DNA of 64,000 nt from Agromyces allii. Lineage in GTDB: Bacteria; Actinomycetota; Actinomycetes; Actinomycetales; Microbacteriaceae. Numbering within the stretch: position 1 is the stretch's first letter; each line of letters starts with the position of its first letter. Location: positions 1-64,000 of the forward strand of contig NZ_WBIN01000011.1 in the NCBI RefSeq assembly GCF_009749385.1, written 5' to 3'. Positions 1 to 64,000 of the stretch are shown one piece after another. Position numbers and translations under genes: made by a program. The notes under the pieces were generated by a model, which worked only from the letters and a program-made list of their open reading frames with translations, was not told where the DNA came from and searched no databases.

Positions 1-127
1 GGTTCGGGTGCTCAGGTCGAGCCTCAGCGAGCATCCGCAACGCCCGCTCACGCATCTCCGGCGAGTATTTCCTGTTCATCGAGTTCCATCCTTGCTTGAA
101 GAACGGAACGAAAGTCAGGCCGATTCA
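1..127 (-). mobile_element. End of an IS3-family insertion sequence (rest lies left of the window)
   Basis: The minus strand from 79 to 2 encodes the first residues of an IS3-type OrfA transposase. On the minus strand the sequence reads TGAATCGGCCTGACTTTCG starting at 127, 48 nt upstream of the orfA start. The TGA-type tip and its distance from orfA suit the left end of an IS3 element, so 127 is my inferred boundary. Immediately beyond it the plus strand reads as the middle of a membrane-protein gene whose start is missing. Seen: transposase start and abrupt junction. Inferred: exact tip, and that the element caused the truncation. Confidence 0.6.
2..79 (-). CDS. IS3-type transposase OrfA, N-terminal fragment
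   Basis: Twenty-six codons starting at ATG 79 read MNRKYSPEMRERALRML and continue out of the window. This is the opening of the helix-turn-helix (HTH_Tnp_1) subunit of IS3-family transposases, which begins with basic residues, a YSPE/F-type motif and then Arg/Leu-rich helices. OrfA binds the IS ends and normally yields the OrfAB transposase by frameshifting onto orfB. Only the start is present, so nothing can be said about whether the element is intact. Confidence 0.65.
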   Translation of the reverse strand, partial: MNRKYSPEMRERALRMLAEARPEHPN

Positions 128-475
128 GCCGCTCCACACCAGAATCCTTGGGCAAACCGGGCCAAATCTGTTGCGTTGTGGGCGCTCGGAGTCGGGATCC
201 CGTTCTGGATCGCACCGGTCCTCCTTCTGTTCGTTCCCAGCGCGCAAGTTCAAGCAATTGCCCTCCTGGTCTTCTGGACGGGCTTTCTCCCGGTTCTAGT
301 TCTGATCACGCTCTCAATCGTGTTTGGGAGCATCGGTCTACGCAGGTCGAAGGAAGTTGACGGCCTCGGTCGATCCGCCTCACTTACAAGCCTCCGTATT
401 GGAGTGGGACTCATCCTCGTTCCGCCGGTTCTCGGGTTCGTACTCGGAATGATCGTGTATTTCGCGACACGCTGA
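128..475 (+). pseudogene. 5'-truncated small membrane protein (DUF4190-like)
   Basis: The frame is open from a GTG at 8, but its first 40 codons lie inside the insertion sequence. The native part begins around 128 with a Pro-His-Gln-Asn-Pro-Trp-Ala stretch followed by hydrophobic segments at 177-300 and 385-470. A short N-P-W-A segment before two or three membrane helices is typical of the small DUF4190-type membrane proteins of actinobacteria. The original start is absent, so the gene was probably broken by the IS; a chimeric product starting inside the IS cannot be excluded. Function unknown. Confidence 0.5.
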
Positions 476-613
476 TTGCGGAAGCCCTGCCCGCTCGTGC
501 TGCTGGCCCGTACCTCGGTCGCCGTCGCGACTGGCCTTCGGGTCGCACGTCTCATGGAGGCCGCTCGCTGCCAGCGCGAAGTGTGCGAAGGCGACCTCAA
601 TTGTGCCTTTGGT

Positions 614-1543
614 TCAAAAAACCACCATGTCCATATCCTCCCGCCTCGGCGGATCGGCGCCCGGCCGAGAGACCGTGATCGCAGCAGCAAGCGCGCTCCG
701 GCCGAGCAGCGCGGTGACGCTGTCCTCACCCAGAGACTCGAGCCCCGCCCGCGCTTCGGCGCCGAGCGCGCCCCCACTGAGTAGACCATCGATGAGGCCC
801 GCCATGAAGGTGTCGCCAGCGCCGACCGTGTCGACGACGTCCACGGTGATCGCGGGCACCCTGAGCTCGACGCTCGGCGTGACTGCGAGGCATCCGGCCG
901 AACCGAGGGTCACCACCACGAGCGCCGGGCCTGAACGGGACCAGCGGCGGGCAACCTCGGCGATGTCCTCGCCCGGGTGGAGCCACGCGACGTCCTCGTC
1001 GCTTGCCTTGATGACGTCAGCGCGCCCGATGAGGGACAGCGCCTGGAGCCGCACAGCGTCGCGGTCGTCGATGAGGCTCGGGCGGATGTTCGGGTCGTAG
1101 GTGATCAGCGCCCGGCGTCGATGCCGATCGAGGAGTGCGGCGACGGCGGTCGCACCGGGTTCGAGGGTCGCGGCGATGGATCCGATGTGGAGCGCATCCG
1201 CCACCTCGACATCGTCGGCCTTGATCTGCCAGTCGAGGTCGAACTCGTAGGTTGCGGCGCCTTCGGCGTTCAGGCGTGCCAGCGCCGTCGAGGTTCGAGC
1301 AGCGGGTAGCCCCTCTACCGAGACATCCGAGGCCGCCAGCCACGCGCGCACCGCTTGGCCGTGTGGGTCGTCGCCGATCGCGGTCAGCAGCCGTGGGCTT
1401 CGGCCCAAGCGGCCGAGCGCCAGGGCGACGTTGGCCGGGCTACCGCCCGGCGACTCGTCGATCGATCCGTCGGCGCGGTGCACGATGTCGACGAGGGCCT
1501 CGCCAACGACGAGGACGTCGGGCTTCGATTTATGGGCCGTCAT
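614..1543 (-). CDS. PfkB-family carbohydrate kinase, probable fructokinase
   Basis: A 309-residue PfkB (ribokinase-fold) sugar kinase that would phosphorylate fructose released by the two GH32 enzymes of the same operon. The first PfkB signature GGSPANVA is at residues 33-40. The ATP-site/anion-hole signature DTVGAGDTF is near 238-246, with Asp244 as catalytic base. Length matches the family. It is the last gene of the operon; its ATG overlaps the stop of the upstream GH32 gene by 4 nt (ATGA), indicating translational coupling. Fructose specificity is inferred from context; other PfkB sugars are possible. Confidence 0.85.
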   Translation of the reverse strand: MTAHKSKPDVLVVGEALVDIVHRADGSIDESPGGSPANVALALGRLGRSPRLLTAIGDDPHGQAVRAWLAASDVSVEGLPAARTSTALARLNAEGAATYEFDLDWQIKADDVEVADALHIGSIAATLEPGATAVAALLDRHRRRALITYDPNIRPSLIDDRDAVRLQALSLIGRADVIKASDEDVAWLHPGEDIAEVARRWSRSGPALVVVTLGSAGCLAVTPSVELRVPAITVDVVDTVGAGDTFMAGLIDGLLSGGALGAEARAGLESLGEDSVTALLGRSALAAAITVSRPGADPPRREDMDMVVF

Positions 1544-3051
1544 CGGTTCACTCCGTCCAACTCGAGCTCGCGAGTCGCGACGTCCGGAACGGTCACGTCA
1601 ACGACAGTCGCTGAGATCGGGCCGGGCAGTTCGGTGATGAGCGTGGCCAGGATGGGGCCGGCGCCGAGCAGGACGAGGTTCGATACCGTCGCCTCGCCGT
1701 CGTTTGCGAAGACCTCGAGCAGGTGGCCGTCGAGGCTCACGAGCAGGCGCAGTGGCTGGTCACCTGAACCCGGCAGCACGACGGTGCTCGTCGACGGAAA
1801 GTTGGGGTGCACGGCCTCCATCGCGGCACCGCCCCGGGTGACGATGAGCACGTTCGACGACGGCTCGTGCGACAGTTCGACGAGCGCATCGGCGTCGCCG
1901 CGCAACAGCAACCGGAGCGCCCCGGTCGACGCCGGATCCCACGCCAGCTCGACCAACGAGTGCCCGCTCAGCGTGAAGTCAGCCGGCTGGCTCGCGCCAA
2001 CGAAGGTCGAAGCCTCGGCACCCGCGAGCAACTCCCCCACGAACCCCACCGGCTGCTGCACGAGCCGCACCACCCCGGCAACCGTGCGCAGCGACATCCG
2101 CCGCGGCAGTGACATCGCTCCTCGCCAGGGCGACGAGGGGAACGCACCCGCGTAGCGCCAGTTGCTCATCCAGGCGAGCATGATGGCCTCGCCGTCGGGG
2201 GCGCTGTCGAAGGTGACGCCGGCGTAGAAGTCGCGGCCGTGGTCGAGGCGCGTGAGCTCGGCGACATCCGGCGTGAAGCTGACGCCGTCGAAGGAGCCGA
2301 CGATGTAGTGCATCGACGAGCCGTCGGGGTTCGGGTCGTCGCCGACCGGGTTCGTGCTGAGCAGCAGCACCCAGCGGATATCGTCGGGGTCGCCGTCGAC
2401 TGCGAGGGGCACGAGGTCGGGGCACTCCCAGACGACGCCCGTGGCGCCGAGCGGGCCGAACGTGCTGACGTGCTCCCACGTGCGCAGGTCGGGCGAGGCG
2501 TAGAACAGCACCTGGCGGTCGTCGGCTTCGACGGTGAGCATGACATAACGGGTGGCGCCGGCGGCATCCGTGACCCTGACGACCTTCGGGTCGCGGAACG
2601 CGCTCGTGCCGCGATCGAGCACCGGGTTCTGCGGGTCGGGCTGCCAGGTGTAGCCGCCGTCGCGGCTCGTCGCCCGCGACTGCGCCTGGTGGTCGTCGTC
2701 GTAGGCGCTCGTGTAGAACGCGGTGAGCAGCGTGCCGCCGTCGGCCGAGTCATGGCCCGCGCCAGAGTCAGCCGCGCCCGCAGCGGCACCCGTCGCCACT
2801 ATCGACCCCGAAAATACCTGCTCCCCGTCGCGATACCGCAGCGCCACCTCGTGCTCGGTCCAGTGCCGCAGGTCGGGGCTCGTCGCGTGGCCCCAGCTCA
2901 TGTTGCCCCAGTCTGCGCCCTCGGGATTGTACTGGAAGTAGAGGTGCCAGAGGCCGCGGTCGTAGACGAGCCCGTTGGGGTCGTTCATCCAGTTGCGCTG
3001 CGGCGTGAAGTGGAATCGGGGTCGCGGCACGTGGCCGTTCGGGGCATGCAC
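1540..3051 (-). CDS. Glycoside hydrolase family 32 beta-fructosidase (sucrase/levanase type)
   Basis: A 503-residue GH32 enzyme hydrolysing beta-fructofuranosidic bonds in sucrose or fructans. The three GH32 blocks are present: WMNDPNG at 21-27 (Asp24 nucleophile), FRDPK at 152-156, and EC at 209-210 (Glu209 acid/base). A C-terminal beta-sandwich fills the last ~170 residues. No signal peptide is seen, so it is probably cytoplasmic, acting on substrate imported by the ABC system of the same operon. An Ala/Gly/Asp-rich insertion at about 88-105 interrupts the first blades. A GGAG ribosome site lies about 11 nt before the ATG. Confidence 0.9.
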   Translation of the reverse strand: MHAPNGHVPRPRFHFTPQRNWMNDPNGLVYDRGLWHLYFQYNPEGADWGNMSWGHATSPDLRHWTEHEVALRYRDGEQVFSGSIVATGAAAGAADSGAGHDSADGGTLLTAFYTSAYDDDHQAQSRATSRDGGYTWQPDPQNPVLDRGTSAFRDPKVVRVTDAAGATRYVMLTVEADDRQVLFYASPDLRTWEHVSTFGPLGATGVVWECPDLVPLAVDGDPDDIRWVLLLSTNPVGDDPNPDGSSMHYIVGSFDGVSFTPDVAELTRLDHGRDFYAGVTFDSAPDGEAIMLAWMSNWRYAGAFPSSPWRGAMSLPRRMSLRTVAGVVRLVQQPVGFVGELLAGAEASTFVGASQPADFTLSGHSLVELAWDPASTGALRLLLRGDADALVELSHEPSSNVLIVTRGGAAMEAVHPNFPSTSTVVLPGSGDQPLRLLVSLDGHLLEVFANDGEATVSNLVLLGAGPILATLITELPGPISATVVDVTVPDVATRELELDGVNR

Positions 3052-3072
3052 GTCGTTGCTCCTAATGGGCCG

Positions 3073-4092
3073 TCAGATGGAGTGCCGCAGCACCGGCGGG
3101 CACGCGATAAGCTTCGGGCCCGACTCGGGGGCGGGCTCGAGGCCGAGCAGCAGCCGCACGCCCGCGGCGCCGAGTTCGTAGTGCGGCAGCGCGACGGTCG
3201 ACAGCGTCGGGCGCAGGTGCGCGGCGATGACGTCTTGGTTGTCGAAGCCCATGACCGCGATGTCTTCGGGAATGCGCAAGCCGTGCTCGCGCAGCCCGTC
3301 GTAGAGGCCCATCGCCACGCGGTCGTTGTGGCAGAACACGGCCGTCGCCTTTGAATCGAGAATCGCGGATGTCGCGGCGTAGCCGCCCTCCTGCTCGGGC
3401 GCCGCCGGGAACACCAGCGACTCGTCGAACTCGATGCCCGCCGCGGCGAGCGCGGCACGGTACCCCGCGAGACGCCCGGTCTGCGCGGGCGACGGCGTCG
3501 TCGTGTTGATGAACGCGATGCGGCGGTGGCTCGCGGCGAGCAGCTCTTCGGTGGCGGTGCGGCCGCCCTGCTCCTCGTCGGGCACGACCGCGGGCAACAC
3601 GTTGCCCGCGGCGAAGCAGTCGACGAGCACGGTGTCGGTCTGGTGCAACGCCTCGGGCACCTGGATCTCGCGGTGGTACCAGGTCGAGTAGAGGATGCCG
3701 TGCACCTGGTGCTCGAGCATCATCGCGATGGCCTCGTTCTCGGCCGCCGCGTTGCCGTCGGTGTTGGCGACGAGCAGCACGTAGCCGTGCTTCCACGCCT
3801 CGTCTTGCGCGCCGTGGATGATCTGGCCGGCGAACGGGGTCGTCGCGATCGCGTCTGCGACGAGGCCGATGAACCGGGAGGTGCCCTGCGACAGCGTCTT
3901 CGCGAGCGCGTTCGGCCGGTAGCCGAGCTCGGCCACGGCCTCCTGCACCCGGCGCCGGGCGTCGTCGCCGATACGGGCGCCGGCCTTGTCGTTCACGACG
4001 TGCGAGACCGTGGCCACCGAGACTCCGGCGATCTTCGCGACATCCCGCATCGTGACCGGTGACCCGTTTCGGCCGTGCTCCGAGGTGCTCAT
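3073..4092 (-). CDS. LacI-family transcriptional regulator of the fructan operon
   Basis: A 339-residue LacI/GalR repressor. The N-terminal helix-turn-helix begins TMRDVAKIAGVSVATVS at 14-30, followed by the hinge helix near 60. A periplasmic-binding-like ligand domain fills the rest (EQGGRTATEELL and FCHNDRVAMGLYDGL motifs). Start ATG 4092 overlaps the stop of the upstream permease by 4 nt, and a frame opening further upstream is only the antisense phase of the permeases. Being inside the operon, it would regulate its own expression. Its likely sites are the two AAGCGGTTA-containing operators at 8924-8981; the effector is probably fructose, a phosphorylated fructose or a fructo-oligosaccharide. 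Confidence 0.88.
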   Translation of the reverse strand: MSTSEHGRNGSPVTMRDVAKIAGVSVATVSHVVNDKAGARIGDDARRRVQEAVAELGYRPNALAKTLSQGTSRFIGLVADAIATTPFAGQIIHGAQDEAWKHGYVLLVANTDGNAAAENEAIAMMLEHQVHGILYSTWYHREIQVPEALHQTDTVLVDCFAAGNVLPAVVPDEEQGGRTATEELLAASHRRIAFINTTTPSPAQTGRLAGYRAALAAAGIEFDESLVFPAAPEQEGGYAATSAILDSKATAVFCHNDRVAMGLYDGLREHGLRIPEDIAVMGFDNQDVIAAHLRPTLSTVALPHYELGAAGVRLLLGLEPAPESGPKLIACPPVLRHSI

Positions 4093-5024
4093 CCCTTGGT
4101 TGCTCCACTCTCGAGACCGTTGATCATCGCCTTGTTCAAGACGAGGAAGACCAGGAGCAGCGGCGTCACCGTCACGCAGACGGCGGCGAACGTCGCGGTC
4201 CAGTCGGTGTTGCCCATCGCTCCGATGTAGTTTTGCAGGCCGAGCGGGATCGTCTTCAGTCCGTCGGAGAGCACGAACGTGTTCGCGAAGATGAAGTCGT
4301 TCCAGATGAAGATACTGTTCACCAGCACGACCGTGATGATCGTATTGGCCGACAGCGGGAACGTGATCTGGCCGAAGATGCGGTACGGGCCGGCGCCGTC
4401 GATCGACGCGGCCTCGTACATCTCGCGCGGGATGTACTCGTAGAACGACGAGAACAGGTAGATCGACATCGGTAGCGCGAACGCGGCCAGCGGGATGATC
4501 ATCGACATGTGGGTGTCGAGCAGCCCGATCTGCGAGTAGTCGATGAAGAGCGGCACGAGCGCGATCTGCACGGGCACGATGATGCCGAGCAAAAAGAGCG
4601 CCTTCACGAGCCCGCTGAAGCGGAAGCCGAGCACCTCGAGCGCGTAGGCGGCCATCATGCCCGCGACGACGATGAGGACGCTCGCGCCGAGCGTGACGAT
4701 GAGGCTGTTCACGATGTTGAGCCACAGGTTGCCGGTGGCGAACGCCCGCGCGTAGTTGTCGAGCGTCCACTCCGACGGCAGGGCGAAGGCGTTGCCGCCC
4801 GCGAAGTCCGACGCCGTGCGGAAGCTCGTGAGGAACAGCCACACGAGCGGGTACACCTGCACGATCACGATGAGCACGATCGTCACCGTCAAGATGGTGC
4901 GCTGCACGCGCAGCCTGGGCGAGAGCGAGCGGATGCGGCGCCCTGCGGGCCTGGCCGATCGGGGCGGCTGCGGCGGCTCGGACTGGGCGGGCGACACGGC
5001 CGGCGTGAGCACGGGGGCGGTCAT
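4089..5024 (-). CDS. Sugar ABC transporter permease, MalG-type
   Basis: A 311-residue inner-membrane permease of the CUT1 carbohydrate ABC family. A Pro/Arg-rich cytoplasmic N-terminus (1-40) precedes six predicted helices. The EAA-loop signature EAASIDGAGPYRIFGQITFPL is partly conserved at about 210-230 (EAASIDGAGPYRIF). It pairs with the MalF-type permease upstream; start and stop overlap neighbours by 4 nt on both sides. No ATPase gene is in the operon, so an MsmK-like shared ATPase encoded elsewhere is probably used, as is common for CUT1 importers in actinobacteria. Confidence 0.88.
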   Translation of the reverse strand: MTAPVLTPAVSPAQSEPPQPPRSARPAGRRIRSLSPRLRVQRTILTVTIVLIVIVQVYPLVWLFLTSFRTASDFAGGNAFALPSEWTLDNYARAFATGNLWLNIVNSLIVTLGASVLIVVAGMMAAYALEVLGFRFSGLVKALFLLGIIVPVQIALVPLFIDYSQIGLLDTHMSMIIPLAAFALPMSIYLFSSFYEYIPREMYEAASIDGAGPYRIFGQITFPLSANTIITVVLVNSIFIWNDFIFANTFVLSDGLKTIPLGLQNYIGAMGNTDWTATFAAVCVTVTPLLLVFLVLNKAMINGLESGATKG

Positions 5025-5983
5025 GAGTCATCCCTTCGGCGAAGGAGCAGGAAGATGATGCCGACGGCGACGAGGCACTCGACGACGATGAAGACGGAGA
5101 TCGCGCTGGCGTAGCCGTAGTCGGTGTGCACGAACGCGGTCTTGTACATGTAGGTCGTGAGCAACTCGGAGGCCTGGCCTGGCCCGCCGTTGGTGAGCAG
5201 GTATGGGATGTCGAAGCCGCGCAGGGCGAAGGTCGTCGCCATGATCGTGGTCGTGATCCACACCGGGCGGATGTACGGGAAGCGGATGCGCCAGAACACC
5301 TGCCACCACGAGGCGCCATCGAGGCGGGCCGCCTCTTCGAGCTCCTTCGGCACGGCGATGAGGGCTGCGTAGATGATGAGCATGTAGAGGCCGGTGAAGC
5401 GCCATCCCTCAGGGATCGACACGGCGGCCAGCACGGTGTTCACGTCGGAGAGCCAGGCGTTCTGCAGGTTCTCGAGCCCGACCCACGCGAGGATCTGGTT
5501 CAGCAGGCCGACCGGTTCGAGCGAGTAGATGCGCTGGAACAGGATGGCGATCGCGACCGTCGAGATGATCGCCGGCAGCAGGTAGACCGTCTTCACGAGC
5601 TCGCGTGCCCTGGGCAGCGCGGTGAGCAGGCTCGCAACGATGAGCGCGCCGCCGAGCTGGAGCACGAGGCAGATCGCGAGGTAGCCGAGCGCGTTGCCGA
5701 ACGCCGTCCAGAAGACGTCGTCGCGCGTGAGCATCTTGACGTAGTTGTCGAAGCCGACGAAGACCATGTCGGTGATGCCGTCCCAGCGGAAGACGCTGAG
5801 GAACAGCGACTGCAGGATCGGCAGCAGCACGGCCACGCCGTAGAGCAGCAGCGGTGGTACGAGGAAGACCAGCACCGAGAGCTTCGACCGACGCGGCAGC
5901 ATCGACGTCGACATCGGGCGGGCCCGCCGGGGCGAGCGCGGCTCAGCCGCGCCCACCCCGGCAGTGGTGACCGTGTCAGCCAT
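5021..5983 (-). CDS. Sugar ABC transporter permease, MalF-type
   Basis: A 320-residue CUT1 permease partner with about six membrane segments after a short basic N-terminus. The EAA loop EEAARLDGASWWQVFWRIRFP sits near 220 (EEAARLDGASWWQVF). I chose ATG 5983 (MADTVTTAG), which overlaps the stop of the binding-protein gene by 8 nt, instead of ATG 6007, which would extend 32 nt into that gene. It forms the channel with the MalG-type protein and receives substrate from the lipoprotein encoded just upstream. Confidence 0.87.
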   Translation of the reverse strand: MADTVTTAGVGAAEPRSPRRARPMSTSMLPRRSKLSVLVFLVPPLLLYGVAVLLPILQSLFLSVFRWDGITDMVFVGFDNYVKMLTRDDVFWTAFGNALGYLAICLVLQLGGALIVASLLTALPRARELVKTVYLLPAIISTVAIAILFQRIYSLEPVGLLNQILAWVGLENLQNAWLSDVNTVLAAVSIPEGWRFTGLYMLIIYAALIAVPKELEEAARLDGASWWQVFWRIRFPYIRPVWITTTIMATTFALRGFDIPYLLTNGGPGQASELLTTYMYKTAFVHTDYGYASAISVFIVVECLVAVGIIFLLLRRRDDS

Positions 5984-7322
5984 TGACGTTCTCCGCGAGG
6001 GCGGCATCCATCGTCTCGATGAACTCGTCGGGCGTGATGTCGCCCTGCACCAGGAGGGTGAGTTCCTGCTGGAGGCGCGTGTTGGTCGCCGGGTCGAGCT
6101 GCGTGTCCCACGGCATCGCGATCTTCGGGCCGACGTCGTTGGCCTGCTCGACCGCGCGGGTGTAGAGCTCGGTCGCGTTGTCGGGGATGGTGGTCTCGAC
6201 GTTCGTCGTCGGCGAGAGCGCGCCCGTGGCCGCGTAGACCTCGGGGTAGCGTTCGAGGGCGAACGCGAGGAAGTCGCGCACGAGCGGGTCGTACGTCTGC
6301 GCGTTCACTGCCATGCCGATGCCCGACGGCGTCACGTACTCATTGTCGTTCGTGACCGCGCCGTCGATGGTCGGCAGCGTGAAGTAGTCGACGTCGTCAC
6401 GCACGGCGGGGTCGAGGGCATCCGTCGCCAGGTTGCTGAGCTCCCACGTGCCGATGTTGTAGACGGCGGCCTTGCCCGAGGTGAAGAGCGCCTGCGCGTC
6501 GGCGTACCCCGTCGACGAGAAGCCCTCTTGGAAGCATCCGGCCTGCCCGAGCTCGTACAGCCACTCGGCGGCAGCTTTGCCTGCCGGGTCGGCGAACGAG
6601 GCGTCGCCGTTCTTCAGCTGCTGCACGTACTCGGGGCCGGCCATCCGGAACGGGTAGTAGGCCATGTACCGCTCGAGCGGCCACTGGTCCTGCCCGTCGA
6701 GCGCGATGGGCGTGATGCCCTTGGCCCGGAGCGCCTCGCACATCGCCGGGAAGTCGTCGAGCGTCGCCGGCACCTCGACGCCCGCGTCGGCGAGCAGGGC
6801 CTTGTTGTACCAGAAGAACTCCAGCTGGAACTCGAACGGCACCATGTAGAGCGAGCCGTCGTCGAAGCGCTGGTAGTTCAGCGCGGCCTCGCGGTACTCG
6901 TCGGCGAGTCCGAGGTCGTCGAGCAGCAGGTCGACGTCGACCATGCGGCCCTGACCCGCGAGCTTCTGCGCGAAGGGCGTTGCATCCGTGTCGAAGAGCT
7001 CGGGCAGCTTGTTCGCGGCCGCGAGCGTCTCGTACTTCTGGATGTACGAGGGCCGGTCGGGCGTCGTGACGAGGTTGAGCGCGAAGCCGGGGTGCTCCTC
7101 GGCGTACTCGTCGGCGATCTGCTCCATGGCCGTGATCACGCCGCCGTCGGCCGGCCGCGAGAGCAGCCAGGAGATCTCGCGGGGCACGATCTCTCCCTCG
7201 GGGTCGACGTCGGTCGGGTCGGCGCTGCTCGCTCCGCCCGCGCAGCCGGTGAGCACGAGGGCTGCTGCGGCTGCGGTGGCGGCAGCGGCGAGGAACGCTC
7301 GTCTGCGCTTCGTGGTGAACAT
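5976..7322 (-). CDS. Sugar ABC transporter substrate-binding lipoprotein
   Basis: A 448-residue extracellular solute-binding protein (family 1). A basic N-terminus (KRRR), hydrophobic stretch and lipobox LTGC place the lipidated Cys at 27. The mature part has the bilobal layout of family-1 sugar-binding proteins and is rich in aromatic residues suited to oligosaccharides. A strong AAAGGAG ribosome site precedes ATG 7322. The 72-nt gap to the preceding GH32 gene is the largest in the operon. Substrate is inferred as fructo-oligosaccharide or sucrose from the flanking GH32 and fructokinase genes. Confidence 0.88.
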   Translation of the reverse strand: MFTTKRRRAFLAAAATAAAAALVLTGCAGGASSADPTDVDPEGEIVPREISWLLSRPADGGVITAMEQIADEYAEEHPGFALNLVTTPDRPSYIQKYETLAAANKLPELFDTDATPFAQKLAGQGRMVDVDLLLDDLGLADEYREAALNYQRFDDGSLYMVPFEFQLEFFWYNKALLADAGVEVPATLDDFPAMCEALRAKGITPIALDGQDQWPLERYMAYYPFRMAGPEYVQQLKNGDASFADPAGKAAAEWLYELGQAGCFQEGFSSTGYADAQALFTSGKAAVYNIGTWELSNLATDALDPAVRDDVDYFTLPTIDGAVTNDNEYVTPSGIGMAVNAQTYDPLVRDFLAFALERYPEVYAATGALSPTTNVETTIPDNATELYTRAVEQANDVGPKIAMPWDTQLDPATNTRLQQELTLLVQGDITPDEFIETMDAALAENVNG

Positions 7323-7394
7323 GGTCGGAATCTCCTTTGATCGATCTGCAGGGGGTGGTGCGGTGTGTTGCGTGCTGTGGTGCGAATGGAAGGA

Positions 7395-8909
7395 CTAGGT
7401 CGTTGCGGCGACGAGGTCGGCGTCGGTGGTGTCGATTTCGGTGACGGATGCCGCGGGCTGGGCAGGTTCGGTCGACTCGCGTGCGAACACCGAGAACTCC
7501 TCGACCGTGACGGTGCCCTCGCCGACGAAGACGCCGACCCGGCCGCTCGGGCGGTCGTAGAGCCGGGTGCTGAGCACGGTGGCGTTGTCGACGGTGGCGA
7601 CGCAGAGGTCGCCGTCGACGATGACATCGAGCTCGTGCACGCCGGCGTCGAGCCGACACGGGCGCTCGAGCTCGACGGCGAAGGGCACGTCGCCCGAGAT
7701 CTGCCACTGCTCGGTGCCGGTCGACCGGCGCGGCCAGCGATCGAAGACGAGGCGCCCGCGCTTGGGCTCGAGCCGGAGCACGTATCCCTCGTCGCCGTCG
7801 GCGCTCGCCCGAAGGAGCACGCCGGCTTCGGTCGTGCCCTCGGCGATGTCGAGGCGGGCACGGAGCCGGAAGGACGACGGGGCGTCGTCGGCGGTCAGGA
7901 TGTCGCGGTATCCGTCGGGTGCGGAGAGCAGGGTGCCGCTCGCGATCGCATCGCCGGGCTGCGCGAAGGCGGCTTCCGAGAAGGTCTCGCGCAACTCCTC
8001 GGGCGGGTGGAAGGCGAGCGTGCCGTCTTCGCGCTGCTCGGCTTCGAGCACCGACATCGTGCCGGCCCACTGCCAGGCGCCGTCGTCGGTGGCGCCCTCG
8101 CGGGAGGCGATCCACCCGAAGAAGAATCGCCGTCCATCGCGCTCAGCCGACTTCGCCGCGTAGAACGCGCGACCGTCGATCGTGTCGTGCTCGGGCGTGA
8201 GCCAGGGGCCGTGCAGGCTGCGCGACATCCGGTACCTGGTGGTGAAGGCGTCGCTGAACTCCGACGAGACGAGGTACCACCAGTCGCCCATCTTGAAGAC
8301 CTCGGGGCACTCGTGCGCGATGTAGCGGCGCGGGTCCCAGAACGGGGCCGCGGGCTCCCAGGTCGAGAGGTCGGTCGAGGTGCACTGCGCGATGACGCCG
8401 CGGCGCCGGGCGGGCCCGTCGGTGTGGCGCGCGGTGATGAGCATGCGCCAGAGCTGCGCCTCGTCGTCCCAGAAGACGAACGGGTCGCGCCAGTCGGCCG
8501 TCTCGTAGCCGGCGGTCGCCCCGAAGGTGTGCGACGGATGCCGCTGCCACGAGTCCATGCCGTCGACGCTGGTCGCGTGCATGACGAGCTGCAGCGCGAG
8601 CCCGTCGTCGCCGACCTTGGTCGGGTTCTGCCCGGTGTAGAAGGCGTGGTGGGTGCCGTCGGCCGCGAGCACGATGCTGCCGGTGTAGATGTTGAAGTCG
8701 TCGGCGTCGGGGCCGCCCGAGGCGATGGCCATGCCGGCATCCGTGAAGTCGACCAGGTTCTCGGTCGTCAGGCGACGCCAGGGCATGCCCTCCTTCGGAG
8801 TGCGGCGAGTCTCGTGCAGGTAGAAGAGGTGGAACACCCCGTCTTCCTGCCACGGGATGACGTCGCCGATCCAGGCGCCGTTCGGCTGGGAAAACCCTCG
8901 TTGGTTCAT
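7395..8909 (-). CDS. GH32-clan beta-fructosidase, divergent subgroup with IGDVIPW start motif
   Basis: A 504-residue GH32 protein and first gene of the operon. In place of WMNDPNG it has GAWIGDVIPW (Asp16 predicted nucleophile). It keeps WRDPF at 140-144 and HECPE at 199-203 (Glu200 acid/base). The C-terminal ~150 residues form the beta-sandwich seen in this subgroup. No signal peptide is visible. I chose ATG 8909, with GAGAG 7-11 nt upstream; GTG 8915 is a possible alternative. The motif divergence suggests a different linkage or chain-length preference from the second GH32 at 1540-3051, so the two may split fructan degradation. Specificity is not readable from sequence. Confidence 0.82.
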   Translation of the reverse strand: MNQRGFSQPNGAWIGDVIPWQEDGVFHLFYLHETRRTPKEGMPWRRLTTENLVDFTDAGMAIASGGPDADDFNIYTGSIVLAADGTHHAFYTGQNPTKVGDDGLALQLVMHATSVDGMDSWQRHPSHTFGATAGYETADWRDPFVFWDDEAQLWRMLITARHTDGPARRRGVIAQCTSTDLSTWEPAAPFWDPRRYIAHECPEVFKMGDWWYLVSSEFSDAFTTRYRMSRSLHGPWLTPEHDTIDGRAFYAAKSAERDGRRFFFGWIASREGATDDGAWQWAGTMSVLEAEQREDGTLAFHPPEELRETFSEAAFAQPGDAIASGTLLSAPDGYRDILTADDAPSSFRLRARLDIAEGTTEAGVLLRASADGDEGYVLRLEPKRGRLVFDRWPRRSTGTEQWQISGDVPFAVELERPCRLDAGVHELDVIVDGDLCVATVDNATVLSTRLYDRPSGRVGVFVGEGTVTVEEFSVFARESTEPAQPAASVTEIDTTDADLVAATT

Positions 8910-8923
8910 CGTCACTCTCAGTT

Positions 8924-8938
8924 GGTTAAGCGGTTATC
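8924..8938. promoter_or_regulatory. LacI-type operator O1 (downstream copy)
   Basis: GGTTAAGCGGTTATC on the plus strand contains the AAGCGGTTA core expected for a LacI/GalR-family site. It covers the predicted transcription start of the minus-strand fructan operon. A second copy lies 43 bp away, about four helical turns. Confidence 0.65.
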
Positions 8939-8943
8939 CAGAA

Positions 8944-8972
8944 CCATAACCGGCCGATCGGCGTTGGTCAAG
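8944..8972 (-). promoter_or_regulatory. Sigma-70-type promoter of the fructan operon
   Basis: On the minus strand, -35 TTGACC (8972-8967) and -10 TATGGT (8949-8944) are separated by exactly 17 nt. Predicted start is near 8937. Operator O2 overlaps the -35 and O1 covers the start, a classic repression geometry. Confidence 0.75.
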
Positions 8973-8981
8973 CGGTTAATC
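8967..8981. promoter_or_regulatory. LacI-type operator O2 (overlaps -35)
   Basis: GGTCAAGCGGTTAAT matches O1 at 13 of 15 positions in the same orientation. It embeds the -35 hexamer of the fructan promoter, so binding here would block RNA polymerase directly. Confidence 0.65.
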
Positions 8982-9019
8982 AACGATCAGGTACGGATGC
9001 CGCGCCACCCCGAGCGGAG

Positions 9020-9025
9020 TACCGT
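9020..9025 (+). promoter_or_regulatory. -10 element for the thioesterase gene
   Basis: TACCGT lies 25 nt before the ATG at 9051, with an intervening GGGAGGAG ribosome site at 9038-9045. No good -35 was seen. Confidence 0.35.
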
Positions 9026-9050
9026 CTGCACAGGTCAGGGAGGAGTTGAC

Positions 9051-9479
9051 ATGGCGCAGGCGCCGATCATCTACGAGACGACGCATCGGGTCGCATTCTC
9101 CGAGCTCGACCCGTTCCAACACCTGAGCACCGGCAACTACGCCAGGTACTTCACCGATCACCGCATGGAGGCGCTTGCGAAGAACGTCGGCTGGACGCTC
9201 GCCAACCTCGGCACCCTCGGCTTCATGACCTGGGTGCGCCGAATCGAGATCGACTTCATCAGGCCGGTCGACGGCGACCAGGCCGTCACCATCACCTCGT
9301 TCGTGCGCGAGTTCCGCGGGCGCGACGCCCACATCGAGTGCACGATGACGGATGCCGCTGGCACGACGCTCTCGACGTGCGTCATGGTCGTGGCCTACGT
9401 CGACGGTGCCACGCGCAGGGCCGCCGACTGGCCCGATGAGCTCAAGGCGCTCTTCTTCGAAGCGGTCACGTCAGGCTGA
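9051..9479 (+). CDS. Acyl-CoA thioesterase (4HBT hotdog fold)
   Basis: A 142-residue 4-hydroxybenzoyl-CoA thioesterase-like protein that should hydrolyse acyl-CoA thioesters. The N-terminal motif FSELDPFQHLSTGNYARYF (about 15-33) is the hotdog active-site region, with the Asp-Pro-x-x-His pattern equivalent to the catalytic D-x-x-x-H segment. The long helix and R-I-E-I-D-F-I-R-P strand follow as usual. ATG 9051 has an excellent GGGAGGAG site 5 nt upstream. It is transcribed away from the fructan operon, and its substrate is unknown. Confidence 0.85.
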   Translation: MAQAPIIYETTHRVAFSELDPFQHLSTGNYARYFTDHRMEALAKNVGWTLANLGTLGFMTWVRRIEIDFIRPVDGDQAVTITSFVREFRGRDAHIECTMTDAAGTTLSTCVMVVAYVDGATRRAADWPDELKALFFEAVTSG

Positions 9480-9492
9480 GCGAAACCCGCTC

Positions 9493-9522
9493 TGGACTTA
9501 TACGCACATAGGTGCGTATAGT
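9493..9522 (+). promoter_or_regulatory. Promoter of the padR operon, leaderless
   Basis: TGGACT (9493-9498), an 18-nt spacer and TATAGT (9517-9522) form a sigma-70-type promoter. The first base of the ATG at 9530 lies 8 nt after the -10, so the transcript probably starts at the start codon. Confidence 0.65.
9499..9520. promoter_or_regulatory. PadR-type operator palindrome
   Basis: A perfect inverted repeat: arms TATACGCAC (9499-9507) and GTGCGTATA (9512-9520) separated by 4 nt. It fills the spacer between -35 and -10 and overlaps the -10. This is the expected place for autorepression by the PadR protein encoded 10 nt downstream. Confidence 0.75.
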
Positions 9523-9529
9523 CGCTGCC

Positions 9530-9889
9530 ATGCCACGACGACGCCCAGGAGTGCTCCTCCCGATCGAGCTCGCGATCCTCGATGCGGGGCTCACCATCCA
9601 GCCGAAGGAGGGGTCGTTCTTCGGCTTCGCGCTCGCGCGCACCCTCGCCGAGAAAGACGGGTCCGCGTTGATCTCACACGGCACGCTCTACCGTGCGCTG
9701 AATCGAATGGATGCCGCGGGACTGCTCGAATCCGAGTGGGAGGCACCCGAGCTCGCCGAGGCCGAAGGGCGTCCGCGCCGCCGCCTGTACCGGGTGACCG
9801 GAGTGGGCGAGGCCGCCTTCCGTGCCGCCGCCCAGAGCGCCGTCCGCGCCGATCAACTTCGTACCGCGACCGGCGAGGCGCTCGCATGA
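9530..9889 (+). CDS. PadR-family transcriptional regulator
   Basis: A 119-residue winged-helix regulator of the PadR type. The recognition region reads ISHGTLYRALNRMDAAGLLESEW (about 50-72; GTLYRALNRMDAAGLL is diagnostic), followed by the wing RPRRRLYRVTGVGEAAF. I chose ATG 9530 because the -10 ends 7 nt before it; the upstream ATG-like starts at 9512 lie inside the operator. Its stop overlaps the next start (ATGA at 9886), forming a three-gene operon with two membrane/secreted proteins. PadR proteins commonly repress membrane-stress or efflux genes in response to small hydrophobic ligands. Confidence 0.85.
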   Translation: MPRRRPGVLLPIELAILDAGLTIQPKEGSFFGFALARTLAEKDGSALISHGTLYRALNRMDAAGLLESEWEAPELAEAEGRPRRRLYRVTGVGEAAFRAAAQSAVRADQLRTATGEALA

Positions 9890-10611
9890 CCGGCGCGAGC
9901 ACCGAGAACCGCGCGGTGGAACGCGCCGTCCGGGCGACACTGCACTGGTCGCTGCGGTACACGACCGGGCTCGATCCCGTCGTCGCCGCCGATCGTCAGC
10001 ACGAGATCCTCTCCGACCTGCACGAGCAGGCGGCGTGGGCGAGCGAGGCCGGCATCAGCGAGCGGGCCGTCGCCAGGTCGATCCGCGCGCGCATGCTCCG
10101 CGGCATCCCGGCCGACCTCAGCTGGCGACGTACGCAGCTCACGGGTGAGGAGCGTGCCATGTGGAGCGCACCGCGCGTCGACGGGCTGCTGCTCGCCGCC
10201 GTGATGCTCATCGGCATCGCGCAGGTCGCCGTCGGCGCGTTCATCGCGGCCCGGCAGACGCGCGCGCTGCTGATCGGCGACATCACCTTCATTCCGAGCT
10301 CCGCGGAGATCACGATCGCACTCGGCTCCATCGCGCTCGTCGCCACCGCGCTGCTCTGGCACCGGAGCACTCGGCACTGGGGCGCGGCGCTCCTCGCGGT
10401 CACCGGCGTGCTGATCTTCGCGCAGAGCGTCGAGTCGCTGTACTACCTCAGCGCGACGGCGCTCCTCGTGATCAACGGCGTGACCTGGCTCGAACCCGCC
10501 GCCTACGCCATCGGCTTCGGCGTCGCCATCGTCTGCCTCGCGGCGGCCGCCCAGTGGGCCAAGCCCGTGCACCTGACCTCGGCCGCGACGGCCCGAAAGG
10601 AAGCCCGATGA
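9886..10611 (+). CDS. Membrane protein of a padR operon, unknown function
   Basis: A 241-residue protein. Residues 1-90 form a soluble helical domain (LHEQAAWASEAGISERAVARSIRARML pattern, reminiscent of the DUF1700/DUF1048-like cytoplasmic domains found beside PadR regulators). About four hydrophobic helices follow at 95-225 and a short basic tail ends the protein. Start ATG 9886 is coupled to padR by a 4-nt overlap, and its stop is likewise coupled to the next gene. Cytoplasmic membrane. By analogy with other PadR-linked membrane proteins it may sense or respond to envelope conditions, but no enzymatic motif is present. Confidence 0.75.
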   Translation: MTGASTENRAVERAVRATLHWSLRYTTGLDPVVAADRQHEILSDLHEQAAWASEAGISERAVARSIRARMLRGIPADLSWRRTQLTGEERAMWSAPRVDGLLLAAVMLIGIAQVAVGAFIAARQTRALLIGDITFIPSSAEITIALGSIALVATALLWHRSTRHWGAALLAVTGVLIFAQSVESLYYLSATALLVINGVTWLEPAAYAIGFGVAIVCLAAAAQWAKPVHLTSAATARKEAR

Positions 10612-11333
10612 ACGTGCAGCACCTGCTCGATGACGAACGTCAGCGAAGGAGCGAGCGAAAGCGTCGGATGCCGCGACACCGCGTCGCACTCCTGCTCGGC
10701 GCGGTCGGGGCGGCCATCGTCCTCGGCACCGGTTCCGCGTTGACCGCGGCGGCGGTCGCCTCGATCACCGAGTACGACGAGCTGAACGCCGCCGCGGAGG
10801 AGCAGGTTTCCGTGCCGGAGCCGTCCGCCGAGGTCGCGCCCGCGACCTCCGAACCGACAACCGTCGCGTCAGAGGCTCCGGCGGCCGCCGCGGTCCAGGA
10901 GACCGTCGTCGAGCAGACCACCGTCGCGGAAGCCTCGGTCGAACCCGCTCCCGGTGGAATCGCCACCATCCTCGGGCACACGGTGTACGACGAGAACACC
11001 GACCTCGCGCTCATCCCCAGGCCGTCGCCGGAGTACGTCGAGAAGTGGGCGATTCAGGTCGACGTGAGCCTGATGCAGAGCCACCTCGACGCCGTGTGCA
11101 TGGCCGAGAAGGGGTTCAAGGCCGCGTACATCCTGCTCTGGGAGACCTGGGAGCAGGGCGACACGATGGAGGTGGTCGGTGCGCTCGACACGTTCAACGA
11201 GTCCCGGAATCCCGAATGGCAGGAGGCCATGTGGGGCTCACCCGACCAGCCGCTCGGCGACGCCTACGACTGGAAGCAGGCCGGATGCCATGGGGCATCC
11301 GTTCACTACACCGGAATGGACGACGCCAACTAG
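10608..11333 (+). CDS. Secreted or membrane-anchored protein of a padR operon, unknown function
   Basis: A 241-residue protein with a very basic N-terminus (ERKRR), one hydrophobic segment at about 25-52 and an Ala/Val/Glu/Pro/Thr-rich linker (60-115). A C-terminal domain of about 110 residues follows (120-241) with two Cys, rich in Trp and acidic residues. The topology suggests a signal anchor with an extracytoplasmic domain. Start ATG 10608 overlaps the previous stop. The TAG stop shares its bases with the stop of the convergent flavoprotein gene (CTAG at 11330-11333). I do not recognise the C-terminal domain. Confidence 0.7.
   Translation: MNVQHLLDDERQRRSERKRRMPRHRVALLLGAVGAAIVLGTGSALTAAAVASITEYDELNAAAEEQVSVPEPSAEVAPATSEPTTVASEAPAAAAVQETVVEQTTVAEASVEPAPGGIATILGHTVYDENTDLALIPRPSPEYVEKWAIQVDVSLMQSHLDAVCMAEKGFKAAYILLWETWEQGDTMEVVGALDTFNESRNPEWQEAMWGSPDQPLGDAYDWKQAGCHGASVHYTGMDDAN
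11282..11301. terminator. Hairpin at convergent gene ends
   Basis: CGGATGCC (11282-11289), 4-nt loop, GGCATCCG (11294-11301): a perfect 8-bp stem inside the last codons of the plus-strand gene, just before the shared CTAG stops. Possible bidirectional terminator; no U-tract. Confidence 0.4.
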
Positions 11334-12298
11334 ACGGCCAGGAGAGTCGCCGCCACGTCGTCGGCGACGAGGTCGGCGTTGAGCGCACCGGCCACGAGCG
11401 ATCCGAGCCCGAGCGAGACCGAGACGTTCGCACGCACGTTCACGACGTTGCCGACAGCCCAGACGCCCGGCACCGACGTGCGGCCGTCGGCGTCGACGTC
11501 GACCCAGTCGCCGAGCTCGCTCGTGGTCGTCGTCGCCCCGAGCGCACGAAGCAGCGCGTCGCGCGGACGCATGGTCGGGCCCGTGAAGACGACGTCCACG
11601 TCGACGACGCGCCCGTCGACCTCGACCCCCGTCATCAGCTCGCCCTCGATGCGGAGGCCGGTGACGGCGCCCGACTCGATCCGGATGCCACGGCTCGCGA
11701 GTCGCTCGAGGTCGGTTCCGGATGTCGCGCCGACGACGTTCTCGAAGTAGACGACGCGATCCGACCACTGCCGCAGCAACTGCGCCTGCTCGACGCTGCG
11801 CGGCGAGGTCGCCACGACGCCGATGACGTCGTCGCGGTGCTCCCATCCGTCGCAGTACGGGCAGACGACGACGCCTCGACCCCACTGCTCGCGGAATCCC
11901 GGGATGTCGGGCAGCACGTCCTCGAGTCCCGTCGCGACGAGGAATCGGCGGGTTCGGAGGGTGCCCTCCGCCGTGTCGACCTCGATGAGGTCCCCGGCGA
12001 CACGCACCGCTGCCGCTTCGCCGTGGACGAACCGCACGCCGTACCCGGCGGCCTCGGCGCGCCCGCGCTCGAGCAGCACGAGCGGCGACAGTCCGTCATG
12101 GCCGAGCACACCGTGCATGTGCGCGGCGACCCTGTTGCGGGGTTCGCCAGAGTCGACGACCACGACCCGTCGGCGGGCCCGCCCGAGGGAGAGCGCGGCG
12201 CTCAGCCCGGCCGGGCCGCCGCCGACGATCACGACATCCGTGAGCGCCGCGCCTTCCTCGTGAGCCGAGACATCCGTACGTTCCTGTGCTGTGTCCAT
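11330..12298 (-). CDS. Thioredoxin-reductase-like FAD-dependent oxidoreductase
   Basis: A 322-residue flavoprotein from ATG 12298 (ATG 12307 and GTG 12322 are alternative starts). The FAD-binding motif VVIVGGGPAGLSAALS is at 22-37. A redox-like Cys pair CPYC is at 146-149, where thioredoxin reductases carry CxxC. C-terminal FAD motif GVWAVGNVVNV has Asn where GD is usual. The NADPH motif GGGxxA is replaced by a GVVATSPRSVEQA segment, so normal NADPH use is doubtful. It is divergently transcribed from an XRE-cupin regulator that may control it. Probably a TrxR-like oxidoreductase, not the housekeeping TrxB. Confidence 0.75.
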   Translation of the reverse strand: MDTAQERTDVSAHEEGAALTDVVIVGGGPAGLSAALSLGRARRRVVVVDSGEPRNRVAAHMHGVLGHDGLSPLVLLERGRAEAAGYGVRFVHGEAAAVRVAGDLIEVDTAEGTLRTRRFLVATGLEDVLPDIPGFREQWGRGVVVCPYCDGWEHRDDVIGVVATSPRSVEQAQLLRQWSDRVVYFENVVGATSGTDLERLASRGIRIESGAVTGLRIEGELMTGVEVDGRVVDVDVVFTGPTMRPRDALLRALGATTTTSELGDWVDVDADGRTSVPGVWAVGNVVNVRANVSVSLGLGSLVAGALNADLVADDVAATLLAV

Positions 12299-12339
12299 GC
12301 ACCTCATGCTGGTACCGTGCACCTAGGACGGCAATCGAA

Positions 12340-12356
12340 GTTGCTGGTTCAGCAAC
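12340..12356. promoter_or_regulatory. Inverted repeat between the flavoprotein and XRE-cupin genes
   Basis: GTTGCTG (12340-12346), 3-nt spacer, CAGCAAC (12350-12356): a perfect 7-bp inverted repeat ending 10 nt before the XRE start. Candidate operator for that regulator; a role in the divergent gene is possible. Confidence 0.5.
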
Positions 12357-12366
12357 GAGGAGCACC

Positions 12367-12933
12367 ATGGAGAAGCACGACGAACTGGCCGGCATCGGCG
12401 AGCGGCTGCGGGCGATCCGCGAGTCCCGCGGCCTGACCCTGCGGGCCGTCAGTGAGGCGAGCGGCATCTCGACGAGCACGCTGTCGCGCCTCGAGTCGGG
12501 CTCCCGGCGCGCGCAGCTCGACCTGCTCATGCCGCTCGCGCGGCTCTATCGCCTTCCACTCGACGACCTCGTGGGCGCGCCCGCGCTCGGCGATCCCCGC
12601 ATCCACCCGCGTCCGCGGCTTCGGAACGGGGTCGTGACCGTGCCGCTCTCGGGCGGTTCGGGCGCGTGGGAGGCCTTCAAGCAGGTGCATCCGCCGGCGC
12701 CCGAGAAGCCCATCACCCAGTTCGTGCACCCCGGCTGGGACTGGATCTACGTGATCTCCGGACGGATGCGGCTGCTCCTCGCCGACGACGACCTCGTCAT
12801 CGAGGCGGGCGAGGCCGCCGAGTTCGACACGCGCGTGCCGCACGGGTTCGGCAACCCCGGGCCCGACGTGCTCGAGGTGCTCTGCCTGTTCAACGCGCAG
12901 GGAGCGAAGCTGCACACGCGTGCGTCGGCGTGA
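12367..12933 (+). CDS. XRE-family regulator with C-terminal cupin domain
   Basis: A 188-residue regulator. The N-terminal XRE helix-turn-helix is at about 10-65 (RLRAIRESRGLTLRAVSEASGISTSTLSRLESG; core LRAVSEASGISTSTLS). A C-terminal cupin is at about 105-180 (WDWIYVISGRMRLLL and GEAAEFDTRVPHGF). This layout is that of ligand-sensing repressors that usually control an adjacent metabolic gene. It is divergent from the TrxR-like flavoprotein with about 68 nt between starts, and a perfect inverted repeat lies in the gap. ATG 12367 follows AGGAG at -9. Ligand unknown. Confidence 0.85.
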   Translation: MEKHDELAGIGERLRAIRESRGLTLRAVSEASGISTSTLSRLESGSRRAQLDLLMPLARLYRLPLDDLVGAPALGDPRIHPRPRLRNGVVTVPLSGGSGAWEAFKQVHPPAPEKPITQFVHPGWDWIYVISGRMRLLLADDDLVIEAGEAAEFDTRVPHGFGNPGPDVLEVLCLFNAQGAKLHTRASA

Positions 12934-13083
12934 CGTCAGGCGCTCGCCGAGGGTAGGGCGCCCGCCCGCCCCCTGAAGTGGGGCGCTCGCCGTCCGTCTG
13001 CGGCGCACGCTCGCGGCGTAGGGTCGCGGGTGGGGGCACGGCCCTCGAACTGCATCTTGCGCGACGACGCCGAGAGGCCGATC

Positions 13084-14310
13084 ATGCACAACTCCACGCG
13101 GGTGGTCGCAGCCATCACCGCCGTCGTGTCCACGCTGGCTCTCGCGCTCAGCGGGTGCGCCGCCACGACGGCTTCGGATGCGGCCACGAGCCCGCCCGCG
13201 ACATCCGCCCCGCTCCTCGACGCCGAGCTGCGCACGCAACTCGAGTCGGCGCTCGACGAGGGATTCGCGGCATCCGGGATGCCGGGGGTCATCGTCGGAG
13301 TGTGGGTCCCTGGTGAGGACGAATGGGTGTCGGCGCGGGGCGTGGCCGAGGTCGGCACCGACGACCCGATCGGCCGCGACAACCAGCAGAAGATCGGCAG
13401 CATCACCAAGACGATCGTCGGAACCGTGATGCTGCAGGTCATCGGCGAGGGCGAGTACGACGTCGGCCTCGACGACACCCTCGACCGCTGGTATCCCGAC
13501 TTCCCCGAGGCGTCGAACATCACGGTGCGGATGCTGCTGAACCACTCGAGCGGCATCGGCGAAGCCGGCCGGGCCCAGGTCGACCGCATCTGCGCCGCCC
13601 CGTACGCCGTCCCGACGCCCGATCAGCTCATCGCGGTGAGCGCGGAGACCCCACGCGCCGACTTCGCGCCCGGTGAGGGGTTCGAGTACGCCAACGGCAA
13701 CTACTTCCTCCTCGGCGGCATCCTCGAGCAGGTCACCGGCAGCGATCTGGCGACGCTCATCCACGACCGCATCACCGAGCCGTTCGGCATGGACCGCAGC
13801 CGGTTCGCGCCCGACGGCGTGGTCACCGCCCCGCTGACGCACGGCTACTCGGAGTTCTGCCCGGAGCTCGGCGAGACGGTCGACACCGTCGAGTGGTCGA
13901 ACGGCGAGAGCTGGGCGGGCGGCGCCATGGTCTCGACCCTCGACGACCTCCACGCGTGGGGCGAGGCCATCGGCGCCGGCGCCGGCGTGACCCCCGAGCT
14001 GCAGGCCGCCCGGTATGCGGATCGCGCGATCATCTCCGAGGAGACCGGATCCGCGTACGGCCTCGGGGCGGGCGTCGTGTACGACGCCGCCACCGACTGC
14101 GTGCTGATCGTCTCCCACGCCGGAGCCGAGCCCGGGTACGGCACGAACTTCGCGTTCTACCCGATGACCGGTGCGGTGCTCGCGATGCTCGGCAATGGCG
14201 ACGGCGGCACCGGCGACGCGGCGTCGGAGGTCACGAAGGCGCTGGCGCCGGTGCTCGGCCCGGTGCTGTACCCGACGCCGACCGAGGCGTGCGCCGCGCC
14301 CTGGGGTTGA
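13084..14310 (+). CDS. Beta-lactamase-family serine hydrolase lipoprotein (copy 1)
   Basis: A 408-residue serine hydrolase of the class C beta-lactamase/D-alanyl-D-alanine carboxypeptidase superfamily. Lipobox ALSGC puts the lipidated Cys at 25. Catalytic SITK is at 106-109. The second motif is YAN at 202-204, and an HAG triad near residue 340 stands for the KTG box. Exported and membrane-anchored, so it may act on peptidoglycan peptides or esters. It is followed 11 nt later by a paralogue with nearly the same layout, so the pair is a tandem duplication. GAGAGG lies about 9 nt before ATG 13084. Confidence 0.82.
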   Translation: MHNSTRVVAAITAVVSTLALALSGCAATTASDAATSPPATSAPLLDAELRTQLESALDEGFAASGMPGVIVGVWVPGEDEWVSARGVAEVGTDDPIGRDNQQKIGSITKTIVGTVMLQVIGEGEYDVGLDDTLDRWYPDFPEASNITVRMLLNHSSGIGEAGRAQVDRICAAPYAVPTPDQLIAVSAETPRADFAPGEGFEYANGNYFLLGGILEQVTGSDLATLIHDRITEPFGMDRSRFAPDGVVTAPLTHGYSEFCPELGETVDTVEWSNGESWAGGAMVSTLDDLHAWGEAIGAGAGVTPELQAARYADRAIISEETGSAYGLGAGVVYDAATDCVLIVSHAGAEPGYGTNFAFYPMTGAVLAMLGNGDGGTGDAASEVTKALAPVLGPVLYPTPTEACAAPWG

Positions 14311-14321
14311 GGAGGCCGATC

Positions 14322-15536
14322 GTGCGGAACTCGAAGCGGGCCGTCGTCGCGGTCGGGGCGGTCGTGACGTTCATGGTCGCCCTGCTGAGCGGATGTCTCG
14401 GCACGACGCCGAACGGCGCCTCGCCGCCGCCGACGGCCACCGCGACGCCGCTCGACCCGGAGTTGCGGCACCAGCTGGAGGCCGCCCTCGACGAGAGCTT
14501 CGAGGCATCCGGAATGCCCGGAGTGACCGTCGGGCTGTGGGTGCCGGGCCAGGAGGAATGGGTCGCCACGCGAGGCGTCTCCGACCTCGACGCGAACCTG
14601 CCGATGGACCGGGCGAACCAGTCCAAGATCGGGAGCATCACCAAGACCGTCGTCGGCACGGTCGCCCTGCAGGTCATCGGCGACGGCGAAGTGGGGCTCA
14701 CGCTCGACGACACGATCGACCGCTGGTACCCCGAGTTCCCGCTCGCATCCGACATCACCGTGCGCATGCTCATGAACATGTCCAGCGGAATCGGCCCGCC
14801 TGGCCAGGCGCAGCTCGACCGGATCTGCGCCGACCCGCACTCGACGATCACGCCCGACGAGATGATCGCCATCGGCGCGACGACGCCCCGCGAGCCGTAC
14901 GCGCCGGGCGAGGGCAACACCTACTCGGGCTACAACACCTTCATCCTGGGGCGCATCCTCGAGCAGACGACGGGCACCGATCTCGCCACGCTGATCGACG
15001 AGCACCTGCTCGAGCCGCTCGGCATGACGCGAAGCCGCTTCGCTCCGGACGGTGTGCTCGCCGCGCCGTTCAACCACGGCTACTCCGAGTTCTGCCCGCA
15101 GATGCCGCAGCCCACCGACACCACGGACTGGACCAACCACGAGGGCTGGGCGGCCGGTGCCATGCTCTCGACGATCGACGACCTGCACACCTGGGGGCTC
15201 GCGCTCGGCGAGGGCTACGGGCTCACCCCCGAGATGCGGGCCGCGCGCGTCGACGATCTGGCACCGGGCACGACCGATGCCGGCTACGGGTACGGGCTCG
15301 GCGTGAGCGTGCACATCGATCCCGCGACCGGATGCCTGCTCGACCTCAACCACAGCGGCGCCGAGCCCGGCTACGGTGCGCACGTGCAGTACTTCGAAGG
15401 CTCCGAGGCCGTGTTCGCCCTCATCGGCAACGGCGACGGCGGCACGGGCGAGGCGTTCTTCGCGGTCGTGAAGGCGCTGGTCCTGGCGTTGCCGCCATCG
15501 ATCGCCCCGACGTCGAGCGACGCCTGCACGTCGTAG
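14322..15536 (+). CDS. Beta-lactamase-family serine hydrolase lipoprotein (copy 2)
   Basis: A 404-residue paralogue of the preceding gene. Start is GTG 14322 with GGAGG overlapping the previous stop, so the two are in one transcript. Lipid Cys25 (LLSGC) and SITK at 105-108 are kept. The second motif reads YSG at 201-203 instead of YAN, so the conserved Asn is lost, and the third motif is HSG. Loss of that Asn should alter general-base geometry or substrate choice. The two copies probably diverged in specificity after duplication. Confidence 0.82.
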   Translation: MRNSKRAVVAVGAVVTFMVALLSGCLGTTPNGASPPPTATATPLDPELRHQLEAALDESFEASGMPGVTVGLWVPGQEEWVATRGVSDLDANLPMDRANQSKIGSITKTVVGTVALQVIGDGEVGLTLDDTIDRWYPEFPLASDITVRMLMNMSSGIGPPGQAQLDRICADPHSTITPDEMIAIGATTPREPYAPGEGNTYSGYNTFILGRILEQTTGTDLATLIDEHLLEPLGMTRSRFAPDGVLAAPFNHGYSEFCPQMPQPTDTTDWTNHEGWAAGAMLSTIDDLHTWGLALGEGYGLTPEMRAARVDDLAPGTTDAGYGYGLGVSVHIDPATGCLLDLNHSGAEPGYGAHVQYFEGSEAVFALIGNGDGGTGEAFFAVVKALVLALPPSIAPTSSDACTS

Positions 15537-15589
15537 CCGGGAGTCCGACCGTCGCAGCGCTGATGGCGGGGCCTTCGGCGCGCTGAGGT

Positions 15590-15633
15590 GGAATGCCAGT
15601 TCCGCCTCAGCGCTGAGGCGGAACTGGCATTCC
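15590..15633. terminator. 44-bp perfect palindrome between convergent genes
   Basis: A 44-bp perfectly self-complementary sequence: each 22-nt arm begins GGAATGCCAGTTCCGCCTCA and the centre is GCGC with no spacer. It lies between the end of the serine-hydrolase operon and the end of the LysR gene. The most likely role is bidirectional termination; there is no U-run. Its perfection is unusual compared with the other hairpins of the window. Confidence 0.6.
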
Positions 15634-15653
15634 GATTCCGCCGCTCCAGCGCG

Positions 15654-16613
15654 TCAGCGGATGCCGCGGCCCGCCGCCGCTGCCCGCACCGCGTCGAGGA
15701 CGGCCTGCAGTGCCGGCGAGTCCGCCTGGCTGCGCCGGTGCACGGCCGAGATGTCACGGGTCGAGGCCGGACGCACGGTCGGGATAGCCACGAGATCCGC
15801 GTGCAGCGGCGGCCGGCCCATGCGCGGCACGAGCGCGACGCCGAGGCCCGCACGCACGAGCTCGAGGTGGTTCTCGAACTCCATCGACTCGTGCACGATG
15901 CGCGGCGCGTTCGAGACGCCGTCGAACAGGCGCCGAAGCCACTGGCGGCAGATCGTCGAGTCGAACGTGGCGATCCACTCCTCGTCGGCGAGGTCGGCAG
16001 GCGTCAGCTCTTCGGCTCCGGCGAGCGCGAGCGGGTGATCGCGGCGCAGGACGACGTCGGCGACATCCGTGAACAGGGGCGTCTCGATCAGGTGGTCGGG
16101 CATGGCGAGGGCCACGCCGCCCCAGCGGTGCACGATACCGAGGTCGCGCTGCCCGGATGCCACGAGCGCGACCGTCTCCCACGGCTCGCTCTCGCGCAGG
16201 GGCACGCGCAGGTCGGGATGCTCGGCGCGCAGCCCAGGCAGCACGTCGATGAGCAGGCCGCGCACCGCCGTCGAGAACGCGCCGAGGCGCACCTCGCCGG
16301 TGACGGGACGACGCGCGGCGCGGTCGCCGTCGCCATCGATACCCGTCGCGCCGCCCGCGAGGTGCAGGTCGGCCTCGATGCGCTCGAGGTCGGCGAGCAC
16401 GGTCGCCGACGAGGTGACGAGCCGGCGACCGGCGTCCGTCAGCACGACGCCCCGACCCGCGCGCTCGAGCAGGGCGACGCGGATTCCGCGCTCGAGGCGC
16501 TTGATCTGCTGCGACACCGCCGACGGCGTGAAGCCGAGCGAGTCGGCCGCCGCCGCGACGCTGCCGTTCGTGGCCACCGCACGCAGCGCGACCACGGCTT
16601 CGAGATCGATCAT
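15654..16613 (-). CDS. LysR-family transcriptional regulator
   Basis: A 319-residue LysR regulator. The N-terminal HTH is at 1-60 (GSVAAAADSLGFTPSAVSQQIKRLE; core AADSLGFTPSAVSQQI). The substrate-binding domain follows, with an acidic, Gly-rich linker at about 85-102 that is longer than usual. A TAGCAT hexamer 6 nt before ATG 16613 suggests a leaderless transcript. It is divergent from an EamA exporter, its most likely target, in the standard LysR arrangement. Confidence 0.88.
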   Translation of the reverse strand: MIDLEAVVALRAVATNGSVAAAADSLGFTPSAVSQQIKRLERGIRVALLERAGRGVVLTDAGRRLVTSSATVLADLERIEADLHLAGGATGIDGDGDRAARRPVTGEVRLGAFSTAVRGLLIDVLPGLRAEHPDLRVPLRESEPWETVALVASGQRDLGIVHRWGGVALAMPDHLIETPLFTDVADVVLRRDHPLALAGAEELTPADLADEEWIATFDSTICRQWLRRLFDGVSNAPRIVHESMEFENHLELVRAGLGVALVPRMGRPPLHADLVAIPTVRPASTRDISAVHRRSQADSPALQAVLDAVRAAAAGRGIR

Positions 16614-16614
16614 G

Positions 16615-16652
16615 CAGCGATGCTACCGAATGAGCGAGCGAAATGATCGCTG
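16615..16652. promoter_or_regulatory. Inverted repeat in the LysR/EamA divergent region
   Basis: CAGCGAT (16615-16621) and ATCGCTG (16646-16652) are perfectly complementary and separated by 24 nt. The left arm overlaps the LysR -10 TAGCAT (minus, 16625-16620). Candidate LysR binding region for auto- and cross-regulation. Confidence 0.45.
16620..16625 (-). promoter_or_regulatory. -10 of lysR, leaderless
   Basis: TAGCAT on the minus strand ends 6 nt before ATG 16613. Confidence 0.5.
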
Positions 16653-16685
16653 GTGTTTCCGGATGCCGGGGGCGAACGTAGAGGC

Positions 16686-18014
16686 ATGACGAGACGCGAC
16701 ATGCTGCTGGCCGCTGCCGTGGCAACCCTGTGGGGCTTCAACTTCGTCGTGATCGACTGGGGCATGGAGGGCATTCCGCCGCTGTTCTTCGTCGCCGTGC
16801 GCTTCACTGTCGTCGCCCTGGCGGCCGTCATCGTGCCCCGCCCGCTCGCGAGCTGGAAGACCGTCGTCGGCGTCGGGCTGTTCATGAGCCTCGGACAGTT
16901 CGGGCTGCTCTACACGTCGATCGCGCTCGGCCTGCAGCCCGGCATCGCCGCCCTGCTGCTGCAGGCGCAGGTCGTGCTGACGATCGTGGTCGCGGCGCTC
17001 GCCCTGCGCGAGCGGCCGAACCGCATGCAGACGATCGGCGTGCTCGTCGGCACGGTCGGGCTCGGCGTCGTCGCCCTCGGTCGCGGCGGCGACGCACCCG
17101 CTCTCGCGGTCGTGCTGTGCCTGCTCGCCGCTCTCTCGTGGGCGATCGGCAACGTCATCTCGCGCCAGGCAGGACCGGTCTCGCCTGCGAAGCGCCTCGG
17201 CGCGCTGTCGCTCACCGTGTGGTCATCGCTCGTGGTGCCGATCCCGGCACTCGGCCTGTCGGCGCTCATCGAAGGACCGGATGCCATCGCGGCCGGCGTC
17301 GCGGCGTTCGGCTGGCGACCGATCGTCTCCACGCTCTACACCGCGGGCCTCTGCACCCTCGTCGGCTACGCGATCTTCAACGCCCTGCTCGCCCGCAACC
17401 GCTCGGCGTCGGTCGTGCCGTGGGTGCTGCTCGCCCCCGTGGTGGCCATGGCATCCGCCGCCCTGCTGCTCGGCCAGGTGCCGAATCAGTGGGAAACGCT
17501 CGGCGGACTTGTGCTTGTCGCGGGCGTGTTCGTCGCGAACACGCCGGTGCGGCGGCGCGGAGGTTCCCCGCCGTCGGCTGACCGTGCGAGTGGCGAACCG
17601 ACTCGATCCGGCCGGACCATGGACGGGACCGCGGCGGCTCGCCGGAGGAATCTGCGGTGGTTCGCGGGGTTCGACCGACGTAGGGAGGCTCCCCCGTCGA
17701 CGATCGCGGCGTCGAGGAGGGTTAGGCTCGTGCCGTGCTCGCCGCCTACGCCCTCACGGCGATCCTCGGAATCCTCGCCGTATTCCAACTCGCGCTCGCG
17801 CTCGGGGCGCCCTTGGGACGCTTCGCCTGGGGCGGCACCCACCGAGTACTGCCCGCGCGGCTTCGCATCGGCAGCCTCGTCTCCATCGCGATCTACGCGG
17901 TCATCGCCGTGCTCGCCCTCGACCGCGCAGGAGCCGTCGATGTCGTTCCCGACGTCGTCTCCACCGTCGGCATGTGGATCGTGTTCGCCTATTTCGTGCT
18001 CGGCATCGGCATGA
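16686..18014 (+). CDS. EamA-family (DMT) transporter with an anomalous C-terminal read-through
   Basis: The first ~300 residues are a normal ten-helix drug/metabolite transporter with two EamA repeats (LWGFNFVVIDWGM and LSWAIGNVISRQAG motifs), probably an amino-acid or metabolite exporter under the divergent LysR. From about 17560 the frame continues with no stop to 18014 as Arg/Ser/Pro-rich, non-membrane sequence. That tail overlaps the next gene by 280 nt. A TGA at 17579-17581 in another frame would end the protein at the expected size. I therefore suspect a small indel, natural or a sequencing error, near 17540-17580; the true end is uncertain. Confidence 0.7.
   Translation: MTRRDMLLAAAVATLWGFNFVVIDWGMEGIPPLFFVAVRFTVVALAAVIVPRPLASWKTVVGVGLFMSLGQFGLLYTSIALGLQPGIAALLLQAQVVLTIVVAALALRERPNRMQTIGVLVGTVGLGVVALGRGGDAPALAVVLCLLAALSWAIGNVISRQAGPVSPAKRLGALSLTVWSSLVVPIPALGLSALIEGPDAIAAGVAAFGWRPIVSTLYTAGLCTLVGYAIFNALLARNRSASVVPWVLLAPVVAMASAALLLGQVPNQWETLGGLVLVAGVFVANTPVRRRGGSPPSADRASGEPTRSGRTMDGTAAARRRNLRWFAGFDRRREAPPSTIAASRRVRLVPCSPPTPSRRSSESSPYSNSRSRSGRPWDASPGAAPTEYCPRGFASAASSPSRSTRSSPCSPSTAQEPSMSFPTSSPPSACGSCSPISCSASA
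17723..17728 (+). promoter_or_regulatory. -10 of the 17735 gene, leaderless
   Basis: TAGGCT ends 6 nt before GTG 17735. Confidence 0.5.
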
Positions 18015-18106
18015 ACGCCATCTCGCGCAGCAAGCCCGAGCGATACACGATGGCCCCGCTGTCAGCGGTGCTGGCGCTCCTGAGCCTGCTCGTCGCACTC
18101 GGCTGA
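17735..18106 (+). CDS. Small membrane protein, unknown function
   Basis: A 123-residue protein with four hydrophobic segments (about 2-22, 45-63, 72-95 and 105-122). Start GTG 17735 is supported by TAGGCT 6 nt upstream, as in other leaderless genes of the window. The fold resembles small conserved actinobacterial membrane proteins without assigned function. It is overlapped in another frame by the read-through tail of the EamA gene; its own codon usage and hydrophobic pattern look genuine, so I take this as the real coding frame of the region. Confidence 0.65.
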   Translation: MLAAYALTAILGILAVFQLALALGAPLGRFAWGGTHRVLPARLRIGSLVSIAIYAVIAVLALDRAGAVDVVPDVVSTVGMWIVFAYFVLGIGMNAISRSKPERYTMAPLSAVLALLSLLVALG

Positions 18107-18172
18107 CGCCTCCCGGACGCGTCGACCGCGGTTGCCCGCGCGGGGCCGAGCACACCCCCGGGTCCGGCCGAG

Positions 18173-18523
18173 CTACGCCCAGCCGAGCTCGCCGAGCTTC
18201 GCGTCGTCGAGGCCGAAGTAGTGGCCGATCTCGTGCACGAGGGTGATGCGCACGCGCGTGCGGAGGGCGTCGAGGTCGGCGCTGTGCTCCTGCATGTTGT
18301 TCTTGAACAGCGTGATGCGATCGGGCAGCTCGCCGTAGCCGTACACGCCGCGCGTCTTCAGCGGCCGCCCGCTGTAGAGGCCGAAGAGCCGCGGACGCTC
18401 GCCGACCGGCTGGTTCGCGATGAGGATCGCGACGTTCTCGACGCCGCGCACCATGTCGTCGGGCAGCGCGTCGAACTCGTCGGCGACCATGCGCTCGAAG
18501 TCGTCGTCGGAGATCTCGACCAT
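18173..18523 (-). CDS. Zincin-like metallopeptidase family protein
   Basis: A 116-residue protein with the short-form HExxH signature VHEIGHYFGLDD at about 99-110. It belongs to the small actinobacterial and proteobacterial zincin-like group (PF06262 type), which have an acidic N-terminus (DDDFERMVADEFDALP) and this C-terminal metal motif. The third ligand expected in HExxHxxGxxD (Asp) is present. Peptidase activity of this family is presumed but little characterised. ATG 18523 is preceded 6 nt upstream by CAGAAT, possibly leaderless. Lies just downstream of a membrane-protein gene on the same strand. Confidence 0.75.
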   Translation of the reverse strand: MVEISDDDFERMVADEFDALPDDMVRGVENVAILIANQPVGERPRLFGLYSGRPLKTRGVYGYGELPDRITLFKNNMQEHSADLDALRTRVRITLVHEIGHYFGLDDAKLGELGWA

Positions 18524-18527
18524 GTGT

Positions 18528-19355
18528 TCATTCTGCGCCCGCTGGGCGGCCGCGCGGCAGCCCGCGCGCAAACAGCACCAGAACGCCGAGCGCCACGGCC
18601 CAGGCGACCGAGATCCACCCCCAGAGCACGCCCCAGCTGCCGAAGTGATCCGGGAACACGATGCTGATGACGCCGAACCAGGCCGTGCCGGAGGCCACGA
18701 GCAGCGTCATCGCGCGCCACCCCGGCAGCCGCACGGCCAGCGCCGCGGTCGCCAGCGGAATCACCAGGGCGGATGCCGCCTGCACCGGGTAGTGGTCGAA
18801 ATCCCACGTGTAGTCGGGCGCCGGCATGCCGCTCCGCGCCGCCTGGATCATGCCCGTGGCGTAGACGATCGCGGGCGGCAGCGCGATGAGCGCGAGGGCG
18901 AGCTGCGGCATCCGCTCTCGAAATCCGTCGCGAACGACCGGGACATCGTTCGCGACGTCAGACCGAGCGGACTCCGCGACTCGCGCCCCGCGATCGAGCA
19001 TCGACACCGCGGCGGCCGCCACGAGCAGGACCGCGCTGATGAGCAACTGACCGGGCTGGCCCGCCGCAAGCCCGGCAACCGCCACGGCGACCCCCGCCGC
19101 GGCGACGACGAGCGCTGCCGAGGTCCACGTCGGCCTGGCGCCGAGCACGCACATCGGGAGCCCGACGAAGAACGTGAAGAGCACGCCCCATCCGGTCTCG
19201 ATGAGGTAGTTCGCGTAGAACTCCGGGCGCGAACCGTAGAAGAGCGGCACGCTGAGGTCGACCAGCCCGAAGAACAACAGCAGGCTGAAGAGCCCGAGCA
19301 CCCACCCGATCAGGCGGATCGCGACGCGCTGCGTCGCCGTCGGTCGCTTCGACAT
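18528..19355 (-). CDS. Multi-pass membrane protein, unknown function
   Basis: A 275-residue protein starting MSKRPTATQ with about seven or eight hydrophobic helices and an aromatic, charged loop (PAPDYTWDFDHYP) near 190. A second half organised around WGVLWGWISVAWAVALG ends with a basic, Pro-rich tail. It resembles conserved actinobacterial integral membrane proteins of unknown role. Four nucleotides separate its stop from the metallopeptidase start, so the two are co-transcribed. No catalytic motif visible. Confidence 0.65.
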   Translation of the reverse strand: MSKRPTATQRVAIRLIGWVLGLFSLLLFFGLVDLSVPLFYGSRPEFYANYLIETGWGVLFTFFVGLPMCVLGARPTWTSAALVVAAAGVAVAVAGLAAGQPGQLLISAVLLVAAAAVSMLDRGARVAESARSDVANDVPVVRDGFRERMPQLALALIALPPAIVYATGMIQAARSGMPAPDYTWDFDHYPVQAASALVIPLATAALAVRLPGWRAMTLLVASGTAWFGVISIVFPDHFGSWGVLWGWISVAWAVALGVLVLFARGLPRGRPAGAE

Positions 19356-19489
19356 GCTGCCACGCTGGCCCGCAGGCGGCGGGCCCGTCAAGTACCGTGG
19401 CCGGTCGAGCCGTCCGACTGGTCCGAGCGACCGTCGGACGACGGCCCGACGCGGCATCCGCACTCGATCGTTCTCGCCACGAGCGCGGA

Positions 19490-20281
19490 CTACTGCCGTG
19501 GATCGATGATCTGCTCGAGCACGCGTTCGTACGCCCCCGGCCCGATCGAGATCGCCCCGGCGTACGGGTGGTCCATATCCGCCGTGACGAAGATGACGAG
19601 GCCGACGAAGAGCGCGAGCAGGCCCGCCATGACCAGGTGCAGTCGAGGGTTCCCGAAATGGATGAACGCGATGAGCACCGCGGTGACGGCCGCTCCGACC
19701 CAGATGACGAGCCAGAAGAGCGGTGGAAGCGCGAGGGCGGTGGCGTCGATGCGGGCTCGCCGCGACTCGATGAGGTCGTCGAACGTGGCGAGCGCCTGCT
19801 GGAACTCCGCCTGATCGCCGCGGGTATCGGCCTCGACCGTGTGCAGGAGCCGCTCGAACTCGTCGATCTGCGCGTCGCTGGCGTCGGGCAGGACCCCTCG
19901 CGCCTGGTCGGGGAAGTCGACCTCGATGACCGTGTGCATGTACTCGTCGAGCACGCGTTGCATGGGCCCGTCCAATCCGTCGGGCAGGCCCGTGGTCGCG
20001 CGGTAGAGCGCTCCGGCATCCGCGGCCTCCTCGATGGTCGCCTTTCGCGTGTCGGCGAAGTTCTCGTAGACCGACACCGCGACGAGCGCGAGCAGGATGC
20101 CGAAGAAGACCCCGAACGTGCCGATGACATGCGCGAGCGCGCGATCCCATTCCTTGAAGTCGGTGACGTACCGCTGCACGACCGGCCGCAGCCCGACCAC
20201 GATCAGGCACGAGACCGCCACGAACCCGCCCACGAACAGCGGGAGCGAGATCCACACGCTCGTGTCGTAGAACCAGTTCAT
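19490..20281 (-). CDS. DUF4239-type membrane protein
   Basis: A 263-residue protein with two N-terminal membrane helices (about 10-32 and 55-78), a long mainly helical soluble central region (85-195) and two C-terminal helices (200-245). The motif HVIGTFGVFFGILLALVAVSVYENF (GVFFGILLALVAVSVYENF) followed by acidic helices is characteristic of DUF4239 bestrophin-like membrane proteins. Function is not established. Start ATG 20281 (MNWFYD) has only a weak G-rich ribosome site; upstream starts extend into low-complexity sequence. Confidence 0.7.
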   Translation of the reverse strand: MNWFYDTSVWISLPLFVGGFVAVSCLIVVGLRPVVQRYVTDFKEWDRALAHVIGTFGVFFGILLALVAVSVYENFADTRKATIEEAADAGALYRATTGLPDGLDGPMQRVLDEYMHTVIEVDFPDQARGVLPDASDAQIDEFERLLHTVEADTRGDQAEFQQALATFDDLIESRRARIDATALALPPLFWLVIWVGAAVTAVLIAFIHFGNPRLHLVMAGLLALFVGLVIFVTADMDHPYAGAISIGPGAYERVLEQIIDPRQ

Positions 20282-20568
20282 GCTCGCACCCCCGCCCCCG
20301 CGAAGAACGGGCGGCACCACGCCCGTCGCTGTCGCCCAGACTACGGATGTCACGCGCTCGCCCGCCATCCCCCGGTCGATATGCACGACTGCGGGAAGGG
20401 GCGATCGAGAAGGCCGCCCGCGTGGGATTCGGTCGATCCGGTGGGCGGATGCCGCGTGACGGGCGCCCTTCGACGGGCGTAGCGTGTGCGGCGAGCCGGC
20501 GAGAACGGCGAGCGAGCGACGGAGGGCGCGATGGGCGGGCGGGCGATGCACGTGGGACGAGGCCGGCG
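20282..20568. other. Intergenic region between divergent genes, no gene recognised
   Basis: This 287-nt stretch separates the DUF4239 and LtrA genes. It contains CGGATGCCGCG at about 20447 and other G+C-rich words, but I see no convincing promoter, operator or short coding region. Confidence 0.4.
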
Positions 20569-21747
20569 ATGAGCGCCGAGACATCCGCTCAGCAGGCGCA
20601 CCCCGTGTCGGATCGCGACCCGTCGCGCGCGCACTGGATGGAGCTGTTCTTCGACCTCATCTTCGTGGCGCTCGTGGGGCAGCTCGCGCACGGGCTGCAC
20701 GAGCACCCGTCGGTCGAGGGACTGCTGCTGTTCACCGCATTGTTCGCGTCGGTGTGGTGGTCGTGGGTCAACCTGACCTTCACCGTGAACGTGATGCCGT
20801 GGCTCACCCGACGGCAGCTCGCGCTCGTGATGCTCGCCGCGATGTTCGCCGTCGGGGCCATCGCGGTCGCCGCACCGGAGGCGACCGGCGAGCGGGCGTG
20901 GCTGTTCGCGGCGGGCAATGCGGCCCTGCGGCTCGTGCTGCTCGGGCTGTGGGTCGCCCAGTCGTGGGGCGTCGGCACGGCCTCGCGCGTGCGCCTGCTC
21001 GTCTACAACGGCGGCACGGCGTTGCTCTGGTTCGTCTCGATCTGGCTGCCGAGCCCGTGGATCTTCGTGCTCTGGGGTGTCAGCATCGTCGTCGAGGTGA
21101 CGCTGCTGGTGACGAGCAGCAGCACGTGGGCTGCGCGCGTGCTGCCTCGCATGAACACCGAGCACCTCTCGGAACGGTTCGGGCTGCTCGTCGTCATCGT
21201 GCTCGGCGAGTCGGTGCTCTCGACGGTCGGCGCACTGAACGAGAGCTGGAACCTCGCCTCGGGCGTCGTCGGCGCGCTCGGTCTCGCCGTGATCTCGCTG
21301 CTCGCCTGGTCGTTCTTCATGTACGGCACCGATGCGATGCGCGTCGGGCTCGACGAGCTGCGCGAGGCCGGCGACTACCGCGCGATCCGCGACACGGTCG
21401 CCTTCCTGCCGTTCCTCATCGTCGTCGGCGTCACCGCGATCTCGGGTGCGCTCGACAGCGCGATCCAGCATCCGGATGCCGCACTCCCCCAGGCTTCGGC
21501 CATCGCCCTCTGCGGTGGCATCGCCGTGTTCTACGGCACGAACGCGATCATCTCGCTGCGGTTCGGCCGACCCCTGCGCGCAGTGCTCGGATGGGCGATC
21601 CCGGCGCTGCTGCTCACGATCGCGCTCGGGTTCGCCGCGGCGTTCGTCGATGCGGCGGTCGCGATCGGCTGCGCGGTCGTGGTGCTCGTCGTCATCGTCG
21701 CGACGTCGGAGGTCGCCAACCGGCGACGCACGCACGCCGCCGAATGA
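20569..21747 (+). CDS. Low temperature requirement protein A (LtrA) family
   Basis: A 392-residue membrane protein with about ten helices. The family hallmark MELFFDLIFVALVGQLAHGL (ELFFDLIFVALVGQLAH) is near 24-42, and the second landmark ERFGLLVVIVLGESV is around 205. LtrA proteins were named from a Listeria cold-growth mutant, but their biochemical role is unknown. ATG 20569 is chosen because the conserved region starts shortly after it; no strong ribosome site is visible. Isolated gene. Confidence 0.85.
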   Translation: MSAETSAQQAHPVSDRDPSRAHWMELFFDLIFVALVGQLAHGLHEHPSVEGLLLFTALFASVWWSWVNLTFTVNVMPWLTRRQLALVMLAAMFAVGAIAVAAPEATGERAWLFAAGNAALRLVLLGLWVAQSWGVGTASRVRLLVYNGGTALLWFVSIWLPSPWIFVLWGVSIVVEVTLLVTSSSTWAARVLPRMNTEHLSERFGLLVVIVLGESVLSTVGALNESWNLASGVVGALGLAVISLLAWSFFMYGTDAMRVGLDELREAGDYRAIRDTVAFLPFLIVVGVTAISGALDSAIQHPDAALPQASAIALCGGIAVFYGTNAIISLRFGRPLRAVLGWAIPALLLTIALGFAAAFVDAAVAIGCAVVVLVVIVATSEVANRRRTHAAE

Positions 21748-21807
21748 AGGTGGCCGGCGACGCCCGCCCGCGGCATCCGACCCTGAGGCGCGGAGGGCGT
21801 CAACCCG

Positions 21808-21836
21808 TCGACATCGTCGCACCGACCGGGTAACGT
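21808..21836 (+). promoter_or_regulatory. Promoter of the dienelactone-hydrolase-like gene
   Basis: TCGACA (21808-21813), 17-nt spacer, TAACGT (21831-21836). Predicted start near 21843, giving a ~35-nt leader before ATG 21879. Confidence 0.5.
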
Positions 21837-21878
21837 CCCGTGCGTTCACCGCTGGATCGTTCGACGGATGGGATCTCG

Positions 21879-22454
21879 ATGACCGACGTACTGCTCTTCC
21901 ACCACGCCTTGGGCCCGAACGAAGGGCTCGAGGTGTTCGCCGACGAACTGCGCGACGCCGGCCACACCGTGCACACGCCCGACCTCTTCGAGGGGCGCAC
22001 GTTCGGCTCGATCGCCGAGGGCGTCGCGTACGCGAAGGAGGTCGGCTGGGACGAGATCATGGCCCGCGGCGTGCGTGCCGCCGAAGCCCTGCCGAACGAA
22101 CTCGTCTACGCCGGGTTCTCGCTCGGCGTCGTTCCGGCGCAACTCCTCGCCCAGACCCGCCCGGGCGCGACGGGCGCGCTCTTCTTCTACTCGTGCCTGC
22201 CGCCCGAGGAGTTCGGCGAATGGCCGACCGCACTGCCCGTGCAGATCCACGGCGCGGATGCCGACCCCTTCTTCATGGACGAGGGCGACGTCGACGCGGC
22301 TCGCGAACTGGTCGCGACGGCCGACGATGCCGAGCTCTTCCTCTACCCCGGCGACCAGCACTACTTCGCGGATTCCAGCCTGCCGAGTTACGACGCCGCG
22401 GCCACCCGGCTGCTGATGGAGCGGGTGCTCGGGTTCCTCGAGCGGGTCGGCTGA
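21879..22454 (+). CDS. Dienelactone hydrolase family protein
   Basis: A 191-residue alpha/beta hydrolase of the dienelactone-hydrolase group. The nucleophile elbow is GFSLG (about 85-89), with Ser in place of the Cys used by true dienelactone hydrolases. The acid lies in IHGADADPFF and the His in PGDQHYF near the C-terminus. Cytoplasmic. The Ser nucleophile argues for a general esterase-like activity instead of chlorocatechol degradation; no pathway genes adjoin it. ATG 21879 follows GGGAT at -9; an in-frame GTG at 21840 would add 13 residues. Confidence 0.8.
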   Translation: MTDVLLFHHALGPNEGLEVFADELRDAGHTVHTPDLFEGRTFGSIAEGVAYAKEVGWDEIMARGVRAAEALPNELVYAGFSLGVVPAQLLAQTRPGATGALFFYSCLPPEEFGEWPTALPVQIHGADADPFFMDEGDVDAARELVATADDAELFLYPGDQHYFADSSLPSYDAAATRLLMERVLGFLERVG

Positions 22455-22549
22455 GGCGATGAGACGGCCGGCGTCTCGCATCGGGCGAGAGGGCCTGCAC
22501 CGACGCGATCTCAGTGCGCTGCACGGATGTCGCGGCCTCGCCCCTGCCC

Positions 22550-22555
22550 TACCGT
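22550..22555 (+). promoter_or_regulatory. -10 of the 22563 gene, leaderless
   Basis: TACCGT ends 7 nt before ATG 22563. Confidence 0.45.
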
Positions 22556-22562
22556 GCTCGTC

Positions 22563-22958
22563 ATGTCCTCAGAAACCGGCGTCCGCGAGGCGCCCGAAAC
22601 CCAGTCCGACCGTTCCAAGCCCGCTCCCCGTTGGGCGCCTGTCGCCGTTCCCGTGCTCATCGTCGCGGCCGGCGCCGCGCTCCTCGGCGGCATCGTCGCC
22701 GCGGTCACGCCGCCGCCCGTGGCATCCGCCGAATCGCTGTGCAGTTCGGCGATCGAGACGAAGCTCATCGCCCGCGGGCACACGAACGTCGACGTGAGCC
22801 GGTCGTTCACGGTGACCGACGCCGACGGCGCCACGCGCGTCTCGGGCTCGGTGGCCTCCGTCGGCGCGTCGGGCCGCGTCGACTACGCGGAGCTCCGCTG
22901 CGTCGTGCGCGGCGACGGCGCGGCGATGCGCGTCGTCAGTGCGCGCGTCTCCGACTGA
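22563..22958 (+). CDS. Small membrane-anchored protein, unknown function
   Basis: A 131-residue protein: polar N-terminus (1-25), one hydrophobic helix (about 27-52), then an extracytoplasmic-looking domain with two Cys (LCSSAI and LRCVV) separated by about 50 residues that may form a disulphide. The start is supported by a -10 hexamer 7 nt upstream. Not recognised; the single-anchor plus small Cys-paired domain is common among actinobacterial surface proteins. Confidence 0.6.
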   Translation: MSSETGVREAPETQSDRSKPAPRWAPVAVPVLIVAAGAALLGGIVAAVTPPPVASAESLCSSAIETKLIARGHTNVDVSRSFTVTDADGATRVSGSVASVGASGRVDYAELRCVVRGDGAAMRVVSARVSD

Positions 22959-22977
22959 CGTCGACTGAGACGAATGA

Positions 22978-22995
22978 CGGATGCCGCGGCATCCG
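22978..22995. terminator. 18-bp palindrome between convergent genes
   Basis: CGGATGCCG followed directly by CGGCATCCG, a perfect palindrome made from the window's over-represented word. It sits between the stops at 22958 (plus) and 23018 (minus), so a bidirectional terminator is likely. Confidence 0.5.
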
Positions 22996-23017
22996 ACCGC
23001 GCCCCGGACCCGCCCGT

Positions 23018-23758
23018 TCAGCGCCCGCTCGCCCCGCCGCCCTCGACGGCGACGATGCGGTGGTCGTCGGCGTGCGTGAGCTCGGTGCGCAGGAACAGGT
23101 CGTCGGTGGGCAGGCGCAGCTCGAAGCGCGCGTAGGCGGCCACCCGGAGTTCGCCGTGTTCGACGGCGAGGTCGAGCACATGCCCGCCGACGCTGCGATC
23201 CTCGGCCAGGAAGTGCAGGTGCAGCCCGGCGACGGCGATGCCCTGGTAGATCGCTGGGGTCCAGAACCCGACGAGGGTTCCGCGGATGTCACGCACGGTC
23301 GTCTCGACCTGATGGCTCGTCACCTCGGCGAGCCGCGGCAGCGGATGACGCTGGCGCGGCGTCGCGCGCACCCGCACCTCCGACAGCCGGCCGTCGAACC
23401 GCACGGCGTGGAACAGGTTGCGGCTGACGAGCTCCGATTCGACCGAGGCCGCGAACGCGTCGAGGCCCAGGTCGTGCACCTCGAGACCGGCGAGCTGCGG
23501 CATCCGGCACACGATCGCGAACGGCAGCACCTCGTCGTCGCCCATCTCGGACGGAGGCCCGTCGACCGTGCACTCGATCGCCGCGCCGTCGACGATGACG
23601 ACCTCGCCGCCGAGATGGTCGACGCAGCCAAGCCCGAAATCCCCGAGTCGCCGCGCCTCGTAGACCCGGATGCCCGACTCGTACGCGCCGGCGAGCAGCG
23701 CGTCGAGCACCGCGAACTGGGTCACGGCAGCACCGGGCACGGGCGACGGAGTCATCAC
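23018..23758 (-). CDS. budA: Alpha-acetolactate decarboxylase
   Basis: A 246-residue acetolactate decarboxylase converting (S)-2-acetolactate to (R)-acetoin and CO2. The Zn-binding signature GLHLHFLAEDRSVGGHVLD is present (HLHFLAEDRSVGGH; two His of HxH plus the later His). The N-terminal strand region GDFGLGCVDHLGGEVVIVDG is typical of the family. Cytoplasmic. GTG 23758 is preferred because TACGCT lies 6 nt upstream, giving a leaderless mRNA; ATG 23755 is the next codon. No acetolactate synthase gene adjoins, so it may divert acetolactate from branched-chain amino acid synthesis. It is divergent from a chloramphenicol-acetyltransferase-like gene. Confidence 0.85.
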   Translation of the reverse strand: MMTPSPVPGAAVTQFAVLDALLAGAYESGIRVYEARRLGDFGLGCVDHLGGEVVIVDGAAIECTVDGPPSEMGDDEVLPFAIVCRMPQLAGLEVHDLGLDAFAASVESELVSRNLFHAVRFDGRLSEVRVRATPRQRHPLPRLAEVTSHQVETTVRDIRGTLVGFWTPAIYQGIAVAGLHLHFLAEDRSVGGHVLDLAVEHGELRVAAYARFELRLPTDDLFLRTELTHADDHRIVAVEGGGASGR

Positions 23759-23764
23759 GGTTGG

Positions 23765-23770
23765 AGCGTA
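23765..23770 (-). promoter_or_regulatory. -10 of the acetolactate decarboxylase gene, leaderless
   Basis: TACGCT on the minus strand ends 6 nt before GTG 23758. Confidence 0.5.
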
Positions 23771-23808
23771 CTCCCGGCCGCGTCGGAGGCACCTGCCACG
23801 ATGGGCGG

Positions 23809-24465
23809 ATGACGTGCCCAGAACCCATCGACCTCGCCGACTGGAACCGACGGGAGACGTTCGAGCACTATCGCCGAGCAGTGCCCTGCACGTACGCCAT
23901 CACGGTCGAGATCGACGTGACGGCGTTCGCCGCGGCCTTGGCTCGGTCGTCGCGCAAGACCTACGTCGCGCAGATCTGGGCGATCGCGACGGTCGTGAAC
24001 CGCCACCGCGAGTTCCGCATGGCCGAGACCGATGCCGGTGCGCCCGCCGTCTGGCCGGTCGTGCACCCCGCGTTCACGGTCTTCAACGCCGAGCGCGAGA
24101 CGTTCGCCGCAGTCTGGACACCCTACGACGCCGATTTCGCACGATTCCACGATGCGGCCGCCGAGGTGCTGGCCGCTGCGGCGAGCGCGACCGCGATGTT
24201 CCCGCAGGGCGAGCTGTCGGCCGACGTCTTCGACATCTCGAGCCTGCCCTGGACGAGCTTCACGGGCTTCACCCTGAACATCGACGGCGGCACGAACCAC
24301 CTGCTGCCGATCTTCACGCTCGGGCGCTACCTCGATCGCGACGGCCGCACCCTGCTGCCGCTCGCCGTGCAGATCCACCACGCGGCGGCCGACGGGTTCC
24401 ACACGGCCCGGCTCGTGCGCGAGCTCGAGGAGCTCGTCGCCGACCCGAGCTGGGTGGGCGCGTGA
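23809..24465 (+). CDS. Chloramphenicol acetyltransferase (CatA) family protein
   Basis: A 218-residue trimeric-type CAT homologue, essentially the length of classical enzymes. The catalytic signature IHHAAADGFH (HHxxxDG) is near 189-198. Upstream landmarks include the N-terminal NRRETFEHY and the region around SLPWTSFTGFTLNID. It would transfer acetyl from acetyl-CoA to a hydroxyl, classically chloramphenicol O3. No mobile element is nearby and base composition matches the neighbours, so it looks like a chromosomal family member; resistance is not proven. The intergenic region to the divergent decarboxylase is only about 50 nt. Confidence 0.85.
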   Translation: MTCPEPIDLADWNRRETFEHYRRAVPCTYAITVEIDVTAFAAALARSSRKTYVAQIWAIATVVNRHREFRMAETDAGAPAVWPVVHPAFTVFNAERETFAAVWTPYDADFARFHDAAAEVLAAAASATAMFPQGELSADVFDISSLPWTSFTGFTLNIDGGTNHLLPIFTLGRYLDRDGRTLLPLAVQIHHAAADGFHTARLVRELEELVADPSWVGA

Positions 24466-24483
24466 CATCCGCCCCCTGAATGC

Positions 24484-25395
24484 TCAACCGAGCCCGGCGC
24501 GGCCCTCCGCGGCATCCGACCGGCCAGACTGCCCCGGCTCGCCCTCGACGGGCCGGCTCGACAGCCCGACCGCGCCGTGCCCCTCGCCCGTCGAGAGCGC
24601 CGCCGTGACCGCGACCGACTCGTCGACGTCGGGGTACTGCGGGCGCAACTGCACGGGCTGACGACGGCGCTGTTCGCGCTTGGCCTTGCGCGAGGCGGCG
24701 AGCAGGTTCAGCGCCTCGACGAGGATGGCGAACGCCATCGGCGCGTAGATGAGGGCCTTGTCGATGTGCACGCCGAAGCCCTCGGCGATGAGGAACACGC
24801 CGATGAGCAGCAGGAACGACAGCGCGAGCATCTTCACGGTCGGGTGGTTGTTCACGAACGTGAAGATGAACCGCGACGCGAACAGCATGATGCCGAACGA
24901 GAGCACGACGACGGTGACGATGATGACGAGGTTCTCGGTCATGCCGACGGCCGTGATCACGGAGTCGAGCGAGAACACGATGTCGAGCGCGAGGATCTGC
25001 AGCAGCACCGAGCCGAACGTGATGCGCTTCGGCGCCGCGCCGTGCTCCTCTTCGGCGCCCTCGAGCTTGTGGTGGATCTCGGTGACTGCCTTGTAGACGA
25101 GGAACAGGCCACCCGCGATGAGGATGAAGTCCTTCACCGAGAAGCCCATGCCCCAGAGCTCGACGACGTCCTCCTTCAGCGTGATGATCCACCCGGCGAA
25201 GAACACCAGGATCACGCGGATCAGCATCGCCAGCGTGAGCCCGAGGTTGCGGGCCCTGGCCTGCTGCTCCTTCGGCAGCTTCGACGCGAGGATCGAGATG
25301 AAGATCACGTTGTCGACGCCGAGCACGATCTCGAGCACGAACAGCGTCACGAACACCGCGATCAGGTCGGGTGTGAAGGCGAAGGAGAAGTCCAC
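24484..25395 (-). CDS. TerC-family integral membrane protein
   Basis: A 303-residue TerC/Alx-type protein with about seven helices. The hallmark acidic membrane motif LEIVLGVDNVIFISI is at 21-35 (Asp28) and its repeat LDIVFSLDSVITAVG is near 135-150. Family members are linked to tellurite resistance and, for several bacteria, manganese efflux. A long polar, Arg/Gly/Glu-rich tail (230-303) follows the last helix. GTG 25395 is supported by TAGCAT 6 nt upstream. No other ter genes are nearby, favouring metal-ion homeostasis over a tellurite operon. Confidence 0.85.
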   Translation of the reverse strand: MDFSFAFTPDLIAVFVTLFVLEIVLGVDNVIFISILASKLPKEQQARARNLGLTLAMLIRVILVFFAGWIITLKEDVVELWGMGFSVKDFILIAGGLFLVYKAVTEIHHKLEGAEEEHGAAPKRITFGSVLLQILALDIVFSLDSVITAVGMTENLVIIVTVVVLSFGIMLFASRFIFTFVNNHPTVKMLALSFLLLIGVFLIAEGFGVHIDKALIYAPMAFAILVEALNLLAASRKAKREQRRRQPVQLRPQYPDVDESVAVTAALSTGEGHGAVGLSSRPVEGEPGQSGRSDAAEGRAGLG

Positions 25396-25401
25396 GCCCT
25401 C

Positions 25402-25407
25402 ATGCTA
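25402..25407 (-). promoter_or_regulatory. -10 of the terC gene, leaderless
   Basis: TAGCAT on the minus strand ends 6 nt before GTG 25395. Confidence 0.5.
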
Positions 25408-25524
25408 GGTGCGATGGGCGGGCGGATGCCGGTGGCGGGCCGCCGTGCTCCGCCGTCGGTTCGCGCCACCAGGAGCCGTCGGCGCGGCCGGACGAGTGTC
25501 GGTGGGTGGCGGGAGAATCGTCAT

Positions 25525-25653
25525 ATGGCCGCCTCAGATGTCGATGACCTGCTCAGTGATTGGGACCTCGAACTCGAGGTGCTCGACGAGCGCCGGGCGT
25601 TCGCCGACGGTGACCGGGCGGAGGCTGTGGCCGCCGTGCACGCGCCGGCGTAG
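25525..25653 (+). CDS. Possible small acidic protein (42 aa)
   Basis: A short frame starting ATG 25525 with GGGAGA 8 nt upstream. The product is strongly acidic (DVDDLLSDWDLELEVLDE) with a basic middle and Ala-rich end. It is followed 36 nt later by a conserved hypothetical gene on the same strand. Ribosome site and composition make translation plausible, but a chance frame cannot be excluded. Confidence 0.35.
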   Translation: MAASDVDDLLSDWDLELEVLDERRAFADGDRAEAVAAVHAPA

Positions 25654-25689
25654 CATCGGCCCGACACGTCGTCACGATCGGAGAACGCC

Positions 25690-26094
25690 ATGAGCGGCAG
25701 CGGAACAGTCGACGATCCGTGGCAGCTGACCACGGCGCCGGGCACGAGCGCGTACACGATGCACCGCGACGAGACGGCCGACCCGCCGGTGCTCGTGTGC
25801 CAGGTCGGGTCGACGACGTTGAAGTACCACCTCAGCGCGATCGACGACCTGACCGCGTGGCTGCGCGAGCAGGGCGACTGGGTCGACCTCGGCGCCGCCG
25901 ACGAGCAGAAGCCGGCACAGCCCGGCACGGTCGAGGCCTGGGGCCGCGACGAGGCGAACCCGGTCGGCGGCTGGTACGGACTCCGCAAGGGGTACCGCGG
26001 CCGATTCGGCATGTACCTCCCTCCGCTGCTCGAGTCGCTCGGGCTCGCCGAACTCACGCACGAGAAGCGCAACAACCGCGTCCGCGCCGTGTGA
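25690..26094 (+). CDS. Conserved hypothetical protein (DUF6855-like)
   Basis: A 134-residue soluble protein. Conserved-looking elements are GTVDDPWQLTTAPGTSAYTMH near the start (VDDPWQLTTAPGTSAYTM), VCQVGSTTLKYHLSAIDDL in the middle and GGWYGLRKGYRGRFGMYLPPLL near the end. These match a small family common in actinobacteria and annotated only as a domain of unknown function. GGAGA precedes ATG 25690. No membrane segment and no catalytic motif recognised. Confidence 0.7.
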   Translation: MSGSGTVDDPWQLTTAPGTSAYTMHRDETADPPVLVCQVGSTTLKYHLSAIDDLTAWLREQGDWVDLGAADEQKPAQPGTVEAWGRDEANPVGGWYGLRKGYRGRFGMYLPPLLESLGLAELTHEKRNNRVRAV

Positions 26095-26122
26095 CCCGGC
26101 TCGCACCCGTCCCCGAACCGGC

Positions 26123-26680
26123 ATGACGTCTCGAGCATCCGTCGCACTCCTGCGGGGCATCAACGTCGGCGGTCGCAACCCGGTCGCCATGCGCGACCTC
26201 GTGGAGTGTCTCGAAGCCGCCGGGTTCGCCGACGTGCGCACGCACCTGGCCAGCGGCAACGTGCTGTTCACCGCGCGCGCCGACCGCATGAGCGAGGCGA
26301 GGCTCGAGGCCGCGGTCGAGACTGCGCTGCACCAGCGGTTCGGATTCGAGATCCCGGCGATCGTGCGCTCGCGCGACGCGTACGCCGCCACGATCCAGCA
26401 GGCGCCCGCCGACCACGGATCCGAGTCGCTGCGCAGCGACGTCTTCTTCCTCAAGGCACCGCTCACCGCCGCAGAGGTCCTCGCCGAGATGCCCGAGCTC
26501 CGCGAGGGCGTCGACGCGATCGCACCCGGCCCCGGCGCGCTCTACTTCTCGCGAGTGAAGGCCAGGGCCACGAAGACCCGCATCCAGAAGCTGATGGCGA
26601 TGCCCGTCTTCACGCAGATGACCGTGCGCAGCTGGAAGACCGCGACGCGGCTGCTCGAGCTGCTCGACGACGGCAGGTGA
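26123..26680 (+). CDS. DUF1697 domain-containing protein
   Basis: A 185-residue DUF1697 protein. The diagnostic start ALLRGINVGGRNPVAMRDL (LLRGINVGGRNPVAM) is at about 8-22, followed by HLASGNVLFTA and, near the C-terminus, YFSRVKARATKTRIQKLM. The family is widespread in bacteria; structures exist but function is unknown. Start ATG 26123 lies 28 nt after the previous gene, so co-transcription is likely. Confidence 0.82.
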   Translation: MTSRASVALLRGINVGGRNPVAMRDLVECLEAAGFADVRTHLASGNVLFTARADRMSEARLEAAVETALHQRFGFEIPAIVRSRDAYAATIQQAPADHGSESLRSDVFFLKAPLTAAEVLAEMPELREGVDAIAPGPGALYFSRVKARATKTRIQKLMAMPVFTQMTVRSWKTATRLLELLDDGR

Positions 26681-26809
26681 GCGGGCCGGCCGGCACAGCG
26701 GGAGTGTGAAGCTGAGGACCGGGGCGCCCGCGCGCCCCTTGCCCGTACGGTGACGCGCCTGCCACGATGCAGGAACCCCCTACGCGACAGACGCCCGAGC
26801 GGAGACCCG

Positions 26810-27331
26810 ATGCCCGAGACCCTCGAACGCCCGCCCTCCGATGCCATCACGTCCCTGCCGGGTGCGCCGATCATCCGACGCATCCGACGCCTGCTGGTCG
26901 TGGCCGGCGCGACGGGACTCTTCTACGGGGTGCTGGGCACCGCGAGCAAGGGCGGGTGCCCGGGCGGGGTCACCGGCGACGGCGGATACCTCGATGCGAA
27001 CGGCGACCCGACCAGCGTCGTTCCCATGTGCGTGACCCTCACGCTCCGGCCCGCACCGATCGTGCTCCTCGTCATCGTCGCGATCGTGCTCATCGCGATC
27101 AGTCGGGTTCTGCGCAGTGCACGCTCCGAGACGGCCGCAATGCGCACCCTCGATCTGGCGGCGGTCGCCATCGTCGGGCTGACGGTCGCCTGGTGGGCGC
27201 TGACCCTGGTGTCATTCCTCTCGATCGACCTGCAGGCCTGGGACGGCGTCGGGCCGTTCCCGTACCCCGACGCCATGCTCGGCGACATCCGCATCGACGT
27301 CTCGACGATGCCGGCCGGCACGAACCGATGA
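26810..27331 (+). CDS. Membrane protein, unknown function
   Basis: A 173-residue protein with three hydrophobic segments (about 27-45, 77-100, 112-140) and a Cys-containing external-looking loop between the first two (SKGGCPGGVTGDG ... VVPMC). GGAG at 26801 supports ATG 26810. Its stop overlaps the next start (ATGA at 27328), so the two proteins are translationally coupled. Not recognised. Confidence 0.6.
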   Translation: MPETLERPPSDAITSLPGAPIIRRIRRLLVVAGATGLFYGVLGTASKGGCPGGVTGDGGYLDANGDPTSVVPMCVTLTLRPAPIVLLVIVAIVLIAISRVLRSARSETAAMRTLDLAAVAIVGLTVAWWALTLVSFLSIDLQAWDGVGPFPYPDAMLGDIRIDVSTMPAGTNR

Positions 27332-27639
27332 CGGATGCCGCGGCGAGGGCTTCGCGTCGCATCGAGCTGAACCTGCGCAAGCCGTGGTTCGCGCTGCACT
27401 GGGGCGTGAAGCCCACGCTGGTGATCGGCGGCCGCGGCCAACCGGTGCAGTGGGGACGCGGGACCTGGCAGGTTCCGGCCGACGAGTCGGTCGTCGTCGG
27501 GGTCTTCCTCTTCAACCGCCTCTGGCGCTACGGCCGCGCGGAGTTCGCGCTTCAGCCGGGGCATCCGCCATCGCTCGAGTACCGGGCGCCTGCGTTGCCC
27601 TTCGGGTCGGGTCGATTCCGCACCGTCGGCAAAGGCTGA
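27328..27639 (+). CDS. Small protein coupled to a membrane protein, unknown function
   Basis: A 103-residue, basic, beta-rich protein (IELNLRKPWFALHWGVKPTLVIGG; core FALHWGVKPTLVIGG). It has no membrane helix and a run of hydrophobic strands (ESVVVGVFLFNRLWRYG). ATG 27328 overlaps the stop of the upstream membrane protein by 4 nt. It resembles short actinobacterial proteins with a PH-like strand pattern, but I cannot assign it. Converges with the next gene with 13 nt between stops. Confidence 0.55.
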   Translation: MTDAAARASRRIELNLRKPWFALHWGVKPTLVIGGRGQPVQWGRGTWQVPADESVVVGVFLFNRLWRYGRAEFALQPGHPPSLEYRAPALPFGSGRFRTVGKG

Positions 27640-27652
27640 GACAGGTCGCGGA

Positions 27653-28741
27653 CTACCCGGCGGTTACGAAGACGACGCGCGGTTCGAGCCCGAGGAACGC
27701 GGCATAGCGGGCCGCGGCATCGTTGATCGCGTCGAGCTCGGGCTCGGTCAGCGCGCGGTGCGGGCGGAGTTCGAACGTGACCGCCTTCGCGGTGAGCGTT
27801 CGGCGCATGCCGGCCACGAGCTGCGCGTCGACGAGGGCCATGCCGATGGCCGTCTCGCGTTCGCGCGGCACGACGCCGTCGGCGTCGAGCAGCCAGCGCG
27901 AGTCCTGGTAGCCGCGGTACATCTCGTCGAGCACCTGCAGCAGGTGCGCGGCGGGTGCATCGCGGGCAGCGGATGCCTCGACGGCCGCATCGGCATCCGC
28001 TGCGTGGAGGAACGTGCGCCCGTCGTGCTCGAACGACGCGAGCCCTTCGCCGGCGGCCGCGATGCCGCGACGCACGTCACCGAGGGTGAGCGTCGCCCAG
28101 TACGCGAGGTCGCGTTCGGTGGCCGGGCCGTGCGAGGCCAGGTATCGGACGGCGAGCTCGGCGAGCGCCTCGTCGCGTTCGAGCCGGCGGGGCTCGCGCA
28201 CGCGCTCGGCGAACAGCGCGTACGTGTGCTCGCCGTCACGAGGAGCACCGCTGCAGACGAGCAGGTGGAGTTCGAGGTGCGCGAGCAGCAGCATGAGCTG
28301 CTGACCCGTGAGTGCCGCACCTCGATCGGAGAGCGCGGCCGACAGCTCGGCACGCGTCCGGTCGGGCGACTCGGCGAGGAGCGCGACGACGAGATCGGCG
28401 AGCGTCGTCAGCACGTCGGCGATCGGCCGCAGCTGCTGGTCGATCGTGGGCAGCACGCGCGGAGCCGTGAGGTCGATCAGCCAGGCCGCGTCGTCGGCGT
28501 GCACGTAGTGCCAGGTCGGGCGCAGCACGTGGGTGCGCAGGACCCGCCCGTCGGCGAGGGCGGACTCGAGGTCGCCGGCGTCGGGCGTCGCCGTGCGCGT
28601 CGCGACGGCCCACGCCGACTGCGACGGATTCTCGGCCTGCACCCCCAGCAGCGAGCGCACGACCTCCTCGGCGTCGGCCGCGGGATCGGAGAGGTGCTGC
28701 GAACGCAGACGCCGGCGGGCGAGGTCGCGATCGGTGGTCAT
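27653..28741 (-). CDS. Winged-helix DNA-binding protein, AlkZ-like (HTH_42) family
   Basis: A 362-residue member of the AlkZ/YcaQ-like family (PF06224), in which some proteins are DNA glycosylases unhooking crosslinks or alkylated bases. N-terminal RRLRSQHLS leads into LLGVQAENPSQSAWAV, where characterised AlkZ enzymes carry a Gln-x-Gln catalytic motif; here the second Gln is Glu. HVLRPTWHYVHADDAAWL and ISxxx-type C-terminal regions follow. The changed motif leaves glycosylase activity uncertain. TAGGCT 6 nt before ATG 28741 suggests a leaderless mRNA. Confidence 0.78.
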   Translation of the reverse strand: MTTDRDLARRRLRSQHLSDPAADAEEVVRSLLGVQAENPSQSAWAVATRTATPDAGDLESALADGRVLRTHVLRPTWHYVHADDAAWLIDLTAPRVLPTIDQQLRPIADVLTTLADLVVALLAESPDRTRAELSAALSDRGAALTGQQLMLLLAHLELHLLVCSGAPRDGEHTYALFAERVREPRRLERDEALAELAVRYLASHGPATERDLAYWATLTLGDVRRGIAAAGEGLASFEHDGRTFLHAADADAAVEASAARDAPAAHLLQVLDEMYRGYQDSRWLLDADGVVPRERETAIGMALVDAQLVAGMRRTLTAKAVTFELRPHRALTEPELDAINDAAARYAAFLGLEPRVVFVTAG

Positions 28742-28747
28742 GCCTGC

Positions 28748-28753
28748 AGCCTA
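28748..28753 (-). promoter_or_regulatory. -10 of the AlkZ-like gene, leaderless
   Basis: TAGGCT on the minus strand ends 6 nt before ATG 28741. Confidence 0.5.
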
Positions 28754-28850
28754 GGGCGGTCGCGAACAGCATCCGTGTCGCGTGTGTCGGCGACCGCGCC
28801 GGAACAGGTGGAGCGCGCCCGCAGCGGCCACGCGCTCCACGCGAACGGCG

Positions 28851-29384
28851 TCACGCCGGCGCGTACCTCGCCGCGATGATGCCCGACTCGGACGCCTGCA
28901 CGCCGAGCAGTCGCAGCCCGACCGGCTGCGGCGACCGCAGGCGGATCTCGCCGTCGCCGACGAGGAACGGGTGGATGCCGACATGCACCTCGTCCACGAG
29001 CCCGGCAGCCACGAGCGTCGCGGCGAGCTGCCCGTACCCGTGCGAGATGATCGAGCCGTACCGATCGCGGAGGCCGCGGACCGCCTCGGCGACGTCGCCC
29101 TCGATGAGGGTGGCGTTCCAGTCGAGCGGTCCGGTCAGCGTCGTCGACGCCACGTACTTCGGCAGGGCGTTGTAGTGGTCGGCGAACCCGCGGTCGTCGG
29201 TCTGCGCCGGCCAGTACTCGCGGAAGAACTCGTAGCTCTCCCGGCCCAGCAGCACGGCGTCGGCGCCGAACACCAGCGCGTCCGACGCGCGTTGCACGCC
29301 CGCGTCGTCGGGGTCGAACCACTGGTCCATCTGGTCGAACACGCCGTCGAGCGTCATCTCGAACGAGATCGTCACGGTTCCCAT
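28851..29384 (-). CDS. Dihydrofolate reductase / RibD C-terminal domain family protein
   Basis: A 177-residue RibD_C-fold reductase. Landmarks: ISFEMTLDGVFDQMDQW at the start (MTLDGV), LLGRESYEFFREYWP, the IISHGYGQLAATLVAAGLVDE nucleotide-binding segment (SHGYGQLAATLVAAGL) and HPFLVGDGEIR near the C-terminus. Members of this family beside no folate or riboflavin genes are usually NADPH-dependent reductases of unknown substrate. GGAGG lies 2-6 nt before ATG 29384; an in-frame ATG at 29396 is an alternative. Confidence 0.8.
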   Translation of the reverse strand: MGTVTISFEMTLDGVFDQMDQWFDPDDAGVQRASDALVFGADAVLLGRESYEFFREYWPAQTDDRGFADHYNALPKYVASTTLTGPLDWNATLIEGDVAEAVRGLRDRYGSIISHGYGQLAATLVAAGLVDEVHVGIHPFLVGDGEIRLRSPQPVGLRLLGVQASESGIIAARYAPA

Positions 29385-29467
29385 GGCCTCCAGCATGCGC
29401 CGATGCCGGGCGGATGTCACGGGTCGGTGCCCGTACCCAGCGGGCCACGACGGGCAGTCGCGGCAGC

Positions 29468-30364
29468 TCACGCCGACGCGGCGACGGCCGCGATCACCGG
29501 CGGCCAGGCCCTGGGCGGCAGCTCGTGGCCGACCCCGTCAAGGGGGACGAAGCCGGCACCGGGGATGTCCGCAGCGAGCGCCACGCCGTTGCCGATCGGG
29601 AAGAGCGGGTCGTCGGTGCCGTGCAGCACCGTCGTCGGCACCCGGATCTCCGCGAGCCGCTCGCGCCACCGCGCCGGCTCGTCGACCACGTCGGGCTCGG
29701 GCTCGTCGCGGTGACGATCGGGCGACCGGCGCACGGTCGCGGTCCAGATGGCGCGTTCGTGGGCCTCATCGAACTCCATGCCTGCGTAGGCGCGGTCGAC
29801 GTCGACGTGGTACTCGATGACGGATGCCTCGTCGGCCCAGTCCGGCTCGGGCACGGGCTCGGCCCAGGCGCGCATCATGCGCTCCGAGACCGGCGGCAGG
29901 TCGGCATCGGAGTCGTAGGGGCTCGCCGGCCGGGTGGCGATGAGCGTGAGCGACAGCACGAGCTCCGGATGCTCGACCGCCACGACCTGCACGGCGAACC
30001 CGCCGGCCGAGAGTCCGAGCCAGTGCGCCTGCGCGCGGCATCCGTCGGCCTCGGAGACCGCCTCGAGCACCGCGATCGCGTCGTCGACCGCCGTGCCGAG
30101 CCCGCCGCGCCGCTCGCCCGCGCGGCCGAGGGTGGTGCGGCCCGTGCCCCGCTGGTCGTACCGCGCCACCCGGAATCCGCGCTCGACGATCGCGGCGCAG
30201 AACTCCGGGCGCCACCAGTCCATCGAGCATTCCGCCCCGGCGACGAGCAGGACGAGCGGTTGCCGAGCGTCGCCCGCGACCTCCGCCGCAAGCACGGCAC
30301 CGTCGGGACGCTCGACGCGCAGCTCGCGCCACGCGGCATCCGTCACCTCGGCCCGATCGTGCAT
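29468..30364 (-). CDS. Alpha/beta hydrolase
   Basis: A 298-residue alpha/beta-hydrolase fold protein. Nucleophile elbow GLSAGG is near 130-135. The oxyanion region is VLLVAGAECSMDWW, and QRGTGRTT follows strand 4. The acid lies in LHGTDDPLFPIGNG and the catalytic His in DGVGHELPP. Features resemble the aclacinomycin methylesterase/haloperoxidase-like group, but specificity cannot be read. I chose ATG 30364 because the fold begins just after; longer readings upstream run into a low-complexity phase. Cytoplasmic. Confidence 0.78.
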   Translation of the reverse strand: MHDRAEVTDAAWRELRVERPDGAVLAAEVAGDARQPLVLLVAGAECSMDWWRPEFCAAIVERGFRVARYDQRGTGRTTLGRAGERRGGLGTAVDDAIAVLEAVSEADGCRAQAHWLGLSAGGFAVQVVAVEHPELVLSLTLIATRPASPYDSDADLPPVSERMMRAWAEPVPEPDWADEASVIEYHVDVDRAYAGMEFDEAHERAIWTATVRRSPDRHRDEPEPDVVDEPARWRERLAEIRVPTTVLHGTDDPLFPIGNGVALAADIPGAGFVPLDGVGHELPPRAWPPVIAAVAASA

Positions 30365-30440
30365 GCGACCATGATGCCCGGGCGCGGGCGCCGCGTCACG
30401 GGGTTGCGCGGCACGTGCGGCGGTCTGCTCGCAGGGCACC

Positions 30441-30893
30441 TCAGTCGATCTGATGCCGCGGCTCGAGCAGGTCCGCATACTGCGGGTTGCCCTGCAGGAA
30501 GGCGGCCACCACCGCGCAGTGCACGACGAGGCTCTTGTCGCGTGCACGGATGTCGTCGAGCGCGTCGGCGATCAGGTCGGCCGCGATGCCACGGCCGCGG
30601 AACTCGGGCGCGACGTTCGTCGCGAGCACGTCGACCTCGTCGCCGGTCTCGGCGTAGCGGATGCTCGCCACCTCGACGTCCCCGATCGTGGCCGAGTACT
30701 TCTGCTCGTCGGCCAGGCGGTGCACGGCGATCTCGACGTCGGAGTCGGCCGATGGGCGGTCGACCTCGCGCACCTCGGCGGCCGTCACCTCGTCGACGAG
30801 CGCCGCGGTTCCCTCATCGAGGAAGCCCGCACCGTCGGGGTATCCGGCCGCGTCGGGGTACTCGACCGGCGTGAATCCGTCTCCTGCACTCAT
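30441..30893 (-). CDS. GNAT-family N-acetyltransferase (YjdJ-like)
   Basis: A 150-residue protein whose C-terminal ~90 residues form the minimal GNAT domain. The acetyl-CoA loop RGRGIAADLIADAL follows the strand LATNVAPEF. The HCAVVAAFLQGNPQYADLL segment matches the short YjdJ-type acetyltransferases. The N-terminal ~45 residues are a Gly/Pro/Asp-rich extension. Excellent AAGGAG site before ATG 30893. A perfect TGTCACA-N16-GGTC promoter lies about 145 nt upstream on the same strand, so it may belong to the ECF41 sigma regulon. Substrate unknown. Confidence 0.82.
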   Translation of the reverse strand: MSAGDGFTPVEYPDAAGYPDGAGFLDEGTAALVDEVTAAEVREVDRPSADSDVEIAVHRLADEQKYSATIGDVEVASIRYAETGDEVDVLATNVAPEFRGRGIAADLIADALDDIRARDKSLVVHCAVVAAFLQGNPQYADLLEPRHQID

Positions 30894-31032
30894 CGTCCAT
30901 CTCCTTCGATCGTGTGCCGGGTTCGGTGGCGGGTGGGACCAGCCGTGGTCTGCTTGGCGCAACCCGGGGAGAGGCCGCCTGAAACCCGGTACTCCCGCTC
31001 TTCTCTCACGGCTCGACCGAACCTGTCAACAG

Positions 31033-32001
31033 TCATGACCGAGCGGATGCCGCAGCTGTGACATCCGGCTCCTGCGACGACGGCTCGACCGCGAGGTCCG
31101 CCGCCCGTCGCACCGCGTCGGCGAACGCCCGCGGCGCCTCCTGCGGGAGGTTGTGCCCGGCGTGCGGCACGCGCCGGTGCTCGTGCGGTCCGACGAATCG
31201 GACACCGGCCGATGCCGCGTCCCGAGCGGGGAAGTTGCCGTCGGCGAGTCCGTCGAGCGTCACCGTGGGAACCGAGATCGACGGCAGCTGCGCCAGCTGC
31301 GCCTCGATCCGCGAGTACTCGGGTGCCCCGTCGACGTGGGCGAGCCGGTGCCGGTACGAGTGGATCACGACCTCGACGAAATCGGGGTTGTCGAATGCCG
31401 ACGCCGCCCGGTGGAGTTCCGCGTCGCCGAAGTCCCAGTCGGGCGAGTTGCGGCGCCAGATCACCTCTGCGACACCGCGCGGATCCCGCGTCAGCCCGAG
31501 CCGGCCGCGCTCGGTGAGGAAGTAGAAGAAGTACCAGAACCCGGCCTCGAGCTCCGGCGCCAGCGGATGCATCGACGCGCGGATGTCCTGGATGAGGTAC
31601 CCGTTGACGGCGACCAGGGCCGTGACCCGCTCTGGCGCGAGGGCGGCGACGACGCAGGCCGCGCGGCCGCCCCAGTCGTAGCCCGCGAGGATCGCCCGCG
31701 GGATCGCGAGCGCGTCCATGAGCTCGACCACGTCCTGCCCGAGGGCGGCCTGCTGCCCGGTGCGAGGTTCCGAGGAACGCAGGAATCTCGTCGCTCCGTG
31801 GCCGCGCAACGAGGGCACGATCACCCGGAAGCCCGCCGAGGCCAGCATCGGCGCCACCTCGACGTAGCTGTGGATGTCGTAGGGGAACCCGTGCAGCAGC
31901 ACGACGGGCTGCCCGTCGGCCGGGCCGGCCTCGAAGTAGGCGACGTCGAGACGGCTCGTCTCGACGTGACGGAGCGGCTGCAGCCGCGGAATCGCGTTCA
32001 T
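31033..32001 (-). CDS. Epoxide-hydrolase-like alpha/beta hydrolase
   Basis: A 322-residue alpha/beta hydrolase of the epoxide hydrolase/haloalkane dehalogenase branch. The HGFP oxyanion motif is at about 37-40 and GYDWGG carries an Asp nucleophile near residue 108. A cap domain follows, and the catalytic His sits in VPHAGHNLPQEAP. Asp at the nucleophile elbow indicates epoxide or C-halogen hydrolysis instead of ester hydrolysis. An ECF41-type promoter (CGTCACA-N16-GGTC) lies 49 nt upstream, with the divergent esterase gene carrying another. Likely sigma-controlled. Confidence 0.83.
   Translation of the reverse strand: MNAIPRLQPLRHVETSRLDVAYFEAGPADGQPVVLLHGFPYDIHSYVEVAPMLASAGFRVIVPSLRGHGATRFLRSSEPRTGQQAALGQDVVELMDALAIPRAILAGYDWGGRAACVVAALAPERVTALVAVNGYLIQDIRASMHPLAPELEAGFWYFFYFLTERGRLGLTRDPRGVAEVIWRRNSPDWDFGDAELHRAASAFDNPDFVEVVIHSYRHRLAHVDGAPEYSRIEAQLAQLPSISVPTVTLDGLADGNFPARDAASAGVRFVGPHEHRRVPHAGHNLPQEAPRAFADAVRRAADLAVEPSSQEPDVTAAASARS
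31037..31063 (-). promoter_or_regulatory. ECF41-type promoter 1 (toward the GNAT gene)
   Basis: Minus strand: TGTCACA (31063-31057), 16 nt, GGTC (31040-31037). It lies at the 3' end of the epoxide-hydrolase-like gene and points at the GNAT gene 144 nt away. Same spacing as the other five sites of this kind. Confidence 0.55.
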
Positions 32002-32049
32002 GGGGTGCTCCTCTCGAAGCGGGCGCGTTGCGCGCCCGTCACGAGCTTC

Positions 32050-32076
32050 GACCGGGCCCGACGCCCGGGTGTGACG
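32050..32076 (-). promoter_or_regulatory. ECF41-type promoter 2 (epoxide-hydrolase-like gene)
   Basis: Minus strand: CGTCACA (32076-32070), 16 nt, GGTC (32053-32050). The downstream sequence GGTCGAAGCTCGTGACG is identical to that at promoter 5 (34466-34482). Located 49 nt before ATG 32001. Confidence 0.72.
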
Positions 32077-32110
32077 AACGGGGTCGACGAAGGCTCGGCA
32101 TGCGGAGCCG

Positions 32111-32137
32111 TGTCACAGCCGGCTCCCCCGCCCGGTC
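32111..32137 (+). promoter_or_regulatory. ECF41-type promoter 3 (esterase gene)
   Basis: TGTCACA (32111-32117), 16 nt, GGTC (32134-32137); 54 nt before ATG 32192. Back-to-back with promoter 2. Confidence 0.75.
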
Positions 32138-32191
32138 AGAGCTGACATCGCCCCGCATTCCGCGGTCGTCGATTCGAGAAGGGAAACCGCC

Positions 32192-32929
32192 ATGTCAGAT
32201 CAGAAGCCGACCGTCGTGCTCGTGCACGGGGCGTTCGCCGAATCCGCCAGCTGGAACGGCGTCATCGAACGCCTCTACGCCGAGGGCGTCACCTCGGTCG
32301 CCGTCGCGAACCCGCTGCGGAGCCTCGCCGGCGACGCCGCCTACGTCCGCGACGTCATCGCGTCGATCGAGGGGCCGGTCGTGCTCGTCGGCCACTCCTA
32401 CGGCGGACTCGTGATCAGCGAGGCGTCCGCCGGCAACGAGCAGGTCGCAGCACTCGTCTACGCCTCCGCGTTCGTGCCCGAGCAGGGCGACAGCGCCTTC
32501 TCCCTCTCGGCGAGCGCACCCGGGTCCACGCTCGGCGAGGCGCTCGACGCGCACCCGATCTCGACCGGCGGCGTCGAGCTCGTCATCCGCCGCTCCGTGT
32601 TCCGCGACCAGTTCGCCGCCGACGTGCCCGTGCAGGTCGCGGGCCTCATGGGCGCGACCCAGCGCCCCGTGACCGAGGCCGCGCTGAAGGACCCCGTGCA
32701 GGCCGAGGCGCCCGGATGGACCGATCGGCCCTCCTGGCACGTGTTCGGCGCCGGGGACCGCAACATCCCCGCCGCGGTGCTGCGAGCGGGCGCCGAGCGG
32801 GCCTCGTCGCTCGGCACCAACGAGATCACCGGCGCCTCGCACGCCGTGAGCGTCTCGCAGCCCGAGGCCGTCGCCTCCACCATCCTCGACGCCGTCGCAC
32901 ACGTCGTCGGCCGCCGGGCGGCCGCCTAG
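32192..32929 (+). CDS. Alpha/beta hydrolase (EstC-like esterase)
   Basis: A 245-residue compact alpha/beta hydrolase. Oxyanion motif VLVHGAFAESASWNGVI starts at about 9. The nucleophile elbow GHSYGG is near 70-75, the acid in VFGAGDRNIP and the His in GASHAVSVSQPE. It matches the EstC/MESB-like clan often found in stress regulons of soil bacteria. A GAGAAGG ribosome site precedes ATG 32192. A TGTCACA-N16-GGTC promoter 54 nt upstream ties it to the ECF41 sigma factor encoded 250 nt downstream. Confidence 0.83.
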   Translation: MSDQKPTVVLVHGAFAESASWNGVIERLYAEGVTSVAVANPLRSLAGDAAYVRDVIASIEGPVVLVGHSYGGLVISEASAGNEQVAALVYASAFVPEQGDSAFSLSASAPGSTLGEALDAHPISTGGVELVIRRSVFRDQFAADVPVQVAGLMGATQRPVTEAALKDPVQAEAPGWTDRPSWHVFGAGDRNIPAAVLRAGAERASSLGTNEITGASHAVSVSQPEAVASTILDAVAHVVGRRAAA

Positions 32930-32952
32930 GCAGCGGTCGCATCGGCGTCGAT

Positions 32953-33009
32953 CGGATGCCGCGGGCAAGCGAGCATCGCGCCCCGCCCGCCCGCGGCATC
33001 CGCTTGCCC
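32953..33009. terminator. Hairpin with two mutually exclusive pairings
   Basis: CGGATGCCGCGGG (32953-32965) pairs perfectly with CCCGCGGCATCCG (32990-33002). GGGCAAGCG (32963-32971) pairs perfectly with CGCTTGCCC (33001-33009). The two stems share bases and cannot form together. Located after the esterase gene and before the sigma-factor promoter; termination is the simplest role. Confidence 0.45.
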
Positions 33010-33094
33010 GACGCGAACGCCCGACCCGAACCGCTCGCCCTGCCCGCGGCATCCGGCATAGCATGCGAGGGTTCGCGAGAGAGTTCGCGGATGT

Positions 33095-33121
33095 CGTCAC
33101 AACCCGGCCTGCTGCCCGGTC
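33095..33121 (+). promoter_or_regulatory. ECF41-type promoter 4 (sigma factor gene)
   Basis: CGTCACA (33095-33101), 16 nt, GGTC (33118-33121); 53 nt before ATG 33175. Its presence before the sigma gene predicts autoregulation. Confidence 0.72.
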
Positions 33122-33174
33122 GTAGCTGCAAGGGGGACGGCTGCGGTCCCATCCGCCGACCGACGGGACACGAC

Positions 33175-34056
33175 ATGGATGCGAACCTCGACGATGCACT
33201 CGCCGGCTTCGAGGCGGTGCGCGGGCGACTCTTCGGCATCGCGTACCGCATGCTCGGCAGCGCCGGCGAGGCCGAGGACATCGTGCAGGACGCCTGGATC
33301 CGCTGGCAGGGAACCGACCGCACGGCCGTCGAGAACGCACCGGCGTTCCTGGCGACGACCACGACCCGGCTCGCGATCAACGCTCTGCAGTCGGCCCGCG
33401 CCCGCCGCGAGACCTACGTCGGCCCGTGGCTGCCGGAGCCGGTCGACACGAGCGCCGACCCGACGCTCGGCGCCGAACGGGCCGAGGCGCTGGGCTTCGC
33501 CGTGCTCGTGATGCTCGAGAAGCTCACGCCGACCGAGCGCGCCGCCTACGTGCTGCGCGAGGCGTTCGCCTACCCCTACGACCAGATCTGCGAGATCGTG
33601 CAGGTCTCCGAGCCCGCCGCCCGGCAGCTCGTCAGCCGCGCCCGCAAGCACCTGGCCGGCGAGCGCCGGCGCGAGGCGACGGCGTTCGAGCAGCGACGGC
33701 TGCTCACCGCGTTCCTGACGGCGGCGAAGACGGGCGACCTCGACGAGCTCGAGCGGCTGTTCGCCGAAGACGTCGTGTCCTATTCCGACGGCGGCGGGGT
33801 CGTGCGCGCGTCGAAGTTCCCGGTCGTGGGGCGCGAGCGGGTCGCGAAGTTCGTGCGCGCGTTCCACACCCACTTCTGGGAGGGCGTGACGATCACCGAG
33901 GCCGACACGAACGGCCAGCCCTCGGTGCTGCTCTCGAAGGACGGCACGACGTTCGCCGTGATCACCCTCGTCGTCGGCCGCGAGGGCATCGACCAGCTGC
34001 TCTGGATGATGAACCCCCACAAGCTCGGGGCCGTGGCCTCCCGTGCCGCCTCGTGA
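33175..34056 (+). CDS. sigJ: ECF41-group RNA polymerase sigma factor with SnoaL-like C-terminal domain
   Basis: A 293-residue ECF sigma factor. Region 2 (about 10-75) contains the AEDIVQDAWIRW segment, and region 4 (105-160) contains PTERAAYVLREAFAYPYDQI. The ECF41 signature WLPEP is at 85-89 in the linker. A fused SnoaL/NTF2-like domain (170-293) carries the DGGG motif at 205-208. In this group the C-terminal domain modulates activity in place of an anti-sigma factor, and no anti-sigma gene is present. The next gene is another SnoaL-like protein overlapping the stop by 14 nt, followed by two epimerase-like genes, matching the usual ECF41 neighbourhood. Confidence 0.88.
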   Translation: MDANLDDALAGFEAVRGRLFGIAYRMLGSAGEAEDIVQDAWIRWQGTDRTAVENAPAFLATTTTRLAINALQSARARRETYVGPWLPEPVDTSADPTLGAERAEALGFAVLVMLEKLTPTERAAYVLREAFAYPYDQICEIVQVSEPAARQLVSRARKHLAGERRREATAFEQRRLLTAFLTAAKTGDLDELERLFAEDVVSYSDGGGVVRASKFPVVGRERVAKFVRAFHTHFWEGVTITEADTNGQPSVLLSKDGTTFAVITLVVGREGIDQLLWMMNPHKLGAVASRAAS

Positions 34057-34414
34057 TCCGGCCGCCCGCCTGCTCGCCGCGCTCGAACACTCGAACGACG
34101 TCGCGCTGGCGAGCGTGCTGAGCCGCGACGTGCGCCTCGTCGTCGACTCCGGCGACGAGCGGGGCGGCGAGCTGCGCGGGCGTGCCGTGATCGCCCGCGA
34201 ACTGCACGACCTCGTGCTGCGACATCCGGATGCCGCGTGGATGCCGGTGCACGTGAACGGCACAGCCGGCCTCGCGCTGCGCCGGTTCGACGGCGAGGTG
34301 GTCGGGGTGCTCGGCATCGAGGGCGAGCCCGCGATCCACCTGCTGTGGCTCTCGACCGTGCCCCGCAAGCTCGCGAGCTGGAACCGACGACGGCCCGATC
34401 CCGGGCTCGACTGA
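34043..34414 (+). CDS. SnoaL/NTF2-like protein coupled to the sigma factor
   Basis: A 123-residue protein starting at GTG 34043, overlapping the end of the sigma gene by 14 nt. The pattern AARLLAALEHSNDVALASVLSRDVRLVVDSG (core LASVLSRDVRLVVDSG), then GRAVIARELHDL and GLALRRFDGEVVGVL, matches an NTF2-like cone similar to the sigma factor's own C-terminal domain. It could bind a ligand or compete with that domain. No catalytic residues are evident. Start codon choice is by frame and overlap. Confidence 0.65.
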   Translation: MPPRDPAARLLAALEHSNDVALASVLSRDVRLVVDSGDERGGELRGRAVIARELHDLVLRHPDAAWMPVHVNGTAGLALRRFDGEVVGVLGIEGEPAIHLLWLSTVPRKLASWNRRRPDPGLD

Positions 34415-34442
34415 CGTCACGGGCCGCCCGTCTCAGTCGACG

Positions 34443-34469
34443 TGTCACAGATGCGGGAGCCATCCGGTC
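34443..34469 (+). promoter_or_regulatory. ECF41-type promoter 5 (first epimerase-like gene)
   Basis: TGTCACA (34443-34449), 16 nt, GGTC (34466-34469), 52 nt before ATG 34522. Confidence 0.78.
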
Positions 34470-34521
34470 GAAGCTCGTGACGGCAGCGGATCCACCGCCG
34501 CCACGACGGAAGGCACCAGTC

Positions 34522-35310
34522 ATGAAGATCGTCGTCATCGGAGGCACGGGCCTCATCGGCTCGAAGGTCGTCGAGCACCTCGTCGAGCACGGCCACGAGG
34601 CGATCGCCGCCTCGCCGAACTCGGGCGTGAACACCATCACGGGCGAGGGCGTCGCCGAGGCGCTCGCCGGCGCGAACGTGGTCGTGGATGTCTCGAACTC
34701 GCCGTCGTTCGCCGACGACGACGTGCTCGCGTTCTTCACCACCTCGACGAACACGCTGCTCGCTGCCGAGCGCGAGGCCGGCGTCGGCCACCACGTGGCC
34801 CTCTCGATCGTCGGAGCCGAGCGCCTGCCGAACAGCGGGTACCTCCGCGCGAAGGTCGCCCAGGAGCAGCTGATCGAGGCATCCGGCCGGCCCTACTCGA
34901 TCGTGCGGGCGACGCAGTTCTACGAGTTCGTCGGGCGCATCGCCGACGAGGCCACCGTCGACGGCATCGCACGGCTGAGCACCGGACTCATGCAGCCGAT
35001 CGCGGCGGCGGACGTCTCGGCCGCCGTCGCGCGCATCGCGGCCGGCGACCCTGTCGACGGCACGGTCGAGATCGGCGGGCCCGAGCGGCTCGGCCAGGAC
35101 GAGTTCGTCCGCGCCGGCCTCGCGGCCAAGGGCGACTCGCGCACCGTGATCGGCGACCCCGAGGCCCTGTACTTCGGCACCGAGCTCACGGGCACCGAGC
35201 TCGTGCCGCTGAGCGCCGACGCGCAGCTCTCGTCGACCACGTTCGCGGAGTGGCTCGCCGCCCAGGCGGCCCAGGCCGTGCCGGCGCCCGGCGCCGCACC
35301 GGTGAGGTAG
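34522..35310 (+). CDS. NAD(P)-binding epimerase-like (atypical SDR, NmrA-type) protein, copy 1
   Basis: A 262-residue atypical short-chain dehydrogenase. The Rossmann motif VVIGGTGLIGSK is at 4-15. SIVGAERLPNSGYLRAKVAQE (core NSGYLRAKVAQE) carries the Tyr/Lys region near 112-122, and YSIVRATQFYEF follows. The catalytic YxxxK is represented by YLRAK. It is under a perfect ECF41-type promoter. Oxidoreductase or epimerase partners are typical of ECF41 loci. Redox substrate unknown. It shares clear similarity with the next gene. Confidence 0.82.
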   Translation: MKIVVIGGTGLIGSKVVEHLVEHGHEAIAASPNSGVNTITGEGVAEALAGANVVVDVSNSPSFADDDVLAFFTTSTNTLLAAEREAGVGHHVALSIVGAERLPNSGYLRAKVAQEQLIEASGRPYSIVRATQFYEFVGRIADEATVDGIARLSTGLMQPIAAADVSAAVARIAAGDPVDGTVEIGGPERLGQDEFVRAGLAAKGDSRTVIGDPEALYFGTELTGTELVPLSADAQLSSTTFAEWLAAQAAQAVPAPGAAPVR

Positions 35311-35316
35311 CCCGCC

Positions 35317-36093
35317 ATGCGCATCGCGGTCATCGGCGGCACCGGCCTCATCGGCACGCGACTCGTCTCGCGCCTGACGTCCGACGGCCACGACGTGGTC
35401 GTCGCATCACGGGCGACCGGCGTGAACTCCTACACCGGCGAGGGTCTCGCGGAGGCCCTCGCCGGGGCGGAGACCCTCGTCGACGTCTCGAACTCCGACT
35501 ACCTCGACGAAGCCGCCGCGAACGAGTTCTTCTACGGCTCGACGCTCAACCTGCTGACGTTCGGCGCGGCGGCGGGCGTCGCCCACCATGTGACGCTCTC
35601 GGTCGTCGGCACCGACCGGCTCGCCAGAACCGAGGGCGGCTACTTCGCCGCGAAGGCGGCGCAGGAGCGGCTCGTCGTGCAGTCGGGCCGACCGTACTCG
35701 ATCGTGCACGCGACCCAGTTCTTCGAGTTCATCGCGAACATCGCGGATGCGGGCACCACCCGCGACATCGTGAAGCTCTCGCGTGCGCTCTTCCAGCCGA
35801 TGGCGGCCGACGACGTCGCCGCCGCGGTGGGCGCGACCGCCGTCGCCCCGCCGCTCGGTCGCATGGTGGAGTTCGCGGGGCCCGAGCAGTTCCGGCTCGA
35901 GGAGCTCGTGCGCCGCCAGTTGCGCCTCCGCAACGACCTGCGCGACGTGGTCGCCGATCCGCTCGCGCGGTACTTCGGCACCGACCTCGCCGAACGCGAA
36001 CTGCTGCCCGGCCCCGACGCGACGATCGCCCCGACGCGCTACGAGGACTGGTTCGCGGCCGGCGGCCGGGCGTACGAGCCCGCGACGGCGTAG
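35317..36093 (+). CDS. NAD(P)-binding epimerase-like (atypical SDR, NmrA-type) protein, copy 2
   Basis: A 258-residue paralogue of the preceding protein: Rossmann motif AVIGGTGLIGTR at 4-15, GVNSYTGEGLAEALAGAETLVDVSNS (core YTGEGLAEALAGAETLVD), TEGGYFAAKAAQERL around 110 (YFAAK) and YSIVHATQFFEF. The 6-nt gap to copy 1 places both in the sigma-controlled operon. Tandem duplication with moderate divergence suggests two related substrates or a heteromer. Confidence 0.82.
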   Translation: MRIAVIGGTGLIGTRLVSRLTSDGHDVVVASRATGVNSYTGEGLAEALAGAETLVDVSNSDYLDEAAANEFFYGSTLNLLTFGAAAGVAHHVTLSVVGTDRLARTEGGYFAAKAAQERLVVQSGRPYSIVHATQFFEFIANIADAGTTRDIVKLSRALFQPMAADDVAAAVGATAVAPPLGRMVEFAGPEQFRLEELVRRQLRLRNDLRDVVADPLARYFGTDLAERELLPGPDATIAPTRYEDWFAAGGRAYEPATA

Positions 36094-36098
36094 CCCGG

Positions 36099-36650
36099 CT
36101 AGGCGAGGTCGGCGAGCGCCCGCTCGACCGCCGCGAGCCGCGCCGCGCGGTCGCCGCTGACCTCGATCACCGCCGTGCTCTCGCCCACGAGATCGGGATC
36201 GTCGACGAGTTCGAGCAGCGCTTCGTCCATCGCCGCGCGCAGTTCGAGATCCTCGTCGTCGCCGACCGGCAGGTCGTCGCGGTGGTGCAGCGGCAGCACC
36301 ACGAGCAGGTCCACGTGCTGCATCGCGGCCGCGGTCAAGTCGAGGCCCCGAGCGAACAGGCTCGACGATCGCCCGGCGCGGCGCAGGGCGTCGAGAGCCG
36401 ACAGGTAGGCGAGGAAGTCGATCGGGCCGCGCTCGGCGATGATCGACCGGCCCGCGGCATCCGTCGTCGGGATCCGACGGGCACTCGACACGAGCTGCTC
36501 GAAGAAGGTCGACGCATCGGGCTCGTCGAGCGCGTCGTCGACGAGCTCGAACGGGTCGCCCAACCGTTCGAACTCGGGGTGCGCGCCGAGGACGTCGTCG
36601 ATGAGGGTGGTCTTTCCGCTGGCGTGGGTGCCCGAGACGACGATGCGCAT
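36099..36650 (-). CDS. AAA-type P-loop ATPase / kinase-like protein
   Basis: A 183-residue P-loop protein. Walker A is GTHASGKTT at 7-15, with a Walker-B-like LLVVLPL at about 115. RSIIAERGPIDFLAYL lies between, in the pattern of AAA_28/NadR-like nucleoside kinase folds. The size and IIAERGPIDF motif suggest a small-molecule kinase more than a molecular motor. Leaderless start supported by TAGAAT 6 nt before ATG 36650. It converges with the epimerase operon with 5 nt between stops. Confidence 0.72.
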   Translation of the reverse strand: MRIVVSGTHASGKTTLIDDVLGAHPEFERLGDPFELVDDALDEPDASTFFEQLVSSARRIPTTDAAGRSIIAERGPIDFLAYLSALDALRRAGRSSSLFARGLDLTAAAMQHVDLLVVLPLHHRDDLPVGDDEDLELRAAMDEALLELVDDPDLVGESTAVIEVSGDRAARLAAVERALADLA

Positions 36651-36656
36651 GCCCGG

Positions 36657-36662
36657 ATTCTA
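36657..36662 (-). promoter_or_regulatory. -10 of the P-loop ATPase gene, leaderless
   Basis: TAGAAT on the minus strand ends 6 nt before ATG 36650. Confidence 0.55.
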
Positions 36663-36765
36663 AGGGGGCATCGGTGACGCGTGGTCGCCCCGCCGTCGGT
36701 GAACACCCGGATGCGGCGGAGCCCGACTCGGCGTACCGTCGTCGCCGTTCCACCGAGGAGGGGCC

Positions 36766-37437
36766 ATGAGCGAGCGCACCGTCGCCGAGCCCGGCGACAT
36801 GGACACGAAGCGGATGACGCGGCGAACCCGCTGGGCGCACGTCGCCGTCGGCGCCGCAGCCGGCCTCGCCTGGGCGGGCGCCCTGCGAGCCTGGATGGCC
36901 GAGCTCAGCGGCGGCATGTCGTCGTTCACGTGGGGCACGTTCGAGGGCGTGCTGCTGCCGGGGCTCGTGGTCGGAGTCGCGTTCGGCTGGGCCTCGAGCG
37001 TCGGCCCCGCTGCGTCCGCTCGTGAACGCCGGATGCTCCGCTGGTGCGCCGCGGCCCCGCTGGCCTTCGCGATCGCACCCGTGCTGCGCCCGGGCGCCCT
37101 CGTCGACCTGCTGACCCAGGGGCTCGGCGGCGGAGCCGTGCTCGTGGCGCTGACCGCGATCGCCGGGGGCTACGCGCTCGGCGGCGGGCGACGGATCTGG
37201 GCCCGGGTGATCTGCGGCGTGCTCGCGCTCGGCGTCTCCGTGGCGGGCGCCCTGTTCGCCGGCCCGCTCGTGCGGGGGCCCGCGCTCGCACTCGACTCGC
37301 CCCGTGGCGCCTGGCTCGCCGTCTTCGACCTCGCCCTGATGCTCGTGCTCATCGCGGCATCGAGCGCTCCGTTCCGGCGGCTCGCCGCGACTGCGGCATC
37401 GGACGGGCGCACGTCGCAGACCGGTCGCGCTTCATAA
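36766..37437 (+). CDS. Membrane protein, unknown function
   Basis: A 223-residue protein with about six hydrophobic helices after a 25-residue polar N-terminus. Short basic loops (ARERRMLRW, GGGRRIW) indicate inside-positive topology. GAGGAGG 5 nt before ATG 36766 is one of the strongest ribosome sites in the window. No functional motif; similar proteins are annotated only as integral membrane proteins. Confidence 0.65.
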   Translation: MSERTVAEPGDMDTKRMTRRTRWAHVAVGAAAGLAWAGALRAWMAELSGGMSSFTWGTFEGVLLPGLVVGVAFGWASSVGPAASARERRMLRWCAAAPLAFAIAPVLRPGALVDLLTQGLGGGAVLVALTAIAGGYALGGGRRIWARVICGVLALGVSVAGALFAGPLVRGPALALDSPRGAWLAVFDLALMLVLIAASSAPFRRLAATAASDGRTSQTGRAS

Positions 37438-37540
37438 CGGTCCGGCGACATCAGTGGCTGCACTGATCCTCGCCGTGCTCGGCCACCCTATTGTGGGCGA
37501 ACCGCTCAACCCCAGCATCGTCACACGAAATCGGAGCCCC

Positions 37541-38272
37541 GTGAACCTCGCCACTCTCCGCTCCGCCGCACTCGTGGCCGTCGCATCCGTGCTCCTGCTC
37601 TCGGGGTGCACGCTCGGCTCGAGCCCCGGGCCGACGGCCGAGGCGCAGGCGCCCGAGACGACGGCACCCGCACCCTCGCCGAGTCCCGAGGCCGTCGACC
37701 CGCTGACGACGGTGACCGAGATCGTCGTGCGGCCCGTGCAGCTGGATCTGCTCGACGTCGACGGCGCGCTCGTCACGACCCTCTCGTTCGACGACGAGAC
37801 CACCGCGTTCGTCGACGCACTGTCGATCGCGCTCGGCGAGGAGCCCCAGCAGACCGAACGGGAGGGCGGCCTCGAAACGGCCCCCTGGACCCAGTACGCG
37901 TGGACCGGTCTCGAGGTGCACGACGACCATGAGAACCAGGTGCCCACCAACGGCGGCGGCGTCTACGGATCCTACGAGCTGAACGTGAGCGTGGTCTTCA
38001 CGGCGCCGGCGGTCGGCGACGGCGTGGCCGTGCGCACGATCGGCGGCTTCCAGCCGGGCGGCGATGCCGAGACCCTCGCGGCCGAGCTCGGAGAACCCTG
38101 GTACGGCAACGGACAGGACCAGGTGCGCGTCGAGACCGGCGAGCCGATCGGCGAGCAGCAGCCGGGCAACCCGTATGAGAACGCCTACTCGGTCACGGTC
38201 AACACCTGGGAGCTCGAAGGGGCGACGGCCTGGATCACCGCGCCCTGGAACTTCGGCGTCGGCCACGTGTAG
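37541..38272 (+). CDS. Lipoprotein, unknown function
   Basis: A 243-residue predicted lipoprotein. From GTG 37541 the signal peptide runs to lipobox LLSGC with Cys23, then a Thr/Ala/Pro/Ser-rich tether (27-60) and a globular domain of about 180 residues. GGAG lies 6 nt before the GTG; a longer reading from upstream would bury the signal peptide, so I reject it. The domain is aromatic-rich (PWTQYAWTGLEVHDDHE) but not recognised; outer face of the membrane. Confidence 0.7.
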   Translation: MNLATLRSAALVAVASVLLLSGCTLGSSPGPTAEAQAPETTAPAPSPSPEAVDPLTTVTEIVVRPVQLDLLDVDGALVTTLSFDDETTAFVDALSIALGEEPQQTEREGGLETAPWTQYAWTGLEVHDDHENQVPTNGGGVYGSYELNVSVVFTAPAVGDGVAVRTIGGFQPGGDAETLAAELGEPWYGNGQDQVRVETGEPIGEQQPGNPYENAYSVTVNTWELEGATAWITAPWNFGVGHV

Positions 38273-38282
38273 CGCCGGGCTT

Positions 38283-38314
38283 CGACGGGCGGATGTCGCG
38301 GCATCCGTCCGTCG
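38283..38314. terminator. Bidirectional terminator hairpin
   Basis: CGACGGGCGGATG (38283-38295), 6-nt loop, CATCCGTCCGTCG (38302-38314): 13-bp stem with one G-T wobble, 10 nt after the lipoprotein stop and before the end of the convergent cupin gene. Confidence 0.6.
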
Positions 38315-38362
38315 AGAGGGCTCGCCTCCCGGCGTCCGCCCGCGCCCGTCGCTGCCGCGGTG

Positions 38363-38836
38363 TCAGGCGTGCTCGTCGGGCTCGCCCCTGCCGGGCTGCA
38401 CCGACCAGCTCGGCGGTTCGTCGACGCCGGCCTCTTCATCGCGGTCGGCGTCGGCCTTCGCAGCCTGCACGATGCCCGCCGCGTGATGCACGGGCGCGTA
38501 GACGACGTAGAGGCGCATGGGCTCGTCGCCGATGTTCTCGACGTCATGCCACGTGCCCGCGGGAACCTGGATGCTCCAGCCGTCGGAGACCTCCTCCTGG
38601 ATCGGGAGATCGTGCTCGGACGGACCCATCTTCACGCGCCCGCGACCCGCGTCGAGGCGCAGGAACTGGTCGGTCTCGGGGTGGGCCTCGAGTCCGATCG
38701 ACTCCCCCACCGGAATCGACATCAGCGTCACCTGGAGGTACTTTCCGCTCCAGGCGACGGTTCGGTAGTTCTCGTTCTGCTTCGTCGCCGTCTCGAGGTC
38801 GAACACGTTCGGCTTGGGTCCGTTGTCGATGCTCAT
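38363..38836 (-). CDS. Cupin-domain protein
   Basis: A 157-residue single-cupin protein. Cupin motif 1 is IPVGESIGLEAHPETDQFL (GESIGLEAHPETDQFL), with one His and one Glu of the usual metal site, and motif 2 is VPAGTWHDVENIG with His. The C-terminus is a polar tail (125-157) with VHHAAG. Similar proteins bind a divalent metal and may be isomerases or storage-like sensors. TAGCGT 6 nt before ATG 38836 suggests leaderless expression. Confidence 0.8.
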   Translation of the reverse strand: MSIDNGPKPNVFDLETATKQNENYRTVAWSGKYLQVTLMSIPVGESIGLEAHPETDQFLRLDAGRGRVKMGPSEHDLPIQEEVSDGWSIQVPAGTWHDVENIGDEPMRLYVVYAPVHHAAGIVQAAKADADRDEEAGVDEPPSWSVQPGRGEPDEHA

Positions 38837-38842
38837 GCCTCG

Positions 38843-38848
38843 ACGCTA
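38843..38848 (-). promoter_or_regulatory. -10 of the cupin gene, leaderless
   Basis: TAGCGT on the minus strand ends 6 nt before ATG 38836. Confidence 0.5.
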
Positions 38849-38971
38849 TGCCGCCGGGGGCCGACCCGGCCAGTGCTTGCGGAATCGGTTCCGGTGACGC
38901 AGGCCGGCCCGATCGATCGCTCGAAGGAGGCCTCGCTGCGATTCCGGATGCCGCGGGCGGCCGCACGGCGC

Positions 38972-38977
38972 TAGGGT
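38972..38977 (+). promoter_or_regulatory. -10 of the 38985 gene, leaderless
   Basis: TAGGGT ends 7 nt before ATG 38985. Confidence 0.5.
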
Positions 38978-38984
38978 CGCCGGT

Positions 38985-39464
38985 ATGAGCGCCCCGACCG
39001 AGAGCACCTCGCCGAGCGGCGAACCCGGCACCGCGCCTCGGCGTTCGTCACGACGCGCACCGCGGCGGCCGCCGCCCGAGCTCGTCGTCGCCGTCGTGCT
39101 CGGCTACGTCACGGGCGTCGTGCAGATCCTGGCCGGCATCACCGTGATGTTCGGCCGCTACCTGCCCGACACGAGCGCGGCCGAGCGCCTCGTCGTGACC
39201 ATCACGGGCGCCTGCGTCGTGCTGCTGGGGCTGTTCGTGATCACCATCGCCGCGGGGCTGACGCGTGCGCGACGCGACGCGCGCGTGCTCGTCACCGTGC
39301 TGCTCGGCATCACGATCGCGCTCGACGTCGTCATCCTGATCGCCTCACCGGACCTGTGGTTCGTGCTCGTCGACCTCGTGCTCGTCGCCGCGGCGATCAC
39401 GGTTCTGTGGACGGGTCGAACCGCGCGGTTCTTCGCACATAGCGCAGGTGGAAGAACCGGATGA
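38985..39464 (+). CDS. Small membrane protein overlapping the P-type ATPase gene
   Basis: A 159-residue protein: Pro/Arg-rich cytoplasmic N-terminus (1-33) and four hydrophobic helices at about 35-55, 68-90, 100-117 and 120-140. Start supported by TAGGGT 7 nt upstream. The last 68 nt overlap antiparallel with the end of the P-type ATPase gene (39397-39464). Function unknown; the four-helix form with basic N-terminus is common in this family of organisms. Confidence 0.65.
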   Translation: MSAPTESTSPSGEPGTAPRRSSRRAPRRPPPELVVAVVLGYVTGVVQILAGITVMFGRYLPDTSAAERLVVTITGACVVLLGLFVITIAAGLTRARRDARVLVTVLLGITIALDVVILIASPDLWFVLVDLVLVAAAITVLWTGRTARFFAHSAGGRTG

Positions 39465-41802
39465 CCTCGATCGCGGCGATGCTCACGACCGAGACCACCA
39501 GCACCAGGGCCGCGGTGACGATCGACGGGTCGACGAAGACGAGGAACTCCGTCACGAGCGGCACCGAGTAGACGACGATGAGCCCGAGCATCATCGAGCC
39601 GATGATGAGGATCTTCCAGCCGTCGATCGGTCGCGAGAGCACCGTGAGCACCCACAATCCGATGATCGTCAGCAGGAGCGTCGAGCCGGTGCGCAACTCG
39701 TCTTGACCGATGCCGGCCTGCGTCGCCAGCCAGCTGTAGACGAAGAGCGCGATCGCGACGACGGCGCCGGTCGGGATCGCGAAGCTCAGCGACCGACGGA
39801 GGAAGCCCGGCACATAGCGTCGGGCATTCGGCATGAGCGCGAGGAAGAACGCCGGAATGCCGATCGTGAGCCCGTCGATGACCGAGAGCTGACGGGGCAG
39901 GAACGGGAACTCCAGCACGAACGCGCCGAAGAGCACCGCGAGGCCGGTCGCGTAGACCGTCTTCGTGAGGAAGAGCATCGAGACGCGCTCGATGTTCGCG
40001 ATCACCTGACGCCCCTCGGCGACGACCCGAGGCAGGTGCGAGAACCGGCCGTCGAGCAGCACGATGCGCGCGACCGCCTTGGTCGCGGCGGCGCCCGACT
40101 CCATGGCGATGCCGATGTCGGCCTCCTTGATCGCGAGCGCGTCGTTGACGCCGTCGCCGGTCATCGCGACCGTGTGCCCGGCCTGCTTCAACGCGACGAC
40201 GATCGCCTTCTTCTGCTGCGGCGTCACGCGCCCGAACACGAGGTGCTGCGACAGCACCTCGGCGAGCTCGGCCGGGTCCTCCGGCAGCTGTCGGGCGTCG
40301 AAGCCCGTGGTCGCATCGAGTCCGACCGTGCGGGCGATCGCCGCGACGGTGTCGGGGTTGTCGCCCGAGATGATGCGCACCTCCACGCCCTGCTCGGCGA
40401 AGTACGCGAGCGTCTCGGCGGCGTCGGAGCGGATGCGCTCGCGGAACGTCAGCAGCGCGACCGGCTCGAGAGCGGCCGGCAGCGATTCGGACTCCTCGTC
40501 GAGCGGCGCCGCGCTGTGCGCGAGCACGAGCGTTCGGAGTCCGGATGCCGCGAGCGCCCGCGACTCGCCGGCGAGCCGGTCGTCGGGGAAGACCATCTCG
40601 GGTCCGCCGAGCACCCAGCTGCCCGCGGCATCCGTTCCCTCGGCGAACGCGACCGCGCTCCACTTGCGCGCCGACGAGAACGGGATGCGCGAGACCGGCG
40701 GGGTCGACGGCGCGGCGTCGTAGGGCTCGGCGAGGCAGCGCGCCGTGGCGTTCGCGTCGGGCTCGCTGCCGTACCACGCGAGCGCCGACCGCCAGCCGGC
40801 CGGCGCGGCATCCGGAGCGAGCGGGTGCTCGGCGTCGAAGACGATGCTGCCCTCGGTCAGCGTGCCCGTCTTGTCGAGGCAGATGAGGTCGACGCGCGCG
40901 AGGCCCTCGACTGCGGCGAGCTCCTGCACGAGCACCTGCTGCCTCGCGAGCTTCACGGCGCCGACGGCGAACGCGATGCTCGTCATGAGCACGAGGCCGA
41001 GCGGGATCATCGCGACGAGCGCCGCGATCGTGTTCACGGCGGCCTGCCGCCAGTCACCCGATTCGAAGGCCTTCTCCCAGCCGCCGAACACGAAGATCTG
41101 GGCGTTGAAGACGAGCAGCGCGATCGGCCCGACGATCCAGCTGACGACGCGCAGCACCTTGTCGATCGACGAGCGCAGCTCGCTCGCGACGAGCGAGAAC
41201 TTCTTCGCCTCGGCGGCGAGCTTGTTCGCGAACGAGTCGGCGCCGACGCGCACGACGACCGCCTCGCCCTCGCCGGCGATGACCACCGACCCCGAGAGCA
41301 CCTCGTCGCCCGGCACCTTGTCGACCGCGTCGGACTCGCCCGTGAGCATCGACTCGTCGAGCTGCAGGTGGGCGGATGCCGCGACGCGGGCGTCCGCCGG
41401 CACCTGGTCGCCCGCGCGCAGCACGAGCACGTCGTCGAGCACCACGTCGGCGACCGCGACCTCGGAGACCTCGGCGTCGCGGCGCACCCGCGCCCGCGGC
41501 GCGTGCATGAGGGCGAGCTTGTCGAGCGCGGCCTTCGCGCGGAACTCCTGCACCGAGCCGATGACGGTGTTCGCGATGGCGCTGATGCCGAACAGCGCGT
41601 CCTGCCAGCGCCCGAGCAGCAGCAGCACGAGGAAGCACGCCGCGATGATGCCGTTGAACAGCGTGAGCACGTTGGCCCGGATGATGCTCGCGACGCTGCG
41701 GCTCGACTGCTGCGTGAACGCGTTCGTGCGCCCGTCGGCGACGCGCTGCGCCACCTCGGCGCTGGTGAGTCCGGTGGGTGTCTCGACATCCGTCGCGCTC
41801 AT
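39397..41802 (-). CDS. Cation-translocating P-type ATPase (CtpE-like)
   Basis: An 801-residue P-type ATPase. It has actuator motif LTGES at 163-167, phosphorylation motif DKTGT with Asp310, and hinge MTGDGVNDALAIKEADIGIAM (GDGVNDALAIKEADIGIAM). The membrane motif before the P domain is AMIPLGL instead of PEGL, and there is no N-terminal heavy-metal domain or CPC. This profile resembles the actinobacterial CtpE group linked to calcium uptake. About ten helices. TAGTCT lies 6 nt before ATG 41802 (leaderless). Ion specificity is inferred by similarity only. Confidence 0.85.
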   Translation of the reverse strand: MSATDVETPTGLTSAEVAQRVADGRTNAFTQQSSRSVASIIRANVLTLFNGIIAACFLVLLLLGRWQDALFGISAIANTVIGSVQEFRAKAALDKLALMHAPRARVRRDAEVSEVAVADVVLDDVLVLRAGDQVPADARVAASAHLQLDESMLTGESDAVDKVPGDEVLSGSVVIAGEGEAVVVRVGADSFANKLAAEAKKFSLVASELRSSIDKVLRVVSWIVGPIALLVFNAQIFVFGGWEKAFESGDWRQAAVNTIAALVAMIPLGLVLMTSIAFAVGAVKLARQQVLVQELAAVEGLARVDLICLDKTGTLTEGSIVFDAEHPLAPDAAPAGWRSALAWYGSEPDANATARCLAEPYDAAPSTPPVSRIPFSSARKWSAVAFAEGTDAAGSWVLGGPEMVFPDDRLAGESRALAASGLRTLVLAHSAAPLDEESESLPAALEPVALLTFRERIRSDAAETLAYFAEQGVEVRIISGDNPDTVAAIARTVGLDATTGFDARQLPEDPAELAEVLSQHLVFGRVTPQQKKAIVVALKQAGHTVAMTGDGVNDALAIKEADIGIAMESGAAATKAVARIVLLDGRFSHLPRVVAEGRQVIANIERVSMLFLTKTVYATGLAVLFGAFVLEFPFLPRQLSVIDGLTIGIPAFFLALMPNARRYVPGFLRRSLSFAIPTGAVVAIALFVYSWLATQAGIGQDELRTGSTLLLTIIGLWVLTVLSRPIDGWKILIIGSMMLGLIVVYSVPLVTEFLVFVDPSIVTAALVLVVSVVSIAAIEVIRFFHLRYVRRTARFDPSTEP

Positions 41803-41808
41803 GGGGCG

Positions 41809-41814
41809 AGACTA
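41809..41814 (-). promoter_or_regulatory. -10 of the P-type ATPase gene, leaderless
   Basis: TAGTCT on the minus strand ends 6 nt before ATG 41802. Confidence 0.5.
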
Positions 41815-41850
41815 CCGGGGCGCGCGGCCGGGCGCTCCTGCGGGAGGAGG

Positions 41851-41870
41851 CCCGGCCCGGCCCGGCCCGG
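41851..41870. repeat. Short tandem repeat (CCCGG)4
   Basis: Four consecutive CCCGG units followed by a degenerate CCCAG, between the P-type ATPase promoter and the end of the M19-like gene. Could vary in copy number. Confidence 0.7.
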
Positions 41871-41890
41871 CCCAGCCTGGTTCTGGCACG

Positions 41891-42868
41891 TCAGGCGGCG
41901 GCGAAGCCCTCGCGGTAGAGCCGCAGCCAGTTGCCCGAGAAGACCGCCTCGGTCTCGGCGGCGCCGAGCAGGCCCGACTCGACGAGGTACGACGCGAGTT
42001 CGCCGATCTTGGTGGGCGAGTCCATCCACTCCTCCGGCGGCGGCGGTGCGTCGGCGAGCACGGCGCCCTGCTGCTCCGAGCGGGTCCACCGCCCCTTGCG
42101 CATCCACTGCACGTCGTCGTCGGGGGCGCCGGGCGACATGTCCGAGCCGAAGGCGACGTGCTCGACGCCGAGCTTCTCGACATGACGCACGACGAGTTCG
42201 GCGGCCCCCCGCACATCGCGGGCGTAGGCGCCCGCGATGTTGTTGTACGTGCACACGCCGAGCACGCCGCCGTGCGCGACGAGCGCGTCGAGCACGCGAT
42301 CGCCCTTGTTGCGGGGGTGTGCGTAGAGCGATGCCGCGTTCGCGTGGTTGATCGCGACCGGCCGGGTCGAATGCTCGATCGCATCCACGCCCGTGGTGTC
42401 GCCCACGTGCGACAGGTCGACGACCATGCCGAGTCGGTTCATCTCGGTCACGATCTCCCGCCCGAAGCGGGACAAGCCGCTGTCGACGGGCTCGTAGCAG
42501 GAGCCGCCGATGGCGTTCTGGGTGTTGTACGTGAGCTGCACGATGCGCACGCCCATGTTCCAGAAGTGCTCGACGAAGCCGAGCCGGTCGTCGAAGAGCG
42601 ACGAGTTCTGCGTGCCGAGCACGACGCCGACCCGGTTCGAGGCGTGCGCGGCCTCGATGTCGTCGGCCGTGCGCACGAGCACGGCCACGTCGTCGTTGTC
42701 GCGCACCAGGTCGTTCCACGTCGCGAGCGCGTCCATGGTCTCGAGCGAGCTCTCCCAGAAGGAGGCGGTGATCGTCACGGCGCCGACGCCCGCATCACGC
42801 AGGTCAGCCAGGGATTCGCGGTCGTACCGCCCGCACTGCAGTCCGTCGATGAGCATCGGCCGGCTCAT
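41891..42868 (-). CDS. Peptidase M19 (membrane dipeptidase)-like protein with altered metal site
   Basis: A 325-residue amidohydrolase-fold protein of the M19/COG2355 group. Retained: VVDLSHV and PVAINHANAASL (the two later metal His) and SDMSPG near the C-terminus. Changed: the N-terminal HxD ligands read DGLQCGRYDRE, and the bridging Glu position reads VLGTQNSS with Gln. These substitutions define a subgroup in which a canonical di-zinc centre is unlikely. No signal peptide, so cytoplasmic. It is last in the iclR operon, coupled to the preceding gene by ATGA, and probably acts on a compound imported by the divergent peptide transporter. Classical dipeptidase activity is doubtful. Confidence 0.75.
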   Translation of the reverse strand: MSRPMLIDGLQCGRYDRESLADLRDAGVGAVTITASFWESSLETMDALATWNDLVRDNDDVAVLVRTADDIEAAHASNRVGVVLGTQNSSLFDDRLGFVEHFWNMGVRIVQLTYNTQNAIGGSCYEPVDSGLSRFGREIVTEMNRLGMVVDLSHVGDTTGVDAIEHSTRPVAINHANAASLYAHPRNKGDRVLDALVAHGGVLGVCTYNNIAGAYARDVRGAAELVVRHVEKLGVEHVAFGSDMSPGAPDDDVQWMRKGRWTRSEQQGAVLADAPPPPEEWMDSPTKIGELASYLVESGLLGAAETEAVFSGNWLRLYREGFAAA

Positions 42869-43557
42869 CGCGCCGGTTCCGTCGCGAACGAGCGGATGTA
42901 CTCGTAGGACTCCTCGTCGACCTCGCCGAGGAGGTTGCCGTCGCCGTCGTAGAGCTGCGATCCGGCGTGTCGTCGCGAGAGCTCGGAGTCGGGCGTGAGC
43001 GCCTGGTCGGAGGCGTGGAAGAGCCGCCAGAACTGCGCCCGGTCGGCATCGAACCCCTCGAGCAGCGCGCGACGCATCTGCGGCCCTTCGGCGTCGATCG
43101 GATGCCTCGGGGCCGGCGTCGGGATCGAGGTCGCCCGCAGCACGACACGGCGCGCGTCGTCGGCGTCGGGCACGACCTCGAGGTCGACGCCGCGCACGGC
43201 GGCGTACCCGCGGAGCGCGACGAACACGTCGGAGCCGTCGACCTCGACGAGCGTCATCTCGGCAGGCGCGTCGATGGCCGCGACCTCGAGCAGGTCGACG
43301 ACCGTCGGTGCGACGAAGTAGCCGGCCTGTCCGCCCGCCGACCAGCCCTCGGGCGTCTCGACGAGCAGGCCGTCGAACCCGGCGACACGGTCGCGCGTGC
43401 GCTCGAGTTCGTCGAAGGCGGCGAATCCGGATGCCTCGGCGAACAGCAGCACGTCGCGCACCGGGTTCACCATGTGCCGTCGGGCGCCGAGGGCGTGCAG
43501 CAGGCGGTTCACGATGTGGCGGAACTCCCGCACCGAGTAGTTGATCTGGTCGGTCAT
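42865..43557 (-). CDS. Unknown protein of the M19/Dpp locus (230 aa)
   Basis: A 230-residue soluble protein. Residues 1-50 are helical (NYSVREFRHIVNRLLHALGA, VRDVLLFAEASGFAAF), with a pattern faintly like the N-terminus of Ldh_2/DUF3726 proteins. A beta-rich middle (70-140) follows, and the C-terminus carries AEGPQMRRALLEGFDADRAQFW (core MRRALLEGFDADRAQFW). I cannot assign a family. It is translationally coupled on both sides by 4-nt overlaps, so it probably forms a complex or works stoichiometrically with the 571-residue protein upstream and the M19-like protein downstream. Confidence 0.7.
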   Translation of the reverse strand: MTDQINYSVREFRHIVNRLLHALGARRHMVNPVRDVLLFAEASGFAAFDELERTRDRVAGFDGLLVETPEGWSAGGQAGYFVAPTVVDLLEVAAIDAPAEMTLVEVDGSDVFVALRGYAAVRGVDLEVVPDADDARRVVLRATSIPTPAPRHPIDAEGPQMRRALLEGFDADRAQFWRLFHASDQALTPDSELSRRHAGSQLYDGDGNLLGEVDEESYEYIRSFATEPAR

Positions 43558-45269
43558 CGCTGCGCCTCCTGCGCCTGTGCGCCCGGGATGGCCGGGTACG
43601 GGTCGATCCGTGCCGTGCCGTCGGCGATGTCCGCCGCGGTCGGGGCTCCGATGTAGATGAGGCCGAGGACGTTGCGGAGGTCCTCGGTGTCGACGGTGCG
43701 GTGCAGCCCGTGGATCGCGGCGTTCATGAAGCGCACGATCGAGACCGGCACGAACTCGCGATCGAGCATGTTCATGTGCGGCGAGTGATAGGCGAGCCCG
43801 GCGAGCGACTGCACGCGTTCGATCACGCCGCGCAGGTCGGGCCGGGCGGCGAGCACGCGACCCACGCGCTCGTCGGCGGCGAAGGCGTCGAGCGTCGCGA
43901 CGAGCGACTGGATGTCTCCCGGCAGGTCGAGCGCCCAGTTGCGGCCCCCGGCGACCTCGCCCGCCGGACCACGGCGGGGCTCCTCGGCGTCGGCGGACTT
44001 GTACCAGACGTAGTCGCGCGCGCCCGCGGCATCCATGTCGATCGCGAGCGCCCAGGCATACTCGCGCTCGATGAGGTCGCGGAGCTCGTCGACCCGCATC
44101 GTCGCCTGCGATCGCATGAGTTCGCTGCGGATGCCTCCGGCGAGCGCCTGCTCGATGGAGACGGCCGGCAGCAGTTCGAGGAGGTTCGCGGCGACGACCT
44201 CCCACGCCTCGTCGTCGATGCGGCCGACGAGTTCGCCGAGCAGCCGCTCACCGGTCGTCGGACCTTCGGCGATCAGGTCGCGGAACACCGCGGCGGCCAC
44301 GGCGAGGTCGGCGCCGACCAGGTGCGGCTCCTGGAAGTGCTGGTAGAGGTACGGGTCGGCGGCGTAGTAGGCCGATGCCTGGTCGAGCAGCTCCGCGATC
44401 CGTGCTGCGCCGTCGGACCCTGGTGCGAGGGTCAGCTTCGAGGCCTCGACGATGAGGATCTGGCGGGCCCGCATCCACTGCCCGACGAGCATCGGATGGG
44501 TGTTCACGAAGAACAGCAGGCCGAGCGCGGAGCCGTTGCCGATGCCGATCATGCGGCGCAACTCGGGCGAGAGCTCGACGGCTGAGTCGCTGCGGTGGGC
44601 GGCGAGGGTGTTCACGAGGTCGGCCGCGTACTCGCGCATGAGGTACGCGGTGAAGAGCTGGGCGTGCAGCGGGTCGCGGAGGGGGTGCTCGTCGTCGAGC
44701 GCGAGGAAGGATCGCGTGTTGAAGGTGCCGTTGCCGTCGAGGCCGGTGTTGCGCATGAGGTACCCGATCTCCCAGAGGAACCGGGTGTCGGGCTGCCGGC
44801 CGTCTGCGAGGGCGTCGACGACGTGGTCGAAGGCGCGGAAGCTCCGGTTCGACCTCGCCCAGGTCAGCGTGCCGGGCACGGCGCGGCCGACGTAGAGCTT
44901 CGGCAGCTCCTCGCGCGTGACGGCCCGGCTCTCGGGGGTGGTCTCGCCCTCGATGAGGGCGGCCATCATGTCCCAGTTCTTCTCGGTGATGCGGCCGGTG
45001 CGGCTCGACAGATCGGGCTCGAACCCGTAGACGACGAAGTCGAAGACGCGATCGCGCGCGTGCACACGGTAGAGCGCCTCGCCGCTGGAGTTCTCGTCGA
45101 TGTCGAAGGCGACGCGTTCGATGCGCCAGCCCTCGCGGACGACGCGTTCGAGGACCGCACGGGCGGCCGAGACACGGCTGGGCGCGAGGGCCTGCAGCCG
45201 TTCGGGACGCATGAGCAGTTCGGGGTCGGTGAGGCGCTGCTCGACCGAGACCTCGGTCATGGTGGTCAT
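43554..45269 (-). CDS. Unknown protein of the M19/Dpp locus (571 aa)
   Basis: A 571-residue soluble protein with no signal peptide or membrane helix. Strongly patterned blocks: RTGRITEKNWDMMAALIEG near 90, LPKLYVGRAVPGTLTWARSN near 120-140, GYLMRNTGLDGNGTFNTRSF near 170, MIGIGNGSALGLLFFVNTHP near 240, and YHSPHMNMLDREFVPVSIVR near 510. The Asn/Gly-rich blocks and conserved Arg, His and Asp suggest an enzyme. I recognise no named family. AAGGAG lies upstream of ATG 45269. It is coupled to the 230-residue gene by an ATGA overlap. This is the most intriguing unassigned gene in the window. Confidence 0.75.
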   Translation of the reverse strand: MTTMTEVSVEQRLTDPELLMRPERLQALAPSRVSAARAVLERVVREGWRIERVAFDIDENSSGEALYRVHARDRVFDFVVYGFEPDLSSRTGRITEKNWDMMAALIEGETTPESRAVTREELPKLYVGRAVPGTLTWARSNRSFRAFDHVVDALADGRQPDTRFLWEIGYLMRNTGLDGNGTFNTRSFLALDDEHPLRDPLHAQLFTAYLMREYAADLVNTLAAHRSDSAVELSPELRRMIGIGNGSALGLLFFVNTHPMLVGQWMRARQILIVEASKLTLAPGSDGAARIAELLDQASAYYAADPYLYQHFQEPHLVGADLAVAAAVFRDLIAEGPTTGERLLGELVGRIDDEAWEVVAANLLELLPAVSIEQALAGGIRSELMRSQATMRVDELRDLIEREYAWALAIDMDAAGARDYVWYKSADAEEPRRGPAGEVAGGRNWALDLPGDIQSLVATLDAFAADERVGRVLAARPDLRGVIERVQSLAGLAYHSPHMNMLDREFVPVSIVRFMNAAIHGLHRTVDTEDLRNVLGLIYIGAPTAADIADGTARIDPYPAIPGAQAQEAQR

Positions 45270-45305
45270 GTGGGTGGTGACTCCTTCGGATCAGGCGGAG
45301 GCGGA

Positions 45306-46064
45306 TCAGGCTGAGGCGAGGCCGGTGGTGGCCGAGATGAGGTCGTCGAGGTCGCGGGCGGCCGGTTCGAGCACCGACAGGGCGTCGCGCACCTTCGTGC
45401 GCCCCTGGGGCCAGTGGGCCGAGAGCGCGTAGCGCACGCCGCCGACCGCTCGTCCGACGGGCACCGCGACGACCTCGATCGGATCGAACTCGTCGTCGAG
45501 CACCGTGGCGTACCCGTGGGATCGCACCGACTCGAGTTCGGTCGGGCCGGCGAGCTCGATGCCCGTGCCGACCAGGCGCTGGTACTCGTCAGGCGTCGCG
45601 TACGCGGTCAGCACGAGGCCGAGCGCGCTGTCGATGATGGGGAACCGATGGCCGTGGCTCACGGTGACGCGAACTCCGCGGGTGGGCACACCGCGCTCGA
45701 TCACCATGATCTCGTCGCCGTCGACGGCGGCCAGCGAGATCACCTCGCCGAGCGCCTCGGCGGCGGCGGCGATGCGCTCCGCGATCCGGGCGTTGAGCCC
45801 GGCGTGCCTGAGCGCCGCCTGCCCGATGCGGATCGCCCTGAGGGTGAGCGCGTACGTGCCGTTGTCGAGGTTCTCGAGCCAGCCCGCGGCGACGAGGGTC
45901 ACGAGCTGCCGGTGCACGATCGAACGGGAGGCGCCGACCTGTCTGGCGAGCTGCGATACCCCGACTGGGCCGGAACTGTCGGCGAGCACGTCGAGCAGCT
46001 GCAACATCTTCAGGTTCGACGAGAGCGGCGCGGTGCCGGCCTTCGCCTCGGTGCTGTTGGTCAT
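45306..46064 (-). CDS. IclR-family transcriptional regulator
   Basis: A 252-residue IclR regulator. The N-terminal winged helix is at about 18-75 (VGVSQLARQVGASRSIVHRQLVTLVAAGWLE; core ARQVGASRSIVHRQL). A C-terminal effector domain follows with the usual Gly and hydrophobic patch (SALGLVLTAYATPDEY). It heads the operon encoding the two unknown proteins and the M19-like enzyme and faces the peptide ABC operon, so it likely controls both. Two similar paired GTGAC sites lie in the 344-nt divergent region. Ligand unknown. Confidence 0.87.
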   Translation of the reverse strand: MTNSTEAKAGTAPLSSNLKMLQLLDVLADSSGPVGVSQLARQVGASRSIVHRQLVTLVAAGWLENLDNGTYALTLRAIRIGQAALRHAGLNARIAERIAAAAEALGEVISLAAVDGDEIMVIERGVPTRGVRVTVSHGHRFPIIDSALGLVLTAYATPDEYQRLVGTGIELAGPTELESVRSHGYATVLDDEFDPIEVVAVPVGRAVGGVRYALSAHWPQGRTKVRDALSVLEPAARDLDDLISATTGLASA

Positions 46065-46084
46065 CTTGCTCCGTCATTCATTTC

Positions 46085-46109
46085 GTGACAAGTAATCGTC
46101 ATAGGTGAC
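46085..46109. promoter_or_regulatory. Candidate IclR site A
   Basis: GTGACA (46085-46090), 13 nt containing CGTCAT, GGTGAC (46104-46109). It ends 21 nt before the iclR ATG on the other strand, suiting autoregulation. Confidence 0.5.
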
Positions 46110-46243
46110 GCGAGCAATGTATCCGCCGCCGAGACGAGTGTCAATCACCGGCTCGTGTGGGGCGAGTCTCCGGGACTTGCGCGGATTCCGGGCGGAATGT
46201 TGCAAGTCGGTTTCGCACTGTTCCCAATCGGCGGGGTCGTGTG

Positions 46244-46249
46244 TAATAT
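46244..46249 (+). promoter_or_regulatory. -10 element of the dpp-like operon
   Basis: TAATAT, the best -10 in the region, 17 nt after a weak -35 TTCCCA (46221-46226). Predicted start near 46256, upstream of site B. Confidence 0.45.
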
Positions 46250-46270
46250 CGCCAGCACCCTGCTCGAAAA

Positions 46271-46296
46271 GTGACATCCGTCATCTATACGGTGAC
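46271..46296. promoter_or_regulatory. Candidate IclR site B
   Basis: GTGACA (46271-46276), 14 nt containing CGTCAT, GGTGAC (46291-46296): same three blocks in the same order as site A. It lies just after the predicted start of the transporter operon, so it could act as a roadblock. Confidence 0.5.
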
Positions 46297-46408
46297 AATC
46301 CCCTCCGAAGCGTTGAGATCCGACGCCTCGAACCACGAACGCAGCGACGACGACGTCGCCCAGAATCGGCGAGGCCCCAGGCCGCGCCATCCTGTCGAAG
46401 GGACCGGA

Positions 46409-48007
46409 ATGAACACCAAGCACCCCCGGAGGGCTGTGGCCGCGCTCGCAGTCGCGGCCTCCGGACTCCTGCTCGTCACGGCCTGCTCGTCCGGCGACGC
46501 CGCTCCCGCGGCTTCGTCGAACCCCGAAGTGCTCGTGATCGACCAGTCGTTCACCGCGCAGTCGATCGACCCCGCGACCATCTTCCAGGTGACCGACGCG
46601 ATCGTCGCGACCGGCATCTACCAGACGCTCGTCTCTTACCAGGGCGACGACCCCACCCCCCAGCCGCTGCTCGCCTCGGCGTACGACGTGAGCGAGGACG
46701 GCAGGTCAGTCACGTTCACGCTCGACGAATCCGCGACGTTCGCCAACGGCAAGCCGGTGACCGGCGACGACGTCGTCTTCTCGCTCGAGCGCCTCCGCAA
46801 CCTCAAGTCGAGCCCGTCGTACCTCATGGACGGGCTGACCGTCACCGCGCCCGACGAGCACACGGTGGTCGTGGCATCCGAGAATCCCGCCTCGTACATC
46901 CCGAGCCTGCTCACCTCGACCGCGACCTCGATCGTCGAAGCCGATGCGGTCCGCGCGGCGGGCGGCAGCGACGCAGACGACGCAGCCGAGACCGACGGCG
47001 CCGCGGCACTGTTCACGTCGGCCGAGAACGGCGTCGGCAGCGGTCCGTACCAACTCGAGTCGTACGACACCAACTCGCAGATCACCCTCGTGAGCAACCC
47101 GGAGTGGTGGGGCGGCGACGCCGCCTACGAGCGCATCGTGATCCGCAACGTGAAGAACCCGCAGCAGCAGAAGTCGAACGTCGAGTCGGGTGAGAGCCAG
47201 ATCGCGCTCGACATCCCCGGTCGCGTCGCCGAGGGCATCTCGACCGAGGCGCTCGACGTGAACGCATATCCCTCGCCCGAGGTGCTCTACCTCGCGATGA
47301 CCATGGACGCCTCGTCTCCGACGTCGGATCCCGCCGTGCGGGACGCCATCCGGCTCGGCCTCGACTACGACGCCCTCGTGCAGCTCGCCGGCCCCGGAAC
47401 GCTGCGGGCCGCCGGCATCATCCCGTCGAACCTGATCGGGTCGATCCCCGCAGACGACGCGATCCAGACCGACGTCGAGGCCGCGAAGCAGATGATCGAG
47501 GACGCCGGCGCCACCGGCTCGAAGATCACCTTCGACTACGCGAACGACTACACGAGGCTCGCGGGCATCGACTACAACATCATCGCGCAGGCCGTGCAGA
47601 CCCAGCTCGCCGCCATCGGCCTCACCGTCGAACTGAACCCCACGCCGACCTCGACCTCGCTCCAGCGCTACATCGACGGCGAGACCCAGCTCGCGCTGTG
47701 GTCGTGGCCGCCGGACTACGGCGACCCCGACAACCTGCTCGTCTTCGGCCCCGGCGCCCTGATCGGCGAACGCGTGCAGTGGACCGCCGACGACGCCCCC
47801 GATGTGGTCGCCCTCGGCGACACCGCCCGCACGGCGCTCGGCGACGACCGCGAACCCGCCTACCTGGCGTGGAACGAGGCGCTCGTCGAACAGGCACCGT
47901 ACGCGTACCTGCTCGAACCCACCTTCACCCTCGTCTCGTCGAGCGCCGTCGGCGCGAAGCTCGACCCCATGGCGAACCTCAACCTGTCGCAGATCGCGGC
48001 GAACTAG
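46409..48007 (+). CDS. Peptide/Opp-type ABC transporter substrate-binding lipoprotein (family 5)
   Basis: A 532-residue SBP_bac_5 protein. Signal peptide with lipobox LVTAC, Cys26. The family pattern includes LDESATFANGKPVTGDDVVFSLER (core FANGKPVTGDDVVFSLER) and GSGPYQLESYD. The C-terminal lobe has LWSWPPDYGDPDNLL. It would capture di-/oligopeptides or related amides outside the membrane. AAGGGA precedes ATG 46409. First gene of the transporter operon, followed 5 nt after its stop by the first permease. Sequence alone does not reveal the ligand. Confidence 0.9.
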   Translation: MNTKHPRRAVAALAVAASGLLLVTACSSGDAAPAASSNPEVLVIDQSFTAQSIDPATIFQVTDAIVATGIYQTLVSYQGDDPTPQPLLASAYDVSEDGRSVTFTLDESATFANGKPVTGDDVVFSLERLRNLKSSPSYLMDGLTVTAPDEHTVVVASENPASYIPSLLTSTATSIVEADAVRAAGGSDADDAAETDGAAALFTSAENGVGSGPYQLESYDTNSQITLVSNPEWWGGDAAYERIVIRNVKNPQQQKSNVESGESQIALDIPGRVAEGISTEALDVNAYPSPEVLYLAMTMDASSPTSDPAVRDAIRLGLDYDALVQLAGPGTLRAAGIIPSNLIGSIPADDAIQTDVEAAKQMIEDAGATGSKITFDYANDYTRLAGIDYNIIAQAVQTQLAAIGLTVELNPTPTSTSLQRYIDGETQLALWSWPPDYGDPDNLLVFGPGALIGERVQWTADDAPDVVALGDTARTALGDDREPAYLAWNEALVEQAPYAYLLEPTFTLVSSSAVGAKLDPMANLNLSQIAAN

Positions 48008-48011
48008 GCAG

Positions 48012-49109
48012 ATGATGTCAGCTCCCTCCGTCGACTCGGTCGGGGTGTCCGCGGACACCCCGACCGGGCCCCCGGCCGGCAATGGCGGCTCGGGCTATGC
48101 GCGGTTCGTCCTGCGCCGGCTCGTGGCATCCGTCATCACCCTGTTCGGGATCACGATCGTCTCGTTCGGCATCAGCGTGCTGGTGCCGGTCCGAGCCGAA
48201 ACGGTCAATCTGAGCCAGCAGGCGCTCGCGAACCCGGAGGTGGTCGCCGCCTTCCGAGCGAAGTTCGGGCTCGATCTGCCCATCTGGGAGCAGTACCTGC
48301 GCTATCTCGGCGGGCTCCTGCACGGCGACCTCGGCCTCTCGCAGCAGACCGGCAACCCGGTCTCGACCGACCTCGCGAACTACGCGCCCGCAACCCTCGA
48401 ACTCGTCGTCTACGCGACGCTGATGTCGCTCGTGGCCGGTGTGGTCTTCGGCATCATCGCCGCCGCGATGCGCAACCGCTGGCCCGATCACCTCGCCCGC
48501 ATCGTCTCGCTCGTCGGCGTGAGCCTGCCGACGTACTGGCTCGCGCTGGTCGGATCCACCCTGTTCTTCCGCCAGCTCGGCTGGCTGCCCGGCAGCGGTC
48601 GGCTCGATGCCACCATGATGCCCCCGCCCCGCGTGACCGGGTTCTACACGGTCGACTCGCTGCTCGCCGGCCAGTTCGACGTCTTCCAGTCGGCCGTCGC
48701 CCACCTCGTGCTCCCCGCCTCGATCCTCGCGATCTCGACGCTCGGCATGATCCTGCGCTTCACGCGGAGCTCAGTGCTCGACGGCCTCGGCACCGACGCC
48801 GTGAAGGCGGCGAAGGTCAAGGGACTTCCCACGCACCGGGTGCTCATGCGCTACGGCGTCCGCATGGCCTCGAGCCCGATCATCACCGTCGCGGCCCTGT
48901 CGTTCGGCTTCCTGCTGGCCGCGACCGTCTACGTGGAGCAGATCTTCTCGTGGGGCGGCATGGGCCAGTACGCCTACCGAGCCTCGACGAACCTCGATCT
49001 CTCGGCGATCACCGGCATCTCGGTCGTCGTCGCGGTGATCTTCCTCCTCGTCAACTTCCTCGCCGACCTGCTCGCGTCGGCGTTCGACCCGAGGATCCGA
49101 CTGCAATGA
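48012..49109 (+). CDS. Peptide ABC transporter permease, DppB-type
   Basis: A 365-residue permease with six helices and the BPD_transp_1 EAA region KAAKVKGLPTHRVLMRYGVR. The N-terminal ~30 residues before the first helix are a Ser/Gly/Pro/Asp-rich extension encoded by a perfect 30-bp palindrome (48037-48066). ATG 48012 or ATG 48015 starts the gene. It pairs with the DppC-type permease whose start overlaps its stop by 4 nt. The hairpin may lower permease expression relative to the binding protein. Confidence 0.88.
   Translation: MMSAPSVDSVGVSADTPTGPPAGNGGSGYARFVLRRLVASVITLFGITIVSFGISVLVPVRAETVNLSQQALANPEVVAAFRAKFGLDLPIWEQYLRYLGGLLHGDLGLSQQTGNPVSTDLANYAPATLELVVYATLMSLVAGVVFGIIAAAMRNRWPDHLARIVSLVGVSLPTYWLALVGSTLFFRQLGWLPGSGRLDATMMPPPRVTGFYTVDSLLAGQFDVFQSAVAHLVLPASILAISTLGMILRFTRSSVLDGLGTDAVKAAKVKGLPTHRVLMRYGVRMASSPIITVAALSFGFLLAATVYVEQIFSWGGMGQYAYRASTNLDLSAITGISVVVAVIFLLVNFLADLLASAFDPRIRLQ
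48037..48066. repeat. 30-bp perfect palindrome at the start of dppB-like gene
   Basis: Two 15-nt arms, CGGTCGGGGTGTCCG and its exact complement, with no loop. It lies 30 nt after the binding-protein stop, within codons 9-18 of the permease. Position fits an mRNA-stabilising or attenuating stem that favours excess binding protein. Confidence 0.75.
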
Positions 49110-50005
49110 CCAAGACCGATGTCGTCGCCGCCGTGCGGCAGGCGACCACCTCCGAACTCCACCGCCGTTCCCGACGCGTGCCGGCCTGGATGCGCCGGCC
49201 CGGCACGATCTTCGCCTTCGTCGTGCTCTTCATGTGGCTCGTCGTCATCGCGCTCCCGTTCCTGCGGCCGTACGACCCGCTGGCGACGGTCGGGCCCGCG
49301 CTCGATCCGCCGTCGCCCGATTTCCTGCTCGGCACCGACGCCCTGGGCCGCGACAACCTCAGCCGCACGCTCTCGGGCGCGACCGTGTCGATCCCGAACG
49401 GCATCGCCATCGTGCTCGCCGCCGCCGCGATCGGCACCACGATCGGCCTCGTCGCCGGATTCTTCGGCGGATGGGTCGACGAGGTGCTCATGCGCGTCGC
49501 CGACCTCGTGTTCGCGTTCCCCAGCATCATCCTCGCCATGGCGATCGCCGCAGCCCTCGGGCCGAGCGTGCAGAACGCGGTGATCGCCGCGGCCATCAGC
49601 TGGTGGCCCGCCTATGCGCGAGCCGTGCGCTCGATCGTCCTGGCCATGCGCGAGTCCGAGTTCGTGCTGTCGAACCGCCTGTCGGGTGTCGGCACGTTCC
49701 GTTCGATCGTCGTCGACATGCTGCCCGCCGTGCTCGGTTCGGTGCTCGTGCTCGCGATGCTCGACGTCGGCGCGGCGATCCTCTTCCTCGCCGGCCTGTC
49801 GTTCCTCGGGCTCGGATCGGTGCCGCCGACGCCCGAGTGGGGATCGATGATCTCCGGCGCCGTGCAGTACTTCGACGAATGGTGGCTCGCGGTCGCACCC
49901 GGCCTCGCGATCGTGTCGGTCGTGCTCGCCTTCAACCTCATCGGCGACGCGCTGCGCGACCAGCTCGAGCCGCGACTGCAGGAGATGACGGGAGAACAGC
50001 TGTGA
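49106..50005 (+). CDS. Peptide ABC transporter permease, DppC-type
   Basis: A 299-residue permease. The N-terminal OppC domain has LLGTDALGRDNLSRTLSGA (GTDALGRDNLSR), a hallmark of DppC/OppC, then six helices with EAA-like RESEFVLSNRLSGVGTFRSIV (SNRLSGVGTFRSI) and SFLGLGSVPPTPEWGSMI near the C-terminus. Start ATG 49106 overlaps the dppB-like stop, and its own stop overlaps the next GTG. Inner membrane. Confidence 0.9.
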   Translation: MTKTDVVAAVRQATTSELHRRSRRVPAWMRRPGTIFAFVVLFMWLVVIALPFLRPYDPLATVGPALDPPSPDFLLGTDALGRDNLSRTLSGATVSIPNGIAIVLAAAAIGTTIGLVAGFFGGWVDEVLMRVADLVFAFPSIILAMAIAAALGPSVQNAVIAAAISWWPAYARAVRSIVLAMRESEFVLSNRLSGVGTFRSIVVDMLPAVLGSVLVLAMLDVGAAILFLAGLSFLGLGSVPPTPEWGSMISGAVQYFDEWWLAVAPGLAIVSVVLAFNLIGDALRDQLEPRLQEMTGEQL

Positions 50006-50835
50006 GCATCCTCGAGGTCACCGGCCTCACGGTCACCCGCCCCGACGGCGTCCGGCTCGTCGACGAGGTCACGTTCGACGTCGACCGCGCCGAGGTCGTC
50101 GGCATCGTCGGCGAGTCGGGTTCGGGCAAGACCATGACCGGCATGGCCCTGCTCGGACTCGTGCCCGAACCGCTCGCGGTCGGCGGATCGATCCGGCTGA
50201 ACGGCCGCGAACTCGTGACGCAGTCCCAGCGGCAGTGGCAGCAGACCCGCGGGCGCGAGATCGCGATGGTCCTGCAAGACCCCTCGTCGGCCCTGCATCC
50301 GATGCTGAAGCTCGGCGAGCAACTCACCGACCACCTGCGCAGCCATCTCGGCATGCGCCCGAAGGCGGCGAGGGCCCGAGCCCTCGAACTCCTCGAACAG
50401 GTGCACCTGCCCGACGGCGAGGACATCCTCCGCCGATTCCCGCATCAGCTCTCGGGCGGCATGAAGCAGCGCGTCGCGATCGCGATCGCCCTCGCATGCG
50501 AACCGTCGGTGCTCGTGGCCGACGAGGTGACGACGGCGCTCGATGCGAACATCCGCGTCGGCATCCTGCGACTGCTCGACGAGCTGCGGCGTACGACCGG
50601 CATGGGCATCATGTTCATCACGCACGACCTCGCCATGCTCTCGTCATTCGCCGACCGCGTCAGCGTGTTCCGTCGGGGCGAGATCGTCGAACAGGCCGCG
50701 GCGAACGAGTTGTTCGCGGACCCGCAGCATCCGTACACGCACGAACTGCTCGACGCCGTGCCGAGCATCCCCTGGAAGATGGTCGATCTGGAGCCGGTCG
50801 GCTCCCCCGGCGAAGGGACCCTCGACGATGACTGA
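50002..50835 (+). CDS. Peptide ABC transporter ATPase, DppD-type
   Basis: A 277-residue ABC ATPase. Walker A GESGSGKT is near 37-44, Q-loop VLQDPSSALHP, signature LSGGMKQRVAIAIALA, and Walker B VLVADEVTTALD, in which Val replaces the usual Pro after Glu. The Opp/Dpp C-terminal extension PQHPYTHELLDAVPS is present. GTG 50002 overlaps the previous stop. Works with the DppF-type ATPase as a heterodimer energising uptake. Confidence 0.9.
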   Translation: MSILEVTGLTVTRPDGVRLVDEVTFDVDRAEVVGIVGESGSGKTMTGMALLGLVPEPLAVGGSIRLNGRELVTQSQRQWQQTRGREIAMVLQDPSSALHPMLKLGEQLTDHLRSHLGMRPKAARARALELLEQVHLPDGEDILRRFPHQLSGGMKQRVAIAIALACEPSVLVADEVTTALDANIRVGILRLLDELRRTTGMGIMFITHDLAMLSSFADRVSVFRRGEIVEQAAANELFADPQHPYTHELLDAVPSIPWKMVDLEPVGSPGEGTLDDD

Positions 50836-51637
50836 GTCCACTCCACTGCTGCGCGTCCGCGACGCCGAGGTGACGTACAAGGGACGCGGGCGCTCGTCGA
50901 AGCCCGCCGTTCGCGGTGTGAGCCTCGATGTGCACCCCGGCGAGATCGTCGGCATCGTCGGCGAATCCGGATGCGGCAAGTCGTCGCTGGCGCGCGCCAT
51001 GGTCGGGCTGCAGGCGACCTCGGGCGGCAGCATCGAGTTCCTCGGCGAGCGGGTGCGGCCGTTGCCCATCCGACGCCGTGCCGCCTCGATGATCCCCCTG
51101 CAGATGGTCTTCCAAGATCCGAACGCGTCGCTCAACCCGCGCCGACGGGTCGACGAGCAGATCGGCGAGGTGATCCGGGGCAGCCGCAGGGCCATGCACG
51201 ACCCGGCACGGTCGAAGGCCGAGGTCGACGCGCTCGTGGCGGACGCCCTCGACCGGGTCGGCCTCGACCCGGCGCTGCGGCGGCGCTACCCGCACGCGCT
51301 GTCGGGCGGTCAACGGCAGCGCGTCGCGATCGCGAAGGTGCTCGCCGTCGACACGAAGGTGATCATCGCCGACGAGCCGATCGCGTCGCTCGACGCGTCG
51401 TCGCAGAAGCGCGTCGGCGCCCTGCTGCGCGACCTCGTCGACACCATGGGCATCGGCATGGCGATCATCTCGCACGATCTCGCAGTCGTCGCGTCCATCG
51501 CCGACACCATGGCGGTGATGCGTGCGGGCGAGTTCGTCGAGAAGGGCACGGCCGAGCAACTCTGGACGCACGCGCGCCAGCCGTACACCCGCGAACTGCT
51601 GGGCGCCGTCCCCTCGCTCGTGAGCAGGGCGGCATGA
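50828..51637 (+). CDS. Peptide ABC transporter ATPase, DppF-type
   Basis: A 269-residue partner ATPase. Walker A GESGCGKSS is near 45-53, Q-loop VFQDPNASLNPRRRV, signature LSGGQRQRVAIAKVLA and Walker B IIADEPIASLD. The C-terminal ARQPYTRELLGAVPS is the shortened Opp/Dpp motif; the usual zinc-ligand Cys of full DppF tails are absent. ATG 50828 overlaps the previous gene by 8 nt. Completes a five-part importer. Confidence 0.9.
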   Translation: MTESTPLLRVRDAEVTYKGRGRSSKPAVRGVSLDVHPGEIVGIVGESGCGKSSLARAMVGLQATSGGSIEFLGERVRPLPIRRRAASMIPLQMVFQDPNASLNPRRRVDEQIGEVIRGSRRAMHDPARSKAEVDALVADALDRVGLDPALRRRYPHALSGGQRQRVAIAKVLAVDTKVIIADEPIASLDASSQKRVGALLRDLVDTMGIGMAIISHDLAVVASIADTMAVMRAGEFVEKGTAEQLWTHARQPYTRELLGAVPSLVSRAA

Positions 51638-52056
51638 ACGGCGGGAGCGGCCTGCCCGACGTCGGCCTCCGGCGGATCCCCGCCGACGCCGACGACGACG
51701 CGCTCTCCGCCGACGCGGTCGTCGTGGGCGGCACGGTGTACGCGACGGTCATCCCGACCGACGAGCGCGACGAGCTCGCCGGCTCCTCGATCGCGGCGCA
51801 GGCCGAGCAGGCGATCGCGAACCTCGACGAGGTGCTCCGATCGGCGGGCTCCGACCTCGCGTCGGTCGCGCATCTCACGATCCACCTGACCGACATCGCG
51901 CGCGACCGGGCGGGCTTCAACGCCGTCTACCGCGAGTGGTTCCCCTCCGATCGCGTGCCCGTGCGGTGCGCCGTCGGGGTCGCAGCGCTCGCCCGCCCCG
52001 GCATGCTCGTCGAACTCACCGCGATCGCCGCGGTCACCGCGTCGTCGGTGCCGTGA
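51634..52056 (+). CDS. RidA-family (YjgF/YER057c) protein
   Basis: A 140-residue Rid-superfamily protein. The Arg of the ligand site is in RVPVRCAVGVAALARPGMLVE (VPVRCAVGVAAL) near 109, followed by a Glu-containing last strand. RidA proteins hydrolyse reactive enamine/imine intermediates; others are structural or regulatory. Coupled to the dppF-like gene by ATGA, it ends the transporter operon. Its presence suggests the imported compound is broken down through an enamine or imine. Confidence 0.85.
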   Translation: MNGGSGLPDVGLRRIPADADDDALSADAVVVGGTVYATVIPTDERDELAGSSIAAQAEQAIANLDEVLRSAGSDLASVAHLTIHLTDIARDRAGFNAVYREWFPSDRVPVRCAVGVAALARPGMLVELTAIAAVTASSVP

Positions 52057-52074
52057 TCGCCCCGCTCCGCCTGC

Positions 52075-52737
52075 TCACACGCGTGCAGGCTGACGTTCCT
52101 GACGGCCGACCGGACGGAGGGCGGCGAAGCGCGCTTCGGTCTCGCGCAGCATCCGCTCGCGCTGTTCAGGGGTCTTCTCGGTGATGGCCGCGTAGTTGAC
52201 CCACCGGAGGTTCTTCACGCCGATCTTGCCGAAGGTGCCCTTGAACATGATCTTCGTGAGCGGGTCGCGGAACCACCAGCGGTAGGCCGCGTCTGGGGTG
52301 GTCATGATCGACAGCACGGTGACGCCCCCGAGCCGCGGCATGAGGTTGCGGAACGGGTTGCCCTTCGCGCCGGCGACCTCCTCGAAGACGACGCCCTTGG
52401 TGAGCACCCGGTCGAGGAACCCCTTCGTCGCGGCGGGCATGGCCTCCCACCAGACCGGGAAGGCGAACACCACGTGATCTGCCGCAAGCAGTCTGCGCTG
52501 GTAGTCGGCGACCACGGGGTCGACCACGGACTTCAGGCGCCAGGCGACGAGGTCTTCGCGGCTCATGACCGGGTCGAAGCCGTCGGCGGCGAGGTCGACG
52601 AGGTCGATCTCGTGGCCGGCAAGACGGGCACCGCGGATCGCGGCATCGGCGACGGCGGCCGTGAAGCTGCGTCGGTGCGGCACGTTGTCGGCCGCATCGA
52701 GCGTGTAGGGGTGGTCGAGGACGAACATGATGCGCAT
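52075..52737 (-). CDS. NAD(P)H-quinone oxidoreductase (flavodoxin-like fold, KefF/NQO1 type)
   Basis: A 220-residue FMN/FAD flavoprotein. N-terminal strand IMFVLDHPY and the phosphate loop region HRRSFTAAVADAA lead the fold. FAFPVWWEAMPAATKGFLDRVL (FPVWWEAMPAATKGFLDR) is the signature of NQO1/KefF/MdaB proteins. Reduces quinones or other electrophiles with NAD(P)H in the cytoplasm. Divergent from a MarR regulator with paired operator-like repeats between, so induction by an electrophile is likely. Confidence 0.85.
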   Translation of the reverse strand: MRIMFVLDHPYTLDAADNVPHRRSFTAAVADAAIRGARLAGHEIDLVDLAADGFDPVMSREDLVAWRLKSVVDPVVADYQRRLLAADHVVFAFPVWWEAMPAATKGFLDRVLTKGVVFEEVAGAKGNPFRNLMPRLGGVTVLSIMTTPDAAYRWWFRDPLTKIMFKGTFGKIGVKNLRWVNYAAITEKTPEQRERMLRETEARFAALRPVGRQERQPARV

Positions 52738-52764
52738 GATGGCTCCCGTGTTGGGTGATCGTTG

Positions 52765-52793
52765 GTTGCGTATTCAACGGTTGCATGCGCAAC
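52765..52793. promoter_or_regulatory. Double MarR-type operator
   Basis: Two adjacent inverted repeats with the layout GTTG-N6-CAAC: 52765-52778 and 52780-52793, separated by 1 bp (15-bp period). They lie between the quinone reductase and MarR starts. A TTGACA lies on the minus strand at 52806-52801. Confidence 0.65.
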
Positions 52794-52816
52794 AGTAGCC
52801 TGTCAAACGAAACGGG

Positions 52817-52822
52817 TAGACT
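52817..52822 (+). promoter_or_regulatory. -10 of the marR gene, leaderless
   Basis: TAGACT ends 6 nt before ATG 52829. Confidence 0.5.
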
Positions 52823-52828
52823 CACGGC

Positions 52829-53272
52829 ATGGACGCAGTCGACCTCCCCGATGAGCAGGCGCAGCTCTGGTACCTCATCCGACGCGTGGCCGGGCTGCTC
52901 GACCGCACGGGCGACGCCCTGTTCCGCCGGGAGCTCGACATCTCGCTCGCGCAGTTCCTCGTGCTGAGCGTCGTCGACGCACACCCCGGCCCCCTGAACC
53001 AGCAGGCCATCGCCGACCGCCTCGGCCTCACGAAGGGCACCGTCAGCCGTCAGATCGAGCAGGCGGTCGCGGCCGGCCTCATGACCGCCGAGACCAGCGC
53101 GCACAACCGCCGAGAGAAGGCGCTCGGGCTCACGGCAGCGGGCACCGACCTCGTGCGACGCGGCGATGCCCTCTACGCCGAGGCCCGCACCACGACCCTG
53201 CCGACGGGCGACGCCGACGACGTGCACGCGGCACTGCGCGTGCTCGAGCAGATGAACCGCGCCCTCGGCTGA
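52829..53272 (+). CDS. MarR-family transcriptional regulator
   Basis: A 147-residue MarR winged-helix repressor. The recognition region is LNQQAIADRLGLTKGTVSRQIEQAVAAGLM (core IADRLGLTKGTVSRQI) at about 58-82 and the wing RREKALGLTAAG. A helical dimerisation segment includes LEQMNRALG at the end. Its probable target is the divergent quinone reductase, and it likely represses itself, through the two GTTG-N6-CAAC repeats. -10 TAGACT 6 nt upstream implies a leaderless mRNA. Confidence 0.87.
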   Translation: MDAVDLPDEQAQLWYLIRRVAGLLDRTGDALFRRELDISLAQFLVLSVVDAHPGPLNQQAIADRLGLTKGTVSRQIEQAVAAGLMTAETSAHNRREKALGLTAAGTDLVRRGDALYAEARTTTLPTGDADDVHAALRVLEQMNRALG

Positions 53273-53304
53273 GTCGCCGAGTCGCTGAGTCGCCGAGTCG
53301 CCGA
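53273..53304. repeat. 8-bp tandem repeat between marR and the sigma factor gene
   Basis: Four head-to-tail copies of GTCGCCGA (second copy GTCGCTGA) fill the gap between the marR stop and the stop of the convergent sigma gene. Confidence 0.75.
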
Positions 53305-53305
53305 G

Positions 53306-54199
53306 CTACCGCTCGAGCACGGGCCCCGCGTCGAGCCATTCGAGCTTGCTCGGGTTCGCGAACGAGAAGATGCGCGTGATGCGCCCGCCCTCGACGACCA
53401 CGCTCACGGCGCCCGCGAGCTGCCCGTCGATCTCGGCACGGATGCCGGGCTCGCCGTTCACGTCGACGACCCGCACGACGAACGGGAGCCCGAGCTTCGC
53501 GATGCCGCCGACGAGGTAGCGCGCGATCTTGTCTGCGCCGACGATGGGTCGCACCGCGGCACCGCGGACCTGTCCGCCGCCGTCGGCGACCGACACCACG
53601 TCGGGCGCGAGCACGTCCATGAGCGCCTGCACGTCGCCCGAGTTCACCGCGGCGGCGAACCTCGCCACGACCTCCTCCTGCTCGGCCCGGTCGACGATCA
53701 CGCGCGGACGCCGCGCCGCCACGTGCTCCTTGGCGCGATGCGCGATCTGGCGCACCGCAGCAGGGGTCTTGCCCACGGCATCCGCGATCTCGTCGTAGGG
53801 CACGTCGAACACCTCGCGCAGTACGAACACGGCCCGCTCGGCCGGCCCCAGCGTCTCGAGCACCGTCAGCATCGCGATCGACACGCTCTCGGCGAGCTCG
53901 ACGTCGGCCGCGACATCCGGCCCCGTGAACAGCGGCTCGGGCAGCCACTCGCCGACGTACTGCTCACGGCGCCGCGCCTGAGTGCGGATCTGGTTCAGCG
54001 CCTGGCGCGTGACGATGCGCACGAGGTACGCACGCGGATCGCGCACTTGCGCGTGGTCGACCTCGTTCCAGCGCAGCCACGACTCCTGCAGCACGTCCTC
54101 GGCGTCGACGGCCGACCCGAGCATCTCGTACGCGACCGTGAAGAGCAGGTTGCGGTGCACGACGAACGCATCGGCGTCGGCACCGGTGCTGCGGCTCAT
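53306..54199 (-). CDS. sigJ: Second ECF41-group sigma factor with SnoaL-like C-terminal domain
   Basis: A 297-residue ECF41 sigma factor. Region 2 has AEDVLQESWLRW, linker motif WLPEP is at 85-89, and region 4 has PAERAVFVLREVFDVPYDEIADAVG. The SnoaL-like domain has DGGG at 206-209. Its ATG overlaps the stop of the upstream carboxymuconolactone-decarboxylase-like gene by 4 nt, the textbook ECF41 pairing. The shared promoter is TGTCACA-N16-TGTC at 54916-54890. About the same length as the other ECF41 protein in the window and probably with overlapping promoter recognition. Confidence 0.88.
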   Translation of the reverse strand: MSRSTGADADAFVVHRNLLFTVAYEMLGSAVDAEDVLQESWLRWNEVDHAQVRDPRAYLVRIVTRQALNQIRTQARRREQYVGEWLPEPLFTGPDVAADVELAESVSIAMLTVLETLGPAERAVFVLREVFDVPYDEIADAVGKTPAAVRQIAHRAKEHVAARRPRVIVDRAEQEEVVARFAAAVNSGDVQALMDVLAPDVVSVADGGGQVRGAAVRPIVGADKIARYLVGGIAKLGLPFVVRVVDVNGEPGIRAEIDGQLAGAVSVVVEGGRITRIFSFANPSKLEWLDAGPVLER

Positions 54200-54828
54200 G
54201 CCGTCGAGCCTACGACCGCCGTGGGAGCGCCCGTCGGCTCGGCGACCGCCGTGCCGGCTCCCCGCTCGACGAGCGGCGGCATCTCGCACGCCTCGGCGAA
54301 GCCGTCGGAATGGATGCCCAGCGCGATGTTCATGCGCGACGACATGTTCATGAACCCGATCTTCGCGGCCAGCTCGACGAGGGCGGCCGGGCCGAGCTCG
54401 GCGAGCAGGGCGGCCGAAAGCTCGTCGGTGACGGCCGGCGGCGTCTGGCTCATCGCCTCGGCGTACTCCATGACGTTGCGCTCGAGGGGCGTGAAGACGG
54501 TCGCCTCGCGCCAGTTCGGCACCTGTCGCGCCTTCTCGAGGTCGAGGCCCTCATTGCGCGACTTGTAGTAGTTGAAGTCGAGGCACCAGCTGCAGCCGAT
54601 GTGTGCGGCCGTCGCCATGACCGCCAAGGTCGCCAGGTCGCGGTCGAGCTCGTGCAGGCCCTCGACCTTGCGCCCGATGCCCATCGATGCCCGCATCAGG
54701 GCCGGGTGGTGCGCGAGCACGCCCATCGAGTCGGGCACCGTGCCGAGCATGCGGCGTGCCGCGATCTTCACCACCCCGCCGAACACTCCGGTGAGCTCGG
54801 TCGGCGGGATGCGGGTCTGGGTGGTCAT
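54196..54828 (-). CDS. Carboxymuconolactone decarboxylase (AhpD-like) family protein
   Basis: A 210-residue CMD/AhpD-type protein. The redox-like CSWC is at 79-82, followed by the helix LDFNYYKSRNEGLD, the motif of alkylhydroperoxidase-like members. Likely a thiol-dependent peroxidase or oxidoreductase; true lactone decarboxylase activity is unlikely with CxxC. I prefer ATG 54828 over ATG 54831 because AGGAGG then sits 5 nt upstream. First gene of the ECF41 operon, ahead of its sigma factor. Confidence 0.85.
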   Translation of the reverse strand: MTTQTRIPPTELTGVFGGVVKIAARRMLGTVPDSMGVLAHHPALMRASMGIGRKVEGLHELDRDLATLAVMATAAHIGCSWCLDFNYYKSRNEGLDLEKARQVPNWREATVFTPLERNVMEYAEAMSQTPPAVTDELSAALLAELGPAALVELAAKIGFMNMSSRMNIALGIHSDGFAEACEMPPLVERGAGTAVAEPTGAPTAVVGSTA

Positions 54829-54889
54829 CATGTCCTCCTGCGTTGCTCGACGGTCCGGCTTCGGTATCCGGATGGCCCGTCGGCATGAA

Positions 54890-54916
54890 GACACCGGCCG
54901 GCGCTCGCGTGTGACA
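54890..54916 (-). promoter_or_regulatory. ECF41-type promoter 6 (CMD-sigma operon)
   Basis: Minus strand: TGTCACA (54916-54910), 16 nt, TGTC (54893-54890), 61 nt before ATG 54828. Same -35 and spacing as the five sites at 31037-34469, 20 kb away. Confidence 0.75.
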
Positions 54917-54947
54917 TCCCCCTGTCGGTGTGCCGCTGCGCTGCGGT

Positions 54948-55592
54948 TCACGCCGATGCGAGGTGCGACACCTGCTCGACGACGAGCACGACCGCGAGCA
55001 CGACCATCGCGGCTCCCGAGACGCGCGAGACGAGGCGCATCGCCGTGGGCCTCGCCCGCAGCACCGTGCGCGCGCCGAAGCCGACGATCGAGTAGACGAT
55101 GGCGCAGCTCGCCACGAAGATCAGGCCGAGCACCGCGAGCTGCACGGGCAGCGACCAGTCGCCCGACGCGTCGGTGAACTGCGGCAGCAGCACGACCAGC
55201 ACGAGCAGGCCCTTCGGGTTCAGTCCGCTGACACCCGCGCCCTGCGCGACGCGCAGCCATGGGCGAGCGGATGCCGGCGGCTCCGCCGGTGCACCGGTCG
55301 GCACGACCGCGACGGGCGGGTTGCGCAGCACGCCGACGCCGAGCCACACGAGGTAGGCGGCGGCGGCGAGCGTCAGCACGACGAGCAGGGCCGGCACGGC
55401 CGCCACCGCGGCGCCCACGCCGACCGCGACCGCCGCGACCACGACGAGATAGCCGACGAGGATGCCGCCGAGCGAGGGCACGAACGAGCGCTCGCGCAGT
55501 CCTGCGGCGATGATGTACGCCCAGTCGGGGCCGGGCAGCACGACCATGAGCGTCATCATGCCCCAGCAGGCGAGCAGCAGCTCGGGGTTCAT
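54948..55592 (-). CDS. LysE-family amino acid exporter
   Basis: A 214-residue LysE/RhtB-type translocator with five to six helices. Family motif PGPDWAYIIAAGLRE is at about 20-34 and GVSGLNPKGLL in the middle. Exports amino acids or related compounds across the cytoplasmic membrane. GGAGG lies upstream of ATG 55592. Divergent from an Lrp/AsnC regulator, the usual controller of such exporters. Confidence 0.87.
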   Translation of the reverse strand: MNPELLLACWGMMTLMVVLPGPDWAYIIAAGLRERSFVPSLGGILVGYLVVVAAVAVGVGAAVAAVPALLVVLTLAAAAYLVWLGVGVLRNPPVAVVPTGAPAEPPASARPWLRVAQGAGVSGLNPKGLLVLVVLLPQFTDASGDWSLPVQLAVLGLIFVASCAIVYSIVGFGARTVLRARPTAMRLVSRVSGAAMVVLAVVLVVEQVSHLASA

Positions 55593-55602
55593 CGGCGCCT
55601 CC

Positions 55603-55622
55603 GTTCGTTCGATACGACGAAC
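55603..55622. promoter_or_regulatory. Inverted repeat near the LysE promoter
   Basis: GTTCGT (55603-55608), 8 nt, ACGAAC (55617-55622). Candidate regulator site 11 nt before the exporter start. Confidence 0.45.
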
Positions 55623-55676
55623 CTAGGCAGGATCAGCCCGAAGAGGCTTCCGAACTTCACCTCGGAGCGTGCGATC

Positions 55677-55692
55677 AGTGGAAGAATCCACT
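55677..55692. promoter_or_regulatory. Inverted repeat just before the Lrp start
   Basis: AGTGGA (55677-55682), 4 nt, TCCACT (55687-55692), ending 2 nt before ATG 55695. Could block translation or transcription start if bound by Lrp itself. Confidence 0.4.
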
Positions 55693-55694
55693 CC

Positions 55695-56147
55695 ATGGAC
55701 GCCATCGACCGACGAATCCTTGCCGAACTGCAACTCGATGGCCGGCAGAGCCTCACCGAGCTCGCCGAGCGCGTGCAGCTGAGCATGTCGCCGACCCATC
55801 GCCGGCTGCGCGCGCTCGAGACATCCGGAGCCATCACCGGGTACCGGGCCGTCATCGACCCCGAGGTCGTCGGGCTCGGGTTCGGCGCGCTCGTGTTCGT
55901 GACCATGGAGTCGGCGAACCAGGCGACGATCCCCGCGTTCGATGCGGCGGTCGCCGAGATCCCGGAGGTGATCCAGGCGCTGCGCCTCTTCGGCGACCCC
56001 GACTACCTGCTGCGCGTCGCGGTGCCCGACCTGCCCGCGTACCAGCGCCTCTGGGACGAGCGCCTCTCGGCGCTGCCCGGGGTTCGACGGGTCGAGTCGA
56101 CCCTCGTCATGAAGACGATCGTCGACGACCGGCCGCTGCCGATCTGA
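55695..56147 (+). CDS. Lrp/AsnC-family transcriptional regulator
   Basis: A 150-residue Lrp-type regulator. N-terminal HTH is IDRRILAELQLDGRQSLTELAERVQLSMSPTHRRLRALE (core LTELAERVQLSMSPTHRRL). A RAM/AsnC ligand domain follows (VVGLGFGALVFVTME, LFGDPDYLLRVAVPDLPAY). It likely senses an amino acid and controls the divergent LysE exporter. Start ATG 55695 is immediately preceded by a small inverted repeat. Confidence 0.88.
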   Translation: MDAIDRRILAELQLDGRQSLTELAERVQLSMSPTHRRLRALETSGAITGYRAVIDPEVVGLGFGALVFVTMESANQATIPAFDAAVAEIPEVIQALRLFGDPDYLLRVAVPDLPAYQRLWDERLSALPGVRRVESTLVMKTIVDDRPLPI

Positions 56148-56163
56148 GCGCCGCTCCCTCATC

Positions 56164-56218
56164 GCGCGGACGCGAACAGTCGCTTCAGAGGCATCGAGGC
56201 GACCATTCGCGTCCGCGC
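56164..56218. terminator. Bidirectional terminator hairpin
   Basis: Outer arms GCGCGGACGCGAA (56164-56176) and its complement (56206-56218), plus inner GTCGC/GCGAC (56179-56183, 56199-56203). Located between the lrp stop and the stop of the convergent Nudix gene. Confidence 0.6.
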
Positions 56219-56262
56219 CTGAGGTGCTGGCTGACGGGTGGCGGATGACGACCGGGAACGGG

Positions 56263-56736
56263 TCAGCGACCGCCCTCGAAGCGGGTCGCCCCCTCGCCGC
56301 CGACCGCGACCCGGATGCGTTCGACGTGATGCTCCGACACGCCGTTCAGGTCGTCGAGACCCCGCCAGCCGACCTCGGTCATCTCGCCGTCGGCCGGATA
56401 CGGCTCGCCCTCGATCCACGCGCACCGGAACGTGAGGTCGAGGTAGTCGGCCTGGTCGCCGTTCACGTGGGTGACGCGCGGCATCTGGTGCACCCACGCG
56501 AGCCGGTCGACGCGCACCCGCACACCGGCCTCCTCGAGCGCCTCGCGCGCCGCGGCATCCGCCGGCTCCTCGCCGGGGTCGACGATGCCCGTGATGGGCG
56601 TGAGCGCGCCGTTGTCGGAACGCCGCCCGAGCAGCACCTCGTCGCCGCGCACGACCACGGCCGTCACCCCCACCAGCGGGATCGGCACCTGCCCGAGGTG
56701 TCGACGCATCTCGAGCACGAATTCAGGGGTCGCCAT
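56263..56736 (-). CDS. Nudix hydrolase
   Basis: A 157-residue Nudix-fold pyrophosphohydrolase. The complete Nudix box GIVDPGEEPADAAAREALEEAGV is at about 50-72 (PGEEPADAAAREALEEAG; catalytic Glu residues in REALEE). It hydrolyses nucleoside-diphosphate derivatives using Mg2+; substrate not predictable. TAGCGT 6 nt before ATG 56736 points to leaderless expression. Confidence 0.87.
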   Translation of the reverse strand: MATPEFVLEMRRHLGQVPIPLVGVTAVVVRGDEVLLGRRSDNGALTPITGIVDPGEEPADAAAREALEEAGVRVRVDRLAWVHQMPRVTHVNGDQADYLDLTFRCAWIEGEPYPADGEMTEVGWRGLDDLNGVSEHHVERIRVAVGGEGATRFEGGR

Positions 56737-56742
56737 GCGTTC

Positions 56743-56748
56743 ACGCTA
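56743..56748 (-). promoter_or_regulatory. -10 of the Nudix gene, leaderless
   Basis: TAGCGT on the minus strand ends 6 nt before ATG 56736. Confidence 0.5.
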
Positions 56749-56798
56749 CGCGAGCGGATGCCGCGGCCGCACGCACGGCCCCGGCACCCGACCCGGGT

Positions 56799-58367
56799 TC
56801 AGGCCGCCAGCCGGCCGACCGCGCGCGCCCGGATGAGCACCGCCTGCCCGTCGATGTACGACACGGGCAGCTCCTCGATCGCCACGATCTCGATCGTGTC
56901 GGGGTCGGCGCCCGCGAGCCGTGCGCGGTCCGCGGCCTCGCGACCGGCGTCGGCGACGGACTCGCTGCGGTCGCCGTCGGTGCGGTAGACCCGCTCGACC
57001 TGCCCGGCGATCTCGCCGAGCGCCGCACCCACCGCGTTCGCGGCCCCGAAGTGGGCGGGGCGGATCAGCTCGCCGACGCCGTCGAGCTCGTCGGGCGCGA
57101 TGATGCTGCCGCCGCCGACGAGGATCACCGGCACCGGGGCGGCACTGGGCTTCATGCGATCGATCGACTCCTCGAGGAGCTCGCGCATCGCCTGCCATGC
57201 GGATGCCCCGACGCGCCCGTCGATCGACGGTGCGCCGACGCCTTCGATGCGGGCGCCGCCGACGGCGAGCGCGACATCCGTCGCCGTGAGCGTCGCTCCG
57301 CCGAACGCGATCGCCTCGGTCGGCAGGCGGTAGCCCACGCTGTCGGGGCCGAGCACCACGACCGGTGCGTCGTCGCCGGTGACGGACGCCGCGGCATCCG
57401 CTCGCACGATCGTGCCGCCGCCCAGGCCTACCGAGAGCACGTCGGGCATGCGGAAGTTCGTGCGGATGCCGCCGATGTCGACCGCGTGCGCCGACTGCCG
57501 CGGGAACCCGCCGACGAGCACGCCGATGTCGGTCGTCGTGCCGCCGATGTCGACGACGAGCGCGTCGCGGGCCCCCGAGAGGTGTGCGGCCCCGCGGATC
57601 GAGTTCGTGGGTCCGCAGCCGATCGTGAGCACGGGGAACTCGAGCGCGTAGTCGAGGCGCATGAGCGTGCCGTCGTTCTGTCCGAAGAACGGTTCGGCCG
57701 GGATGCCGCGAGCGGCGAGCGCCGCGACGAACCCGTCGGCCATCGAGCGCAGCGTGCGCATGAGCGCGGCGTTCAGCACGGTGGCGTTCTCGCGCTCGAG
57801 CAGGCCGAGCGAGCCGATGCGGGCCGAGCGCGACACCGGCACGCCGAGCACGTCGGCGACGAGCTCGGCGACGCGTTCCTCCTGGCGCTCGTCGATGGGC
57901 GAGAACACGCCGACGACGGCGACCGCGTCGACCTCGCCGCGCATGCGCTCGCAGACCGTACGGATCTCGTGCTCGTCGATCGGGGCCAGCACCCGGCCGT
58001 CGACCTCGTAGCCGCCCGCAACGAGGTACGCGTGCTCGCCGATCGCGGCGCGCAGGTCGGACGGCCAGCCCTCGAGGGGCGGCACGGCCGTCGTCGCCGG
58101 GGCGCCGAGGCGGAGCACGCCGACCCGCCCGAGGCCGCGACGTTCGACGATCGCGTTCGTGCAGTGCGTCGTGCCGAGCATCGCGTGCGTGATCGTCGAG
58201 ACGTCGACGCCGGATGCCGCGATGACGGCGTCGATCGCGGCGGCGACCCCGTCGCCCGTGTTCTCGGTCGTGGGCGACTTGACGGAGGCGACGACCCTGA
58301 GCTGCTCGTCGAGGATGACGGCGTCGGTGTTCGTGCCGCCCACGTCGATGCCGATGCGGTGTCCCAT
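56799..58367 (-). CDS. Hydantoinase/oxoprolinase-family (HyuA-like) protein
   Basis: A 522-residue ATP-dependent hydantoinase A/oxoprolinase family protein of the actin/Hsp70-like ATPase fold. Phosphate-1 motif GIDVGGTNTDAVILD is at 5-19, with a second phosphate motif VVDIGGTTTDIGVL near 270 and the adenosine-like GGGSIIAPDEL later. Such proteins drive ATP-dependent opening of cyclic amides. Here the usual HyuB subunit is missing and the partner is DUF917. Its ATG shares one base with the stop of the DUF917 gene. Last gene of the tetR operon. Confidence 0.85.
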   Translation of the reverse strand: MGHRIGIDVGGTNTDAVILDEQLRVVASVKSPTTENTGDGVAAAIDAVIAASGVDVSTITHAMLGTTHCTNAIVERRGLGRVGVLRLGAPATTAVPPLEGWPSDLRAAIGEHAYLVAGGYEVDGRVLAPIDEHEIRTVCERMRGEVDAVAVVGVFSPIDERQEERVAELVADVLGVPVSRSARIGSLGLLERENATVLNAALMRTLRSMADGFVAALAARGIPAEPFFGQNDGTLMRLDYALEFPVLTIGCGPTNSIRGAAHLSGARDALVVDIGGTTTDIGVLVGGFPRQSAHAVDIGGIRTNFRMPDVLSVGLGGGTIVRADAAASVTGDDAPVVVLGPDSVGYRLPTEAIAFGGATLTATDVALAVGGARIEGVGAPSIDGRVGASAWQAMRELLEESIDRMKPSAAPVPVILVGGGSIIAPDELDGVGELIRPAHFGAANAVGAALGEIAGQVERVYRTDGDRSESVADAGREAADRARLAGADPDTIEIVAIEELPVSYIDGQAVLIRARAVGRLAA

Positions 58368-59542
58368 CAGGCGGCTTCCTCTCGTTCGGCGGGTGAGGCG
58401 GGCTGGGGGTCGCGCCGCGCATCGCGCACCGCGTCGTGTCGTGCGGCGGCGAGCGCCTCGACGGGCGCCCAGTCGACGTCGTACCCGAAGTGCGCCGGTC
58501 CGGCGTTCGCGAGCCCGACGTCGGTGCGCCACTTCTCGTTGCACGGCATGGCGATCACGCTCACTCGGGCGCCGTAGCGCAGCGCCTCCGTGGTGATCGG
58601 GTGGCCGGTCGCCTGGTCGAGCACGGCGATGAGGTCGGGCGTGACGGCCGCGAGCTCGCCGTCGCGGCGGGCCAGCAGCATCTCGTTCTGGAAGTCGAGC
58701 CGGAACGCGTGTCCGCGATCGTCTCCGGTGCCCTCGAGCTCGGCCGCTCCCTTGGTGAAGCCGCCCTCGAACTGGCGCCGCAGGTCGACGACCTTGCCGT
58801 CGAAGAGCCGCACGGCGTCGAGCTCGTCGCAGAGCGCCGCGATGCGCTCGTCGTCGCGGAGTGCCGTCTCGCCCTGCCCGAGCAGGATCTGCCCGATGCG
58901 GCGCGCGATCGCGAGCGTGCCCGGGATCGCGCACTCCTGGACGACCCCGCCGTCGTAGACGTAGTCGATCATGGTCGCGGCGCCGCCCATCTCGATCGTG
59001 GCGGCGCGCGCGAGCCGCTCCGACCAGGCGCCGTCGACCGGCCTGCTGACGACCTCGTTGCCGTGGTGGTCGACGAGCACGGTCGTGCCTGGCCCGTACC
59101 CGGCGAGGTGGAAGGTGACCATCTGCGCCTCGGGGAACGCCCGGCCCATCGCGTCGGCGTCGACGATCGGGAGGCCGCTCACGGCGGCCGCCGCGATCGG
59201 GATCATCGAGTTGCCGCCGCCGATCTCGATCGGCATGAGCGCCGTCGGCACGCGACGCATCGCGCGTTCGACGACCTCGAGCGCGTGGGCGAGCTCGGAC
59301 TCGGCCATGATGCGTTCGACGTCGACGGACGGCGCGCCGATGCCGCCGATCGGCACGACCAGGTCGTGCTCGGTGAGCTCGTCGACCGAGATCACGCGCA
59401 CCGGGCCGTGCAGGCGGATGAGCCGCTTCGCGATGAGCGAGCCGACGTGCGGATCGCCGCCTCCACCGGTGCCGAGCACCGCGGCGCCGAGCGCGATCTC
59501 GTCGATGTCGGCCTCGGTGATGAGCCGCAGGTCGCCGGTCAC
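58367..59542 (-). CDS. DUF917 domain-containing protein
   Basis: A 391-residue DUF917 protein. N-terminal ITEADIDEIALGAAVLGTGGGGDPHVG (core LGTGGGGDPHVG), PIEIGGGNSMIPIAAAA, and DADAMGRAFPEAQMVTF define the family. DUF917 proteins regularly accompany hydantoinase/oxoprolinase-like subunits and NCS1 transporters, and are thought to work with them on cyclic amides. Starts at GTG 59542 overlapping the permease stop (GTGA). Cytoplasmic; chemistry unproven. Confidence 0.85.
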   Translation of the reverse strand: MTGDLRLITEADIDEIALGAAVLGTGGGGDPHVGSLIAKRLIRLHGPVRVISVDELTEHDLVVPIGGIGAPSVDVERIMAESELAHALEVVERAMRRVPTALMPIEIGGGNSMIPIAAAAVSGLPIVDADAMGRAFPEAQMVTFHLAGYGPGTTVLVDHHGNEVVSRPVDGAWSERLARAATIEMGGAATMIDYVYDGGVVQECAIPGTLAIARRIGQILLGQGETALRDDERIAALCDELDAVRLFDGKVVDLRRQFEGGFTKGAAELEGTGDDRGHAFRLDFQNEMLLARRDGELAAVTPDLIAVLDQATGHPITTEALRYGARVSVIAMPCNEKWRTDVGLANAGPAHFGYDVDWAPVEALAAARHDAVRDARRDPQPASPAEREEAA

Positions 59543-60870
59543 GAGGCGACCTCGTCGGGCTGCAGCTCGCGCTCGGCGGTGGCCGCGGCATCCGTTCGGG
59601 CACGACGCGCGATGAGCCCGAGCACGAGGAAGACGACGAAGCCGACCAGCAGGCCGTCGAGCGCGGGGATCGTCGTGAGGTCGAACAGGCCGAGGCCGAG
59701 GCCGTCGGCCGGACGCGTCGCCGCGAAGGCCACGAGGATGCCCGCGATCCACGCCACGATGGCGAGCGGATGCACCGAGCGCTCCGTCTCGGCGACGGCG
59801 AACCGACCAGCGCGGTGGTCGACGACGAAGGCCGCGACGTACACGCCGCCGAACGGGGCGATCACGATGCCGATCGCCGAGATGAACGGGATGAAGCCGT
59901 CGGCGGCACCGAGCACGGCGATGAGGATGCCGACGACGCCCCCGATGACCGTGAGCACGCGTCGGTTGAGCCGCCCGTTGATCGACGCGAAGCTCAGCGC
60001 CGAGGAGTAGAGGTTCGAGGTGTTCGTCGTCCACTGCGCGAGGATCAGCACGATGACGGCGGCACCGCCCAGGCCGAGCAGGAAGAAGATCGTCATGAGC
60101 TCGGTCTCCCCCACGATGCGGGCGAGCACGAGCGCGACCACGACGATGATCGAGTTGCCGAAGAAGAAGCCGACGAAGCCCGCGGCCATGGCCTGCTTCG
60201 GGGTCTTCGCCCAGCGCGCCATGTCGGGCGCCGTGACCACTCCGAGGATGAAGATCGCCATGACGAGCGAGACGGCGCCGCCGAACGTGTAGAGGTTCTC
60301 GACGGGAGTCGCGAGGCCGTCGGTGCCCTGCGAGGCGAGGCCCACGATGATGCCGACCAGGAGCAACACGAGCAGCGCGGGCACCGCGAGCGAGCTGAGC
60401 TTCGAGATCGACCGGTAGCCCCAGAGCGCGGTGAGGGCCATGAGGATGGCGCCCACGAGCGTGAAGACCCAGACGGGCACGTCAAGGCCGGTGAGCTCGC
60501 CGAACGCGATCTGCGCGTTCGAGCCGAAGAAGCCCGCCTGCACCGCGAACCAGCCGAGCAGGCTGAGGCTGAGCGCGAGCGCGAGCACGGCGCCGCCGAT
60601 GCGGCCGAACACGACGCGCGAGATCATCGCCGTCGACAGGCCCGAGACCGCGCCGACGTAGGCGCACGCCATGGCCATGAGGCCGAGCAGCGTCGAGCCG
60701 ACGAACGTCGCGAGCAGCGCCGCTCCGAAGTCCATGCCGGCGGCGAGTTCGATGCCGAGGAAGGCGCCCGAGAGGTCGATGCCGATCGCGATCCAGACGG
60801 CGGCGATCGACCACCATCCCTTGCGCTGGTCGGCGGGGACGACGCCGTGTTCGTAGTCGGTGGTGTTCAT
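59539..60870 (-). CDS. NCS1-family cytosine/purine/hydantoin permease
   Basis: A 443-residue NCS1 transporter with twelve helices. GWWSIAAVWIAIGIDLSGAF starts the protein and FAVQAGFFGSNAQIAFG marks helix 3. APDMARWAKTPKQAMAAGFVGFF (core PDMARWAKTPKQA) is the conserved loop. Imports a nucleobase or hydantoin-like ring with H+ or Na+. Coupled by ATGA to tetR upstream and GTGA to DUF917 downstream. Substrate inferred as a cyclic amide from the operon. Confidence 0.87.
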   Translation of the reverse strand: MNTTDYEHGVVPADQRKGWWSIAAVWIAIGIDLSGAFLGIELAAGMDFGAALLATFVGSTLLGLMAMACAYVGAVSGLSTAMISRVVFGRIGGAVLALALSLSLLGWFAVQAGFFGSNAQIAFGELTGLDVPVWVFTLVGAILMALTALWGYRSISKLSSLAVPALLVLLLVGIIVGLASQGTDGLATPVENLYTFGGAVSLVMAIFILGVVTAPDMARWAKTPKQAMAAGFVGFFFGNSIIVVVALVLARIVGETELMTIFFLLGLGGAAVIVLILAQWTTNTSNLYSSALSFASINGRLNRRVLTVIGGVVGILIAVLGAADGFIPFISAIGIVIAPFGGVYVAAFVVDHRAGRFAVAETERSVHPLAIVAWIAGILVAFAATRPADGLGLGLFDLTTIPALDGLLVGFVVFLVLGLIARRARTDAAATAERELQPDEVAS

Positions 60871-61463
60871 GCTGTTCCTTCGGGGGAAGAGGCGAGCAGC
60901 GCGGCGAGGTGGCGCCAGGCCAGGTCGAAGCGCACTCGGTAGACGTCGGGTGAGTAGTGCGTGAGCTGGAGGAACAGCCCGTCCATCACCACGAGGAAGA
61001 GGGCGGTGAACCCGTCGGAGTCGTCGAGGGCGAACTCGCCGGCCGCGACCCCTTCTTCGTGGGCGCGCCTGACGGCACTCGCGAGGGTCGATTCGGAGTC
61101 GAGGAAGATCTCGCGGAGGCCCGCACCGCTCGCACCGGATTCGGCGATGGCGGCGCGCAGGCTGAACTCGGCGAGGTCGGGGCAATCACGGTAGTACGCC
61201 TCGATGCCGCCGAGCAGGTGTCCGAGTCGTTCGAGCGGGGCCATCGCGCCGCCCGACCGAGCGAGCTCGTCGAAGTACGCGGTGTGCTCGACGGACACCT
61301 CGGCGTAGACCGCCTCGTACAGCGCCTCCTTGCTGGGGAAGTGCGCGTACAGCGAGGGCGTCTTGATTCCGACGGCCCCGGCGATCTCGCGCAGGCTGGC
61401 CTCGGCGTAGCCCTTTCGCGCGAACACGGTGCGTGCCTCGGAGAGGATGTCAGCTCTGGTCAT
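60867..61463 (-). CDS. TetR-family transcriptional regulator
   Basis: A 198-residue TetR repressor. N-terminal HTH is ILSEARTVFARKGYAEASLREIAGAVGIKTPSLYAHFPSKEALYEAV (core LREIAGAVGIKTPSLYAHF) at about 5-50. The C-terminal helical ligand domain has a YRDCPDLAEFSLR-type region. Heads the operon for a cyclic-amide permease and enzymes. An inverted repeat CCTAAC-N8-GTTAGG immediately upstream overlaps the predicted start, indicating autorepression relieved by the imported compound or a derivative. Confidence 0.87.
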   Translation of the reverse strand: MTRADILSEARTVFARKGYAEASLREIAGAVGIKTPSLYAHFPSKEALYEAVYAEVSVEHTAYFDELARSGGAMAPLERLGHLLGGIEAYYRDCPDLAEFSLRAAIAESGASGAGLREIFLDSESTLASAVRRAHEEGVAAGEFALDDSDGFTALFLVVMDGLFLQLTHYSPDVYRVRFDLAWRHLAALLASSPEGTA

Positions 61464-61470
61464 CTGCCTG

Positions 61471-61490
61471 CCTAACGATCATTAGTTAGG
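61471..61490. promoter_or_regulatory. TetR operator
   Basis: CCTAAC (61471-61476), 8 nt, GTTAGG (61485-61490). It spans the predicted transcription start of the tetR operon. Confidence 0.7.
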
Positions 61491-61493
61491 GAG

Positions 61494-61522
61494 ACTGTAG
61501 ACCGCGGGATCGAGGCGCGCAA
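61494..61522 (-). promoter_or_regulatory. Promoter of the tetR-NCS1-DUF917 operon
   Basis: Minus strand: TTGCGC (61522-61517), 17 nt, TACAGT (61499-61494). Predicted start near 61487, inside the operator. Confidence 0.6.
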
Positions 61523-61565
61523 GCACCCCGGCGAACCCGAGGGCGCACGGGAATCCACGCCGCGG

Positions 61566-61599
61566 CGCCTCCGGGAGCATCGACGCCTCCGGGAGCATC
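61566..61599. repeat. 16-bp direct repeat
   Basis: CGCCTCCGGGAGCATC occurs at 61566-61581 and 61584-61599 (18-bp period) in the region between the tetR promoter and the terminator of the lamin-tail gene. No function evident. Confidence 0.7.
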
Positions 61600-61680
61600 A
61601 CGGCGTCACGGCATCCCGCGGGCGCACCCGTGCTCGCGACCGCGCCCGGCGCGGAACGCCGGTGAACGGCCGAACGACGA

Positions 61681-61720
61681 GGCGGATGCCGCGGCAGCAC
61701 GTGGCTGCGCGGCATCCGCC
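61681..61720 (-). terminator. Terminator of the lamin-tail-domain gene
   Basis: GGCGGATGCCGCG (61681-61693) pairs perfectly with CGCGGCATCCGCC (61708-61720), with an inner CAGC/GCTG extending the stem. It lies 21 nt downstream of the stop of the minus-strand gene. Confidence 0.7.
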
Positions 61721-61741
61721 CGTCGTGGTGGTGCGAGGTCG

Positions 61742-64000
61742 CTACTCGGCGGCGGCCTGTGCTCGGCGGCGACGCAGCGCGATCACGCCTGCGCCTGCGC
61801 CGAGGACGAGCAGCGCACCCGCGACCCCGAGCGCGGCCCACGGGTCGGCGCCCGTATGGGCGAGCCCGTTCGTCGTGCCGGCCGTCGTGGTGTCGGTGCC
61901 ACCGGTGCCCGGGTCGCCGGTCGCAGCGGCCACGGTGAACGGCGCCCAGCCGATGAGCGTGCCGTCGGCGGCCAGGATCGCGACCTTGTGCTCGCCCGCC
62001 GGAAGCGAGTCGGGCAGGGTCACCGTGACGATGCCGTCGAGGCCGACTGCGGCCGAGCCGAGCGAGGTCGGGGTCGAGTACACCCAGCCCCAGACCGTCT
62101 CGCCGGCGTGCGCGACGCCCACGTTCACGGGCAGCTTCGCACCGGGCACGGCCGTCGCGGGAGCCGTGACGCCGCCGCGGTTCGCGTCGGTGAGCAGCGC
62201 CTCGTCGATCGGCGCGGGCGCGGTGCCCGGGTCGGTCGGGTCGGTCGGGTCGGTCGGGTCGGTCGGGTCGGTCGGATCCGTCGGGTCCGTCGGGTCGGTC
62301 GGGTCCGTCGGGTCGGTGACGACCGCGCCGGGCAGCGTGCCGGTGCGCAGTGCGCCCGGACGCTCGCCGTCGGCGAACCACCACACCGGGCGGGTCGTGA
62401 CGAGCGACGGCGCGGGGTCGGCCGAGCTCAGCGACGCCGGAGCGGTCGCGAAGCCCTCGTTGTTGAGGTTCGGCATGCCGGCCGGTCGTGCGACGTGCAC
62501 GATCGTGGGCTCGGCGCCCGTGAACGCGATGCGCGCGGCCTCGCCCTCGCAGCCGTTGTCGCACACGGCCCAGAGCTGGTCGAGCACGGTGTCGTAGTCG
62601 AGGGCCATGACGCCACCGAGACCGGGGTCGATCGAGGCGACCTGGGCGAACGAGCCATCGGTGTTCAGCGCATACGCGTAGACCACGCCGTTGTCCTCGA
62701 CCGCGACGAAGAACAGGCCGTCGCCGTGACCGGGGTAGTCGGCGGGGTCGTAGATCGCACCCGTGTTGGCGTCGACGAGGCCCTTCAGGTCGCTGTCGGC
62801 GACCCACTCGACAGCCTCGAGGCCCGTGTTCGCGGCGACCTGCGGCAGCGAGGCGGTGAGGTCCCACTCCTGTGCGGCGACGACGTCGGGGCCTGCGGCC
62901 TCGGGGTCGACGGCGAGGATCGTGTTCTGGTTCACGCCCTTGTTCGCGTTGTCGCGCTCGGAGGCGATGTAGATGCGGCCGTCGTTCGCGACCGTGATGC
63001 CCTCGGTGTCGGGGCCGGCCTTGGCCGGGCTGCCGGCGTCGCGCTGGAACCGCACGCGCTTGCCCTCGGTCCAGCCGTCGGCGAACGAGACGCCGCCGTC
63101 GGCCTTCGCGTCGAGCTTCCAGAACGTGCCCGTGCCGTTGTCGACGGCCCAGAGCACGACGCCGTCGGCCGTCTGCTGGGTGTCGAGGCCCGACGAGTCG
63201 CTGAGGAACATGGCCGCCTCGTCGACGACCGTCACGTCGGCCGCACCGGGCCAGGCCACGACGACGGGATCGGTCGGGTCGGTCGGGTCGGTCGGATCCG
63301 TCGGGCCGGTGCCGCACGCGTTCGCAGCACCCTTGGTCGAGGTCGCGGCGTCGACGAACGCGCCGGTGCCCTCGGGGCAGCGCGCCCAGGTGACGGCGGC
63401 GTGCGCGGTCCACGCGTACTCGACGACCGTGAGGCCGACCGCATTGCGGATCGTCGCGACATCCGCCGCTCCGAGTCCGAACGAGAAGTGCGTCGCGCCG
63501 TCGAACACGAAACGCGCACCCGGTGCGAGCAGGGTTCCGGATGCCACCGGCGTGACGTCGGCGGCGTGACCCACGGGGTCGTTGTCCATGAGGGTCCAGC
63601 CCGACAGGTCCACGGGCGTCGCGCCCGTGTTGATGACCTCGACCCAGTCGGTCGCGTCGCCGTTGGACTCGACCTCGTTGATCGCGATCGCGGGCAGCAC
63701 GCAGTCGTTCGCCGCGCCGGGCGTCACGCGTGCGAGCGCGAAGTCGCCGGTCGCGTCGGGGCAGCGCGCGTAGCTCGCCGCGGCCTCGTTGCCGTCGATG
63801 GCCGGGTGGCCGTTCCAGGTGTAGCTGTCGAGCAGCGTTCCGGCCTTGTCGAAGATGCGGATCGAGTCGGACCCGCCGATGCCGATCGCGGCCTGGAACT
63901 CGAGGGGCGCGCCCGCGGCATCCGCACCTATGGTCGAGGCCTCGACGACGAGACGCTGGCCTGCGGCGATCGAGGCGCCCGAGGCGAAGTACCAGCGGTG
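61742..64000 (-). CDS. Secreted lamin-tail-domain protein with LAxTG sortase signal, 5' end outside window
   Basis: The C-terminal 752 residues of a larger protein; the frame stays open to 64000 and the sequence there (RWYFASGASIAAGQRLVVEA) is inside a lamin-tail (LTD) beta-sandwich. Order: partial LTD, complete LTD (INEVESNGDATDWVEVINTG), a short Asp-Pro-Thr linker, a ~270-residue domain resembling the esterase-like/phytase-like propeller (PF13449-type). A nine-unit Asp-Pro-Thr linker, an Ig-like domain and the sorting signal LAHTG, membrane helix and RRRR tail follow. Predicted to be anchored to peptidoglycan by a class E-type sortase. May be an extracellular phosphatase or nuclease-like protein. 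Confidence 0.8.
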   Translation of the reverse strand, partial: HRWYFASGASIAAGQRLVVEASTIGADAAGAPLEFQAAIGIGGSDSIRIFDKAGTLLDSYTWNGHPAIDGNEAAASYARCPDATGDFALARVTPGAANDCVLPAIAINEVESNGDATDWVEVINTGATPVDLSGWTLMDNDPVGHAADVTPVASGTLLAPGARFVFDGATHFSFGLGAADVATIRNAVGLTVVEYAWTAHAAVTWARCPEGTGAFVDAATSTKGAANACGTGPTDPTDPTDPTDPVVVAWPGAADVTVVDEAAMFLSDSSGLDTQQTADGVVLWAVDNGTGTFWKLDAKADGGVSFADGWTEGKRVRFQRDAGSPAKAGPDTEGITVANDGRIYIASERDNANKGVNQNTILAVDPEAAGPDVVAAQEWDLTASLPQVAANTGLEAVEWVADSDLKGLVDANTGAIYDPADYPGHGDGLFFVAVEDNGVVYAYALNTDGSFAQVASIDPGLGGVMALDYDTVLDQLWAVCDNGCEGEAARIAFTGAEPTIVHVARPAGMPNLNNEGFATAPASLSSADPAPSLVTTRPVWWFADGERPGALRTGTLPGAVVTDPTDPTDPTDPTDPTDPTDPTDPTDPTDPGTAPAPIDEALLTDANRGGVTAPATAVPGAKLPVNVGVAHAGETVWGWVYSTPTSLGSAAVGLDGIVTVTLPDSLPAGEHKVAILAADGTLIGWAPFTVAAATGDPGTGGTDTTTAGTTNGLAHTGADPWAALGVAGALLVLGAGAGVIALRRRRAQAAAE
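62228..62317. repeat. 9-bp tandem repeat coding a Thr-Asp-Pro linker
   Basis: About nine copies of GGTCGGGTC-like units (three with variant bases) encode the Asp-Pro-Thr linker on the minus strand. The variants are synonymous, showing selection for the peptide. A shorter run of three occurs at about 63270-63300. Copy number may vary by slippage. Confidence 0.85.

Follow-up and report, generated by a model that had tools for sequence, protein, structure and literature searches.

ECF41 sigma factors figure in published descriptions, to the extent that these are accessible, as a group whose members mostly have one target, with no separate regulator acting as partner. Two of them, Ecf41Bli and Ecf41Rsp (PMC3426412), carry a SnoaL-like extension C-terminal to their sigma domains, have COE partner genes, and recognize promoters with a TGTCACA -35 element, a 16-nt spacer and GTC in the -10 element, features shared with the loci described here; the accessible part of PMC7730460 gives YVGPWLPEP as the linker motif of the group and NPDKL as the distal one. 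The present study analyzes a stretch of 64,000 nt from the soil bacterium Agromyces allii (GCF_009749385.1, contig NZ_WBIN01000011.1, positions 1-64,000 of the forward strand; hereafter the window) that encodes two such sigma factors. The best overall explanation, to which we assign a probability of about 0.82, would be that sigma1, as a stress-type sigma factor, governs a multi-target regulon and that sigma2 uses a separate promoter class. Sequence-based support comes from promoter positions, conservation, co-occurrence, covariation between a -10 base and a region-2.4 residue, and covariation in an RNA.

Both sigma1 (33175..34056, + strand) and sigma2 (53306..54199, - strand) have sigma-70 regions 2 and 4 and a C-terminal SnoaL-like domain (SnoaL_2) by Pfam, score above cut-off against the NCBIfam models TIGR02957 and PRK09636 SigJ, and carry the linker and distal motifs or close variants, YVGPWLPEP with NPHKL in sigma1 and YVGEWLPEP with NPSKL in sigma2. 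Their region 2.4 residues include N69 and Q72 in sigma1, and Q66, N69 and R72 in sigma2. Partner genes of the expected kind adjoin both: a Pfam-assigned pair for sigma1, encoding an NAD(P)-binding epimerase/NmrA-like protein (34522..35310, +) and an NAD-binding epimerase-like protein (35317..36093, +), and for sigma2 a carboxymuconolactone decarboxylase (CMD) family protein (PF02627; 54196..54828, -, start possibly 54831). Near sigma1 there are also an esterase-like alpha/beta hydrolase (Abhydrolase_6; 32192..32929, +), a GNAT-type acetyltransferase (PF14542; 30441..30893, -) and an alpha/beta hydrolase (Abhydrolase_1; 31033..32001, -), all three with orthologs; the label "epoxide-hydrolase-like" for the last of these comes from the preliminary description, and no NCBIfam cut-off is reached.

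That description had proposed six ECF41-type promoters of identical geometry, and all six lie where it placed them, with a spacer of exactly 16 nt separating NGTCACA from NGTC. Four are of the CCGGTC type, namely those of the 31033-32001 hydrolase (32050..32076, -), of the esterase-like gene (32111..32137, +, divergent from the former), of sigma1 itself (33095..33121, +), as expected for the self-regulation that had been claimed, and of the epimerase-like pair (34443..34469, +); the first two are assigned by motif, distance and ortholog conservation and the other two by motif and distance to the start. A fifth, TGTCACA-N16-GGTC with the -10 TCGGTC (31037..31063, -), precedes a structured RNA and the GNAT gene and is conserved in relatives, so that five of the -10 elements read (C/T)CGGTC. 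The sixth, before the CMD-sigma2 operon (54890..54916, -), reads CGGTGTC and is assigned to a different class by its motif and by the -10 class in relatives. From -10 to called start the distances are 48, 54, 53, 52 and 61 nt (58 nt for the last with a CMD start at 54831); the GNAT gene lies farther away, at 143 nt. Near sigma genes of relatives the spacer was 16 nt in 134 of 134 motifs, in a scan that permitted 15 and 17.

Conservation was assessed in 37 Agromyces genomes, 17 with sigma1 and 20 without. Target orthologs fell almost entirely in sigma1-positive genomes: 13/13 for GNAT (at least 50% identity), 12/12 for the esterase (70%; 32 places searched, two without a locus left out), 8/8 for the 31033 hydrolase (70%), and, for two additional putative targets, preceded by the same promoter in relatives, 8/9 for a second esterase (69%) and 7/7 for an SDR (E < 1e-60, 43 candidates scored per genome). 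The exact motif preceded 11 of 12 esterase orthologs, the twelfth, whose gene call is a merger, having a site 63 nt upstream of its likely start; four of eight hydrolase orthologs, the others comprising one with a GTCACG variant only, two behind the second epimerase-like gene without a site of their own, and one not judgeable; and nine of 13 GNAT orthologs, with three more showing only the GTCACG variant and one (G010) no site. For the second esterase the figure was 7/9 (70%; one ortholog from G049 included and G001 left out), those in G036 and G049 having no site, and for the SDR it was 2/7, a case that leans mostly on operon position. Conserved targets were frequently distant from the sigma gene, and the promoter-to-start distance for esterase orthologs, 48-59 nt, recurred in rearranged loci. 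One genome (G007) kept the CCGGTC promoter before the epimerase-like pair, yet no sigma1 was found there. These patterns suggest a sigma1 regulon that goes beyond the one target reported for ECF41 and that takes in the hydrolases, as the preliminary description had supposed; its more guarded suggestion of a GNAT target gains from the conserved site. Sigma2, with one GGTGTC-type site among the 18 genome matches with a 16-nt spacer, looks like a single-target sigma factor, in line with the published ECF41 examples, and sigma1, with several predicted targets, does not.

The 143-nt distance could have marked the GNAT promoter as spurious, but it measured 135-156 nt in seven of 13 orthologs and the gap holds a conserved element, a covarying RNA of about 110 nt (30903..31027, -, by model match) that would be transcribed from this promoter and was found in 12 genomes among 396 of the order. 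Its core lies 38-42 nt from the promoter in 11 of 12 copies, and one copy (genome G004) has the promoter with no gene downstream. In the alignment 98.0% of 346 cells pair, against 30-45% in slid controls, a comparison that favours the structure because it was derived from the same sequences; both sides changed in five pairs and 11 cells, numbers matched by 3/500 and 0/500 shuffles respectively, and no shuffle of 500 reached the covariation score. Further pair types were not above shuffles (430/500 reach their number), and minimum free energies were ordinary given the base composition (in five copies, z from -1.78 to +0.86), so that thermodynamic stability is left out of the support. These two results, together with the strong conservation of primary sequence, are what might be expected if the leader were conserved as a DNA element or as a short coding stretch instead of as a functional RNA, an explanation that we consider unlikely given the pairing, the double-sided changes and the recurring distance from promoter to core. 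A short peptide in particular was rejected, since loop lengths vary by steps that would shift any reading frame. The leader would be read as an RNA that is probably made and functional. An Rfam search gave three hits with E no higher than 10, each scoring far under its family's gathering score; one of these (mir-221, E 0.68) coincides in position with part of the leader. Four loci that carry other copies gave no hit, and phages, plasmids and viral contigs gave no match, the viral scan being for one exact 26-base pattern.

A further alternative is that of the preliminary description, in which the two sigma factors cross-talk and read the six promoters as a single regulon across two loci. The common -35 and spacing at six of six sites are in accord with it, as are T-type sites adjoining first-type sigmas elsewhere and two rows (L052 and L054) in which G and T sites occur near one sigma. 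Against this, the Agromyces classes differ at three -10 positions (CCG versus GGT before GTC), the 33 exact sites upstream of target orthologs that pass the identity cut-offs all read GGTC, and within each subfamily rows with a motif show their own class only: GGTC in 22/22 first-type rows (2/24 have no motif) and TGTC in 24/24 second-type rows (a motif is missing from 4/28, and the 24 include two fragments of a single gene in L162). The CGGTGTC of the sixth site thus belongs with the subfamily of sigma2. Among 80 sigmas with a single class, out of 107 ECF41-like ones, the nucleotide immediately preceding GTC (C, G or T) fits the sigma tree with two state changes, the minimum, which also means few independent events, and residue 69 is D in 37/37 of the C class, N in 21/21 of the G class and N in 22/22 of the T class. 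In 76 sigma rows from loci of other Actinobacteria and three near relatives, a motif lies near 45, with N69 and G or T in 43, D69 and C in one, and T69 and T in one. Tracking of the tree by this base, and its covariation with a region-2.4 residue, argue for insulation and not cross-talk. Of the first 110 residues, 49 columns are listed as separating the classes, as kinship predicts; residue 69 is the only one of these that fully parts the C class from both others and is the favoured specificity position, partly for its location in region 2.4, and residue 72, which is Q or D in the G class of Agromyces, is highly variable elsewhere. First-type sigmas in other genera adjoin CCTGTC promoters, so a T alone does not exclude sigma1, and weak cross-recognition between classes may occur. 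A single regulon was rejected as the main reading on this -10 test and seems to us rather improbable, slightly more so than a non-RNA leader. Insulation remains the preferred reading, in which each sigma would bind its own promoter class, the classes would be functionally separate, and sigma2, 20 kb from sigma1, probably keeps its own.

In the window GTCACA-N17-GTC has six matches, against a mean of 0.80 and a maximum of 5 in dinucleotide shuffles (0/100 reach 6), a figure that alone overstates the case because the motif was picked after inspection; the real test is conservation in relatives. The 4.36-Mb genome has 18 matches against one for the reversed pattern, six of them in a 24-kb part of the window, and the other 12 comprise six inside called genes, five intergenic with a gene at most 300 nt downstream, and one intergenic without. 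The stricter GTCACA-N15-CGGTC gives six in the genome (reversed control 1), five in the window and one, among those five intergenic matches, on another contig. Across the Agromyces sample it has 82 sites in the 17 sigma1-positive genomes and 14 in the 20 negative ones (Mann-Whitney p 5e-7; the reversed pattern gives 3 and 5, respectively). The alternative of chance occurrence, or of a repeat due to composition in a GC-rich genome, to which the post hoc motif, the matches inside genes and those in sigma1-negative genomes might point, is rejected as extremely improbable on the shuffles, the reversed controls and the recurring distances before orthologs. Judged on these comparisons, the six sites are confirmed as real, yet they would not be one regulon.

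Two further genes are relevant to regulation through the SnoaL domain. The first (34043..34414, +) encodes a stand-alone homolog of the SnoaL regulatory domain of ECF41 and overlaps the end of sigma1, stop codon included, by 14 nt. A Pfam search with this protein found nothing at cut-off, and fold matches of its model included SigG1 (7qh5) at rank 3 and 5xe7 at rank 46 (TM-score 0.65 by query length); it could act on sigma1 in trans. Secondly, the remaining CGGTC promoter of the genome, at a third locus outside the window, adjoins a third sigma of 219 aa (C15:171422-172081) with the Pfam sigma regions only and the decayed linker SVGQEFEARP, not classed as a full ECF41 sigma factor for want of the linker motif and a SnoaL domain. 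In the tree it falls with the sigma1 clade on a long branch; it is a natural truncation with a relative of the same short length in another species, and no SnoaL remnant behind it was recognised by eye in three frames; it may be active without the inhibitory domain. As a mechanism, sigma1 would guide RNA polymerase to promoters of the form NGTCACA-N16-GGTC (with C/T mostly as first base and CCGGTC as the usual -10) and turn on itself with the overlapping SnoaL partner, the two epimerase-like enzymes, the two alpha/beta hydrolases, the GNAT protein behind its leader, and an Abhydrolase_3 esterase and SDR operon on another contig, and sigma2 would drive the CMD operon from its own CGGTGTC element. 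A conserved enzyme regulon over several loci would give a handle on what signal the system answers, the SnoaL gene and truncated sigma are natural parts that make the inhibition model testable, and the link of -10 base to region 2.4 offers a simple testable rule for separating sister sigmas with a shared -35. The leader, for which no Rfam family matched at gathering score, is a separate new lead; it is a tentative and still doubtful idea that it represents a new class of ECF41-transcribed RNA independent of the downstream gene, such as a small RNA or movable riboswitch, in a regulon whose sigma has both built-in and free-standing SnoaL inhibitors as well as a naturally released third sigma.

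Compared with known systems, sigma2 and its CMD operon have the classical ECF41 arrangement (PMC3426412). Relative to the consensus TGTCACA-N16-CGTC of that study, the -35 and spacing match, with a variable first base for sigma1, whereas the base before GTC in A. allii is G or T and not C; the published B. licheniformis ydfG promoter likewise departs from C (PMC3426412 Table 5). Sigma1 is predicted to have several targets, unlike the cases in PMC3426412 and, in the accessible part of PMC6180224, S. meliloti RpoE9, which have one target gene or operon each, and unlike Ecf41Bli and Ecf41Rsp its gene overlaps a separate one for a SnoaL protein. An effect of an ECF41 sigma on lateral flagella in Azospirillum (Dubey 2020, as cited in the accessible part of PMC8999054) suggests that the single-target feature may not be general and that multi-gene effects are not unheard of. 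The best solved sequence match to sigma1 is M. tuberculosis SigJ (PDB 5xe7, E 2.1e-44), a sigma factor treated in Goutam 2017 as cited in the same part of PMC8999054; it differs in having D and R aligned to N69 and Q72. In the ECF56 pair SigG1-RsfG of Streptomyces tsukubaensis, as far as PMC7730460 is accessible, RsfG was shown to bind its sigma; SigG1 is a high fold match of the SnoaL model, whereas the Agromyces protein is homologous to the C-terminal domain of ECF41 and is a putative sigma partner. Finally, the third sigma ends in about the same region as the laboratory truncations Ecf41Bli-204 and Ecf41Rsp-206 (PMC3426412), without most of the SnoaL domain, but is a product of nature with a short counterpart in another species and an eroded linker.

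Promoter and sigma factor sequences in Agromyces allii and its relatives point to two ECF41 regulons, each with its own -10 element, and one of the two predicted regulons is clearly expanded. The six promoters of identical spacing proposed in the preliminary description, at 31063-31037 (-), 32076-32050 (-), 32111-32137 (+), 33095-33121 (+), 34443-34469 (+) and 54916-54890 (-), were all recovered, as six matches in the window where 0.80 were expected. Across the whole genome, the loose promoter pattern matched 18 times against once for the reversed control and GTCACA-N15-CGGTC six times against once, the latter falling five times within the window, at 31.0-34.5 kb, and once on another contig, C15. 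With starts predicted by a purpose-written codon-based gene caller, the proposed distances to genes held for five -10 elements (48-61 nt); that of the GNAT gene (30441-30893, -) lies 143 nt before its start. A TGTCACA-N16-CGTC site at C15:94238-94263 (-) precedes, by 54 nt, a gene that appears by eye to begin with SnoaL-like residues, and despite this site no ECF41 sigma of the CGTC class was found in the A. allii genome.

The proposal that one regulon spans both loci is not supported because the subfamilies of sigma1 (33175-34056, +) and sigma2 (53306-54199, -), both ECF41 members by Pfam and NCBIfam cut-offs, carry different -10 classes. Sixty relatives yielded 110 ECF41-like or neighbouring sigma rows, and among these sigma1-type rows carried GGTC (22, with 2 lacking the motif), sigma2-type rows TGTC (24, two being pieces of one gene at L162, with 4 lacking the motif), and the others CGTC (34, with 18 lacking the motif and 6 having GGTC or TGTC). 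Three of these six exceptions (L254, L273, L276) adjoin a sigma2 locus and own a CGTC, one (L218, genome G020) adjoins a sigma1 gene, one (L229, genome G007, where no sigma1 was found) adjoins the epimerase-like pair with a sigma1-type CCGGTC promoter, and L280 is left without an explanation. An ECF sigma about 31% identical to sigma2 stands beside the CCGGTC promoters of both L229 and L218, with its own SnoaL_2 domain (Pfam) in L218. The sigma2-subfamily loci of relatives have TGTCACA-N16-TGTC with a GGTGTC -10; the bases before the shared GTC are always GGT at 22 sigma2-type sites, mostly CCG at 72 sigma1-type sites, themselves selected by GGTC, and C at 48 others. Next to the sigma2 gene, at 52075-53272, are a Flavodoxin_2 oxidoreductase and, in divergent orientation, a MarR regulator.

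One row below 200 aa and two neighbours at 31% identity, which carry a SnoaL_2 domain themselves, were removed, and the tree was made from the other 107. A single class was assigned to 80 of these (C 37, T 22, G 21); the remaining 27 had no class, except for one with two. Class changed twice, the minimum for three states, on this tree made by a quick method with SH-aLRT only. Residue 69 in region 2.4 was D in 37/37 C-class and N in 43/43 G- and T-class sigmas, while in this set Q or D at residue 72 was confined to the G class and Q at residue 66 to the T class. Among the first 110 columns 49 class-separating ones were listed, in keeping with kinship, and 69 was the sole listed one fully parting C from both others. 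In a second set (76 rows called at 80 loci, from other Actinobacteria and three near relatives) 45 rows had the motif, 43 combining N69 with G or T, one D69 with C and one T69 with T; residue 72 was variable. Residue 69 presumably corresponds to N92 of SigH. An account of the SigH open complex has N92 contacting the pair at -11 (PMC6411747). It is possible that residue 69 is the basis of the -10 class, the association coming from few independent events.

Footprinting of 40 regions placed the CGGTC promoter before the esterase (32192-32929, +), hydrolase (31033-32001, -), Abhydrolase_3 esterase, SDR, epimerase (pair at 34522-36093, +), GNAT and sigma genes. Arrangements vary among regions, and some targets are solitary and distant from the sigma gene: in G023 SDR L220 and esterase L221, in G022 SDR L227 and GNAT L228. 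Most of the set is present at the Leifsonia locus L030. When the motif was sought before orthologs, the exact site was present for 11/12 esterases (at least 70% identity; by script), 7/9 Abhydrolase_3 esterases, 2/7 SDRs, 9 of 13 GNATs (at least 50%; 3 more with GTCACG) and 4 of 8 hydrolases (one GTCACG variant, two directly behind the second epimerase-like gene, one not judged). Sites were found in 0/13 hydrolase paralogs at 45-53% identity, in 1/18 esterase places examined below 70% (TTGTC, G030; two further places fall outside this count) and in 0/9 rows from sigma1-negative genomes, and target orthologs co-occur strongly with sigma1. Genome G004 has two sigma1-type genes, 81% and 60% identical to sigma1, convergent in one regulon cluster (L209).

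Three unusual additions accompany these regulons: a free-standing SnoaL protein, a truncated third sigma and a predicted leader RNA. The SnoaL ORF (34043-34414, +; 123 aa) shares 14 nt with the sigma1 gene, stop codon included, has relatives behind sigma1 genes in 16 further regions, and directly follows sigma1-like genes in 11/80 loci, nine of them outside Agromyces in other Actinobacteria. Profile comparison with ECF41 C-terminal domains gave a probability of 95.4 for the sigma1 type, 97.5 for the sigma2 type and 99.2 for other types (E 6e-20), and in 12 sequences every named residue of the terminal W....PxKL..W (W, P, K, L, W) is invariant. The predicted structure is NTF2-like (pLDDT 88.6) and matched 159 solved chains at E 0.001 or better, a designed NTF2-like protein being best, SigG1 third and SigJ, the closest solved sequence to sigma1, 46th. 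The free-standing protein would likely act as a trans-acting inhibitor or ligand sensor.

The third sigma, ECF41-like (C15:171422-172081; L028:5423-6082, -; 219 aa), aligns with sigma1 up to residue 198, so that of the segment assigned to SnoaL_2 in sigma1 (178-236, Pfam) it retains no more than roughly the initial 20 residues; its linker is SVGQEFEARP and the YVGPWLPEP motif is absent. A 209-aa relative in G019 (73% identity) has a likewise decayed linker, and in both species a BTAD and NB-ARC regulator, which we label SARP-type, lies upstream on the same strand (gaps 112 and 77 nt). The sixth CGGTC promoter of the genome begins 91 nt past the third-sigma stop and 70 nt before the Abhydrolase_3 esterase, followed by the SDR. 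Published ECF41 truncations at residues 204 (about 20-fold) and 206 (about 120-fold) are described as highly active, that at 192 as less active, and those at 167 and 169 as inactive (PMC3426412); the natural truncation may fall near the active point.

The leader RNA (30903-31027, -), conserved and covarying, comprises about 110 nt between GNAT promoter and start, common to seven genomes, with further copies in Leifsonia and at a second place in G004 (L223:3569-3698, +; promoter present, no gene behind), where the GNAT gene itself has a short leader. A covariance model from these nine copies matched Pseudonocardia alaniniphila (104 bits; L050:9650-9772, -, preceding an FAD-binding oxidoreductase), G331 and G011; under strict filters 6/396 sampled genomes of the order had matches, and Rfam had no family for it. 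Over 12 sequences 98.0% of cells pair; five pairs changed on both sides, as reached by 3/500 shuffles, and the covariation score was reached by 0/500. Further pair types were not above shuffles (430/500 reached the number) and folding energies were not unusual. An ECF41 promoter lies 38-42 nt before the leader core in 11/12 copies; the G011 copy lacks such a promoter and is not directly followed by a gene, and that genome yielded no sigma1. Five other sigma1-positive genomes (G002, G010, G015, G027, G030) lack the leader before the GNAT ortholog.

ECF41 factors are described as generally controlling one gene or operon (PMC3426412). The earlier suggestion of a regulon beyond this usual single target is upheld for sigma1 by the conserved promoters before target orthologs: whereas a single target is reported for S. 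meliloti RpoE9 (PMC6180224), the sigma1 regulon would, by sequence, include several.
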